Positions 1 to 64,000 of a stretch of DNA of 64,000 bases are shown here, piece by piece. The position numbers and the translations under genes were made by a program. The DNA comes from Agaricus subrufescens (taxonomy: Eukaryota > Basidiomycota > Agaricomycetes > Agaricales > Agaricaceae), in contig CM057058.1 of the NCBI GenBank assembly GCA_029945375.1, positions 868,001-932,000 of the forward strand, given 5' to 3'. Below the pieces are notes generated by a model, which was not told where the DNA came from, did not search any database, and saw nothing but the letters and a program-made list of their open reading frames with translations. Within the stretch, counting starts at the first letter, position 1. Each line of letters opens with the position of its first letter.

Positions 1-1939
1 TTGGGCTGTGCTGCGCTAATTAACCGTGAGATAATGAACATTGCATATGACTCAGTTAGAGGTGCACGATGAGAAAAGATGATTTTCGGGTTTCGGCTAA
101 ACCGGCGATTCATCCGACATTGTGTGAAAGCAGCGAGGGGACAAGAGCGAAAGAAGCGAAAATGAACAAAGAACGTAGAGGCCTTGAACAGATCGGGAAA
201 AGAACGCAGAACTGGCTACATTCGTTTTCTAAACATGCGCAACTCCACCATTAGGCCGCCATTTTAACACTAACGTTCGATGGATTGCCGAGGAGGTCGG
301 GATATCAAGTGAGCCGGTAGTCTCAGTGGTCCAGGATGAACGCAGCGGCGAAGCACACATTTGGAGCTTCCTTGCGCAGTAGAGCTTGAGGGCCAGGTTG
401 GATGCCGGGAAAGAAGATTGGCTCGATTAGGATTGGTGTTCCACCTAGATTGGCAGTCGAGGTCCCGGCATGTGGATAGGTTGTCCCACCACTAGACATC
501 CCATTGCAAATTAGAAAACGGCGTGGCCGAGTGCGTGCGTGGTGATGCATGATGGATGGCACCTGAAATGAACTTAGCACAATGGCTCTTTGTGTAATCC
601 ACTACCACAGTAATCACGTCACTGATAACCGGGGGATGGTTGTGCCAGGAGATTAAAAAAGCATGGGGTGTATAGCCGCCTGCCCGCAATTCATTCGATT
701 TGACGCTCATTCACCGGGCATGGACTGCACACCCAGAAGGATTCTCTTGGCTCAAATTGAAATGGATAAAGGCAGTCCATTATGATAGGTATTGGTCGAG
801 ATCCGTAACGACAAATTCAATGGGTAAAGTAATAGTTTGAGTGAGTGACAATAGGTAGGATGGAATTCAGCAGGCATAAATCTTGAGCATAATGAGAATT
901 GACTAGCGCATTCCTTCGCATGTTCTGCACCGGAGTTAGTGCGACACGCCTTGGGAATTATGGGCCGAAGCAGGAGGAAGGGGAGACAAGGGGGGGCAAA
1001 CGGGTTAGTTCTTATCCGCGCAGTCCAAGGACGTTGGGTTCGGGGACTTGAATGAATGGCATGATAATCTGAGCGAACGGAACGGAGGGATTGTTTGGGA
1101 CGGTGGATAGCCATGATGGGGTGGGCAGGACAGGCGATCCTCCGAGTTGTACGTACGTGGGGAGGAGAGGACGAGATTCTCCAGCGTGTTTTTGGGGATG
1201 GCCGGGCGGTATTCCGCGGCCCTGGAGGGTATGTCGACCAGGGGGCAGGCGAGAGTTGTAAATCATCCTGATCAGCTGGTTTGAACGCCGAAGAACGTGG
1301 TGGAAATGACCAGATCGGCAGTGAGTCATTAGGGCGGCGAATACTTTGAATGCCGGGGCATCGTCACCCAATCCGCCAAGCGCCCGCGTCAGTTCGCCTT
1401 CCTATCTGGGAAAGCCACCCCCTTCTCCGGCGTCCGGCCGGGAAGCCCACAGAAAGGCCGCTTAAGTACGGGCGATGCGATCGACGCCGCTGTCACGCGG
1501 CCGTGACGTGCATCGAGATCGCGATTGCTGAAACGACGATCCGTGACATGTGTCCCTTCTGCTACAGTTTGCTGCGGGGGCCCATGCAGGTGCTTGTGTG
1601 AGGGGACCGGGCAACGCAGGGCGAAACTCTGTTCCCGCCCGAGGCTGGCTACGGGGCTGGCACCGCCAGGGGACAAGGGGCCAGGGCCAGACGCCAATCC
1701 GGGTTGGATAATGGAGGCAGGCCATATCGGGCCATGTTGTCACGCCCGCTTGGCGTTACAGAGGAGACCTATTTAAAAGGGATCGGGTAGGAGGCGACTT
1801 TTGTTTGCAGGGAGTCCATAACGGCCCACAAGGCTCGAATCTCACACCGTCATTTTTAGCTATCTCGGTTTCTTATTAGATCGCCTCGCCCCCTTATAAT
1901 CCTCTTCGCTACCCCTCCCATCTCCGCCCCTTGTACTCA
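1..1939. other. Intergenic region without a supported gene
   Basis: Several open frames of 60-120 codons occur on both strands, but they overlap one another, lack recognisable motifs and do not join through plausible introns. The stretch from about 1350 to 1760 is clearly richer in G, C and CpG than its surroundings. It lies directly upstream of the zinc-finger gene, so it may be that gene's promoter region. Confidence 0.5.
1769..1778 (+). promoter_or_regulatory. TATA-like box upstream of zinc-finger gene
   Basis: The sequence CTATTTAAAAG lies about 165 bp before the proposed start codon at 1940 and is the only TATA-like string in the otherwise GC-rich upstream region. The assignment rests on position and match only. 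Confidence 0.25.
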
Positions 1940-3516
1940 ATGGCGCCCCAGTCCGTCTCCCTCCCCGGCATCCACGAGCTCTTTCCAGGCAGGTCCTCCC
2001 TCCTCCGCGCCGTGCCCGACTGACCTTCTCCGTCCAGAACATCTCATGAACTCTCCCCCCTCGTCCAGGGTAAGCTACCGCTTCGATCCCGAGCCCGCCC
2101 ATAACTCATGTCCTTCTCAGATTCCCTCTCCTCCGTCGAGTACACACCCCGACCATGCCCACACCAGCTGCAGTCCGCAACTTCGAGCTCCTCTTCTAGG
2201 CCAACCCTCCTCGGGGCCTTCTCACTTGGCCGTCCATGGCTCTTCCCACCGTGGTACAGTGACACGGGCCTCGAATAGCACCTCTGAGTCACACATTGCC
2301 CCACCCCCGCGTTCTTCACATTCAATCTCCACCGACCATGACCATTATCAACGCAGCCGTCCTGCATTCCATCCTGCGTCTGTAAGTCACTCCCACCGGG
2401 GACAGGCTGGTCCCGAACGTCATACCTACCCCGACCATCAACCCCCCTCGGATCGGCCAGATCTTTGGCCTGTCTCTCGCCCAGCGTCATCGTCTCATGC
2501 CCACAATGATTCTGAAAGCCTCACCGACGACGAAACTCCTCAAGCCGGTGCACCCTCGGGTGTTCCGCGCAAGCACGTTTGTCCGATTTGCCGCAAGGCC
2601 TTTAACCGCCCAAGCTCCCTCAAAATTCATTATAATACCCATACCGGCGCAACTCGTACGTTCACTTACTATCGCTATCACGCACAAACTAATCCATGTT
2701 TCAGCATTCCGTTGCCCTTGGCCCAGATGCGGCCGTGAGTTTAATGTAAATTCAAACATGAGGAGACACCTCCGCAACCACAACATAAGCTCTGGACAGG
2801 AGACACCCGACGATGGTATCCGCCGTCGCCGTCGCCGATCCAGCGCAAACTCCTTGCAGAGTCCTATAACAACAGGGCAACAGTCGGCAAGCAGCCCGCG
2901 GACAGTGCCCCAAGGCAATCCATCTCACCATCAGGCCCCGCCGCCGCAATACAGCGTCCCATCTCACCTCTCAGAAGCCTCGCATCATTACATGCGATAC
3001 AGAGTTTATGATTATCCTAAGGATCACAAAGGAGGTATGGATCCAGATGAAGCGGAAGAATACCCTCCTGCATCTGGAGATCCTCACCGCCACATGCGGA
3101 TGCCTGTGTCCGTTGCGAGGAGTCTTCAGGCCCCAGTAGTAGTGCCTCATGGTGCCCCTCAAAGGCACAGTGGACTGTCAGTTTCTCAGGAGGATTACCA
3201 TTCTCACCACCGCTCTCATTCCGGTTCTTCTGGTAGAATGCTTACGCGTGCTTTGACCCCTGGATCAAGCTTCCACTCCTCCTCTCCATCTCCTTCGCCA
3301 TCGCCGTCTCTTTCCCCAACTTCCTCTTCTTTTAATTCCCCTCCCCCGTCTACGTACGCTTCGCCTGCTCAGTCACCAGCGCTGCTACCGCGTCAGCACC
3401 AAACTCAATACAGCCCTTCGATGCCCTATCTAAGAGGGGCTCGAGACTCCCACGTCTCGACTGCTCTACGACCTGCTTTCAATGGTGCTGGCCACAACGT
3501 TGGCCCTCGGCATTAA
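1940..3516 (+). CDS. C2H2 zinc-finger transcription factor
   Basis: Predicted nuclear DNA-binding regulator. Two adjacent C2H2 fingers are visible: HVCPICRKAFNRPSSLKIHYNTH (about 2570-2640) and FRCPWPRCGREFN...RRHLRNH (about 2705-2780). They are joined in frame by an intron (GTACGT...TTTCAG, about 2657-2702). The proposed start at 1940 gives MAPQSVSLPGIHELFP; the IHELFP-type N terminus recurs in fungal two-finger regulators. Introns at 1993-2037 and 2070-2120 have good borders. At least one further intron between about 2150 and 2450 is needed to restore frame and was not resolved. The rest is low complexity, rich in Ser, Pro and His, with a serine run near 3280-3340 and the stop at 3514-3516. 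An arginine-rich patch follows the second finger and may be a nuclear localisation signal. The fungal Msn2/StuA-adjacent small C2H2 class is a plausible home, but no target is inferred. Confidence 0.75.
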
Positions 3517-6500
3517 TTCTCATTAGCTTTTCAGCGTTTAATTAACTTCTTTTTTTTTTTTTTTGGTCTACTAGTAGGATTCCAATTTGTTGTCCCTGGT
3601 TACTTGTTTCTTGTCTTTCGAGATTCTTGTTAAAGCTATCGTTCGGTGATGGGTATCTGTCGTCTAGCTATCTTGTCGCCCGTCGACCCCGCTGTATACC
3701 TCTTGAGCACGGTCATATTTATTCGTATCAATCCAACTACCCGTTTGCAGTAAACCGTTTCATAGTCGAGTGGATTTGAATCTCTCAAGAATGTTGTGGT
3801 TACAAATAGCTGTGTGCTTGATGAGTACAGTGGTCGCCAGGCGTCATGCACTGCACGCCAAAGATACGATGATATCTACTGATCCATTGAACTCCACTTG
3901 ACTCCAACAGTTTAGGTTCCAAGTGAGAACAGAAGCATTTGAGTCATAGTGTATGTGTGTAACTAAATTTTACAAACTCTGGCGGGTAAATTTGCCAAAT
4001 AACCTCAGGCAATCAGAATGCCGGCCTTCCTCGCTCAGGTGACAAAGCGAAAGGCAAGAATCTCAACTTACCATCGTGCGCGTGGAAATCCAGAACCCAG
4101 TAGCTTTTCATTTTGAATTCAATTTCCCGTGGATGGAGAAGTAGAGTTCAATGTGTGAATCCTCGCTTCCAAGTTGTTCCCTGCCGCTAACCCGCTGAGG
4201 CAGACTAGTAGAAAGTATCAAGTCGCTTCATCTCTGCTACTACTTTCTGATGGACACATCAGACTTAGCACAGCATGCTCTATTCGGGTCTGCAATAAGG
4301 TTTTTGTGAAAAACAAAAGTCTGTGGAAAGTATATTCCCTCTTTAAGCTTGAAATCATCAAGTCTTCCGACTTGTGGCTCTGCTCAAACAATTCAAGCCG
4401 CCCTTTACATGTGCACATAGACAGTAGTTTTTTTGACAATCTTGGGAATGACTCGGCCCTGTACTAGTGTAAAGCGATTATGATGTCACCTCAAGTGCGG
4501 TACTAGCGGGAAAATCGTGGGCATAATCAACATCTGTAAAGTTATTAGATGTATTTCTTTCACGTGAAAGACGGGCTCTTCCCCGATATGAAAAGGTCTG
4601 GAAACCCGCTATGATGACAGTGATCAGGGCCGTGTGTTTTGATGGCGTATGAGCTTGAAGCTAAAAACTACCATTTTCATTTTCTTGTCTGAGAAATTGC
4701 ATCATATCACCCCTTGGTCATAATGTGGCTTCGAGATTTGTGTTTGAGGAAATGAGGGGAATGATATGCGAGCGCCCGTTGGTTTTGATGGTGGAGAATG
4801 TTGAATCTCATACACAGGTGTGATGCAAGGGGTATTTTTAGGGTTGGAGACGCAGCGCTATCCTTTTTCCAAAGTTCATTCTTGAACAATGAAAAAAAGA
4901 TGGGCAGGCGGTGTCAAGATACCGTTCTCACTGATCGAAAGGTCACCATCCCCTTGCGTCATTTGCAGTGCATTAGATATTGAAAGATCTCCGTTGGGAT
5001 GGGATGTCCGCTTTTATATTTATAAGCGAAAGAGTATGCTTTCAAATCTTTCACACGTCTGTATCTATGGAACCGGAAGAATGGGGGTTTTAGCAGGGTT
5101 TGAGGATCACCATACTGCATTAGTATGTAACACTCAAAGCACCGGAAGATCAATGATACTGTCCGTGGCAGACCGAGCTCTCAAAGATTTACTTGGATCT
5201 AGTTACTGACGTTACCATGGGATTCTCTTCCATTCCACTTGTCTGAATCATCTACCATTGATCTGGTTGATGGGTGGTAAAAGCCGTGGGAATGGCATTA
5301 AACACCGACAAAAGCGCGTGTACGGAGTATGTTTGATCAATACTTATCTCGCGACAAACCCGTTTATAAAAACAAACCTAATACATACCGAAGAAAAGGG
5401 GGTTCCTAATCAATTATGCGTGACGGGAGGAATATTTCAGAAACAGTAATCGACGGGCTTGGTGGCCATGAAAAGGTTTATTTACTATTGATCATATAAT
5501 ATATTTTCGTTACCAGGGTAAGTGATGTCCAATGATTTTCCTCAGGCAGATCAGCCACTGAGATTTTGTCAGATTTGTACCGTTCAGTCTGGTAAAAAAA
5601 ATACGAAGGATGTGCTGATGTATAGCTGCTTTTCCATTCTTTACGGAGGACATGTGGAGCGATCCGACCAAAAGGGGCTGACGAACGGGTATAGCGGGTT
5701 CCTCGGTGAGATAAATTTACTTAACTGTATATGGTGTACACGATGTTCGGTTCTAATGTCAGCCCCTGCGATGGGCATATGGACGGAGTGACGAGAAATC
5801 CCTTTTGCAGGGGTCATCAGGCATATGAATTGGGCACTGGGCTCATCCAAGAATAAAACTATGGATGCGATGGGTGTTGATAGTGAATGTGGAAACAACT
5901 TCTTACCGGTGGCATTTATCGGGCCAGTTGAAAGTGACCTTAACCTTTGGATTGGTAAATCCTTCCCAGTATCAGGGTCATTTTGTATAGGACGAAAATC
6001 AGGGAAAAGGCACCAATCAATTGTATGTGATCGGCACACACGCGGTTAAAATATATTATCAAAAAGGATATGAATACCCGATGGCCCTGATACATGATGG
6101 GACGAAACGTGAAAGTGATATGATAATCAAATGGCTTATACCCCCAATCTGCTTTAAGCGGAAACATTGTGCACGATTCTTATACAAACTATTACCGTAA
6201 GCAGAAGAGCGGCGCTCAAGTGGGATGTCGCTCATCCCCACCTGGTTGCTTCACTGAGGCTGATATCTATCACATGACACATGCTATTTTTGATGAACTT
6301 TGAAGTGGTGCAAGTTTGCCAAGAGACGAGTATACGAGTCATTTCCTCGTATTGGTTTTCTTCAGCAAGTCACCATACCTTGACTCAGGTTGAATGTCAA
6401 TTGCATTGTCGCTGCGAGGTGGCTATAAGGGTATACCGGCGGAGTTTCGGGGAGACGAAGGTTTGGTGCTGCAGGGTTATTATAATTGAGTTGGGGGTTT

Positions 6501-9500
6501 ATCCTGCACTAAGTGATACCAAGGTTACTCACAATAGCTAGAAGACATAATATGGCAGTAGGTAATCATGACCCCAAACTTGCATAATGAATATGCCCGT
6601 CAAGGCGTCTCATAAGCCTGGACGTCAATGGTCCAGTGTTTCAGAGCACTGGACTCTGAAAATAATGACTAAACAATATGACACTTTGACTCGCCACCGG
6701 GCCGTCTCTCTTGACAAGCGATTGTTTGTCAGGAAATCAGTACTGAGTCACTGAGAAACGACAATAGCATCCCCTCCCCTCCCCGAATGGATCTTTCGGA
6801 CCACGTTAATGCAGCATGTCCTGTGATCACCCAGTACAGAGAGACAATTGACTCAAGGAGCAATGAAAGCATTCTTAATGTTTGTATATGTCAATGACAT
6901 TCCGAGTTTCTGGTTGTAAGTGGCTTAACCATTTTTAGTTAAATATGGTTCTTACAGCATGAGAATTATTCACCGGAATACAGTTGTTATTAAGCCTCAT
7001 ATAAGGTTCCAGTGGACTCGAGGCATTTCATCGAACCGCGGTTACGGCTAATTGAAATTCCGCAGGCCTGACGGTCGTCCTAAGACGATTTGATGCCGTG
7101 GCTTTTCGTAATGATAATATAAGTCTTCCCTACCTTGGTAAGTTATAACTCGCCAGTCACTTTACACTGAAAGGGGAAAGCGGTCAATTGCGCCTCCCTG
7201 AACCTTTGCTTAGGTTTTGGGGATTTACGTGGTTCTTTTCGAATTTCTTCGAATCTCTTCTCGCTTTCTTCCTTGTTCGATCTGTGGAGTTAAATGAATC
7301 CTATGTGAATGTCCACCGATCGTGAGACCAGAATAGGCAGACCGTTCTATTTTTTTCGCGAGGATCACTAATCGTCCCCTACAAACCAGACGGTTCTTCT
7401 GTGACGCCGTAAAATTGACTTACTCAACATTGTAGCACGAACCTAAGACCCGGTTTGACTGGTGATGTGCATGAGGAACGTTGGAGATTACTTATTTCAC
7501 TTACAATACACAGGAAATGGACAGGCCAAATCCTTGTAAAAGCAAATGAATACGTTTCTATTACTGGTTTTCTTGGCTGATACCAGACAACGACTGACAG
7601 GTACACATGGATACTAAAAGGATCGACATACAACCGCGGAACTTGAAACATGGTAATGAACACATTAGGTTTAATGTGTGCTGCATTTGGCTAGACTATT
7701 AGGAGAAATGAGCATGTTGTTCAACAGGATATCATGCTAAGGGTTATCGATTTATCTATTATCGGGGTGGAGCCTTCCTGGTCTCAACCACTCATCGAAC
7801 AATGGCAAATGCGGCGTTCTAGAAGCTTATAGTGGCATTGAATAGCACAAACTTTACGCTTCTACATTCTGGACCTTCTCCGAGTTTGTTCCTTGTCGAT
7901 CGATCGCCTTAGATTATCACGAGGCTTGATGATTGAGTCGAGAACGTGCCCCCTCTTAGATCTGCGGAGGATCAACCGTTTTAACAATGCAAAACGGGTT
8001 AGTCTGACTTCTCTTGCGGCGGTATGGAGGCGTTTGAGATTACGAAGGACGCAAAAATCATAGTGTGCAGGGACTTCCACCCTTGAGGGCGACACATTTT
8101 GCGTGGGAAGTATAATATTCCGATCATTGACGATATACCAGTAGTGTATGATTAATTATAGAAAGCACAGAATGACCCTAATATCGTTAAATATCCGCTG
8201 AACCGGATAGTGTAGGGCCATTTCATGTAATATGTGGGAAATTAGCTGAATGTGGTCGGTTTAGAAGACATTAGTGGTGATACAGAGGAGAACGTCCCTG
8301 CTTGGATGTACACCCTACGATGGCACAACTGGCATATGAACACCTGATGGGAGAAGCGAGGACAAACATCTGACACAGTTCTGATGGAACACGGAGCCGA
8401 AGCCAGTAAAAGGTCCAGGAACAGACTCCTCCGTGTCAGCACAGAGCTAAGATACCAGAAATAACGCTGTAAATGTTTATCATACATGCTATTAATCCCA
8501 AATGATTCGTCAATCCTGTACGTTTCGAGAAGAAGAGAAAAAATAAAAACCACATTGTAAGACCCGATGACGGAAATGAACAGCTACTCGCATTCGATCG
8601 CCTCTAAACGGTCCAAGTATGGAGGGCTTGTGACGAAAGACGGATTCTATGATCGTTACATAGCCATTTCTGATCATCCGTAACTCGGAAATAACAGTCT
8701 CCTGAATCGAACCGTTATTGAGGGTTGATGCCTTCTCGAGGTTAGATATAGGACATGAGGAAGCCACATCCAACTAGCGTGGAGGTAAACTTCCAAAGTA
8801 AGTGACTGCGTCAAGTAAAACCCGAAACAATTATAATGGAGGCGGGTGCTCCCTGGAAAAATGCAAAGGAGGTGAGCGCGTTTTTTCTCAATGAAACACA
8901 GATAACGGAAAGCTGGGACTGACTAAAACACCCCGGTTAGCGTGTAGGTCGAGTATTTTAAACTTACTTGATCGAAATCGTGGAACTAAGATACTTGCTG
9001 CTTATGTCTGTTCCTTCACATTACCATTCCTAGTCATCTCACCGGTCCTAACTGAACGCGTGGCATTGGAGAAGCTTGAACACTCTTCCCTGTTCGAACG
9101 CCATGAACGCCGTATGATCAAGTGACATTGTCCAAAGAGGTGGTCAAACTTGTGAAGGATGGATAGACATAGTGAGAAAATCCTTTCGAGCCTAAAGGAT
9201 TTGTTACCAAGCCATAGAACACACGAATTATAAAGGTTTTTTAGTGCGGACCGGATGGAAAACTTCTAGAGAAATTTCGTCTACTTTCGACGAATCTTCT
9301 GGCGCGAGAATGTAGAAAGATTACCAAAGACACTACGGCTGGAACATTGGACCAGGGTTAGTCTACCTCAACCAGGCAAGGTGTCCAATGATTTAGAGTT
9401 GTTGTGATCGTCGAATATCATATCGAAAATTGAAGGTCCGATAAGCAGGTTCGCGATTGGGTTGCTTCCCACGGTTAATTGTCTGTGACACGTCCATATG

Positions 9501-9570
9501 TGCATCTTCGGTTTTTTCCTGGTTTTTTCCCATGGGATCTATATCTACTCTCCTCATGAACCCTTCTATA
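3517..9570. other. Gene-poor interval, no supported gene
   Basis: Six kilobases of moderately AT-rich sequence contain only short frames (at most about 130 codons) on both strands. None shows a conserved motif or connects to neighbours by convincing introns. A poly-T tract follows the zinc-finger stop (about 3550-3564). The interval may be old mobile-element debris, but no terminal repeats or transposase pieces were recognised. Confidence 0.45.
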
Positions 9571-9900
9571 CACTGCACCGACAAGTCAATAAATCATGTG
9601 TAGTATTGATGACTAATTAAAGTTAAATAGTTTAGTAAGCAAAAATATTTAAAATTTTATATCAATGACTTATTTTGGTTCGGACATCAATATGTGATCA
9701 ATAACAACCAAAGTGTATAAATATTTTATCGTGAAACTATTGATGTGCATATTGAATATATATTTAATACATATTTTGGCGGAGTCCAAAATAAGTCAAA
9801 AATATATTCAAATGTAAATCAAAGTCGTATTGAAATGGAATGCTATATATGTACATCATAAGTTAGGCATCACATCTATATTATATTGAGCACATGTTGA
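9571..9900 (+). repeat. Left terminal inverted repeat, outer AT-rich part
   Basis: This is very AT-rich DNA starting CACTGCACCGACAAGTCAAT. It contains several TCAAT/ATTGA words and the motif GACATCAATAT, all of which recur in the same order in the reverse complement of 41376-41705. Recurrent short subterminal words are typical of CACTA ends, where they bind an accessory transposition protein; that role is inferred here. Confidence 0.75.
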
Positions 9901-10548
9901 AAAGAATCCACTGGGAGAATCGTCTCGTCGACCACGATTTGATGCATTTTTTACCTGACGATTCAACTCACAATTCCTACTTCTAAACCAAAGTTGTAGC
10001 TTGGTTATCTGCTGGGGATTCGTATTGGGGAATCGAGTGAAGGTTTGCAGTCAATTCTCCGGTAGAGTCGGCTGACGCATTGACAAATGACTTGATGAGT
10101 GAATGCAATGCAGAATCAACGAGTCGAATGCAGTTTAACTGGGATCTAATCAGCAACACTTTTCACGCATTCAAATAAACTATCCTCCCCACAACAAGTG
10201 TAAGGAAGAGGCTCCTCACAGACTTAGCAATAGTCGGCTCAATTAGCCACGAGCGGACTGAGTAGACAGGGACTCGTAAAAGGGCCCTACAGGCGGACGA
10301 TGGCTGAGGCGACCAAATAAAACCACAACAATGAGGATCAACACTCACGGCTCAACGCGTCGAGCTTCCTCATTTTTCCTTACATCCAACTCTTAAAACG
10401 CCAATCTAATGACAGAACATCTCTGTAAAATGAATAGTGAGTTTTTTTCTCAAACAACGTCAGCACTACTCACTAGTATGCTATAGACCGAGACACAGAG
10501 TTTGTACTACAGGGCAAAGGCGAATCTGCAGGCAAAGAAAACGGGAAT

Positions 10549-11037
10549 CTAGCACAAGGAGACGTCGGTAATCAAACTTTGGACAACTACGGGTTTAGGA
10601 GCGATGAGCACGATAATGGCTACGAAGGAGACAACGAATCTTGCATATGTGAGCTCCAGGGGCCTGATGACGATAGCTGTGACAGTGAGCCGGCCAAGGG
10701 CAGAGTCGAGAACGAATTTCAGAGTGTCAATGGCAACGGCAATTCTGGAAGATCTTGGGAACTGGGCGAGGGTGAAGTTGAAAACGGTGGATATGATGGT
10801 GACGATGAAGCTGATGATGAAGACGTTTCGATGTAGTTGGCAACTATTCGGCGCAACTGTTACAAAAATCATGGCGCGTTTCAAATCGCGAGAGGAGAAG
10901 ATACTAAGTACGGCTGTGATACTGAAGTTTGGCTGGTAGGAACTTACTGTGGCGAACATATTTTGTGTAGTCGGACAATTCCTGCATAATGAAAGATCTC
11001 GATGTAGATATCGTGGACATATTGACGTAAGGCCCAA
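10549..11037 (-). CDS. Possible membrane protein of the arm family (copy L4)
   Basis: An open frame of about 160 codons has two hydrophobic stretches: FIISFIVTIISTVFNF near the middle and RFVVSFVAIIVLIAPKPVVV at the C terminus. The latter resembles a hydrophobic exon in the right arm (about 38,274-38,360 on the plus strand), so homologous sequence is present in inverted orientation in both arms. The opposite strand carries an overlapping acidic frame of 85 codons (10,579-10,836), and a serine/proline-rich frame also overlaps; which is translated cannot be settled by eye. Function unknown; probably the outermost, degenerate member of the family represented by L1-L3. Confidence 0.3.
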   Translation of the reverse strand: MGLTSICPRYLHRDLSLCRNCPTTQNMFATVSSYQPNFSITAVLSIFSSRDLKRAMIFVTVAPNSCQLHRNVFIISFIVTIISTVFNFTLAQFPRSSRIAVAIDTLKFVLDSALGRLTVTAIVIRPLELTYARFVVSFVAIIVLIAPKPVVVQSLITDVSLC

Positions 11038-11386
11038 GTGCGTTTGAATGCCAGCCGTGAGGAGAGGGCGAGAAAGATCTATTGAGAGGGTATGACGACA
11101 AGGGTTTTCTTCAATGAAAAAGACTTGTCTGCAGATACGTAATTCGCCATCTGGCTCCTAGAGATTATATTCGTCATCTAAAGATTAAATAAGAATAGTT
11201 TATGCGGACGAACGGTGAGAGGACAATTGGACCAAAGCTTGGAGGTTTCAGTATAAATAACAAACTCTACAGTGTTAGTCGTCAACCTGAGCATTAGACA
11301 TGTATCTGTTATGTACACAATTTCTTCACGACCAAAACTGAAATGATTATCGATCATCTGAACCGTTGCACTTTCTTTTGCCACCG

Positions 11387-12170
11387 TTAAGTGTCCGTTG
11401 TGAACAAGCCCTGGGTCCTGCCGTGAGGTAACCAAGTTAGCGTTGTTGTAAAACACACTTACTAACTCACCTGTTTAAGAGATCGGAATCGGATGTGGCG
11501 CACGCAACTCGGCCGTGGAAGGTTCTCAATTCAGAGCATCTACGCAAGTCGCTACGGCCCTTTCTAACGAACCTCTGAGTGAGCTCATGCAATAGTCTTG
11601 ATAAGTGCTCTAGACGGCCTTGTATGTTATGCAAGTAAGGCGTCCCGGGATCGTTGATGTCTGAGCCGGTGACTTGTCGCAACTGCATCTCAACTGTGAA
11701 AAGATAATTCAGGTTGTAGAATTGTTGGACAGCTTGTAGCCAACGGGGGAAAATACCCTCGAAATCGACCGTCGACACTGAGAAAGGAGAGCGAGATTGG
11801 CAACTACGAAACAAACACGACGAAAAAGGATCGGCATCCGCTGATGATGAAGCTGAAGATTAGTGTCAATGGTGTGTCAGTCACCAGCTACTGACCGCAG
11901 CGAATCTCGAGGTCCATACGGAGTCAGCGCGATAGATAGTCTCCTGAATCTCCATAATCCAGTAGAGTCGTAGAAAGTCAAGAATTAAAGCCTAACTTTT
12001 AGTTTCTGACGACAGCGACTATGGACTGTTTTAACAGGCTATGAAATCTGCAAAAAGGTGTCTAGTGAATGTGTTATCTTTCACTTTCGAGGCAATCAGC
12101 AAATTGACGATACTTGCGGCGAGGCCCACCTGAACCACGCAGAATATCGGTACGGCTGCCGACACCTGGA
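11387..12170 (-). CDS. Arm-family membrane/coiled-coil protein, partial (copy L3)
   Basis: Spliced minus-strand pieces: an exon after a TTCCAG acceptor near 12,166 encodes a membrane-spanning stretch (AVPIFCVVQVGLAASIVNLL). A later exon (about 11,467-11,814) carries RWLQAVQQFYNLNYLF and ends ...SDSDLLNR. A final mini-exon gives TQGLFTTDT and a stop at 11,387-11,389. The ending closely matches L2 and two right-arm remnants, which define the family: a long helical region, LRT-F/Y-, then (D/N)-LNR split by an intron, then a short tail. No first exon was found, so the copy may be truncated or silent. No known domain recognised. Confidence 0.4.
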
Positions 12171-12582
12171 ATAGAGTAGTCAGAACGGTTTTAGTAATAG
12201 ACCAACTAGCGTCTCTTTTCGCTTATCTTTCATATACATTAGAATTGTCGACTGGTGATTCCACTGGCGTTGACTAAGGAATCTGCTTGGGATTCGGCAG
12301 AAAAACAGGATTGAGGAGGTTCGAGTGGGGATTTGGAGAACTGACTTCAATTTGGCAATGGGCAAGTTGACTGGTGATTCAACTAGCGGCACTGTAGGAT
12401 AGTACAAATTCCTTGAGCTTCATCTAAATCGTTCAAATTCATGAGATGAAAGTTTGAATTCCTTATTCATGAGCAGTCATGATCGGTTGTCGTCAGCCCG
12501 ATGTTAGATTGAAAAGTATGTTTCTCTGTTATTCTTGACAAACTGGTAGTCGCTGAGGTGTGCCTCATATAAACAGGGGCAT

Positions 12583-13858
12583 CTAATAAGGTCTAGGCAT
12601 AGCTTGGTTCCTGTACACAAACAGGATTAGAGCCGCTGATAATACAATAATAAGACTCACCGATTTAAAACGTTAATATTGGGCGCAGCATGTAAAATTT
12701 TGTTGTAATACGTTCGCAACCTTTTACACCTCCGCAAGTTGCGCAACCCATCCCAAGTAGATCTACAAATAGTCTCCTGTAGCAGGTCTGACACCCGCCC
12801 TAAATAGAGTTGGCCTTGGAGAAGACTGGGCGATTCTCGTATGGACATTCTGAGTATTACCTGTTGGTTTAACTGGTGTAAACTCTGTACCACTTGAAAC
12901 CAACGAAGGGAGTCAACCTCAAACGTTGCTTCTAACCTCTTCAAGTCACGAGTAGCCACCACAAATTTATTGTAAAAGACCCCAGCACCCATGCCAATGC
13001 GTTCTATTGTCCACGTACGACGACGCGCAAGAGGAGGATAAAGAACCGACATGCTGTAAGTTAGATTAGTCAACGATGAAGAATCAGTCCAATTTTACTC
13101 ACTATGTGTCGATGGTTTCTGTCTGCTCCTTCAGCGCTAGTGAACTTTCAATGCAACGAGTGATATGGTCCATAAATGTTTCTATGATTCCGGTCATTCT
13201 ATTTTCTGACGTAGTATCTTCATGACCATTGACATGAAATGAAAGCTCTGCGACACAAGCTTTCAGTTCTCCAAATATCGATAACAGCTTTGTGGTATTG
13301 TCGTGGTGTGACAGTGTGTCGATAAATTGATTGTGATCATTGTTACCAAGATCACTATCATCTTCATCGCCGATTAGAGAAACAAAGTCACAGACACCAT
13401 TACTTTCATTGCCCACTTCCTCGGCGTCTGGCGCAGTATCACTATCGTCATGTTGTTGGGGAAAGAGAATGTCGGCAGATGGAGGAACTGGCATTACAGA
13501 AACAGCGCGTGTACACAAGAACGCTCCCAGCATGAAGAGGGTGAATCTATCTTGTGCCGGTAGAACAGAGGTATCCCAATTGCCAGCAGTCTGTTGAAAT
13601 ACTGAGAATAAAGTGGCTCTGGACGACTCACACTTACGGACAACTCCTGGGGTCTGGGCATCGGTTCCAGAGTATCCTGGTGACATAGTGATTCACGGGG
13701 CAGAAGCGTGAAGCCTCCACCGGGGATGAATCGGATCGCTTCAACGTCACCTGAAAAGAAGGGATGTCAGAATTCAGATGGTTTAGTAGAATAAGCAAGA
13801 CAGTACCTATGGGTCCAGGTATCATCAATGAGGTGTATTGCTCTGATTGAGAAGACAT
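12583..13858 (-). CDS. Arm-family membrane/coiled-coil protein (copy L2)
   Basis: The hand-spliced model has MSSQSEQYTSLMIPGPI as exon 1, followed by an intron ending TTTTCAG. Exon 2 contains FIPGGGFTLLP. The next exon has a hydrophobic stretch (FTLFMLGAFLCTRAVSV) and an acidic region (DEDDSDLGNNDHN). A long helical region follows, with GIGMGAGVFYNKF-like and RLRTYYNKILHAAPNINVLNR-like segments across introns. A last mini-exon, NQAMPRPY, ends at 12,583. All joins keep frame and have GT-AG borders; the intron at about 13,053-13,101 carries a CTAAC-type branch site. The product is about 350 aa, probably a single-pass membrane protein. It resembles L1 and L3. No family name can be given. Confidence 0.6.
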
Positions 13859-14099
13859 TCGGTACTTAATATATGTACAAGAGGGATAATCATCGTTGCC
13901 ACAAACTATCCGATTTTATAGCGAACAGGAAATAGACTGCTTTGACAGAAATAGAATCGTCACCCAGGGAAACGTATATGTCAGACAATGGGAAGTACAA
14001 AGATCAAGTCATACTTACATTGAGCATAAGGTTACCGCCGGGATTTTCGCTGGAAACATCGGGACAATTCGCGGGATATATCAACCGCCAGAGTTGTCC

Positions 14100-15760
14100 T
14101 TGTTATTCGATAAGGAGTTGTTAGCGGCGGTCACCAGGTACATTGATTTAAGTAGCCCTGAATCGGCCCTGGCACGCTAATTGGTTCCTCAAAGTGATCG
14201 CTTCAGCTTACCTTTGTAGGAGAATCTCGAAACTCGAATTTATTAACAACTTCGTTAAACCTCCAATACTATGAAGAATCTTGAGAGTAGATGGAATCGT
14301 AGTGATTCGTGATGATACTGATCTCCATTATCGCTGGCTTTGAATCTAACTGAGCATCGTTAACTAGAAAGTCGAGTCAAGTCCCGGGAAGTGGATAAGG
14401 CATCTTTGGTCAATATCTTCCAGTGGAAACGTTCTCTTTGGTCATTCAGTCTGCGCTTTTAATCTAGAATGGGCCTCACCAAAATCCATGCGGAGTCTAT
14501 GGGATATTATGGTTACATTGATCCAAAGAGAAAGACACCAGCTAGATGTTATACTTGACAGACACGGGTTTTCATTGTCGCCAGCCTAGATGCCAATCAA
14601 TCGTCGTATGACCAGAAAAAGGGAAATATCAGAGAGTCCAAGCTCCCGAGGGTACTTACGGCTGCACAGTTCGGAACCTACATATATATGATCATCGTTA
14701 CCTGTAACTACTATTTTCAACAGGGAATAAACGCACCTCAGGTTCTTCGATGTCCGGTGGAGGATGGTGCGAAGACAATGATTCCAAGGGAACAGTCATC
14801 GCGACAAACATCTGAAGAACAAGAACGCAAGGGTGATAAGCACTCTTTGTTCTATGAAATTGATGTCAAAGCTGCGAAGGGCATAACGCAACCTTCGACA
14901 ATCCATCTAATGGAGGATTTGGTATGCTCTCCACAAAACAAACGCCGAACGCAGGGTAATGTTGAAGGGCCGCTGGCACACTTCATCAGATGGCGATAAC
15001 TTCAAAGGGCTGTAAGCTCTCTCTGAAATGTGCTGGAGGACACATGTACTCTCCCGCGTCATAGGAAAGGGGTAAGCTAGCCAGAAACATGGAGATAGGT
15101 TTGAAAGAACAAGTGGTAAGCCATCACGCATGTGACCAAGTGGTCGAATGATGATTCGCTCTGATTCGCTGCTTCAGAATTTGCACGTGTTCACGCATGA
15201 TGCCGAGTCTCCAAATCTCCTAAGCGATTCTCCAAAAGAGAGAGAATACCCAACATGATTATGAATTCGGAATTTAAGATAATTCAAGAACAGCTAGGGA
15301 CTGTATAGCTAAGAAGTAAAGTTAACAGGAATTGTGTAATGTGAGTATCACTAAGAACACTGAATGACGTAGGGATACACTTGTACAAGGCGGTCCTTCA
15401 AACCACGTATATGACCGTCTTGAACTGTTACGACCATCGCCTCGCTCATAAGGCTTAGGTCGGCTCTGGTCCTCTGGGCGTCGACACGATCAAGGACAGT
15501 AAGGAGATCGAGCCCCGATACTGAACTTTTGAACCCAAAAGCAGCACCTATTCCCATAGGAATGATACGGTGACGAAGTGAAGACTCAGTAGATGCAATC
15601 AGGCGGCGACGGACATGCAATAAAGCCTCTTGTAGATAGTCCAAGTAGAGCTGCGCTTCTTTGATTTCCCCTCGGGACTGCGCCAACTGAGCTAGTCTGG
15701 GTTCAAAATCACAGGCGACATCTTGGACCCTTTGGTCGATGGTTGATCGTAAGAACAGCA
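14100..15760 (-). repeat. Inner block of left inverted arm
   Basis: This block is matched in reverse orientation at about 35,980-37,360. The match covers the 3' exon of L1, an intergenic part with the words TTCAGAGAGAGCTTACAGCCC, and a non-coding stretch up to about 14,100. Differences are enriched for C-to-T changes on the right copy (for example CGCCG on the left against TGTCG on the right). A diverged relative of the part at 14.7-15.1 kb also sits at 17.6-18.06 kb, so this module was duplicated before or after the arms formed. Confidence 0.75.
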
Positions 15761-17403
15761 GTTGATTACGGGAGAACGAAAATAGTTGCTTTGCAACAGA
15801 GATTCTGTCCAGAAAACAGTAAGCCGGCTAATCCACTGTGGCATTCGCATGGCCTACCTTTCATTGACTTCATCATTAACATCACTGACCCGTTGCATCA
15901 GCTTTGAGGATCTGGAAGATGCATCTAGAACAACTGCCAAAATGTTCGAAATAAATTGTTTGTCCTCGAGGTGACTGTCTTGCACCGTTCCAGCGAGCTC
16001 TACTACTAACGACTCGAGTCTGCCCAATTCCAATGTAGAAGCCACAGTAGAAGTCAAAATTGGCGCAGTGGGTCGGGCAAGCGAATCGGTAACACGTTGG
16101 AATGATAGAGCCACTCCCATGACAACTAAAACAACAAATAAGACGCCCTGAAGGCACGATACAAATGACTATACAGGATACTGTGAGCTCGATATTCCTT
16201 CATAAGAAATTTAACTGACCGGAAATCTGATGGGTGATCTGCGTGGACCCATAGGAAGAGTCGTCAAGGATAAAGCTCTGGTAGTTACTGAAAGATCCGT
16301 AAGAGTGATTCTAAAGCTGGTAGGGTACTACTTGCACGAGGTGTTTCCGACAACATCAGTTATTTGATTACGTTCAGCTTCTGCATAAGGTATTAACCAA
16401 TGTCTACTCAACTTGGTCCGGAACAGCACTTACCATAATGTCCTGGAAGAGTGTCAGCTATGGCATGAGGAAGATTCGAGGTGTACGCGTCCGCTGGCAG
16501 TCCCTCGCTGATGGGTGAAGACATGGGCCAGTCTTCCATGCGGTGAGGACTAGTAGACAGAAGTGAAAATTCACTCCGCAAAGCGGGGTCTTCTTCAAAG
16601 GATGGTGCATAAGAGACTGGTGAATCCATATTGAAATCTTCGTCCTCGGGCTCGCCAAGTGTCAAGGTATTGTCGGAGGGAATAATATATAGGGTAGATG
16701 AAGCTGATGCTTCGGCAGTAGAAGCTCCTTGAAAAGGCTGTGATGGATTATCCCCTTCACTGAGGCTACCAGTGTTCAAGGAAGCGTTAACAGAAGGGAT
16801 GAATACCTCTGGCTCAGAAGTCCCTGCTTGGAATGTTTGTAGCGAAACCGTTTGGTAATCGAGGGTAAAAGAACCTTCACTTTCCAAAGTGGGGTCGTCC
16901 TCGAAAGACGATACATGAGAGACTGGCGAGTTTGCGCTGAGATCTCCATTGCTGGTCCAGCCGGGGCTCATGAGATCGTCGGGGGAAGGAATGTATAGCG
17001 TAGTTGAGTCGGGGACTCCGGCAGTTGAAGCAGTTTCTTGTAAGGAATGTAATGGAATATCGCTTTCACTGAACCCGCCAGTGTTCAAAGAAGCATTCAC
17101 GGGTAGAACGGGCACCCCTGTCGCAGAAGTTCCTGCCTGGAATGATTGTAGTGAGACCGTTTGGTAATCGAAGGTAACGAAACCATTCACTGAAATGAGA
17201 TATTAGCAATGAGATTGGCAAAACATCAAGGCTTGTTTTGTAAGAGCGAAGAACTTACAAGCTGTTTTGAAAGCGTTATTGACTAGTTCCATGTCAACAA
17301 TGTCAGGGGGCTCTACGGAGGCTTTTGTAGGCCTCGTTTGCAAAGCTAAGCGCTTGGCATGCCTCGTCCGGCGAGGTGTTAAATAAGGAGTGAATCTCGG
17401 CAT
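15351..17403 (-). CDS. Arm-family membrane protein with tandem N-terminal repeats (copy L1)
   Basis: Spliced model: exon 1 at 17,403 encodes MPRFTPYLTPRRTRHAKRLA, basic and disordered. The next exon (about 16,435-17,190) encodes a Ser/Pro/acidic region holding two copies of a segment of about 100 residues, each starting FDYQTVSLQ(S/T)FQAGTS. Later exons give a membrane span (GVLFVVLVVMGVALSF, about 16,110-16,160), a coiled-coil-like region (LGRLESLVVELAGTVQDS), and a C-terminal part LDYLQEALLHVRRRLIASTES...IPMGIGAAFGFKSSVSGL with the stop at 15,351. Likely a nuclear- or endomembrane-anchored protein; the topology is inferred. The last exon is nearly repeated in the right arm (36.05-36.35 kb). 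No named domain was recognised. Confidence 0.6.
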
Positions 17404-18271
17404 CGTAGAGCTATAATTTGAAAGAAGAAAAAAGGTCAGATTACTGGCATCAGGAGAGCGAAGAACAGACTCTTATAAGCAGAGTCCCGGGAATGTATTT
17501 AGCATGTCTTGTAGTGGGTAAAAGTAGGCGTGGTCTCCAAGAAAGAATTGCCAGGTCACAAAATTCTTGGGATCCGGCGACCCTTAGACATTTATTCCGA
17601 GCGGCCTTTTGATGACCTGACGATATCTGTCGTGTGTATGCATGGGTCCAAGGAAACTGCCGTCGGAACAAAGACTCGAAGGAACAAAGGGCCTGCGGCG
17701 CGCTTCGTTCGATGAAATCGGTGAAGAATACCACGAGGGGAGAGCCGCACCCTTTGACGAATCATCTAACGGAATACTATAGATATCCCTTATAACAGTA
17801 CAGTTGCGAGCCATAGAAGAGGGGCTCAAACAGCCGTACTTTGAAGCCCAAGAGAGTGATGTCTTGCGGCACCGGAGAGTGACAGAAGTGGAACAAAGGC
17901 AAGGGGCCACCTGGCGCGCCTCACGGAGCGAGATTGACTTTCAGAGGGCCGTAGTGCTCTCTCTGAAAGACTTGTTGGAGGACCTCAGTGCTCTCATGTT
18001 CTTTCATACACATTTTGGGAATAAAAGAACCGGAAATATGATCAAGCAGATGCATGGGGGTAGAGATCGTCGATCGATTCAATTATTTGACGTCTGACAT
18101 TCATCTTCACCAATGACCAATCAACTTGTTAGCACGTGATGACGTGATGAAAACCAGCCGATCGTTGAGCAGGCACCGAGATTCAGATAGCTAGCACAAA
18201 ACTCAATTAAAATTCTCAGAACAAGGTAACGCATAGCAGCGAACAACAAGAGGAAAATCAATCTAAACCGT
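17404..18271. other. Intergenic DNA related to the 14.7-15.1 kb block
   Basis: This stretch lies between L1 and the next minus-strand gene. Its part at about 17,600-18,060 resembles 14,700-15,100 (shared features include GCTCTCTCTGAAA and a following TTGGAGGACC/CTGGAGGAC). It has higher GC and more CpG than the copy, so it appears to be the less decayed version of an internal repeat. The minus-strand frame 17,584-17,910 may represent upstream exons of an L1-type gene. No independent gene is called. Confidence 0.4.
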
Positions 18272-20560
18272 TCAAGGAAACAAGTGAGGGACACAAGCAG
18301 CTCTACCAAAATAGTCGAAGAAAGTTTGGCAATAGAAATCAGCTACCAAAGACTCGACGCGTTCAACGTTGACCTTGGCCCATGGTCCCTGGTTGTTAAC
18401 GTCTGTAGTAAATAGACTCTGTGGGGCATTTGGCCAGTCGACGACGACATTCCGAAGAGCTGAGATATATGGCCGCCTCTCCTCCCAATCGCCAGAAGAT
18501 AAACCATACGGGTGTTGAGGTAGATCGACAGTGAAAAGGCTTTCATGAACAAAAACGCTGCGGAGTTTGTTCTCTCGAAGAAGTGCGCCGTCTGTGGTAC
18601 GCCAGTCATCAACCAAAACACACCGATCAAGGTTAAATAATTCAAGATTAAAATTGTGCTGCTGCACATCCCAGGCAACCAGCTGGCGGTCCCGTAGGTC
18701 AAAATCAATTTTCCCCTGGTGCCAGACAACTCGACCATTCCAACTTATAGTTTCCACATCTGCCTTCTCTGGGGTTCTGATACAAAATATCGTTTTGGCA
18801 ATCTCACGAGATTTTGCGTTACGGCGGGCAGTACGGGAAACCTTTCCATGTCCCTCCGTTGGAGTAAAACGTTGGCGTGTGTGAGGACGGAGGAGCTCGA
18901 GCTCTAACATGATGTCGCGCAAGTAAGACCGCCATTGGTGGATGTGAGGCAACGGAACGGTACGAGGTCGGAAATCGCCCATGTGACTCAACCACCGGGT
19001 ACGGATTAAAAGCCAGGCAAGGACATTCTCCATGCTCTTGTTTTCATCGCCACACAGTATATAGGAACTCGGAAATGCATATCCTTTGAAAATGGAGCGT
19101 CGAGGGTGTTCGATAGGACGACGACGTACATCGACCTTTTTCAAAGCGTTTGCCCAGGAATCGGATGGCTTAGAACTATACGCTGACGTTGGTGGTTGGA
19201 ACGGAGCTAGATTAATTGAGTTGTCCGTTACTTTCATGGCGACTCGCTCGATTGCCTGCGCCTTTGAATCTACACATGGTCAGACTTCAGGAAAGAAAGT
19301 CGTGAGAATGCTCACATGGTTGGGCCCGCTGCCCATATTTGCCCGTACTGTTTTTTTGAAGACCGGATGTGTTTTGAGGACGAGCAGTTGTTTGAACATA
19401 AGAAGTGGAGGTGGAAGCAGTGCTTGAGGGGACAAGTACCGATTGCACCGAATGAGGAAGGTGAGCTTGACCAGTCTCCTGAGTTGAAGTGACTGAGTTT
19501 TCGTCGGCCACCGGGGTCATGTCTGCTTGACCTGGTTTCCATTTGTAGATTCCAAGATACATGTTGCCAGACAAAGGGCCACTATAAAAGACCGGGGCTC
19601 CAGTCATGCGCTTGACGACAATACCTGCTTGGACAGGTTCTTTGGGGTACGCCTGATCTATGATAGTTGCGTCGTCCGACACTTGAGATGGGCGTCGAAC
19701 AAGCCAGACAGGCACTCCCTTTTCATACATTTCATGAGCGACTTGAACACGATCAGTAATGCAGCCCATTAGTTCATTGTTGGCCTCAGGGTAACCTTCG
19801 TGATTCGGGACCATATGATCAAATTTTGTGATCTTGTCTAAGAGTGCGCGAACCTCGAGGAAGCATCGTTGGGCCCATGTAACGTTCAACTTCATCGTAA
19901 AGTAGCTCGAGGAGCCAAATTTGAGGGCGGCGACGCAACCACGCATCTGGGCGGCGGCTATTTGAAGTTTCTGATGGTCCGATCCATTGCTACACTCGCA
20001 AGACTCGACTTCTTCCATGAACTTGGTGCGGAGCTCGTAAAATTGCTCTGCTATAGTTGGGTTGAGACGTCCATCATCGTCTCCGCCACCTTCCGAATTA
20101 GGATCAAAGTGGCAACTGCCAATGTCCAACCATAGCTGTCGAAGGGGGTGAGAGTACAAGTGGCTGGGCTTGGGTTTACGAAGGATATAAGCCAAGTGTT
20201 CTTGACCATCGAAATACCACTGAGGCCATTGAGCCCAGTCCTCTGCTCCCCAGCGTCCGTCGTCACAGATTGTGATTACTTGCTTTTCGAGATGAATTTG
20301 AGGTAGATAATCGGCATTGGGAGTGCTGATGACCAGTCTATCACTCTTATTAGCCAGAGTGTCGACACCTTTGGTGTGTGCTGATATATATCTTGACTTG
20401 AGCTGGCCAATCAATCGCGCGTCCGTTACTTGAATCTGACCTGAGATATCTTAAGCAGTTTCGACCAAATTTTATGAACACGCATGTACGTACTATCATT
20501 CGGGCGACAGAATGAGGCGAAGATAAGATTTCCAGCATTGTCGACTACTCTCGGTGGCAT
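18272..20560 (-). CDS. Large basidiomycete protein of unknown function
   Basis: The model has three exons. Exon 1 at 20,560 encodes MPPRVVDNAGNLIFASFCRPND, then an intron GTACGT...TCTCAG. Exon 2 (to about 19,318) contains WPQWYFDGQEHLAYILRKPK, an IGSCHFDPNSEGG segment and a helical middle. After a GTGAGC...TGTGTAG intron, exon 3 contains WLLIRTRWLSHMGDFRP, a basic patch KVSRTARRNAKSREIAK, and VVWHQGKIDFDL. The stop is at 18,272. Joins are in frame and the product is about 730 aa with no stop inside, so the gene looks intact. I recognise the style of a widespread agaricomycete hypothetical-protein family often next to transposons, but no enzyme motif or catalytic residue can be named. Cargo of the giant element, transcribed away from the WD40/SUN pair. 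Confidence 0.7.
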
Positions 20561-20785
20561 GTTATCTATACCGCTTTCAGTGATATGTTGGATAGCAAAA
20601 TGTGGCAGCTGAGCGACGACATAGTCTGCTCACAAGCGTGTAGGGACTTTACAGTTCACCTCCAAGAATGCGTAGCACGCGGGCGATTCATGATCCTACC
20701 CAATTTACACGCTCAAAGAAAGAACACGACTTACCTGAGTCAGAGGACGCCGTGAATGCACGTAGTCGGTTGCTGAAGAAAAGTT

Positions 20786-20933
20786 AGGGGACAAAAGTTG
20801 AATGATCAGTTTAATTGCAGTTTGCACGTGATGCAGTTCTATTTTTTTTCGCACGGATCAGGGGACAAAAGTTGAATGATCAGTTTAATTGCAGTTTGCA
20901 CGTGATGCAGTTCTATTTTTTTTCGCACGGATC
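20786..20933 (+). repeat. Perfect 74-bp tandem duplication
   Basis: Bases 20,786-20,859 are repeated without a mismatch at 20,860-20,933, including an identical T8 run. The unit contains TGCACGTGATGCAG, an E-box-like CACGTG core. It lies about 230 bp upstream of the start codon of the 18,272-20,560 gene, so it may be a recent duplication of a promoter segment. Confidence 0.95.
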
Positions 20934-21356
20934 GATCGGCAGGTACTTTTATATTAGGAGGAAGGGGCGTATATTTATACAGCTGGATCACATCACATGT
21001 ACAGATAAAGCAACCCGACGAATGTCAGAAATGCGAACCAGAGATAGTGGATGGTTAATCTTTGTGAATCCTTGTTCTTGCGGGGCACTATAGGATATGA
21101 ATCAGACAGCTTCGCACATTTGATTATGTATCACTTGCCATCGACACGCCAAATATGAATTGCTTTCGGGCTCTCGGTAATGGCGGCGATTCGGCACGTA
21201 ACTTGTGATTTAGTATAAGTTCGCGTCCACTTGACAATCATATTGGTTAATATTGAGGCATACAAGGATTGGAAAACTACGCACGGCAAGGTGTGATATA
21301 TTTTGATGCTCTGTCCACCGCTTCAGTTTGAGATATCGGCACACGCAAATCAGCAA

Positions 21357-22914
21357 CTAACCGGGAATCTCAAAAATACGATGATCCCTCCGCTCTATGT
21401 GCCATAATACTAGCTTGTTCTTCATAGCAGCAAGAATACACGTTCCCTGGTGAGCCCACACCATCGGTGAGCCATGAGAGATACGATCCGGGGAACGTAA
21501 GCAACGGTAATTGTTGCCATTGCGTCTCTTGTATATTCGGATCTGCTTTTCAGAAGGGACAGCATAGAACGTGCTTCCTCCGGCGAGAACAAAACCAGGA
21601 TCTGTTGAGCTTTCTGAAACGATCCTACCCGTTTCAAACAACGGGCGGTAGTTGGTCGTGTCCCACGTTCTTCATTGATGTAAACGTTAGTGCCATGCAG
21701 GAATAGCAAGGCGGATGAACTGACACGATGCCTTGCTTCAAATAGGAGACAACCAAGTGTGTAGTATGATCGTGATCCCATTCAATGCCAGTTACCACAA
21801 CGTTTGTTTCGTCGTTCTCATCCTGGGGATTTCCGAGCTTACGGATGAAGGTCCAGGCATGGTAGGGATCACTATCGTCTAAAAAGTTTCTGTGTTAATG
21901 AGCATTCTTGAACTGTAACAAGCGACTTACTCCCTTTGAAATCCCATAAAGTCACTTCATCCTCACCACCCAAAGCAAGCTGACCCCTTGCATTATTGAT
22001 CGCAATATGCTGTATGGATCTTTGACTCGCTCGGAATCCCTCGGAATTATACGGCTGTAAAAGAATCACTGAGCTGAGATAGTATAAGGGCTTAAATTGC
22101 CGATACCTTATTGGCTACGACGGCCACAACGGTCAGCCAACCAGCACTGCAGCCGAAATATAGGCAGTCTCGCATATCCCAAGCAACAGAAAGAACCACA
22201 GATCCAGGTTTTTGATAACATAGGATGGGTTTCCAACTGAGAGTACTCCAGACATAGACACTATTATCTATACCGACAGCGAGAAAACTGCCGCCGAGAG
22301 AAAAGGCTAAGGCGTTGAATTTTTTGAAAGTAACTAAATTTTGTGTCAGCATGTGTTCTAAGTCATCTGGAAGATGCGTTACCGTCGTCGATGGGGGGGA
22401 AAAGAACTTGCTCTGGAGAGTATACTGCCATATCAAAGGGATGTTCAAAAATTACAGAAATCGGAAATCTATTTAAATGGGTTACTCTCAGGGTTGATTG
22501 CGTTCTTTGAGCCAGGTATAGAATCGTTGTCAAGGGATTTCCCCAGCAGGTACTTGGCGACGAATAGTTCTATCAAGTGCCTGGAAAGCCCATTGTGGGA
22601 TTGAGGGACCGTGTCTCTCTCAGTCACAGCGCAAGCGACGTAATCAAAGTCTGCTCATTGAGGCCCGGAAGGAGAGAGGATGCTTATATAATTGTTTTGA
22701 CTGCCGTATATAGCTGGCATCAAATACAATTGATCGACTTCCACCACCAACACGCACGAGAGAGAATGTAGTATCCTCTCGCCGTACCATAGAGCGTCCG
22801 TTCATGGTCTGCTGAATCAATTGTCATCGGAGAGTACTCATTGTCCTCCTTTACAACAGGGTTTCCCCGGATATCAATTTGGGAGTCACTCGAAAATCGG
22901 GAGATAGTTGGCAT
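21357..22914 (-). CDS. WD40-repeat-like protein
   Basis: Exon 1 starts at 22,914 (MPTISRFSSDSQIDIRGNPV) and ends at a GTACGG donor near 22,788. Later exons encode blade-like units: FNALAFSLGGSFLAVGIDNSVYVWS (about 22,240-22,320), VVLSVAWDMRDCLYFGC, IQHIAINNARGQLALGGEDEVTLWDF (about 21,940-22,020), VVTGIEWDHDHTTHLVVSY, and a last exon with YAVPSEKQIRIYKR, MVWAHQGTCILAAMKNKLVLWHI and the stop at 21,357. The spacing of hydrophobic strands ending in VYVW/VTLWD/LVLWH is that of WD40 propeller blades, so it probably acts as a binding scaffold. The path between exon 1 and about 22,448 was not resolved. It starts 47 bp from the divergent SUN gene. The partner is unknown. Confidence 0.65.
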
Positions 22915-22961
22915 CGAGACGAAAGAAACGTTGTTCTCTCTTAGGAAGGCTTTGTTTTATC
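22915..22961. promoter_or_regulatory. 47-bp divergent spacer between WD40-like and SUN genes
   Basis: The start codons of the minus-strand WD40-like gene (22,914) and the plus-strand SUN gene (22,962) are only 47 bp apart. Their 5' untranslated regions must overlap or the true starts lie elsewhere. Shared, coordinated expression is inferred from the arrangement. Confidence 0.4.
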
Positions 22962-24001
22962 ATGAATAAGAAGCGTATCGAGCTTACCCATCGAGCCTTC
23001 TCACAGCGTCCTTCATTCAAGATGTTCATGCACCTGCGTCCGAACAATGCCTTAAGGCGAGAAGACACCGCCGCTGAAACTGTTTTTAATCAAGAGAGAG
23101 GAGGCCGCGATCACAAGAAAAGCAGCAAACCTCGTAATGTGAGTTCCTCCTCTTCTTTCCTTGTCTCGTTCCTCACACGATACAGTCCTCTTTTTCGCAA
23201 ATGTTGAGATTCTTCACCCGGGCGGTCGCAGTGGCTTGGGTCTCTTGGATCACCGCGGAAATCCTTCTGTGGAAGTGTGGAGAAAACCCTCATTCAATTG
23301 CGTGCTCAGTTAAGATACGAGCTTTCCCCATCGGAGACCATTCTTCCTTCCAGCTCATGTCCGGTCGTAATTGGCTTCATGATACTCGACGTACTCCAAG
23401 AAATTTCGCTGCTGGTGGTGACGGTGCAGTGGTGTTCAAAGCATTCACTTCACCCACTTCCCTCACTCCGGTAGACTCCACCAACACGTTCACCAAACGA
23501 CCGTCGCCGGTCCCTCCATCTGCTATCCTCGATGATAGCATTGCGATTGGTCGTTGCTGGGAATTTGCAGGGCAACAGGGGCATGTTGGCATCAAGCTGA
23601 ATGAGAACGTTCACATCGGATCGGTCAGCCTAAACAATGTTCATCCAAGTTTGATCACTTCCACATCAGCACGCAAGGCGCCTCGCGACTTTACCTTGTG
23701 GGCACTCTATGAGGGACCATTTCTAGAGGGATTGTCCATTGCATCGCGTCCTGCATCTCATTTCCTCTTCTCAAAGCCTTTCCCTCCCGGCATCTCAGCA
23801 GCTTCTCAGTTCATCCAGCTGGTGAACTCTTCATATGATATCTCTTCCTTTAATACTCACCAGACATTTGAAGTTTCGTCCTTCTTCAAAGGCATCCCCA
23901 CCCCTCCCATCAATTTCGTAATCTTAGAAATATCTAGTAATTGGGGCGCTCCCTCTACATGTGTTTATAGTGTAGGGATTCACGAAGAAATTATGTTGTA
24001 G
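22962..24001 (+). CDS. SUN-domain membrane protein
   Basis: SUN (Sad1/UNC-84) proteins span the inner nuclear membrane or ER and bind partners in the lumen. The model has two exons: 22,962-23,138, a 47-bp intron 23,139-23,185 (GTGAGT...TACAG), then 23,186-24,001; 330 aa. Residues 1-60 are basic and hydrophilic. A membrane span lies at about 65-85 (FFTRAVAVAWVSWITAEILLW). From about 130 on is the SUN domain: NFAAGGDGAVV, then GRCWEFAGQQGHVGIKL, the SARKAPRDFTLWALYE segment and the terminal ILEISSNWGAPSTCVYSVGIH. These match the family's CWAF-G-QG, APKDF and NWG-P-(Y)TC-YR-VHG landmarks, including the cysteine pair. There is no long coiled coil before the domain, so it is short for the family. 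It is cargo of the giant element, divergent to the WD40-like gene. Confidence 0.85.
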
Positions 24002-24309
24002 CGTTATTTCGGCTACATATCCTTTTTTTTTCTTTTTCCAATTTGGAGCTAGAAACTGGCGTGCAGCACTGGTAGATGTTCAAATTGGATATATGCACTG
24101 GACAATCGTACTGCAAAGATTATGATTGTGCGGTAGGTGATGCAATTGACTACGAAATTGAAGTACTATATAACTTATCCTAATACGTATTAGATATGGA
24201 TAGTCAAAGTGTCTTGGGATGGAAATCTAAACGGTGTGGTTTGCTCTACTACGACAGTAAAACTAGAAAATTACTATGATGTACTCGATGTCAAGGTGAG
24301 TAGATACAC

Positions 24310-24770
24310 TTACTGATTCACAATTTGGTCGATTATTTGCAGATCGCCGAATCTGAGATTTACGAAAGTCATCTCTTTGCGAGATCCACAGCGCATCACC
24401 AATAAATCTCCACGCCAGTGTTGCCCTGGAATAGAATGGTTTACGGGGAGTCGTACGTCGTTTGCGCAGAAAACAGCAAATTTATGCACCAAGCCGCCGC
24501 TATGAGCATAAACAAAACAGCTATGGACATATTTCTGGTAGGGACGGGCTTGGAAAATAGTGTCGACTCTAGCAAGGTGATGACCACGCTGCGATTGGTA
24601 GCAGCCGACGGAGAGTCGAGTACTGGTTTTTTTTTCTGCCGAGTAAAATCGCGCGTTGAAATTGACTGGTTGCTTAAAGGGCATCATATTAGTGGATTAC
24701 TGGAGAAAACAGCATGAACAATATTTACGATGAAGGCGGTACCAGGAGGAAGTACTTGAATGGAGGGCAT
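24310..24770 (-). CDS. Small protein of unknown function
   Basis: The start at 24,770 gives MPSIQVLPPGTAFI. A GTAAAT donor follows near 24,728 and the frame resumes at about 24,665 (NARFYSAEKK), running to VHKFAVFCANDV, IPGQHWRGDLLVMRCG and a stop at 24,310. About 130 residues, with no membrane span. The GQHWRGDLLVMRCGSRK part resembles short proteins often beside basidiomycete transposons, but I can name no domain. The opposite-strand frame 24,418-24,717 is taken as its shadow. An A-T-rich spacer of about 300 bp separates it from the SUN gene's stop. Confidence 0.4.
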
Positions 24771-25059
24771 GGCGGTTGAAGTCGATGGTAATGCGTGCCC
24801 TTTGACGATCGGGTTTTATATACGTGCGTCGGCCCGTATCGCAAGTGATCCGTCGTCTCTACGTCTTTGTCCATAACGGGGACAAGGTTCTCAAAAGGTG
24901 AGTTAGGAGTAAGATTATAATCAAGGCATGACCGGGAAACCCTGGGGAAACCAGCGACTGGGACCTAGTGATAGCCGGTGCCATTGTTTACGGATAGCCG
25001 GTGACTATATTTATGCATGGACCCTCTTTGAACTTTCGCCATCAATCCCTTTCATCGCC

Positions 25060-25979
25060 ATGGATGCGACTCAGTCTGCGTCTAGCACATTCAAGCGCGG
25101 AGAAGGGTATTTCGCTCTAAGGAACATACAGGATATCTCTGGCTCTGGACTTACTATGATTTCACACCCGAAAGCCAAAGTATCCGCCAAGGCAAGTCTT
25201 ACTGCTTCATTTTCTTTCTGAAGCTAACTTCGGCTTTTAAGGGTCTCAATCTCGTTGGAGAACTTAGTGCTCGGTTTGAAGACCTTCTTTCGCTACAATT
25301 CAACACCCCACCCGGCTTAAAGAAAACGAGCCTACCCAAAACAGCGACAAAGCAGGCGTCGGAGGTGCTCTCACGAACAGAATCCCTTTCAAGCCTCTCC
25401 TCCGTGACCTCATATGGACAGGAAAAAAGCTCTTTCGAGGTTTGTCCTGTCTTCCTTGAACGTGCGTGTAATAACCCCAGACTAGTCCCCCAGCTCGAGA
25501 GCAGGGTCGTTGAGTCCTGATTTCTTGAAACCTCTGAAAGTCAAACCTACTGTATGTTATTTACTTACCCTCGAGTATCTGCTAATCTGTCGATTTAGGT
25601 ATCCAGTAACCCTTACGAGACCTGCTACAGGATTAAGCTCTATAATGGGAAACCTGATCAGTACTGGTACTACTATCGTATCGGTAGACGAATCGAATTA
25701 CCTCCTAAGGTTCCGCAAGGCTCAGTCATACAAGAGAAGGCTCTTTTTGTGTGTGATGTTGTCAATCACGTTGACGGGGAATCAAGATGCGTTGAACGCC
25801 AAGTATGGATCAATAATGGAAAGAAGAAAGTAGATTGGGTAATTGCGCAGGGTGCCAGTGCAGTCCAGGAGTTCGACGGGAGGAAATATGCATTTTACAT
25901 TAGCGACGAAGGACCTCGATGGGTGCAGAAAAAGTCCTTATCCAAGATGAAACGTAATCATAGCTCTCGATATGTCTAG
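25060..25979 (+). CDS. 258-aa protein of unknown function
   Basis: The model has four exons: 25,060-25,191, 25,242-25,439, 25,486-25,551 and 25,599-25,979. All joins are in frame. The first intron uses a GC-AG pair (AAG|GCAAGT), the others GT-AG. The N-terminal half is Ser/Thr-rich and disordered (SRTESLSSLSSVTSYGQ). The C-terminal 125 residues are compact and aromatic: YRIKLYNGKPDQYWYYYRIG, CDVVNHVDGESRCVERQVW, VDWVIAQGASAVQEF, ending in a basic tail KMKRNHSSRYV that could act as a nuclear signal. No membrane span, no recognised family. Its start lies about 290 bp from the small minus-strand gene, so they may share a promoter. Confidence 0.65.
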
Positions 25980-26351
25980 TTTTTTTTTTGTAATTTACTA
26001 GCTGCTGCGCTGCGACTGTGCGTGATCACGTGGCTTTGATTGATGTCCAACGGCGGTCCGAGTCGTGTGAAGTTTTAAACCCACGCCTACCTTCTCCTGA
26101 CTGCCACCACTGCGATTCGATGATTTCGATACCAGCAGAATCCTCATTTCTAGCAAGAGATATCATACCTTGCGCGATTCTACTGAACCCCAAGAGTACA
26201 CTACGTCCTTGGATGATTCATTTTCTGCCGAGAGTACATATGTCCTCGTGCAAATCGTCAGCTTTCATCTTGCAACCGGAGGTATCATACCCTTGCAAGT
26301 ATGACTCTGTTCAAGTGAATGTTATTATCCTTGAATCTTCACGCCAAGAGG

Positions 26352-27912
26352 ATGCGCGTCATTGTACCCGTCTTCTTACCATGGCTCGTGGCAACCCTCT
26401 GTCTCCGTGGTGACCTCTACGGGGCTCCCTTGTTCTCGTTCAGGAAACGTATTTCAGTGAGTCGTCCTGCATGTAACATACCCGGTAGTTGTTGTTTTGT
26501 TTAATGCCGGCTGATAAGGTTCTTGATAGCGCCACTCCTCTGTTAAATACTTTTCGACTAGGTTGTCGCGGTTTCTTGGTGCCACACTCTAATACCCGTC
26601 GTTTATCTATCTCTGATTATGGAGGTTCGTTTATTCATCAGATCATTTTCCTAACTAAGCTGTTGTTCTTAGTCTAATGGTTCCGCTATTCCTACATATT
26701 TGCAAAATCCGAAGCATTCAATCGGACGTTCAGGGGGTATGGGTGATAACAGTGAATTGCGGCCTTTGGATGACGGCATGGAGGTTTTAGAGGTATCTAT
26801 TCTTTCAAGTCAAATATTTCTCCTACTCATATCAGTAGAATATGGTTTCTCGTCTAGTCGAAGTCAAATTCAGTTCATCCATTGCTCAGCATGACCGTCG
26901 CAGTCAAGAAAAAGCGGATGTCATGGAAGCATCATTACGAAGCGAGATCTATGGTTGCAGACAATACCTCACAGACCAGACTGTTCTTATCAATAAGTGC
27001 ATCGATTTCAATGTAAGTTTACTTCTTTAGTCGAGGGTATTGTGCTTATTCCTTCTCAGTTGTCTCATCAGCGGGCCCTGGAAAGTCAACGCACTGAAGT
27101 TGATGGGGCACTAGCTCTCATTAAAGACGACATACATGAACTTCGTAGCGAGCATGAGAAGTTTCAAGGCGAATGCTCAAAATGTTCAAAGGATATTGAG
27201 GCCTTGGAGGGCATAGTTGGCGGAATTCAAAGTGATTTACAATCCTTTACTGAACGTATTCGGTCTTTTCAGGAGCACATGAAGCTACTTGGTGAACGTA
27301 TACAGCGTTTTGAGGAACCAAGACCTTCACTTGACTCCCAGCCGGAGATTTTCGTTTCTGGCTTGGAGGTGGTCGAGTCACTGTCCAAAGATGTAGCGCA
27401 ACTCTATCAATCATGCGAGACTCTCAAGACCCAATTGGACGCGTTTTCTCCTTCAAATGACACATATTTTACTGGTTCCAATAGCTTGCGAAGCACCGGG
27501 CAAGATTATGTGACGTTGGCTAGTATGTGGCAAATACTTTAATTATGTGGATTGGTTCTGAAGTAGTGATGCAGCTGAGATTGATAACGCCATCACACGC
27601 GACCGACTGAGGTGGAGCTTCAAGTTTCTCATCTCGTCTGCAAACTTTTGTGTTGCTGTATATCGAGGTGAGGTTCCACTGTCATTTTCTACCACCATTT
27701 GCTTAATATGACCAGCGTTGCGAAAGCACACCTCGAAAATATGTGTGGACTGTGTGGACATTTCACAGCCCACGACCTTGACTCTGTTAATATCCATGGC
27801 ATCATCTTTGTTTGTACTTGTCGCTGCATTTTTTTTTCGCAGCCGATTGTACTTCGGTGAGGATGTTCATCTTGAGGAACGAGCCCTTTTTTATGACCCT
27901 TATGGAATATGA
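26352..27912 (+). CDS. Signal-peptide, coiled-coil, tail-anchored membrane protein
   Basis: Exon 1 (26,352-26,456) encodes a signal peptide-like start MRVIVPVFLPWLVATLCL. Exons at about 26,855-27,012 and 27,060-27,520 encode a long helical, heptad-like region (ALIKDDIHELRSEHEKFQ, IQSDLQSFTERIRSFQEHMK, RIQRFEEP). After introns at about 27,522-27,563 and 27,668-27,714 the last exon encodes a membrane span (LTLLISMASSLFVLVAAFFF) and a short tail ending ALFYDPYGI, with the stop at 27,910-27,912. The path between 26,519 and 26,670 is not fully resolved. Inferred topology: the coil in the ER/perinuclear lumen, a single span near the C terminus. This general architecture is shared by fungal nuclear-fusion proteins of the Kar5 kind, but the cysteine pattern of that family was not recognised, so it is left unnamed. 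Adjacent in the element to a SUN gene. Confidence 0.6.
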
Positions 27913-28221
27913 TAGAATATCGTTTATCACCCTCGTCTGGTTCAATGTCATTGTGCCTTGCGCTTATTCCATAGTGTAACATACATACGTCTGCTTACCT
28001 CGTCGGCTCAGTTACGGAGATAGCAGCTCGTCGGAGATATTTTCAGGAAAATCACTCAGGACAAGATAAATAAAGCAATCTTTGTCTTTGCGCGGCCCTT
28101 GTTTCCATGAGAGTGCCGATGTTTTCAGACCCTCATGGTAGCTTTGTTTTATCGGCGCGTAGTGGTATATTTAAAAGCCGGTTTGACAAACTTGCTGGCT
28201 CTCAGTCTTTCCTTTTCTTTC

Positions 28222-31200
28222 ATGAGAACGTACGTCTATTCTTTTAATGCTTTCTACCGTTGGTGAACCTTTTTGTAGTGATAGCAGTGCACCGGAACGG
28301 CGTAAGGAGAGAGCCTTTGATCCTCTACGTCGATCGTGCGAGGCAGAGTCCAATGATGCAAAACATGCCATACCAGAAAAACGTAAGCAGAGAGCCTTTC
28401 ATGCTGTACGTCGATCTTGTGGGCCAAGGTCAAAAACAAGCCGTCAGTCAGCTAGAGGCACACATGACGAGGCTACCAATAATTCGAGCGGATCTGGTGG
28501 AAAAGCATTTGTAAACGTACCTGAGCCGCAAGATGAAGAGCATGGTATGTTCCATCCAACCACTTTTTCTACTATCCTTTACTGATTTTTCGAAGGTCAC
28601 AGCCTCCACCAACAACCTGAATCGTTATTCCTTCCGGAAAGTACCCCTGAACATTCGGTAAAGTGGGAAGACACCGAGGTGGAGCTTGAGAGAGATGCTG
28701 AAAATATGTCTTTTGACGGTTTCGACACTCCTACCACAAACATTCTATTTTCGCGAGCCTCATCAACTCAATCCGGTCCTACCGTTACGCAATCATGTGA
28801 AACAAGATCCCCCACAATGCTCATCGTTCCTGCTGTATCTCCTTCGCTACATCAGCTCGGCTCTCCTTTAGAGTTTAGGTCGGACGATGGGATCGACATA
28901 ATGGATGAAGTCGAGGAGTGTGATCGGATGGAAATTGAAGAAGACTACAACAAAGCCCAAAAAATGACGATTACAGAAGCAAACGATGAGCGATCAAATC
29001 CAGGTGAATCACCTATCGCAAGGAGTAGTGTGCCCCAGAAACGTAGTCGGGAAGACGGCTCATGCCGCGAGCAAGGAATGTCAAAGAAATTCCACTACGA
29101 AACACGAGACAATGTTTCCGGTTCACTCGACGTTGCACTCCCCGAGTCTAGTTATACAACAGGTGTGGCATTGTCGTGATCCGAGTTACATGTATTGATA
29201 CTTGTCAAGGTGTTCCCCGGCTCGATTTGAGGATCGCGTCAAAGCATCGTAGAGGCATCTCAAAGCAGCCCCGTGCCGCTGTGAAAACCTCAATTGAATA
29301 CGACAGTTCGTCTCAGCCTGTACCACGTGGTGAACGCCGGGAAATGATTCGTATGGAAATTGGTGGGGCTCAAAGCTTCTGGGATCATCCACCAGCGCAT
29401 GGAGCAGAGGTCCGAGCAGTCGTGAAATCAAAGGGACTGGAAAGGACAGCTATCAATAAGGAAGATAAGGTGGCCGTGAGATTAAAAAGGAAAGCAGACA
29501 TACCAATCGACGTGACCAAGGAGGGAGGTAAAGGGCGTGTTGCAGAAGAAGAAAAAGAGGACGTCAGAGAGGAAATGGATCGGAGTGGGAGTGGAAGTAG
29601 TATATGGAAGTTTGCTGTTGACGACACAGGCGAGCGGAACGGTCGTAAGCTAGATGGGTCGCAAGAGGCAACGGACAACGAGGAAGAAGAAGTAGTGGAA
29701 GAAGAGATAAAAGTATTAGCAATGAAGAGGAAACCAGAGGTTGACGTGTCGGAGGAAGGAATGAAGGGGAAGGATCCAGAAGAAAGGCCGGAGGGTGTTG
29801 GAGAAAATTTGAATCCGAAAGAAAGGAGAGGCAATATTTGGAACTTTCCTATCGACGATAGAGGATCAATGGATGACGAGGCATCTAATGGGGAGGCTGA
29901 TGTAGAGCATGCAAATCACGAAGACCACAATCTCGAACTTACGACCGAGGAAGAAGCAGAAGGCAGAATGGACCCCTTGGCGATGAAATTTGCCAATTAT
30001 AGGGTGCAGGAGTCAGTAGAGAAAGAAATGTCAATTGGTTAGTCTTTGTTCCTACGTGTTTTTGTATATTGGTTCCTAATTTACACACGTTCAAAGATAT
30101 GCGGGTCGACAGAGACGCGGGTGCGCAAATTTTCTTCATTGTCCTGCTCTATCTCATAATATTTAGAAACTACTGAAGATAGTACGAAACGCTTTAGGCC
30201 ACGGATTCAGCGTTATGAAGCATTTGAGCGTCAGCAATCCATCGTTGTAAGTAGTTCTGTTTTACCTTTTTACCGAGGTATCCATGCACACTAGTGTCAG
30301 GATTGTGGCAAATGCAAATCCTGTGGTCAGCTACTCGAAGGTCGAACGCTCGGAGGCGATAGTGATACGGGCGATCAAGTTATATCGCCTGCTGTCAGAA
30401 TGTTGTCAAAGTCCAAGCAATCTCGGCATCGAGCCACCGCAAAATCTTTCACAGACGAACGCTGTAGTCCGGAAGACGGTTCGGGGGATACAGTAAAAGG
30501 GAGCAACAAGGCAGAGCACAAAATATATACACCCAAACGTCGCCCTGCCGATGATAATGAATTCAAGGTTAGTTGCAGATGCTCTCTTCTTCACTCTGGC
30601 TTAATACAGCCTAGGCCGAAATTCGAAGGGAGATTGCCTATTTGTTCAATACGGAAAATCCAGATATCCGTGTGGCCGCCCCCCAGCAGGTTAGGTGTTT
30701 TGCGAACACCAACAAGGCAGTAGACGGCCCACAACTAGATGATATATTTTTCGATTTTGATGGCCCCTCCCCAGTCACGCCTTGGAATATTCGCATCGCC
30801 CACTTACTTACCAAAAGATACGTTGCACAACCGGGCGTCATGGTCAAGGACGAAGTCAGAGTCAAGAAAGCCTTCACTCAACGTCTTCGAAAGTTACATG
30901 TGTCCTATCAACGATCTCTAAGAACTTTGTCATCCGACGAAATCACTGCAGGAGAGGCTAAAACGCGCCTTGTTAATCAAAAAACGCGACAGTACTATGT
31001 GAGCTGTTTCATTATATCCGGTTAACTTTCTAACTTATAGACGGCGCAGCAAAGGAACAGACGTGAAAAGGTTGCTTTAACCTTAGCTACAAAAGGACCC
31101 ACCATGGCCAGGCATGCACAATTATGGAAGACTATACCTCAGGAAGCATGTAGTGAAGATGAGGAAATCACGTATGCTACTGGCACACGGTTCGAGAAAC

Positions 31201-31568
31201 GCACTCCGTTTTGGCGGAACCTAGATGCACAAGATTTCTTTGCAGTCTGGGATCATTTGGATATCGCGCAGAGGTATGGGCCCGATGGTAAACCTAAGGG
31301 CAAGGGCAGGTTCCCCCGTTACCGCCATCAACCGAATCCACCCCGCAAGAACATCGACGCGCCTATTGCTCCTGGACTTCCGCTTAATTTTTACGATCCA
31401 CTTTGGTACAGCACCCTCGACGAGATTGAAAAAGAGGCCGTTAATGCTCGGCCTCCGATTGATTTAACATTACCTCGAGGCATCCTTCGGTATGTGTCAC
31501 AGTCGTCTGATACCCCTGCCACACGGACTGATTGTATCACAGCTTTGGTCAAAGGCATGCCCATATAA
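28222..31568 (+). CDS. Large acidic/basic nuclear-type protein of unknown function
   Basis: A hand-spliced model of about nine exons starts MRT|DSSAPERRKERAFDPL at 28,222. In-frame introns lie at about 28,230-28,276, 28,544-28,595, 29,161-29,208, 30,041-30,096, 30,121-30,166, 30,249-30,299, 30,569-30,610 and 31,000-31,039, with the stop at 31,566-31,568; roughly 980 aa. Short duplicated units are seen: RAF(D/H)(P)LRRSCE-type at the N terminus, and KRK...(S)IW(K/N)F(A/P)(V/I)DD in the lysine/glutamate-rich middle. A DCGKCKSC motif at about 30,300-30,323 could bind metal. The C-terminal third (FDGPSPVTPWNIRIAHLL, FWRNLDAQDFFAVWDHL) looks globular. Such a protein upstream of Tnp2 invites comparison with the accessory TnpA DNA-binding protein of CACTA elements; that is inference only. 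Confidence 0.6.
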
Positions 31569-31674
31569 GGACTCGTGATGATCGCCCACTGCCAGCTTGA
31601 ATTTCTTTGTTTTAGTTAACCCCGTTCGGAAAACAATAAATATATATACGTCTACTCAAGAAATCTTCCCTTTC

Positions 31675-34600
31675 ATGGCCCCAAACTTTTGTCGTTGCCC
31701 TCAGTGTGGTCCAGATGGCCGCCGTCTTGGTACCATCGAGTTCCAAATCCATCAAGTGTCGGATAATCGTCATGAAGCTCTTGCCCACATTCCAAGTGAA
31801 AGCAGTGCTGAGCTTACATCACTTGATTCACCGACATTCTTGGTAGACGTCGGCCAACCGTCGGGACTTCATAATCACCCCACATCACCAGCACGTTATG
31901 CCGCCGCATGGGCATGGCTAGCCCAAGTTGATGCCCAGCTACTCCAACGAAACGCATCCATCCTCAGAGGCCGACTCCGATCTCACTCATTCAGATTCTC
32001 TATCCCGCCTCGCAGTCAGACGCACCTGTATCCTCTCGTTGACCCCACGGTACTTGCACTCGATGACAACTCGCAGCACAATCGTTTGGTTATAAGCCAC
32101 GATCGATGGTTAGAACAACAGAAATTAGCTGGTCATTCATACTTGAAGGATTGCATTGGAGATACGTCCTTATCACGGGAACTTATACTCATGTTAAAAC
32201 GATTGCGACGTGATAGTACCGAGATTTCTTCTATGAAGCAGCTCGAATGGGAAAGGCAACGGTGTATAGCTTCAGAGGTCAATCAAGTAGATCCAGGTAA
32301 GAGCATTTGCTCGTCTTAACTTTCCTCGCTTATGCGCTACAACAGGGCCATATATGGATTCACCATTTTCCAGTATGGAACCTTGGGTAGCACTTTGGTA
32401 TATTCTAGTGCTCTCCCTCCACCTACTTTCTGGCGTATCTCTGAAGATTTGCACATTCTATTTCTCCGGCTTAAAGCAGCAACCGAATGTTTTTGACGTG
32501 CCCAAAGAGGTCGAGGTGCAATGTCAGTCCCTGCCCGGCACCGTTGAAACCATCGTCAAGCGAACCAATATCACTCCGAAATTCAAATCCTTCATTTGTT
32601 GTCCTAACTGTTTCTCGCTTTACGACCATGAAGATGGGGTCCCGCGAGTCTGCACCTCCGTTGAGGATCCTGGCGGTCCTACATGTGGAGCTGCCTTGTA
32701 CAAAAACAGCACTAACAAGCCTGTTCGCGAGTATATCATGCATGACTTCAAAGACTGGCTTGCCCGACTATACGCAAGACCTGGTATGGAAGAGTATCTC
32801 GACAGGGATGTTTACGGTTCCACTACAGAAATGAATGATATTTGGGATGGATCTGTTCTGAGGAGCTTTAACGGCACAGACGGCAAATTGTTTGTGCCCC
32901 ACGGACGTAGACATGTAGAGGGGCGGTTAATTTTTAGCCTCAACATGGACTCTTTCAATCCCTTTGGAAACATGCAAAACGGCAAGCACGTCTCCATTGG
33001 CGCCATTTACATGACTTGTCTTAATCTCCCACGCGAGCTCCGGAACAAAATGGAGAATATCTTTCTCGTTGGTATCATTCCGGGACCTAACGAACCTTCC
33101 CTCACGCAAATCAATCATATTACCAAGCCCCTTATCGATGTTCTACTTGAGCTCTGGATGCCTGGCGTTTATTTGCGCCGAACTCGTAAATACCCGAGAG
33201 GTAGAAGAGTGAAGGCTGCCGTTGTTCCCCTGGTTTCCGACCTCCTTGCTGCAAAGAAGATGGCTGCATTCGCGAGTGCTACATCCAAAAACTTCTGCTC
33301 CCATTGTCACATAACACTCAACGAGATACACAATCTCGATTACTGGACTTGGAAGCGACGAACTTGGAATGAACATCTCATGAATGCCAATGCCTGGAAG
33401 AATGCTTTGACCAGCGAAGAGCGGGATAGGATCTTCGCCAACTATGGGGTGCGATGGTCAGAATTATTGCGACTACCATATTGGGACCCATCGTCATTTG
33501 TTGTCATTGATTCGATGCATTGTTTCTACCTGGGTTTGTTCAACCGACACGCCGTTCAAGTATGGGGTATGGATGCAACAAAAGATGACAGCGACAGCAC
33601 CGTTCACAAGCTTAAGGCTCCAAATGAGGGAGCGATGCAGGCAATGGCATTCTTTCAAGCGAATGACCTTTCAAGGCTAGCTAGCTCATCCTGGAACGCC
33701 CTCGCCTTTGTATGTGCCAGTTTGGGCATTCCTTGTGATGGAACAAAGGAGGATATGCTCCTGCGACTCAAAAACGTGAGCTTCCCTGTCGATTAATCTC
33801 TTGACCACGACTGAAGCCAAAGCATCTCAGCGGTGGAACGACAGCAATGCGCTAGGCTCAACTCAAATACCTATCTCTGTAAGTATTTGACCGGATATTT
33901 GGATATGGACTCTCCCTTATTCTGATATTTGGCGATCAAGAAGGTTGCCACGTCGAGTAACAGCGTCACCCCACTTCAAGCCATGCAAACAATCCTAGAG
34001 ATACCCTCAATCGATGTGGACAATGTCACAGAATCAAACTTATCAAAAGAGGAGGCCACGAATCTCTGGCATAATGCCACGAAATCCAAATTGAGAAGTC
34101 GCAAAAAGGGCGATCTTCTAGCTATACTACTTCATCAAGGGGTCGCTCGAGCTGAACTTGAAACATTAAAGAAGAATGATTTGTTTGACAAGATTCAAGC
34201 ACTGGTAATCCGCCGAACATATGCTTAAGAATACCTATTGACTATTTTCTCAGCGGAAGGAGCAACGCATCATTGATATTAATGAGAAAAAACTACGAGT
34301 GGGGAACCCAGTAAAAACATCTCGACTCACCCGTCAATCATCTTCAATAATTATCAGCCAAGACCATGGTTACGTGAAAGCGGCAATCCCGGCAGCTGTA
34401 GAACGCCACCTCCTGGCACATGGGCATGTCGAAGGCACGGTTTCAGTTGTACGTTTACTGTTTAGTCGGATAGGTTTCTGTTCCTCTGACCCCGACTTTA
34501 GCCCCCCCGAACAGCACCGGACATAGCAGGGAATACCGAAAAATATGTTTTAGGCAAGACGATGATTCCAAAGATCCGCGAAGACATGGGTCGGTTGATC

Positions 34601-35788
34601 ATTCCTTCATGGGTACCAAAAGGTCCAGCACACCCTGGTGAAGCAAAGGGGGGGAAACTTCACGCTGATCAATGGCGTTCTTTCTTCACCATCAATCTCC
34701 CCATAACCTTGCTCAGACTGTGGGGCGGTGATTATGCTGAAAGCAAGAAAGGACAAATGTTGGGGAATTTTTTCCATCTAGTCACTGCAGTAGAACTTGC
34801 CTCACGCCGCACTGTAACAGAGAGGCATGTTCGGCTTTATGAGGAACACATGCATCAGTATTTGGTAACATTATCACGGTTGTTCCCTAAAACCAAGCTA
34901 GTCCCTAATCAACATAACGCCCTACACTTTGGAGAGTATCTCCGACGTTTCGGCCCTACGCACGGATGGAGGTGTTTTGCCTTTGAACGCTTCAATTATC
35001 TACTCCAACAGACTAGCACCAACAAGATCGTTGGTTCGTGTGGTTACTTATATCCCAAAACACGTTGCTGACATGTCTCTCCAGGTAAAATAGAGGGAAC
35101 CATGTTCCGCAAATTCTGCATGGCCCAAAACCTTCGCTCGCTCTACAACTCAGGGCGGCTTCCAGACCAGTTACGTTTGCTGGTTGATAAATTTTCCACA
35201 ACTTTCAATCACGACTTACGTGGCACTCTCTTGAACGAAGACTCGAACAATCATTCATCAGACTGTGATCTGCGTCGCATGAAGGAAGGAATTTTATCCA
35301 GAGAAACGTATCAATTACTTGTTTCTTGGACAAAAATTCATGATTCTCAAGTATTCAAAGAGTTGTCTCGCAAAGTTCTGTATCTCAACGCCATCTACCG
35401 TGATGTTGTGTATAAAATTCATCGGCGATCTCCTCCCGACAGTCACATCATCTTCACTCTTGATGACACCGACGAAGGAAAACCTGGCTACATTGAGTGC
35501 ATATTTACTCACAGCCGCACGACAACAGATGGTAAACAACAGGAAGACACGTTTATTGTGGTACATCCCTACCAGACCGTGTCCTTACAAGAACCATATC
35601 AGAATGTTTCTCTCCATATGACAAAGTTTTCCTCTGCTTCTGGGTTTTTTTTCCGAAAAACACAGTTGCCTCCAACTCTTATTGTCATGAACCAGATTCG
35701 CGGTCATTTTGGCTTTGCACTTACGGACTATGACAATGAGCAACATTCGCAGATATTCCAGGGTCTTCCTCTTTTTAAGGTCTGTTGA
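31675..35788 (+). CDS. tnp2: Tnp2-type (CACTA/EnSpm) transposase
   Basis: Predicted to cut and join the ends of the element. The start at 31,675 gives MAPNFCRCPQCGPDG, with an N-terminal Cys cluster. The first intron is at about 32,297-32,345, followed by a long exon to about 33,775. Further in-frame introns lie near 33,776-33,821, 33,881-33,941, 34,204-34,253, 34,449-34,499 and 35,033-35,083. Landmarks: zinc-type FICCPNCFSLYDHE, LNMDSFNPFG (first Asp candidate), SIGAIYMTCLNLPRELR, a second cluster FCSHCHITL, PYWDPSSFVVIDSMHCFYLG (Tnp2 D-MH---LG motif), and late QHNALHFGEYLRRFGPTHGWRCFAFERFN, which matches the DUF4218-like end of Tnp2 proteins and offers the Glu. No internal stops; about 1,200 aa. 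Apparently intact, so the element may be autonomous. Confidence 0.85.
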
Positions 35789-36029
35789 AGCAGTCGTCAC
35801 TTTATCACCCTTGTAAGCTAATGCCAATCCTAGTGACCCTCCTCCTCTGATATTTCCTGCGCATCTAACAATCGTCTTATATCTGTCGTTACTATGTTGA
35901 AGTAAATATATTCTTTTTATTTAACGCTAGCCTACTTAACACAGAGTGTGCATTGGCGAACGCCTACTGACAGCCATTTAGTACTTGCGCGTACACCCAG
36001 GTCCCAAACACAGAGGCAAACGCCAAACG

Positions 36030-36400
36030 TGTTCAATGCTCATTCAATTCGGAGATTCAAGGTTGAAGATGTTGCCTGTGATTTTGAACCCAGACTAGCT
36101 CAGTTGGCGCAGTCTCGAGGGGAGTTCAAAGAGGCGCAGCTCTACTTGGACTATCTGCAAAAGGCTTTATTGCATGTCTGTTGTCGTCTGATTGCATCTA
36201 CGGAGTCTTCAATTCGTCATTGTATCATTCCTACGGGAATAGGTGCTGCTTTTGGGCTCAAAAGTTCAGTATCGGGGCTCGATCTCCTTACATCTCTTCG
36301 ATCGCATGGACGCCCAGAGGATCAAAGCCAACCTAAGCCTTATGAATAAGGCGATGATCCTCACAGTTCAAGACGGCCATATACGTGGATTGAAGACCCT
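36030..36400 (+). pseudogene. Remnant of L1-type gene, last exon
   Basis: The frame encodes DVACDFEPRLAQLAQSRGEF, then LDYLQKALLHVCCRLIASTES and IIPTGIGAAFGLKSSVSGL, nearly identical to the end of L1 on the other arm (15,351-15,720). After SGLDLLT the frame is shifted relative to L1 (DRMDAQRIKANLSLMNKA continues in another frame), so this copy is broken. No upstream L1 exons (repeat region or membrane span) are present. Confidence 0.75.
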
Positions 36401-37498
36401 TAACCATTCTCGAATTAATTTGAGATTTCGAGTTCATTATCATGTTGGGTATTCTCTCCCTCTTGGAGAAGTCGCGTAGGAGATTCGGAGATTCGGCATC
36501 ACGCGCAAACACGTGCAAACTCTGGAGCAACGAATCAGAGCAATTCATTAGTCATATGCTCCCACAAGCGCAGAGCGGCTGCACATTGTTCCTTCAAACC
36601 CATCTTCATGTTTCTGATCAGCTTACTCTTTTCCTATGACGCAGGAGAGTACGTATGTCCTCCAGTGCGCTTCAGAGAGAGCTTACAGCCCTTTGAAGTC
36701 ATCATCATCTGATGAAGTGTGCCAGAGCCCTTCAACATTACCCTGTGTTCGACGTCTGTTTCGTGGAGAGCATGCCGAATCCTCCACTAGATAGACTGTC
36801 AGAGGTTGCGCTATACCCTTCGCGGTTTTTGCACCAATTCTATAGAACCATGAGAGCTTATCGCCCTTGGGTCTGTGTTCTTCAGATGTATGTCGTGACG
36901 ATTGTTCTTTCAGGATCATTATTTTCACACCATCCTCCACCAGACATTGAAGAATCTGAGGTGCGTTTATTCCTTGTTGAAATGGTAGTTACAGCTAACG
37001 ATGACCATATATATGTAGGTTCCAAGCTGTGCAGCTGTAAGTATCCCTTGAGAACTTGGACTCACTCTCTGACCTCCCTCTTCCCGGCTACACGACGATT
37101 GATTAGCATCTAAGCTGGCGACAATGGTGACTCATGTCTCTCAAGCACAACATCCAATTAAACATCTTTCTCTTCGGACCAATGTAACCACAACTCTACC
37201 GAATAGACTCCGCACGAAGTTTTGTGAGGCCTCTTCTAGATTAAAAGCACAGACTGAATGATCAAAGAGAATCTTTCTAGTACAGTAACACTGACCATGA
37301 CTATATATGGGGGTTACTCAGATTTTATGAGATTGACTCGACGTTGAGTGACCGCTTTCAAAATCGCTATGATTCGCTCATGAATCTCTTATGCCTACAG
37401 TTTCTCACATGATACTCCCATACTTCCCCTTGACAGGGATGCAATTACATTCCATCCCAATAACCTCTTAGGAACCTCATTTGTATCGAGTTCCTCTT

Positions 37499-37723
37499 AT
37501 GACGGCCAGCTCAAGCACTAGCTTCCGAGCGGTTGTACGCGTAGTCATTCTACCTCATATATTGAAAGCTCACCGTCTTCCCAACCAGAGTAACGTACCT
37601 GGGGTTGCATACGTGGTATCCGATTCCGATCTCTTGAACAGGTAAGTTTATCTGGATTAGAGCTCGAAGACAATGCTAACAATATATATTTTGTACAACA
37701 GAACCGAGGGCTTGTTCACTTAA
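37499..37723 (+). pseudogene. Remnant of L2/L3-type gene, last exons
   Basis: A short frame MTASSSTSFRAVVRVV...VAYVVSDSDLLN(R) ends at a GTAAGT donor. An intron to about 37,700 is followed by the mini-exon TEGLFT and a stop at 37,721-37,723. The split LLN|R and the short tail match L2 and L3. The rest of the gene is missing, so it is probably non-functional. Confidence 0.55.
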
Positions 37724-38249
37724 TCATAGATCTCTCTAATTTCATTGTGATCTTAATAAAGGCTAATCATTCCCATGACTGATACTGATGACGACTCTTG
37801 AATTCGACGCATGTGAGATAAGCAAAAAGCAGCGCCAATTCGTCTGACTGCTCTATCTCAGGAGTCGAGTGATTCACGATGAGTCTCCCCTTCCCTTTAG
37901 TGTGGTTTGGGTTCACGGCAGCCAGGTTATAGAACTCGAGATCAATTGCAATCAATGGCTGTTAATGACTGGGGAATAACCGAAGGACTGTATGTCTGTT
38001 CCTTTCAAGTCATGACTCGTACTCCGTCCTCCCGAATTTCCAAACCCCACTGGACCGGAAGCTACATATTTATCAGAGCCTCTGTTATCGTACTTCTGGT
38101 TTGGGCGCTCGTTTTACCAGACAGAGAGCCAAGAAGCATGGGTTGCTGGCAAGAATTACCTGAGATCTCTTGTCTGTACGGCAATCAAACTACATAGGTA
38201 CGAAGACTTCGTATCAGTTTTTTCGAGAAGCAATAATGACACCTTTTCA

Positions 38250-38994
38250 TACCTTCAGTCCCTCTGCAATCAGTCGAACTTATCGTCGTCTTTGTCGTCA
38301 GCATAGCCATGTTCAGCGTCTTGTCCAAGACCCAGATCATCCAAGTTCTTGTTGTCGCATAGAGAGAGGAGAAGCCATCTGTTCTCCCCTTCGAGGCGTT
38401 CTTCTTCAAACGCTGCTGCTGATGTTGGAAGGGGGAGAGAGAGGGAAAGGCGAGGTTCCGGGGAAAGCAATGGTTCCTTACCACCCATTCGGTAAATTAT
38501 TGCGATTGAATAAAGCCAGTATTCTTCTGATCTACCTCGAGGTTTATTTCAGCCAGTAGCTGCTGGTGAATGACGCATATCATTGACTTCAACTTCATCA
38601 TCAGCCTCGTAACCATCGGCTTCACGTAGATGCTTTCCACAATGATATTGCTTTCGTTTTATAGCTGCCAACCTTGTTCCTTCTGCTCAATATGAACTGT
38701 GGAAGTCCCTCACCACCGGAGGTTTCCAAATCTCGATAGCCCCGCCTTCCAGTCAGCAGGCTGCTCATTGATATACGCCCTCCCATTCATCCTCCATCAG
38801 AGGTAAGTAGCTCGTCTTTCTCGTCTTCTGCTCCGCAAGGACCTTCTGAAATAAGCTAAAGACTTTCTACAGCCAGGTTGCATATGCTGCATCCGACTCC
38901 GATCTTTTAGATAGGTAAGTCTAGATGAGAGCTTTACGACCGTGCTAACTCTACATTCTGATGGCAGGACCCAAGGCTCGTCCCTTTGTTTCTA
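38250..38994 (+). pseudogene. Remnant of arm-family gene with membrane exon
   Basis: After an ACCTTCAG acceptor near 38,260 lies a hydrophobic stretch (VELIVVFVVSIAMFSVLSK) followed shortly by a stop. Further on, an exon at about 38,880-38,922 reads VAYAASDSDLLD(R), then an intron, then TQGSSLCF and a stop at 38,992-38,994. The order (membrane exon, helical part, LL(N/D)R end) is that of L1-L3, but the middle is degraded. A third similar membrane exon, VKIIVFFVVSIVAILGVFIF, lies at about 39,627-39,720. Confidence 0.5.
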
Positions 38995-39989
38995 AGTAAT
39001 CCTAGCTTCATTGTGACTTATCGACTTTTTCATGACTAATCACCATGGTATTTTCAGTCTGAGAAGGCATTGTGTACATGTTATTGTTCAACATACGCTC
39101 TTCTTCTTACTATCTTTTTCTGCGGGAAGACCGTTTGGAATATTCGCATCATACTCTGTCTCGTTTCGTTATTGTGTCCTGAAAATTTCACCCTGATTGG
39201 AGTTCGGTGTGTACGTGTATGTGTTGAAGTTGAAGGTTCCAGGTTGAAGGTTCCAGTGACGCGTGATGAGGCCGCAAGAGGAAGACTTTCAATGAGGGTG
39301 CAAGATGAGGCTCAAATGCGCCCAAAGCCACTTATAGCTTGTTGTAACATTTTTTGGTCGCATGTGAGTGGGCAAGGTTCTGAATTAAGTCGCGATAAAT
39401 GGAATTGAATTCTAGTAACATCGTCCGTGGATGATCGACGGCAATATATACAGCAAAAAAACCGAACACACGCTGCTGTTTTGACTACTGGGTGACGGCA
39501 GACAACCTCTAGTTGAAATGAAACCGAGCAGATGAGGCCCTTTTGCGAAGAGAGGGTGAGCTTTTTGCTGTTTTTTTTGACTGGAGAATCACCTTTTTGT
39601 ACCTTCAGCCACTCTAATCAGTCAAAATCATCGTCTTCTTCGTCGTCAGCATAGTAGCCATCCTTGGTGTCTTCATTTTTCACCTTGCACTTCGTCATAC
39701 TCGCTCTCTTTTTTGATATGCCCCCCTTTGACCGCCCCCCGCCAGCAATTGATAATCCGTCAGCGTTGTCTGATATATCGGCTTCATACTCTGCCTCCTG
39801 TGTGTAGACCCCAATGTTCTCTGTATTGCCGTTCTTAAACTGCCCTAAAGGTAGGCATTAGAAGTCCGGATCTTCATGAGGTCCCAGTAAACTTACTATG
39901 CTTAACATCCATGGTCTGCGACGTTCGATTGTACTGGTCAGTGTAGAAATGACTGTAAGTCTAATTTTTGTCCGCGGCCTGTTGTAGCA

Positions 39990-41050
39990 TTGTTTGGCTC
40001 TAACATCAGTCGGGAGAACCTTCCCTTCGCTAGTCATCAGTACCTCATCTAGAATTGCTGCCCATGAACGCTTACTAGCAGGCCCCCTCCCCCATACGTC
40101 GCCATTATCACTGTCTCGCGTACGTCTCTCATCACTCACTCTCCCCAAGGCCCTCTTCACTGTCTCCCACAGCTAGCACGGGCACTGGACTCACTATAAT
40201 TATCCACCGCTGTAGTCAAGACAGTCACATCCGACCGCCAGAGATCACAAGGATTCAACGTTGAGCTGAACAGTCTCTTTCCACCGGGAAAGACCGTGGT
40301 GAACCCATATCCTCAGTGTCGCCGAGAGGACAGCGAGAGCCTGTGCCCACAACGAGACCCCCTCTCCTATCTCCCACATCCGCGCCGACCCCCATGCCAG
40401 GCTCTCCAATGCGGCCTCCACTCGCAGCTTCCTCCCCCAGGGCGAGTCCCGCTATTCACACTCTCCTACCACAGCCGTCGTGCTTTCAGAGTCCTCCTGC
40501 CCTCCTTCCCAAGCTTCCAGTCCACCTCCTTTTACCGCACGGCCACTCGTGAAAAAGAACCTGCACCGACATCCAGCAATGTCCTGTCTCCCCTGCTCAA
40601 CCTGTGCACGTGGTTCACTCTGTATTCTGGTTGGAACACTCCAAGACGCGTCGTACCTTAATCAGTGGCCTCTATCAGATGTTAAAACCAAATGGCGGTA
40701 AGCTAAAAGGTCCAGAGAGGATATTTTGACTCACCGCTCCCTAATCCTTACTCCTGCTCCACTCATAGACGAATCCATCAATACTGACCCTGACCTTGAC
40801 CGAGTGGCATTAAAAGAGCATCCTTCCGGTGCAGTGGAGCACGGGGTGGTAAATGGGAAGGTAAATGAGAGAACGAGAACGAGCGAGATAGATCAAGTGG
40901 GGATGAGGTCCTTTCTGCGAGGCAAAGGTGAGCGACTGCTGTATTGTGGCAATGGGAACTGAAAATCAAAATGAATTACGACAGAGACGAGAGTTTGGAA
41001 TTCGTCTGCTGGGTCAACCTCGGAAGTCTCTCCTTGGCAGCGTAGGATGT
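39990..41050 (+). pseudogene. Captured host gene fragment, unidentified
   Basis: This CpG-rich block stands out in the decayed right arm and has no counterpart seen on the left. A plus-strand frame encodes a Pro/Ser-rich stretch (TTRPPLLSPTSAPTPMPGSP, about 40,350-40,410). A second encodes LILTPAPLIDESINTDPDLD (about 40,740-40,800), running to SFLRGK. It joins by a GTGAGC...CGACAG intron to ETRVWNSSAGSTSEVSPWQR and ends at a GTAAGT donor (about 41,050), beyond which terminal element DNA begins. This is the pattern of gene capture by a transposon. The source gene was not recognised, and a minus-strand frame (39,858-40,160) overlaps its start. Confidence 0.4.
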
Positions 41051-41375
41051 AAGTACGGTTTACGATTAGTCTATTTCACTCACCATCTCAATTCCTGTTA
41101 GCCTAGTTCTACTTGTTCATTAAGCAACTACCCAACTCTAGTAAAATATCCGCTCGAATCTCTTCAATCCCTTTTTCTGCCAAATCCCAAACTGATTCCT
41201 TAGTCGACGCCAGTCGAATCACCAGTAGACAATTCAATTCTACGACTACATTCGCTCTAACATTGATTCAACAATGTCACAATTCTTCACTGAATCAATT
41301 TTCCCTAACCGATTCACAAATTGAACTCAAGGTGAATCACTAGTCAAATCGTCAGTCGACAATATGACTCTCTCT

Positions 41376-41705
41376 TTAATATTTATAGAATAAAGTCATG
41401 ATGTGACCCCCGTCTTATTATAAACATATACAGCAACCCGTTTTAATACGTCATCTATTTTCGTCTAAACATATCATTGTAATATTTTGAACTCCGATCA
41501 GATATGTATTCAATAGTCGTTCAATATATTTACTGATAAGTCAAATATGAATTATTTATATGTGTGGACCAATATTGATTCAATATTGATGTCCAGAGAA
41601 AAATATCTTATCAATATATAACTTTAAATATTTTTGCCAAGTAATTTATTTGACTTCAATAAGTTATCAATGCAATACGTGTTTCATTGACTTGTCAGCG
41701 CAGTG
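41376..41705 (-). repeat. Right terminal inverted repeat, outer AT-rich part
   Basis: The reverse complement begins CACTGCGCTGACAAGTCAAT and aligns with 9571-9900 with interspersed mismatches (for example GGACATCAATAT in both). The short motif ATATGTATT(C/T)AATAGT(C/T)GTT occurs inside at about 41,502 and again just outside the end at about 41,707, which is unexplained. Confidence 0.75.
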
Positions 41706-41911
41706 TATATGTATTTAATAGTTGTTGAATATATTATAATTGTTTGTATTTAATATCCCGTTATAATAAAATTTATCTTGCTTTTCTATCATCATTGAAT
41801 AAGGAATGAATTTTAAGTGTGATGACTTGGTCAGAGATATGAAAGACTCATACATTGAGAATATTATGACACGGTGAAGTTCTTCTGTACTAATGACTTT
41901 CAATGTACAAC

Positions 41912-44900
41912 TCATGACCTCATATTAACTGACATCTTCCCGCCATCCTCAACTTCATCCAAAACCTCACTCAACACGACGCCCAACTTCACCACTCCCA
42001 TCAACTCATCCGCCTCCTCTCCCGTCCTCTCCTCGGCTACAGCCGCATTCGAAGTACCGTTCAAAAACTCTTGATACGCCTCAACAACCCGCTCCCTCAC
42101 ATGATGTACCAGTACCCCGACGGTCCCACCACTTCCGTTACCGCCAAGATTTGTCCCATCAGAATCCAAGTATAAACGTATCTTCGCAAACGCATTTCGA
42201 AGATCACGCGTACACGATTCATAAAACAGTTGATCAGTCCGTTTCGGCGGGAGTCGCGTTGATGATGAGGATGGACCCGCGCTTGCCGTCGCGGCCGCAG
42301 TTGCTTCGGTGGACGACGATGAAACGAATGTGGAGGAGGGTGAAAGCCACGGTAAGAGAACGCGACAAGCGACTTGTGTACATTCGAATATTATACTTTC
42401 GCAGGCTTTTCTCAGCGCTTGATCGGTGTTCTGAATATCCGTTAGAAGTGTGTTTAGCTGACTACTACGCGAAAAAGGATTGAACATACGTGATGTAGAT
42501 CTCCCCGTTCCCCGTGAATGTTGACGCCAAGGGTACCGAACAACCCCTCTGGAAGTGGTAATAAACCCGATGTACGACTGAGCAACTGAGCGAGAGTATC
42601 TATGATACGCGATCGTTAACCTTTAGTTTGTTTCTATTAGTTGGGAACACACCAGTGACGCCACTACCAAGGCTCGCACCACCCAAACCACCGACAGTGG
42701 CAGTACCACTACCGCCAATCTCAAAATCCACTATCACCTCCTTCAAAATAAGGAGATGCCGCAACATAAATAGGTCGGCATCAAGCGTCCCGGTCGAGCG
42801 CCTCTGCGCCTTGATGTTATCGCTAGCGTTGACAAGCGATTGGTGACACAGCTGGACTGCTTCCTGAGCTATGTCGTCAAATATCGCGGGCTATAGAGAT
42901 GAGCGGTCAGAAGCGATACCTCAATAGGACGACAAGAGATACGTACTTGAACGAAATCCCTTAACTGCTCTAACACCCAGACCATCTTCCTAACCGTAGG
43001 GAACCAACTATCTCTATCACGCAACATGCTCCCCTTGGGTAGCCCCTCGAGTACGGCCTTACTAACGCTCGCTTTTTCGTTAAGATTATACTGAGTTTGT
43101 GTTTCGCCTTTGCTTTTTCGAGCTTCTATAAACGCAAAATAAGTTCCCCGATTAGCGAGGGCGGAACTCGAATCCCACCTATGAGCAGTTCAGGCCACCT
43201 CAAATCTTCAGCTTTAGGTACGTATTGCCGGACTTCGCTTTGAATCATTGATTGGGCCTTAAAAAACAGCCTTGTCTGCGCATCCTGCAGAACCATCTGC
43301 AACAACCGGCTAATATGCAATCTTCCCAACTTTCCCTTTCCTTTGACTTTACTCTGCTGCGATTTAGCTGAGTCAAGGTCGAGTGTAAGGACGTCGTCGT
43401 TTTCGTCACCGGAACCATCGGAATCCGAGGTGGTTGTTGAGTCTGAGGAACCAACGAAGGCCGAAGCATCGAGAACCATGAGGGCTTGAAGCACAGTGCA
43501 GACCTCGCACAAGGCAGTGAGGCGTGGTTCGTGAAGTATTCGGGGGCGAAGATCGTCGTAGAGGAGGTCGCATAGTTTTTCTAGGTACTGACTAAAACCT
43601 CATCAGTGCATGAAAAAACCCGCGGATGAGTGGCAGCGCTCACTAGAGTTCTTCTTCGGATGTGCTGAAGAAAGATCGATAGAGGTTAAACTCGTCGGTA
43701 CACAGCTGTTTGAGGAAACCACAACCGGCTCTTGTCTGTTAAGGTATCGCGAGGGTCAACATGTGTCAAAATGACATGTAAGCCACTCACAAGTTCCACT
43801 AGCTCCCCTCGTACGACATCAAGCCCTTTGATCTCTTCTTGGATCCAACCAGCCAAGAGGCTCCGCCGCGCGGCAAAGTAAGCTGTAGAACATTCGCTTA
43901 GCAGGGAAGAGAGATCTTGAGGATATGCTACAGCTCGGCGTTCGAGCTCTCGCAGTAACGGGTGAATTTTAGGGGCGACGGATAGGAATCGGGTATAGAG
44001 GAGGTGGTATTGCGCAGTTTGGGATATATCCTATAGGACGCTGATAAGATAGATGCGAGAAACACGTGTATTGTGGGATATACCTTCTCGGATAGACGTC
44101 TGGAGATATCAGCAGTGAGGGCCCTCAAAGAGCCGACAAAGGACATCTTGATTAACGTCATAGCGCGGGTCATGCATTGCTGGAATCGGAGAAGATAGAT
44201 GTCGGCTTCGCGATAGTGTCTCTGTCGTAGTTTGTGAGGATAGTCGCAGCAACAAGGACTAGGCTACATACGTGTGTTTTGAGAAAGCTGATGCACACAT
44301 CCACGCGTTCTACCATATACAAAAAGTCGGGTTCAAAAATGAGAGACTCGCCAGGATGGTTTAACATTCTTGTCGCTTTTTCCAGCTCTTTGAAATATTC
44401 CAGATGTTCGCCAATGTCCTCTATGGTCTCTAACAATCTATTCTGAGGAGCCAAGTCAGTGAATCAATTATACGGGACAAAGATCACATACCCGTTCCTC
44501 AATTACCCTCTCACAGTTTTCCTTCACAACCCGACCATTCTCTTCTACCCTCCACCATTCGTCATACATCTCATTTAACAGCCCATCTACCTCCGATATC
44601 CGGTTGACGAGGCCCTCACAGACTTCTAAGTGGTCCACGAGGGAGGCAACATGTTCACGGAAATGTGCTTCCTGGCTATGCGTGACGGACCGATCAATCA
44701 GCGCAAACCAGTCATAGAACTGTTCTGGTGACTGAACAGGCGCTTTCGGGTGTAGTGCATGGGTCTGAGAGCTCCTTGGCATTATATTAGGCGTGGTCGG
44801 ACGCGATGAAGGCGAAGCGGATGCCGGTAATCTGAGGTGGGACAACGGAGTCCCCGGACGAGAATTGTACGTCCCAGATTCTTCTTGCGTGATGAACTAC

Positions 44901-45115
44901 TTGAACTGAGCAACGACAAGATGTGATGTAGTCCAAGGACGTACACGCAAGGGCAGTGGTATTTTCTCATTAGCGATTTTCAAGGCGTTGATGCTTCTGA
45001 GCTCAAGGTCACCCAAGGGTGCCTTATCCTCCCATTCCTCGAGACTGATTGACTTTTGGGCTGGTGTTGTGGCTAGTGCTGGGGGTCGCCGTGCTTGAGT
45101 TGAGCGGGAAGTCAT
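41912..45115 (-). CDS. COG3: Conserved oligomeric Golgi complex subunit 3
   Basis: COG3 (Sec34) is part of the COG tethering complex for retrograde vesicle traffic within the Golgi. The start at 45,115 gives MTSRSTQARRPP...ISLEEWEDKAPLGDLELRS. Later exons read EQFYDWFALIDRSVTHSQEAH (Sec34-type N-terminal helices), ESLIFEPDFLYMVERVDVCI, AMTLIKMSFVGSLRALTADI, RSFFSTSEEELYQYLEKLCD, LRPRILHEPRLTALCEVCTV, and the helical C terminus YESCTRDLRNAFAKIRLYL to a stop at 41,912. About a dozen short introns interrupt it. The order, motifs and length fit the family. Its stop is only 206 bp from the end of the giant element, so the element inserted just past the gene. A mutated copy of its 3' part (42,363-43,039) lies at 53.5-55.3 kb. 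Confidence 0.88.
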
Positions 45116-45259
45116 GGGTCGGGTAAAGACATCGTGGAGATATATTTCCTGATCTAGGGATGGGCCAACGCAATTGGCTGCCGCCTCGAGCGCACCACGT
45201 GCCTCATTTTAAATTTAAACTCGCTGGCTAATCTCTGCAGCACCGTCTATCCCTCTTTG
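45116..45259. promoter_or_regulatory. 144-bp shared upstream region of COG3 and NACHT gene 1
   Basis: The two genes are transcribed apart from start codons 144 bp from each other. An AT-rich word TTTTAAATTTAAAC lies at about 45,207-45,220 and a CACGTG at about 45,195. A housekeeping gene thus shares its promoter region with a fast-evolving NTPase gene. Confidence 0.4.
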
Positions 45260-47586
45260 ATGCGTTTGACTTCTATCGCTCAACTGCCCTCGCTGTGGAA
45301 GTCTCCTTCACATGGTCCGTTCAATGGAGCTAGGAACTTCACCTTGAACAGTTGTAATTTCTATGACATTGAAATCAATGCTGTCGAAGACAGTATGTAC
45401 CCCCTTCGACCCTTGGATTTACTACTGAGGTAGTGTAAAGGGTTGGCAAAGCTGCGTCAACATGCACTAGCCAGAGCTTGCTTTGACTCGAACACCGAAG
45501 ATCCACTTCCACACTGCCACCCTAATACTCGTCGTTACATCATTGATAAGGCGCAAGGATGGGTCCGTTCACCGCATCGGACCCATAACATGTGGTGGAT
45601 TTCTGGAGCCGCTGGTGTGGGAAAGTCGGCCATTATGGGATCCATCGCCCAGAATGGGTCCGAAAACAAGTGTTTGGGAGCGAGCGTGTTTCTTTCAAGG
45701 TCCGGAGGGCGAGACGATCCAAAACGCATCATTACCACAATTGCGCTTCAATTAGCCACCGAAATACTGGCTTATCGGTCCTACTTGAACGAGCTGCTGA
45801 CCCAAGATCCGCAGCTATTGGAAAATGAGACTAGGGAGCTGTTTAGGAAACTGATTTCAGAGCCGTTTGGCCATCAGAAATTATCTGGGGAGGCGGGGCC
45901 CTGGTTAGTCCTGATCGATGGTCTGGATGAATGCGACCGAGATGAAGGAGCACGAGGTGAAGTCTGCAAAATTCTACTGATGGTCAACGAGTTTATGGAA
46001 CGGTTTCCAACGGCCCCATTCCTATGGATCGTCGCCAGTAGACCGGAGCCGTGGTTGAAGACAACATTCAACAAGCCCATAGTAAAGCGTCACTGCTGGA
46101 ACCAAGAAATCGCCATCGAAATGCCAAAATCGTCTCGACATATGGAGATATACCTCGAAAGCGAGTTCCAAAAAATACGCGAGGAATTTCCTCTCCATAC
46201 GCCTATCGGCAAACCATGGCCCAGTGCATCGCAGACACACGAGCTTGTCCAAGCATTTTCGGATCTTTTCGTCTTCGCATCTACCGTCATGCACTTCGTA
46301 CGGGATCAGTCCGTTGGCAATCCAGTCAAACAGCTAGAAGTGGTCCTTTCTACGATTGCCAAATGTGGTGTATCTGGGCAGGAGCGCGATCCTCTCTCCG
46401 GCCTGCACAAATTCTATTTGGACATTTTAAAGGGAATCCCGAACGCTGCATATGTGCAGGTTGCGAGGCGCATTCTTGGTACATGCGATCTCCTCCCTCG
46501 GAATACTATTCATGCCACTTCGTTTCTGCTGATGTGCAACTTTCTCAGCATAGAACAGGGTGACGCTTATGGTGCGCTGAACTGGCTGCATTCAGTACTT
46601 GGCATTCCATCACCTCAGGAAGCTGTCACTCGTGAAGTCAAATTTCTTCATTCATCATTCCCCGAATTTCTCAGGAACCCTTCAACGCCGAACAAGTTTC
46701 GTATCGAACGACCGGAGGCGGGTGAGGATATAGTGAGGTGTAGCCTCAGGGTTCTCAAGCAGGCGAACAGCTCACGTACGTCGTGTCGAACGACTATTTA
46801 CTTTTACACACTAATTATTACTCAGGAATCTCATCGACCCCACAAGTATCAAACATCGACCTGTCTTGGGGTCTTGAGTCGGAGAAAACTCGCGAAGCCC
46901 TTCTTAGGACTGCATATGACGGATTCCGTATGCTGATGCTCGAAGAGCGTAAATTTATGAAGTCCTTCCCCCTCGCGAAACGAGTCGAATTGTTGGAGGA
47001 TGTCGATTTTAGCAAGTTGGATTGTTACCTACATCCTGACATTAAAACTTCGGTACAAGTCACACGTTCTCACCATCAGAATCTATTTGAGTGGCTCCTG
47101 GCAGGGTTGAAGGTACGTTATCGATAATGGACAAGAACCTTCTTGCTGACAGAAAATTCTATCTCCAGACGTACCCTGAATTTCAAGGATCTCCTATTGT
47201 CAAAAGCATGCCAACATCACACATCGATTATCACAACATCAGGAGTGATAGAGCGGCTATTCATCTCAAATTCACGGAGGAAGGCAAAATAGTTGTTAGG
47301 CCAAAAGTTTATTCGGGTGTCAAGGTTAGCTCAGGCCTCATATCCGGAGCAACGATCTTTTTGATTGAGCACCTTTTTTTAGGAAATCCGTGGCATGTAT
47401 AACGGATACAATTTGGACGCTCTCAAAAGTATATTACCGTTATACGAGGGTTCCAATGTTTACTTGTTTGGGAAGGACCCGAAGAAGTCATGCATCCTGT
47501 TTGAGCATGTTCCCAGCCCGCAGGCGAATTCTGGTGGAAAGCCGATAATAAAGGAGATTTTCTTTATACCATACCAATGTCGGTAA
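45260..47586 (+). CDS. NACHT-domain NTPase 1
   Basis: STAND-type P-loop NTPase of the kind linked to fungal self/non-self recognition. Exon 1 (45,260 to about 45,391) encodes the short prefix with FNGARNFTLNSCNFYDIEIN, seen before many agaricomycete NACHT domains. After an intron, exon 2 encodes CHPNTRRYIIDKAQGWV, Walker A GAAGVGKSAIM (about residue 95), Walker B LVLIDGLDECD and sensor VASRPEPWL, then helices to about 46,776. Three further exons, in frame across introns at about 46,777-46,825, 47,113-47,169 and 47,325-47,381, encode a C-terminal region ending FIPYQCR. About 730 aa. No WD40, TPR or ankyrin repeats follow, and no N-terminal effector domain is recognised, so it is short for a complete receptor. 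Paralogue of the next gene. Confidence 0.85.
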
Positions 47587-48000
47587 TATATTTACCCTAT
47601 TTCTAATTACTGTACAAGCACCACTCAAGTATGACGGGTGAATTATGTAGGATGTAAACTACGTACCAATGGGTACTACGACCTTGTTTCCAATGTCCAA
47701 TCTGACAATAGCGACAAGTGCTTTTCGCACTGTCAATACACGACAGTCAAGGCCGCTGACAATGCCTAGCCGCCCCCGGGCCTATGCGTGAAGCTTCGTC
47801 TCACGCTCTGCGAGAGTCATTTTAGTTGTGTGTATCGGGAACTAACCGATTGAACAATTGAAAGTCCGTCAGTGCTGGCTGTTCTCTGGGCGTTAACTGT
47901 GCAGCACGTTGCAGTCATGTGCCTGCCACGTTGCAGTCATGTGCACAGTTTACTCGTGTCGAGTAGCGGATCATCCTTGCTCCAGTTCTCAACTTTCGCG
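47587..48000. other. Spacer between NACHT genes with 18-bp direct repeat
   Basis: The word CACGTTGCAGTCATGTGC occurs at 47,905-47,922 and again at 47,927-47,944, inside a larger palindrome-like context (AACTGTGCA...TGCACAGTT). It lies just upstream of the proposed start of NACHT gene 2 and may be a regulatory site. No gene was seen in the rest. Confidence 0.5.
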
Positions 48001-50955
48001 ATGCCTGACTTTTCCCTCCGCCTTCCTCGATTCCTACGTTTTCACCGCTCACAGCGCTCGCATTCACCAAAGTCAATCCCAGCTAGTTCTTGCTGTGATG
48101 CAGCCGCCTCTCAGCCTCCTTATCTTGGTCCTTCTCCTGCTTTATCCTCTCATCCTTCCGCGACGTGCGGTGCTGTCAAGCAGGTCGATTATGCTGCCAT
48201 AGGTATTTCTTATTTGCTCACCCCAAGTGATCTGACTCACCCTCAAAACCCTACAGACCGCCTCTGTGCTGACAGGACGGTGCCTGGAGATTCCAATAGC
48301 CAACCTGTGTTGATTTCACGACCAATCACACCAATCAATGCTGTCAACGCGGACTCTGCGTCAGACTGTTGCCTTCAGGACTCAGCTACCCGGCCAACTG
48401 TTCATCTCCCACAAGCTTTTGATCCCACAGACTCAATTCAATCCCATCATTCCTTTGCGATGCCTTTACAACAACCTGTTGTTTTGGAACAACAAAGCGT
48501 TCGTCTCTTTTGCACGGTTTTGCTCATGAAACACACCGTTGACATGTTTGTAGCAGCCTTCAGGGGAGCATCTGCAGCCACCACGACGCCAGAACCAAGA
48601 AATGTTCACCAACGCACACAACTTTACTGTGACAGAATCAAAATTTATTGAAAACAGTATTTGCAATGGTGAGCAAAGCAATCTCGCATGATTGGTATCT
48701 CAGCATCGACCGACATTGCCGCTAGTGACATTGACGAACAACTTCAGTAATTCAAACTGTAAGCGACATGATTATTTCGTTATTCACAATTGATCACCCC
48801 TCTGGTAGTCATGAAAGACCTTCTGAAGGAAACGATTCCTGGGGCGGCGGCTGATTCCTCTGCTCGCGATCCTCCCCCACGGTGTCACCCTGGAACACGC
48901 ATCGCTATTCTAGGACGATGCCTATATTTTATCGCCCACTGTAACGGGGTGAAAAAGATGCGCTGGGTAGTAGGAGCGGCGGGCGTTGGGAAGTCCGCTG
49001 TCATGCAGAATGTCGTCGAGTCTCCCCAGCTCCAGGTGTCATCCAACGCATCAGTCTTTTTTTCTATCAATGGGCGTAGTGACGGAACAAAGGCCATAAT
49101 GACCCTTTCCTACCAGTTCGCTGCCAAGTCTCACCTGTACCGTCGTCTCATCGAGGAGCAAGTCAGCCGTGACCCTCAGCTCTTTCAAACATCGATGTCA
49201 ACCCAATTCGAGAATTTCATCGTTCAGCCCTTCATTCACAGCCCAGACCTAAACACTGCCAGCCGTGTATTGATCGTGATTGATGGTCTTGACGAGTGCA
49301 ATGACATACGCACTCAAGTCGAGCTCCTCCGCCTGATTTCTACGTTCTGTACTTCGTATCCCTCCTCGCCTATTGCTTGGCTCATTGCCAGCCGCCCTGA
49401 ATCACACATCACTTCCTTCTTTTCTAGACCCGAAGTGATACCAACGTATGAAAAGGAGGATATCGCTGTAGATTCTGACGAGGCTTGCGCAGATGTTGAA
49501 CGATATCTCCGCTACGAGTTGTCAGAGATTGGAAAAGCGTCAGACTTTCTTGGTCCACAATGGCCCGACGAACAGCATTTGTGGAAACTGGCCAGCGCTG
49601 CCGGCGGGTTATTTGCGTATGCGTATACTGCTGTCAGATACGTTGGTGACTCGAGCACCGGAGACCCGGTCTCGCAGCTCTCTGACGTCTTGAACGTCAT
49701 TGATGAACTTCCCTTGCACGAACTACCACAAGACCGGCATCCGATGGCTCTACTGGATGCGTTGTACGCCCGAATACTGTTCAATGTCCCGTCCAAACTC
49801 ATGATAAATGCCCGAAAACTCTTATTGTTACTGGCATCAAATTGGGACCAGGCCTTGGACTCCCGATCGGAGCTCATTGTCATGTGTAATTGGTTAGGTA
49901 TGACTGCTGATGAAGCCTATGCCGCTTTAAATCGGCTCCGGTCTGTTTTGGAGTTCCCCCCACGTCATGAAGCTCATAAAAAAATGCTCAGACCCTTTCA
50001 TAAATCCTTTATCGACCACTTATTCCGGTCCGAGTTCTCCTCCAACATCCAACTTGAAGCACAAGAAATCAAGATCCGATGTGCATTCAGGGTACTGGAA
50101 GAAGCTCCTGATGGTATTGATGTTGGTAACATGGAATATAAATTCCATTATGGCGAGGTCACTCGTAATCGTGGTAGCTATAACCAGGTTTCGATCACTT
50201 GGCCGGCTGATAAGGAACTTGACTGGAATGACGATAAAACGCGATTGAGTCTGTATCAGCTGGCTATTGGGGAAGTTGTAGCTGGGATGAAACGAAGTGA
50301 CCCTGTGTTCCAGAGCGGGTCTTGCATTAGGCTCTTGACCACTAGATTCGAGCGTTATAACAACTACAATTTCCCATGTCGCGAGTTGTGTGACTTTGTG
50401 TTTGTGCGTACCATAATCTGATTTTTCCATCTCTGTACAACTGAAACCATATATCAGGATAGATCTCGAAGCCATGAACTAATGAAGGAAGACATACTCA
50501 AGCAAATACCTGCAAAGGCAATATCCGCCTCTGATGTCAGCAATCTTTTCGATGCTAAGCTGCAGTTCTATCGTCCTGTTACAACAATGACTCGGCCTGA
50601 TCCATGGAATTCATCTTGCAAGGTGAGTGAAACTTTTGCGTCTATGATCACCTGCTGACTACACACCGTCCAGCATGAACGAGTGGGCCAGTGGGAACCT
50701 GAACAAGAGAAGGGTTGGACAACGACCTTTAGCCTGCGCAGTTGCGAATTCTGCTTTGAAAGGTTACAACATCAATTGGAAACGTTGATTGACCAGCATC
50801 CAGATTATGCCACCTCGATTATGTTCACTTCAGAAATACGTAGTTGTGTACAAATTCGGTTTGTTGACTCGAAAGACAGTGTAGCAGAGTGGACATATTG
50901 GTTGTGGATTTGCTATACACCAGAGGAGCGTAAGGGGCTTGGAAGCACAATATAA
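48001..50955 (+). CDS. NACHT-domain NTPase 2
   Basis: Paralogue of the preceding gene. Proposed start at 48,001 (MPDFSLRLPRFLRFHRS); 5' exons encode a Ser-rich stretch, then the prefix MFTNAHNFTVTESKFIEN at about 48,600-48,655. The joins between 48,190 and 48,810 are partly uncertain. The large exon (about 48,808-50,404) encodes CHPGTRIAILGRC, Walker A GAAGVGKSAVM, Walker B VLIVIDGLDECND, and sensor LIASRPESHI. A winged-helix/helical region follows (MCNWLGMTADEAYAALNRLRSVLEF, HKSFIDHLF). Two last exons end in EERKGLGSTI at 50,955. No C-terminal repeat array. The open frame is unbroken, so it is probably functional. Beyond it the sequence becomes CpG-poor and repeat-rich. Confidence 0.82.
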
Positions 50956-51464
50956 TATACTATATACTATTCTTTCATATTCATTCATAAAGGATAATGC
51001 TTAGTATTGTTAAGAATGCAACTACAAATCAGAAAAGGGAGTTCTGAAGTGTGAAGGCACACTGCACTCCAGCAGCTTCCAGGATGCCCAGGAATGTGTC
51101 ATAAATGGAACAGAGTGAAAGAAACTGAGTGGAATTTAAGCAGAAATGAAGGGGAAATAATCTAAGTTGATTTTAGATTTGAAAAAATAGTTAGAAGAGA
51201 GTATATGAAATATATAAGAGTTAATACTGTACATAAGGGTTAAAAGATAGAGAATGGATAACTTGCTGCAGAATAAAAATATTTTCTAGATATTTTTTTG
51301 TTGTACCAGAAAGGAAATCCATATGATTGCCTATCATGCTGGAGGCCAAATCAGGTGTTCAATGGAGCAGATCTTAAATTCTGTGTCATTCTAGTTTAAT
51401 ATTTAGAAGAGCCCCCCCCCCCTCTCTAGATTATACCACCATTCTAGACAGGCTCCTTACCATA
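50956..51464. other. AT-rich spacer, no gene seen
   Basis: CpG-poor sequence between NACHT gene 2 and the inverted-repeat element, containing a run of 11 C at about 51,412-51,422. No coding signal was recognised. Confidence 0.5.
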
Positions 51465-51800
51465 CAGTGGGCAACAAAACCTTTCCAATGTTTTGTACAT
51501 TTGTAAAGAACATGCTATAGTAGTCCAAATAAATTGTGTAAAATCATGAAAATATATGGGAAGGTACGTCAGCATCTTGTTTACATGTATGTACAGTCCT
51601 GTGGCTGTGCTTTGAATTTAAGTTCAGTTCAAGAGGGTTTAAGATTGAGGACCATTGGAAAGGTTTTGTTGCCGCTCATTTCAAAGACAGAAAAGGCTAA
51701 TTGCTGGAGCTTGCAATGATGTTTGTCAGTTAAAAATGTTACATAATGATATTCTCATGTTGCTTTCACTATCCTGTGACATGTCACACCTGTTATGTCA
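51465..51800 (+). repeat. Left terminal repeat of Tc1/mariner-like element
   Basis: Matches the reverse complement of 52,680-53,013 with few differences; shared words include TTTGTACATTTGTAAAGAAC and GTGACATGTCACACCTGTTA. A short internal palindrome TGTGACATGTCACA lies near its inner end. Confidence 0.8.
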
Positions 51801-52679
51801 CACCAAACGCCCTGTAATTTGGAAAATAGTCTAAGTCTCCTATTGCTTGAAACTTTGAAGCCTTCTCATCTCATACCTAGGTTAAAGTTGCTTACTTGTG
51901 TGCAAATGGGCTATTTATTATTCAAAAGTATGTGCATGACATCTTGGGGCTATTCTCTTGATCATTTCCAGTGTATTTGTACCATTTTTCACTAGAAAAC
52001 ACAATTTCTTCTTTTTTTATGTCAAATTTTGAAAGCTGCTTGGATGTTAGTATCTCAAATTTACTTTCAAAACATGAGCATTTACTCTATATATAATATC
52101 CATAGCAATTTCAATTCAGTTACTGAGTGTACAATTGCAAATAACTGTATTACCTCTTGTAAATTACTTTATCTCTATATGCCATTTTGATTTAGCCTTT
52201 TTCTTCTTATTCTTACTATTGAACTATATTGACTTTGTTACAAGGTACTTATTCTAGTATATTAAACCTATAACATAATTATTTAATCCATCAAAACTTG
52301 TTTTTCATAAGTCCACATGTATACCCCTGATTCTATCATATTATGCTAACATTGCAAGCTGTTTCCAGGTAAATTAAAACATTTGACTACACTTTAGGGA
52401 TAACAGAATTAAAGATTAGAACACTAGAGACTCCTATAGTAAATTTTAGAATGAGAACCACCTAGGAATCCAGAGATTTGTGACCAAAAAGTAGATAATA
52501 TAATATTTTAATAAAACTATACATTGAAAAACATCTACAAAAACAGCTGAAACTGGTCTAATCACATCATATAAGTGTGATTATGTTTCAAGCTAACTTT
52601 TTCTGAGACCAGATACAAAATTATCACTAAGAATATTTGACTAAATAACAATTTCTTATATAATAATCAAAAGTGGTTT

Positions 52680-53013
52680 GGTGTGACATAACAGGTGTGA
52701 CATGTCACAGGATAGTGAAAGCAACATGAGATATCATTATGTAACATTTTTAGCTGACAAACATCATTGCAATAGCAATTAACCTTTATCACAAATCTGA
52801 GCAGCAACAAAAACCTTTCCAATGGTCCTCAATCTTAAACCCTCTTGAAACTGAACTTAAATTCAAAGCACAGCCACAGGACTGTACATACATGTAAACA
52901 AGATGCTGACGTACCTTCCTGTATATTTCCAAGATTTTACACAATTTATTTGGACTGCTATAGCATGTTCTTTACAAATGTACAAAACATTGGAAAGGTT
53001 TTGTTGCCCACTG
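52680..53013 (-). repeat. Right terminal repeat of Tc1/mariner-like element
   Basis: Inverted counterpart of 51,465-51,800. It ends in CCCACTG next to the flanking TA. Confidence 0.8.
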
Positions 53014-53547
53014 TATACAACATCCTATCAGGGATTTGCTTGCTGGCTCATCATTGTTATGAATACATGCACATTCTGATTGCTGTACAGTGTTTGCCAA
53101 GGTATTCCTTGACTTGGATTTGGCATAAGGTTAGCACATAGAAGGTATTGTGACTATCCTGCTCATTGTTGATTCTTGATGAAGTGTGGTCTCATCAGCA
53201 TAAATGACTAGGGCCACGCATGCCAATATTGTGAGTTCTTCATCCTTGTCACCCATCTCCTACATACACAGAAACAGACGGTCTTGAGTGAACATGAATT
53301 GCTCAAATTTGTCACCTTTGGTGGCATCATATTATGGTAATTGATAAGATGTTGATGTACTAGTTGATGGCTCTTACTTCATCATCATGATATTTGGATA
53401 TACTGACTCTTTATTCTACAGGTTATGGTTGGTGTCATGCTGAAATAAAAGTGCAGAATTCAAGATTATTTCTTCTTAAAAAATCTAGAAAATATTTTTA
53501 TTCTGTGGCAAGTCATCCAATAGTTCCAATGGAAAACAATATGCAGA
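53014..53547. other. CpG-poor spacer, no gene seen
   Basis: AT-rich, CpG-poor DNA between the Tc1-like element and the COG3 copy. No gene or element end was recognised. Confidence 0.5.
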
Positions 53548-53981
53548 AACAAGCAACTTGTGTACATTCAAATATTATACTTTGCAAGCCTTTCTCAATG
53601 CTTGGTCAGTTTTCTGAATTTCTGTCAAAGGTTGGCTTCACTGGCCACCACACAAAAAAAGATTGAACATATGTGATGTAGATCTCCATGTTCCCCATGA
53701 ATGTTGATGCCAAGGGTACCAAACAACCACTCTGGACTGAGTGAGAGTATCTATAACATGCAATCATTAGCCTTTAGTTCATTTCTGTTAGTTGGGAACA
53801 TACCAGTGATGCCACTACTGAGGCTTGCACCACCCAAACTGCTGACAGTAGTAGTACCACTACCACCAATCTCAAAATCCACTATCACCTCCTTCAAAAT
53901 GAGAAGATGCTGCAACACAAATAGGTCAGCATCAAGCATCCTGGTTGAGCACCTCTGCACCTTGATGTTATTGCTAGCATT

Positions 53982-54597
53982 AGGGACTAGTTTGGATTAG
54001 CTAATTACTGGATATATCCATTTGGATAGCCAAAATTCAGATCCAGTATGGATTGGATAACCATAAACAGATAGCAGATGGATATCACTGCATTTTCAGA
54101 TCCAGCTGTATCTCTGACCAAACTTGATAATTGAGTGATTACTACTATAACAATCTGATTACTCTGTATACCAATTATGAAAAAATAGAGAAGATCACTT
54201 TCAGAAGCTTATTTAGGTGTTATAGGCCACAAATGTAGGTAGAGTAAGCTTTTGTCAATTTTTAGCTGTTTTTGAGCTTTTATCAAAGAAAGTTTGTTAG
54301 TGTTTGGCTCATTTTTGGTGCTGACATACAGTAGATGCCAGATTTGTCAAAATATGCTGCAATCCCAGGCCAATCACAAACTTAGCCCCTGTGGGCTCAG
54401 GATACAAGGTAGTAGTATAAGTTGTGAGTGAAATCCACTCATATTTAGCCCTAAAAAATGTACAAAATTCATTTTAGTTATTTCACAATCTGGATGCATC
54501 CATATTTTGACCATCCACATCCATCCATATCCAGATGCACAGCCATCTGCAGATTACATAATGGATAGATGCTTATGGCATCCAAACTAGTCCCTAA
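53982..54597. mobile_element. hAT-like MITE inside the COG3 copy
   Basis: A 616-bp insertion starts AGGGACTAGTTTGGAT and ends ATCCAAACTAGTCCCTAA. It is flanked by the 8-bp direct repeat CTAGCATT (53,974-53,981 and 54,598-54,605). The comparison with intact COG3 shows only one CTAGCGTT at this place, which confirms an insertion with target duplication. An 8-bp duplication is typical of hAT transposons. No coding sequence. Confidence 0.85.
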
Positions 54598-54686
54598 CTA
54601 GCATTGACAAGTGATTGATGACACAACTGGACCACTTCCTAAGCTATATCATCAAATATTGCAGGCTGTAGAGATGAACAGTTAAA

Positions 54687-55151
54687 GAAAGAACATCAGC
54701 AAAAGGTTTGGCTACTTGAGGCTACTTGAAGCTACTTGAGGGCTACTTGAAGTAGCCAAACCTTTTGCTAATGAAACAAGTCTCAGCATCAACAAAGTCA
54801 AATTTGACCACTTTAAGTTTATTCACCTAAAGAAAGAAACATGTCTAACTATGAGTCAGAATAAATATAACATCTTGGTACATGTAACTACTCACCTCAG
54901 CATCAACAAAGTCAAAGTTGACCACTGAGGTAAAATTTGTCAGTGGCTGAAAAGATAAATACTTGGCAAAGAATGACATGAAGAGGAACTGTACAGGAAT
55001 GAAAGTAGAACTGTATAGTGATAGGAGTAAGGTTTTGGTATAGACAAAAAGTAGGAAAGTGGAATGGAGCAAATATGAGAATAGAGTCATAAGTAAAAAT
55101 AGAGCAAGACAAAAAAAAATTTAATGATGGTGTTAAAGTACACTCAACAAT
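54687..55151. mobile_element. Second insertion in the COG3 copy
   Basis: Comparison with intact COG3 shows about 465 extra bases between GAACAGT and GGTCAGAAG. The insert lacks clear terminal inverted repeats. It holds a strong hairpin (54,698-54,769) and two copies of a word beginning CAGCATCAACAAAGTCAAA (about 54,785 and 54,898). The target duplication is ambiguous after mutation (AGTTA against GGTCA). Class unknown. Confidence 0.6.
54698..54769. repeat. Hairpin with perfect 20-bp arms
   Basis: AGCAAAAGGTTTGGCTACTT at 54,698-54,717 is exactly inverted at 54,750-54,769. The loop contains three further GCTACTTGA units, so slippage variants of the stem are possible. Confidence 0.95.
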
Positions 55152-55287
55152 GGTCAGAAGCAATACCTCAACAGGACAACAAGAGATATGTACCTGAACA
55201 AAATCTCTTAACTGCTCCAACACCCAGACCATCTTCCTAACCATAGGGAACCAACTATCTCTATCATGCAACATGCTCCCCTTGGGA

Positions 55288-56648
55288 GCTCACAGAAAAG
55301 TGTGGACAAGCACACAGACACTTTCCTGTATACTGTCTGTGCCTGTCCATGCCTTTAGCCCAAAGAGGCAACAGTCTGTGGTGAGTCCATGGTGCTGTAT
55401 AACATCATGCATGATCATACAGCTTCAGGGGGGGGGGGGGGTGAGAGGAATATTTATGTGGGAGTTGATACAGATGCCACCACCCCATGTCTACACTGTG
55501 CCTCAAGTCCTACTACACCATGTGCAGCTCAGTATTTACAGCCCTTTAGGGGATCACCAATTAACTTGAATAACTGCACTGCTAGGCAATCTTCTAACAC
55601 AGCATATTGATGAACTGTTTACAAAACAACATGTATGTTTGAACTATACATTCAAGAGTTCAATGTCCTTCTTCACTTAATAATTAATTGCCATATGGAT
55701 GTGAAAGATGTGGATGTTGGCAACTCCCAAAATATAGAGGAAAAAGCAGGAATCCATGTCCTGTCCACGTTACTTAGGTAGAGACTGCACCATCCACATC
55801 TGGTCCACATGGAGCCCATATCAATTCCTCATTGGTCTGTGCCTCCTGCATCTGCCCTCACTTGTCCACATGTGCCATTACTTGTCTGCATCAAAGTGTA
55901 AGACTCATGTTCCCCTTACTATTAATATGTCTCTGGTATCCACTAAATGTACTCTATTGACTATTGATGTCCTTCACAGGTATGTATGTTACTGATAGCT
56001 GCAAATAATTCTGTAAGTTTATTGGCCTATATCTTATCATGTGTTGGTCTTCTGCAAGGTGTTTATCCATGCCAGATCCATGCTGTCACCTGCATTTGTC
56101 CACATCAGTCCATGTCCACACGCAGTGAAGAGACTAGATTGGTATAAGTGTGGAAAATAAAATATACAAAAATATAAAATCAAATATGAATGCAATCCTT
56201 TGAAATACACTGAGTCTTGAGTGTGGTTCATGGGGAGAATAAGTCAGAAAGAAAGTGAAAGTATGAGTCTCAATTAAGTATTAAATGAAAATAGGGGTAC
56301 AATAGAAATGTGAAACAAGTCTTGACTGAATAGAGACCTCTTCCAGACCTATGCTGTTTCAATTAGAACCTTTGCAATGAGTAGCTAAGCTTGCAACAAC
56401 TGTCCTCAATAGGATGGGTTAGACAACTATCTAGGAGGGGTAGTGAGTCTGCCCTAGTGATGCCTCAACAAACTTGGAGAGCCTTGACCTGCCTTTGTGC
56501 TTTGAGACAGACTGTGAGACAAGTCAAGCTAGCACCAAATGCTATCACAATCCTATTAGACCAGTGAAGATACTCTCTTGAGCAGAACACAAGACCTTCC
56601 AAGTTGAGAAAGAACTTAAGAAATGCTTAGAACACTGCAAAGTTTAAC
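55288..56648. other. Decayed repeat-like DNA, no gene seen
   Basis: CpG-poor sequence rich in TCCACA/GTCCAT words, with a run of 13 or so G at about 55,430-55,441. Short frames only. The homology with COG3 stops abruptly at 55,287. The last few hundred bases are the insertion target of the LTR element and may belong to an older repeat that resumes at 63,505. Confidence 0.45.
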
Positions 56649-56943
56649 TGTTACGACCTTATAGTGATTAGCTCAGGTTGCAACTTAAGGCAAAGACTTG
56701 AGGGTGATAAGGGAATATAGTGAGTTGGTAAAGCGTAAGGAAATACAGAGTATAACTACACTACTTATAGAAGAGTCGACTACCTAATAATAGAAGTAGA
56801 AGTTGGGCTGAGTAAACATACCCGAGGTGTCTGACTAATGGTGAGAACGGTGCTGAGTAAACATGGGAGACAAGTACACAGATAAGGAAGTGGTAGCATA
56901 TGGTCCTGGGTCAGGGGGACAATAACAGAAATAGATTGTAACA
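56649..56943 (-). repeat. 3' LTR of chromovirus
   Basis: 295 bp, about 95-96 percent identical to the LTR at 63,210-63,504. All but about one of the differences are TG/CA or CG alternatives, that is, decay of shared CpG sites. Confidence 0.92.
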
Positions 56944-57318
56944 TCACCCTCCATTCAGGCTTCAGATTCCGATCAAAGCTGAATTAGACATGTGCAAAGA
57001 GGTTGTTTAAAAGCTTCCTCTTGCCGTCGGCCATAACCCATTGGTTGGTTGTTTGTTGAAACCAATGAAGTGCAGGGCGTTGTCTCGTCCACCAGTAATG
57101 ATTCATGTGGGCAGTCCTTTGAAGGTTTCATTCTTCCCTTTCTTGTTGAGAAGGATGGTGAGGATGACGTTCCAGTACGAGGTCCTTTCTCTGGCAGTTT
57201 TGTATTGTTTGTTGTTGTGGGCGAAGGAGTAAGTGGTGGGGGCTTTGAATTTGGTGGGCATGGGGACCGTGGAGATGAAGTTCAGGTAATGGAACAGGCA
57301 GTTGGCTTCCTCGGCTAG
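56944..57318 (-). pseudogene. Extra 3' frame C of the chromovirus
   Basis: The minus strand encodes EEANCLFHYLNFISTVPMPT, then KFKAPTTYSFAHNNKQYKTA and ERTSYWNVILTILLNKKG, broken by a stop and followed by NALHFIGFNKQ, right before the 3' LTR. It looks like real, once-coding sequence and not an antisense shadow, but no family is recognised. It may continue frames A and B as one spliced gene. Confidence 0.4.
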
Positions 57319-57360
57319 TTCAGGTGAATGGAGATTAGAGAGTTTGTCTAGACCCAGGGG

Positions 57361-57780
57361 TCAGTTTTCCTTGTCGGAGTCTTCGTCCATATGGTTGTCT
57401 TCTTGTTTCAGGATGGGTAGGGGGGTGGGGTCGGGGATAGGGGTCAGTATGATCTCAGCAGGGGGAGTGTTGGGTCTAGTTTCAGGTTCTAAATGGTAGG
57501 GTTTGCAGATTGCATCTGCGGTGGCAAGTTCTTCAGCGGTTCCGACTCGGTCTAAGACGTCGAGCATTCTGACTGAGTGACAGGCAATGGAATGGGTGTT
57601 GAACTCGATATGGGTGGCGGTTATCTTGGCGATTTTGGCAAGGAGTTTATTGAAATGGTCTCCTACAATTCCTTTGTCTCCTCCACAGAGCCTAATGGGG
57701 GCAATTACTCCACCCGCAATGTTCTGGGCGTTGTTGTTCATTTGGATGATCGAGGCTCCAATTTCTTGGAGTTGTGCCAT
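57361..57780 (-). CDS. Extra 3' ORF B of the chromovirus
   Basis: 139 codons starting MAQLQEIGASIIQMNNNAQN at 57,780 and ending in an acidic tail (DNHMDEDSDKEN). The middle (HFNKLLAKIAKITATHIEFN, SVRMLDVLDRVGTAEELATA) is helical. It lies between pol and the 3' LTR, the place where envelope-like or other accessory genes sit in some Ty3 elements, but there is no signal peptide or membrane span. A further frame just upstream (57,794-57,976) may be part of it. Confidence 0.5.
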   Translation of the reverse strand: MAQLQEIGASIIQMNNNAQNIAGGVIAPIRLCGGDKGIVGDHFNKLLAKIAKITATHIEFNTHSIACHSVRMLDVLDRVGTAEELATADAICKPYHLEPETRPNTPPAEIILTPIPDPTPLPILKQEDNHMDEDSDKEN

Positions 57781-58045
57781 GGTGTGTAAGATCCTAAGGA
57801 GATAGCGGTGTCAGGTGATGGTGGAGTGTCGACGTTGGATATAGTATATAGTCGACGTGAATGGCTTTGTCGACAGGAATGGCAATGGTGTGCATAGTCG
57901 GGTTGGTGTTGGGGTTCATGTTGGCTAGAAGTTCAAGCAGGGGAGCATACAGAGTAGTTAGCGCAATGTTGGGCAAGATGGAATGAAGAAAGATGAGAAA
58001 ACGGTTTGATTTTTATATTACTTCTTCCTCCCTATTAGGCAACTT

Positions 58046-58450
58046 CTACTGTTGCTGGTTGTTTTCTTCGGCCAGCGCTTCCCAACCATCTCCCCATGTT
58101 CCATTTGCGGCCCATCCATGGACATTCGGGTTTATCTCCTTGGTGAGATCTTTCAGTTCTTCTTCCATTAACTGCAACTTTTTCATGATCTTCTTGATCA
58201 TCTGCCTCTCCTTCCTCATGACTTTCACCATGTGCTCCTTCTCTTCTTCATTTGGGGCATTTACCCCTTTTGGTTGGTCATAGATGAGTGGGACGTAGGT
58301 GTGGGCATATCGGTTGTCCACGTCCGTTACTGCACTGTAGATTTCGATGAGCTCGCATTTAGCGGAGCTCTGGAAAGAGTTGGTGATGAGGTTGTGGTAG
58401 GCCTCTTGTTCGGGTGTGGTGGTGGTTTTGGTGGTGTTTTGGGTGCTCAT
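58046..58450 (-). CDS. Extra 3' ORF A of the chromovirus
   Basis: 134 codons from MSTQNTTKTTTTPEQEAYHN at 58,450, about 75 bp after the pol stop. It contains CELIEIYSAVTDVDNRYAHT and a strongly charged coiled-coil segment (MVKVMRKERQMIKKIMKKLQ, MEEELKDLTKEI). It is intact despite the decay of gag and pol. Function unknown; the coil suggests self-association, possibly a structural protein. Confidence 0.55.
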   Translation of the reverse strand: MSTQNTTKTTTTPEQEAYHNLITNSFQSSAKCELIEIYSAVTDVDNRYAHTYVPLIYDQPKGVNAPNEEEKEHMVKVMRKERQMIKKIMKKLQLMEEELKDLTKEINPNVHGWAANGTWGDGWEALAEENNQQQ

Positions 58451-58527
58451 AATGTCTTCTTCGAACCAATAGACGATGCTATACCAGTAGTTGTGTGGTG
58501 GCTTTCCTTTTATATCACGGGAGGTTG

Positions 58528-61500
58528 TTGTGTTTCCTATACTCGGATAGAAGATCCTGTGCATTCTCAAGGTCAGTTGCCGATTGCCATGTATCCTCAG
58601 AGTTGTCGTATCCTTTCCAGTGTACTAGGTATTGAGTTCCTTGGCCTTTCTTCCTATGTCCATGGATTTCCTCCACTTCATATTCTTCTTTGTTGTTAAT
58701 AATATCTGGGGGGTGGAGGTGGAGCCTTTTGACAGTTGAATTCGGGTTTGTTGAACTTGGTGAGAAGTGATGAGTGGAAGACGTCGTGTATAGCCCAGGT
58801 TTCAGGTAATTTTAGACAGAACGAAGTTTCTCCAATGGGTTCCAGAATCTCGAAGGGTCCATATCACTTACTGTTGAATTTTCCCAAAGGGCGGTTTGAT
58901 CGTATGTTTGTTGCTTCTAGGAAGACGAAATCTCCTTTTAATAAGGGGTTCTTTCGCTGTTTCAGATTTCCACGTTTGGACATGGTGGAGTTGTATTCTT
59001 CCAGTGCCGCTCATGCTTTGTTTTGGGTTTTTTCTAATTCTGCAGTGAATTCATTGGCCAGGGGGTTATCTGAATTAACAGTTAGGTTTCCTTTCCACGG
59101 GTGGATGCCATATGTGAGGAAGAATGGGGTTTGTTTGGTTGCACCGTGGGTTTTGTTGTTGTATTGGAATTCCATGGTGGGAAGCCATTTTGCCCAATTG
59201 TTTTGCTTGTAATTGACAAAGTTCCGTAGGTAAGATTCTACTTCCTGGTTAATCCTTTCGGTTTGGCCGTCGGTTTGGGGGTGGTAGGCAGTGGACAGGT
59301 TTCTCTCAATTCCTAGAGCAGAGCAGAGTTCTTTCATGAATTTAGAGGCAAATTGGGGGTCTCGGTCGCTAATAATACGTTTCAGAATTCCATGTATGCA
59401 CCAGATGTCTTTCTTGTAGATTTTGGCTAAGTGTCTTGAGGTGAGAGAGGTTTCAGTGGGAATGAGGTGGATCATTTTAGAAAAGCGGTCAACTATCATG
59501 AGTATGGCATCATGGTCCTTGGATTTAGGTAGGGGTCCTATCATGTCTATAGATGTTTCTTGCCACGGTGCTTCAGGGATGGGTAGCAGTTTAAGGGGGA
59601 TGTGACCAGGTTGTCTGTTGATTTTGTTCTTTTGGCATTCAGTGCATCCTTTTACAAATCTTTTGACATTGGTCTTGATTGTGGGCCACCAGAAGGTTTG
59701 TTTTACGAGCTTGAGCATGCGGTAAGATCTGGGGTGTCTGATGTCGGGTGGATTGTGATGATCCAGGAGTATGGATTCTCGGAGTCTGGGTTCATCCGGT
59801 ACGTAGATCCTTCCATTTCGATAGGTGATGCCGTTTTCCTCCCAAAATTGGTCGGGTCTTTTGTTTCTTTCCTGAGTAACGCGGTGTTCTTGGTGAGGGG
59901 AGTTTCTGATCTGTTTCAGGATGTCAGGGGTTGTGGAGATGGAGAAGTTTCGATTTAGGAGCATGGTGGTTTCTAGTGAGGTGGGGATTTCTGATAGGGT
60001 TTGTAGGATCATGCAGTCTTTGAACATCTTGATTTGGGTTTCTTCTTCAGGGGATTCATGTCAGAAGAGTCTGGATAGGATGTTGGCTTTGACGTTGGTT
60101 TTGCTGGGGATGTGTTGGAGTAAGTAGTTGTATTCTTGGAGCATGAGATACCATCTGGCTTGTCGGGCATTCAACTTTTGTGGTTCACAGAAGTATTTGA
60201 GATTTTTGTGATTGGTCCAGATTTCAAATTGATGTTTGGCGTCCAGCAAGTAGAGTCTCCAGTTCTTGATTGCTTTGACTATGGCGAGGAGTTCTTTGTC
60301 GTAGATTTCATAGTTCTTCTCTGCGTTGGTGAGGGCTTTGGACATGAAGGCAACTGGGTGCCATTTTCCTTCTTGTTCTTGGGATAGGACTGCTCCAATT
60401 CCTACATTAGATGTGTCAGTTTTGAGTCTGAATTTTCCTTTGTTATCTGGTAGGGCTAGGACGGGTTTGTTGGTAATGGCAGTTTTGATGGCCTCAAAGG
60501 TGTTTTGTTCTTCGGTGGTCCATTTCCAGGGTTTTGTAGTCTTACCTCCCTTCAAGGCATTGAGCGGTGCAGTGAGAGTGTTAAAGTCCTGAATGAAATG
60601 TCAGTAGAAATTTGCAAAACCAATAAACTGTTCGATGTCCTTTATGCAGGTCGGCATTTTCCAGTTTTGGACTGATTCGACCTTTTTGGTTTCCATGCTT
60701 GCTTGGCCATTGCCAATGACTGTTCCGAGCATTGAGATTCAGGTTGCGTTGAATTCGCATTTGGCTCATTTGAAGCACAGGTTGTTTTCGTCTGCTATTT
60801 TTAGGAATCACAGGGTCCACTCTTCTAATTCTTTCAGGGAGTCAGCAGGAATGGCGAAATCGTCGATGTAGTTGACTAGTGAGCCATCTTGGATCATTTC
60901 CCGGAAGATGGTGGTCATCCAGCGAGAGAAGGTGGCTGGTGAGTTGCACATTCCAAAGAACATTACTGTAGGTTCGAAGAGTCCATGATTAGTGAGGATG
61001 GCACCTTTCCATTTGTCTCCTTCTTTGATTCGTATGTTGTTGTATCCCCAGATGATGTCAAGTTTGTTGAAGTACTTGGTGTGTTTTAGCTTCCCAATGA
61101 CTTCGCTAATCAAAGGTAAGGGGGTTTTGTCCTTGATGGTGACCGTGTTGAGTTTGCGGTAATCCTGGCATAGCCTTAGCGATCCATCTTTCTTGGGTAC
61201 AAAGAAGCATGGGGTGGCATAGGGGCTTTTGGAAGGTCGGATGTGTTTAGTAGCGAGGTTCTTGTCCAGGAATTTATTGAGTTCAATTTCCTCTTTTGGG
61301 GTCATCTCGTAGACTTTAGCATCGATTTCATTAGGGGCGTCTGGTAGTAGGTTGACCTCGTGGTCCCATTGGGTTCATTTGGGTAGTTTGTCGAAGTTTT
61401 TTCAGTTGAAAAGGTGAGTGTAGGGTCGCATGTAGTTTGGTAGGTCGAGGGGGTTTGTGGGATCAGGTTCCTTTTCTTCTTCAAAGTCTTCCCATTTGGT

Positions 61501-61965
61501 CTGAAGGCGTCGTAGGTGTTCCAGTAGTGAAAAATTGGAGTGTCTGATTGAGCATTCAGGTGGGCATCTGGAGAAGGTTATGGTTCCTTGGTTCCAGTCA
61601 ATTTCCAGGTTGTGTTTGATTAACCAATCATGTCCGATAAAGATATCAGCCGAGTCTAGTTTGGCTACTACTGCATCGATGTTTTCTTGATGTCCTTCTA
61701 TGTTTAAATCCAGGTTGACAAATTTGGTGATAGGTTCTTTTCTGCTCAGGGTTCCATCGGCATTAGTTGCCAGAATAGGACGATTGAGTTTATGGGTAGG
61801 GATCTTCTGTTTATAAATGGTTCGTTTGTCGATGCAAGTGTGGGTGCATCCAGAGTCGAGCATTGTTTTGGCTTGGAACATTTCTCCGTTGGGTTTGGTG
61901 ATCTCAGGTTTGAGTATTAACTCCTGCACTCCTAGTCATTTCTGAGGGCAAACATATCGATTTCT
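58528..61965 (-). pseudogene. pol: Chromovirus pol: protease, RT, RNase H, integrase, chromodomain
   Basis: From 5' to 3' on the minus strand: aspartic protease with MLDSGCTHTCID (about 61,860); reverse transcriptase with KDGSLRLCQDYRKLN and catalytic YIDD (about 60,870); RNase H with TDTSNVGIGAVLS and TNHKNLKYF (the usual TDHKNLKY Asp is Asn); integrase with HH-CC finger (CTECQKNK) and D-D-E residues in SIDMIGP, SDRDPQF and QTERINQEVE; and chromodomain (EYEVEEIHG...YLVHWKGYDNSEDTW, about 58,545-58,690). Protease to integrase share one frame, broken by stops near 61,400, 60,760, 60,735, 60,600, 59,010 and 58,866, mostly TGA for CGA. The C-run at 58,708-58,713 shifts frame before the chromodomain. 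Gag is in another frame. Confidence 0.88.
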
Positions 61966-62000
61966 CATATGGCTAGATACATTGGTTCGTGAGTTTGTGC

Positions 62001-63131
62001 CTACTCCGAACCTTTGGGAAAATCCTGTTGGGTTTCTTTGGCACTTCCTTCTTCTCTGGTGGTGATGGCACAAATTTTGGTTTGTTTCTTAGGGCTTTGG
62101 CAGACTTTAGCGATGTGGCCCAGTTTGCCACAGTTATAGCATTCAATGTTGGATCTGTATCCTCTACTTTGGCATTCCTTCTTGATGTGACCAAATTTGC
62201 CGCATTTAAGGCATTTGGGTTTTCCGTTGGTGGACCATTCCAGTTTTCTGGCTCCGATCTCCATGGGTTGTCCGTCTCCTCCATAAGTAATTCTGGTGGT
62301 GGTACAGCGATCGTTTCTTCATCTCTCAGTATCCTCCCATCCTTTTCCTATGGATCCTATGGCAGCAATCCATCCTTTGAGTGAGGTGGGAATGGCAGAT
62401 GGGGGGTATCCCAAAATAGTATGAATGATGTCAGATCTGGTGTGCTGTTTCAGGAGGTAGAGTGCATGATCTTTGCTAGATCTAGATTGATGGACAAGGG
62501 CAGTGAATTTGACAAGGAAGTCATTGGTATGAAGGTTTCCTTGTTTGAAGGATTTGATCTTGTCCTTAGTGATCTGCTGCTCGTTTCCGGGTGAGAAGGC
62601 ATCCACAATTTCTTCAGCAAAAACTTTCCAGTCTGTGATGTTGTCGCCTTTGATAATTTTATCCTCCCATTGTTTGGCAAACCATCCTGGGATTTCTCCT
62701 CTCAGGCGGTTGGTGACAAGGAGTATCTTTGAATCTGCGTTGTTGTACTTGCTGAATCTGAGGAAAATTTCCATTCCTCTCCACCAGTCGTTGAATTTGT
62801 TCCTGTCTCCATTGAAAAATCCTGGTTCCATAACATCCTTGTGGTTGATCACATTGGTGGACTTGGTTTTGGTGTTGTCACTTGCCATTTCTTTTAATTC
62901 TAGTTCTTTGAGTTCTCTAGCTAGTCAGTTTAGGTCTTCATCGAGTGGTGTGTTCTTCGGTATTTGCTCTGGGTCTGGTTCTTCTGGTTCTTGCTTGTCG
63001 TTCTCGGATGAGGGTTCTGTTTCCTGGTCTTCCTCGTGTCTGAGGGCTTCAAATCTGTTTCCACTTTGGTGTCCTTTGTAGAAGAGTGTTTCAAAATCGA
63101 TTCCGAGTAGTTCTGTGTTGTTTGTGCTCAT
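62001..63131 (-). pseudogene. gag: Chromovirus gag with two zinc knuckles
   Basis: Nucleocapsid/capsid protein. The start at 63,131 gives MSTNNTELLGIDFETLFYKG. The capsid-like region reads FFNGDRNKFNDWWRGMEIFL and RGEIPGWFAKQWEDKI. Two CCHC knuckles, CLKCGKFGHIKKEC and CYNCGKLGHIAKVC, lie at about 62,110-62,215. Two TGA stops (62,922-62,924 and about 62,316-62,318) interrupt an otherwise continuous frame and both could come from CGA arginine codons. Ends at 62,001. Confidence 0.85.
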
Positions 63132-63209
63132 ATACCAAGCCTGTCGTGGTTTCCTGCCTCAATGACTAGAGGTCTTTCTGCAAGGTGAGCTTTATGACGC
63201 TTTACCAAA

Positions 63210-63504
63210 TGTTGCAACCTTATAGCGATTAGCTCAGGTTGCAACTTAAGGCAAAGACTTGAGGGCGATAAGGGAATATAGCGAGTTGGTAAAGCGTAAG
63301 GAAATACAGAGTATAACTATGCTACTTATAGAAGAGTCGACTACCTAATAATAGAAGTAGAAGTTGGGCTGAGTAAACATACCCGAGGTGTCTGACTAAC
63401 AGGGAGAACGGTGCTGAGTAAACATGGGAGACAAGTACACAGATAAGGAAGTGGTAGCATATGGTCCTGGGTCAGGGGGACGATAACAGAAATAGATCAT
63501 AACA
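63210..63504 (-). repeat. 5' LTR of chromovirus
   Basis: 295 bp, pair of the LTR at 56,649-56,943. It begins TGTTGCAACC on the plus strand and is followed by the target duplication TTAAC. Confidence 0.92.
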
Positions 63505-64000
63505 TTAACCAAACTTGATTTCACTTGCACAGTGCTTGGGCAAAGATTTAATTCCAAATCTCATCCTTGACTGGCAACTATATATGATACACAATAAAAA
63601 CTGAGACAAAATAAACAAATATGAAACAAATAACAAGTCCATATCCAATGCTGAATGGGTATAGGCTCCTTGACTCATCTTCCTCCATCAATCAACAGTC
63701 TCAACTATTCAGTCTCCTTGACCAAACATCGCACTTGTCTAATATCCCACTCCTCATTGGCTAACAATTGTTCAAACCCTAGACCCTAGTGCAGGAACTC
63801 TTGAGACTTATCCTTGACTGATCAATCTGTTGATAAGATGTCCTCAATTAGACCCAGTTTCTATCTCGCCTTCAGTTGCTTCAAGATTATCAATCTTGCC
63901 ACACAATCCAGAGTCTCAACTGGTAATTCTGACAGTCTTGCTTCAGTTCATTCAGTCTTGACGTGTGTGGGTCATCTACCTCCTAGTCTTTCCTTATTAG
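63505..64000. other. Flank of the chromovirus, no gene seen
   Basis: Repeat-like, CpG-poor sequence with many TCTTGAC/GTCTCAA words. It continues the pre-insertion target that ends at 56,648. No gene was recognised up to the window end. Confidence 0.45.

What the first reader, a model, noticed from the sequence alone, without database searches (positions are those of the whole stretch)
9571..41705. A 32-kb CACTA-like transposon with ~6-kb inverted arms and about a dozen genes
The two ends share an inverted CACTGC-C-GACAAGTCAAT terminus, the arms match each other in inverted order for kilobases, and an intact Tnp2-type transposase sits beside the right arm. Typical CACTA elements are 5-20 kb with short terminal repeats and two genes. 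A gene-rich element with long arms would be a cargo-carrying giant transposon of a class better known from ascomycete Starships, but with a different transposase.
Basis: partly seen in the sequence, partly recalled or inferred. Interest (0 to 1): 0.92.

Follow-up and report, generated by a model that had tools for sequence, protein, structure and literature searches.

The report
Gene-rich fungal transposon with SUN gene
A 32-kb jumping DNA element in a fungal genome carries about eleven genes, among them one for a SUN-domain (nuclear-envelope type) protein that lies beside the transposase gene in most related places of the same genome, which suggests that such elements make their own link to the nuclear envelope.

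Summary
The element is real: 32,135 bp (9571-41705), ends CACTGC...GCAGTG, TATA on both sides. Two more copies lie in the same 44.65-Mb genome. Related elements B (26.9 kb) and C (29.4 kb) have the same kind of ends and 4-bp duplications. The transposase is Tnp2-type. The "6-kb arms" are mostly not repeats: 1,787 of 6,630 bp match inverted, chiefly one 1.3-kb duplication not seen in B. The main result goes beyond the finding: the other genes are not loose cargo. A and B share them gene by gene; 31 of 41 ORF comparisons give dN/dS of 0.41 or less. A SUN-domain gene (62 bits, cut-off 22) lies within 40 kb of 16 of 19 Tnp2 loci of this clade (16 of 20 with decayed fragments on C3) and of 0 of 10 more distant ones; genes X, Y and V behave alike. 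I read it as a CACTA-related multi-gene transposon lineage whose core includes a SUN protein; how SUN helps is inference. Unsolved: the three A copies share their left flank but have three different right flanks starting exactly at the transposon end. Rearrangement and assembly error could not be told apart.

The parts
9571..41705 (.). Whole element A, 32,135 bp; ends CACTGCACCGACAAGTCAAT (left) and CACTGCGCTGACAAGTCAAT (right, reverse complement)
9567..9570 (.). TATA, left target-site duplication
41706..41709 (.). TATA, right target-site duplication; the C9 and C6 sites without the element hold one TATA at this point (AGAAG-TATA-TGTATT)
9571..9876 (+). Left terminal inverted repeat (306 bp, 69.6% to the right one)
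41400..41705 (-). Right terminal inverted repeat; 41167-41709 is 87% alike to the right end of element C
14426..15724 (+). Left copy of the internal inverted duplication (81-89%)
36066..37277 (-). Right copy of the internal inverted duplication; repeats the end of gene G
11467..13692 (-). ORFs of unknown function (11467-11859, 12657-13094, 13102-13692); the first two match the same ORF of B
15351..17472 (-). Gene G, unknown, several ORFs (dN/dS 0.18-0.49 to B)
18272..20629 (-). Gene X, unknown, about 700 aa over two long ORFs; both ORFs match one 674-aa protein of Leucocoprinus birnbaumii
21131..23089 (-). WD40-like gene in several ORFs (Pfam matches below curated cut-offs); dN/dS 0.08-0.14 for three of its six ORFs compared, 0.37-0.57 for the other three
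23138..24001 (+). SUN-domain gene (Sad1_UNC, PF07738): N-terminal hydrophobic stretch, then a C-terminal SUN domain
24310..24964 (-). Gene Z, unknown (main ORF 24310-24696, dN/dS 0.23)
24913..25979 (+). Gene V, unknown; near SUN in 19 of 25 SUN places; frame interrupted here, one 340-aa open frame in element C
26673..27542 (+). Coiled-coil-like gene (many weak coiled-coil Pfam matches)
28226..30042 (+). Low-complexity, charged ORFs (28586-29179, 29152-30042)
30295..31568 (+). Gene Y, unknown, next to the transposase (dN/dS 0.12-0.27)
31582..35788 (+). Tnp2-type transposase, several ORFs; motif positions: D codon 32948, CxxC 33296-33307, D codon 33509, HxxxH 34913-34927, E codon 34985 (catalytic role assigned from the published motif order, not tested)

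Best explanation
Element A is a multi-gene DNA transposon of the CACTA/EnSpm-like (CMCT) kind. Its Tnp2-type transposase acts on the CACTG...CAGTG ends and inserts the element at a TATA-like site with a 4-bp duplication. About eleven genes move with it. X, SUN, V and Y, besides the transposase, are old parts of the transposon lineage rather than random cargo. Shown: ends, 4-bp duplications, copies, gene conservation between A and B, and the association of SUN, X, Y and V with this Tnp2 clade. Inferred: cut-and-paste movement, and that the SUN protein sits in the nuclear envelope and helps the element (tethering it or its transposase there, or steering it towards meiotic chromosome contacts or nuclear movement in the mycelium).
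For: TIRs and 4-bp duplications in A (TATA), B (TATA) and C (CATA). Single-TATA sites without the element on C9 and C6. Tnp2 domain and D, D, E, CxxC, HxxxH motifs. A and B match gene by gene through the interior; dN/dS: transposase 0.10-0.27, X 0.13 and 0.17 (short third ORF 0.50), Y 0.12-0.27, SUN 0.24; over all, 31 of 41 ORF comparisons at 0.41 or less, 8 at 0.49-1.45, 2 not computable. SUN within 40 kb of 16 of 19 Tnp2 loci with 42-100% identity and of 0 of 10 at 34-36%; X 16 of 19, Y 16 of 19, V 15 of 19, each 0 of 10; chance about 0.03-0.05 per locus. Gene order differs between sub-lineages (coordinates), so the set is kept while its order is not.
Against: All three A copies share their left flank (at least 9.5 kb), so independent transposition of A itself is not shown. 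The decayed Tnp2 fragments on C3 (67-74% identity) were left out of the 19; they have none of the four genes within 40 kb, so counted in, the figures are 16, 16, 16 and 15 of 20. Some of the 19 loci are copies in duplicated blocks (C19 and C11 are identical for 2.2 kb of flank on each side), so independent lineages number about five. The genome searches score only the best candidates, so SUN genes too diverged to be seen near the 10 distant Tnp2 loci are not excluded. Ends of the 42-54% lineages were not seen. V is interrupted in A, and 13 of the 41 matches in B contain a stop, two of them in transposase pieces and one in V; they may run into introns. Neither AlphaFold2 model was usable (X pLDDT 49.6, SUN 41.7). 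Nothing here shows where the SUN protein goes.
Confidence: 0.8

Rival explanations
1. An ordinary CACTA transposon that picked up passenger host genes, SUN among them, by chance.
For: DNA transposons are known to capture host gene pieces (recalled); V is interrupted in A; 8 of 41 ORF comparisons have dN/dS 0.49-1.45; nine of 25 SUN places have no Tnp2 of this clade within 40 kb.
Against: The SUN, X, Y and V set recurs with Tnp2 down to 44-54% transposase identity and was not found near the 34-36% group; 31 of 41 comparisons have dN/dS of 0.41 or less.
Confidence: 0.12
2. On the three A copies only (not exclusive with the best explanation): they are segmental duplications or assembly effects rather than transposition products. 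The three blocks of left flank plus A arose by recombination in A, by aberrant (alternative) transposition at its right end, or by mis-joining of contigs.
For: Shared left flank in all three copies; C1 and C2 match at probes spread over 0.5 Mb; four 500-bp probes between C2:4380001 and C2:4420500 read N; C19 is identical to C11 including 2.2 kb of flank on each side; no substitution in A but 12-15 per pair in the left flank.
Against: Breaks fall exactly at the TIR plus TATA, with three right flanks that do not match one another; sites without the element exist for the window's right flank; B and C lie elsewhere with their own duplications. The left half of that site was found at no transposon end, which speaks against a simple composite insertion too.
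Confidence: 0.45
3. A Starship-like cargo element.
For: Size, gene richness, several copies.
Against: Tnp2-type transposase with TIRs; none of the 32 element ORFs scanned listed a tyrosine recombinase family (one of the lists was cut at 25 of 48 families).
Confidence: 0.01

Closest known systems
CACTA/EnSpm and the CMCT clade (Kojima 2025, PMC12730594; abstract, three sections and passages seen)
   Same: 5'-CAC..GTG-3' ends, Tnp2-related DDE transposase with C(2)C and H(3-4)H motifs; CMCT duplications are 2-5 bp.
   Different: 4-bp duplication (fungal EnSpm there: 3 bp), about 300-bp imperfect TIRs, about eleven genes including SUN.
Enlarged En/Spm of Chondrus crispus, 16-20 kb with 4-5 ORFs (passage in the review PMC6431247; the original paper not seen)
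   Same: Multi-gene CACTA elements.
   Different: Smaller, fewer genes and another host; the passage names no SUN gene.
TET/JBP-bearing fungal DNA transposons, KDZ and Plavaka (PMC12730594, as above)
   Same: Fungal DNA transposons that keep a host-like accessory gene.
   Different: TET/JBP instead of SUN; no TET/JBP family listed for the 32 element ORFs scanned; Plavaka profile below its cut-off.
Starships (abstract starts in the listing)
   Same: Size and gene number.
   Different: Starships are classed by a tyrosine recombinase; this element has a Tnp2-type transposase and TIRs.

Membership tests
CACTA/EnSpm | CAC..GTG termini | tested here: met
   A, B and C all start CACTG at both ends
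CACTA/EnSpm | 3-bp target duplication | tested here: not met
   4 bp: TATA, TATA, CATA; 3 bp does not fit C
CACTA/EnSpm | Tnp2-type DDE transposase with C(2)C and H(3-4)H | tested here: met
   PF02992 46.6 bits; motifs present in order
CACTA/EnSpm | Subterminal short repeats | tested here: inconclusive
   TATTGATG: 5 of 5 sites in A and 4 of 6 in B lie in the terminal 1 kb; motif chosen after looking at A, and the ends of A and B are homologous
CMCT clade | CA..TG termini and 2-5 bp duplications | tested here: met
   definition
Plavaka | Plavaka transposase; TGT..ACA or CATCA..TGATG ends | tested here: not met
   17.7 bits against a cut-off of 26.3; ends differ
Starship | Captain tyrosine recombinase | tested here: not met
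   32 element ORFs scanned, none listed; shorter and spliced ORFs not scanned
SUN-domain protein | Sad1_UNC domain | tested here: met
   62.1 bits against 22; matches to solved SUN1 and SUN2 domains, best E 1.4e-9
SUN-domain protein | Nuclear-envelope location and KASH binding | not testable with these tools
   A hydrophobic N-terminal stretch is seen in A and B (sequences); location unknown

The most novel reading that the evidence does not exclude
A lineage of CACTA-related transposons has made a LINC-complex component (SUN) part of its own core machinery: the element-encoded SUN protein anchors the element or its transposase at the nuclear envelope and so aids its spread, perhaps through meiotic chromosome contacts or between the nuclei of a heterokaryon.
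Probability: 0.3. Interest if true: 0.88.

Novelty: new variant of a known kind. Interest (0 to 1): 0.72.

Why it matters
A transposon lineage that keeps its own SUN-domain gene would tie DNA transposition to nuclear-envelope architecture, and would be a eukaryotic DNA transposon with a large conserved gene set rather than a transposase plus cargo. Four paper searches that combined SUN with transposon terms listed 0, 2, 0 and 17 papers, and one on SUN in fungi without a transposon term listed 10 of 22. Judged by titles and abstract starts none describes such an element; only open-licence PMC papers are covered, so work outside that library is not excluded.

Tried and rejected
AlphaFold2 of X (via P0012) and of SUN gave low-confidence models, so no fold search was run. 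The X profile matched no PDB chain. The first position-by-position comparison script broke off early and was replaced by an alignment. A macrotransposon bounded by a further element end at the far side of the shared block: the left-end search found only the A and B ends on C1 and C2, so this was dropped. The full sequence of C and the ends of the 42-54% lineages could not be fetched. Passenger-cargo, Starship and Plavaka readings were considered and judged unlikely (see rivals and membership). Rfam, PHROGs, NCBIfam and PADLOC were not used.

Full report
What is there. The window is C2:868001-932000 of an unnamed 44.65-Mb genome in 44 contigs. It is taken for a fungus: of 13 relatives of gene X found, the five with an organism name are from Macrolepiota, Leucocoprinus and Leucoagaricus, so Agaricaceae or a near family is likely (inference).

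Ends. Element A runs from 9571 to 41705. Its termini match inverted over 306 bp at 69.6%, and TATA stands on both sides. B (C2:743635-770569, 26,935 bp) has CACTG ends and TATA on both sides. C (C19:31447-60815, 29.4 kb) has CACTG ends and CATA on both sides. A 3-bp duplication does not fit C; 4 bp fits all three. The first 1.0 kb of the right flank of A is found without A on C9 and C6 at 99.1%, with a single TATA at the junction.

Arms. Seven inverted matches cover 1,787 of 6,630 bp of the left arm; the control in direct orientation gave none. Most of it is one 1.3-kb inverted duplication that includes the end of gene G. In B, at a less sensitive setting, the only inverted match is a 257-bp TIR. 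Parts of A's right arm (38852-39002, 39595-40040, 41371-41710) match B's left arm in inverted orientation at 72-89%, while parts of A's left arm also match B's left arm directly (for example 13386-14579, 89%) and the interiors are collinear. So arm sequence seems to have been copied or exchanged between the ends (inference).

Genes. I count about eleven ORF groups (parts list). The transposase has PF02992 at 46.6 bits; motifs for D, D, E, CxxC and HxxxH are in place, their meaning taken from the published motif order and recall. The SUN gene has Sad1_UNC at 62.1 bits and a C-terminal SNWG...TC.Y stretch shared with solved SUN1 and SUN2 domains. The WD40-like gene is weak (below Pfam cut-offs). 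X, V, Y, Z and G are unknown. Gene starts and introns were not determined.

Association. Of 33 Tnp2 matches I used 29 places: 19 with 42-100% identity and 10 with 34-36%. Left out were a second piece on C5 and three fragments with stops on C3 (67-74%), which have no SUN, X, Y or V within 40 kb; counted as one more place they make 19 into 20. SUN lies within 40 kb of 16 of 19 and 0 of 10; X 16 of 19 and 0 of 10; Y 16 of 19 and 0 of 10; V 15 of 19 and 0 of 10 (25 of 26 SUN matches, 24 of 26 X matches, 16 of 16 Y and 20 of 20 V matches used, second pieces of one place dropped). Misses: C26 and C5:3202532 have none of the four; C29 lacks SUN and V, C18 lacks X and Y, C5:54658 lacks V. Nine of 25 SUN places have no such Tnp2 within 40 kb; four of these have V near, three of them X too, and some of the rest may be host genes. 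These searches score the best candidates only, so absence is weaker than presence. Several loci are duplicates of one another, so about five lineages (A, B, C, and those at about 54% and 44-46%) support the point.

The anomaly. Copies at C2:4439181 and C1:1330572 equal A without a single substitution over the element; the window copy has an extra 74-bp tandem unit at 20786-20933. All three share the left flank, which differs by 12, 13 and 15 substitutions per pair in about 10 kb, plus one 7-bp difference, and the three right flanks do not match one another beyond TATA. The C1 and C2 blocks match at C2:735-775 kb (99.95%), 600001 and 400001; at 100001 and 5001 the mirrored C1 stretches fetched held no match, while the ground between was not read. 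Upstream of C2:4439181 four 500-bp probes read N, by assembly gap or withholding. Simple transposition does not give shared left flanks. Recombination within A, alternative transposition of the kind shown in maize (PMC4270019, abstract seen), or mis-assembly could; the left half of the empty site was at no transposon end. I leave this open.

How it may work. The transposase probably cuts at the CACTG ends and inserts at TATA-like sites with a 4-bp stagger (inference from ends and duplications). SUN proteins are part of the LINC complex of the nuclear envelope; in a basidiomycete yeast that complex acts in kinetochore clustering and nuclear migration (PMC6034078, abstract and outline seen). A conserved element-borne SUN could tether the element or its transposase. 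This step is a hypothesis.

Noticed in passing
window 43126-43599 (-): COG3 C-terminal gene part (PF20671) about 1.4 kb from the element. The first 1.0 kb of the right flank, nearer the element, has 99% copies on C9 and C6 and partial relatives on C11 and C7; 42365-42830 resembles 53549-53981 in the window.
   Followed up: partly
window 45434-46936 and 48772-50421 (+): Two NACHT/NPHP3_N ATPase genes.
   Followed up: no
window 51458-53016: Small transposon-like unit with about 345-bp inverted ends starting CAGTGGGCAAC and TA on both sides; a 94% copy lies about 1.4 kb from element B.
   Followed up: partly
window 56646-63505: LTR retrotransposon (end repeats 95% alike; reverse transcriptase and integrase domains; Ty3-like by recall).
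   Followed up: no
C1:1330572 to about 1840000 and C2:400000-909705: Near-identical ground in opposite orientation on two contigs, seen at probes over 0.5 Mb, that ends exactly at element A's right end.
   Followed up: partly
window 13386-14579: 89% DNA identity to B where the rest of the interior is mostly 64-78% alike; 19 of the 21 differences between the two B copies also cluster in and near this stretch, which hints at gene conversion.
   Followed up: no
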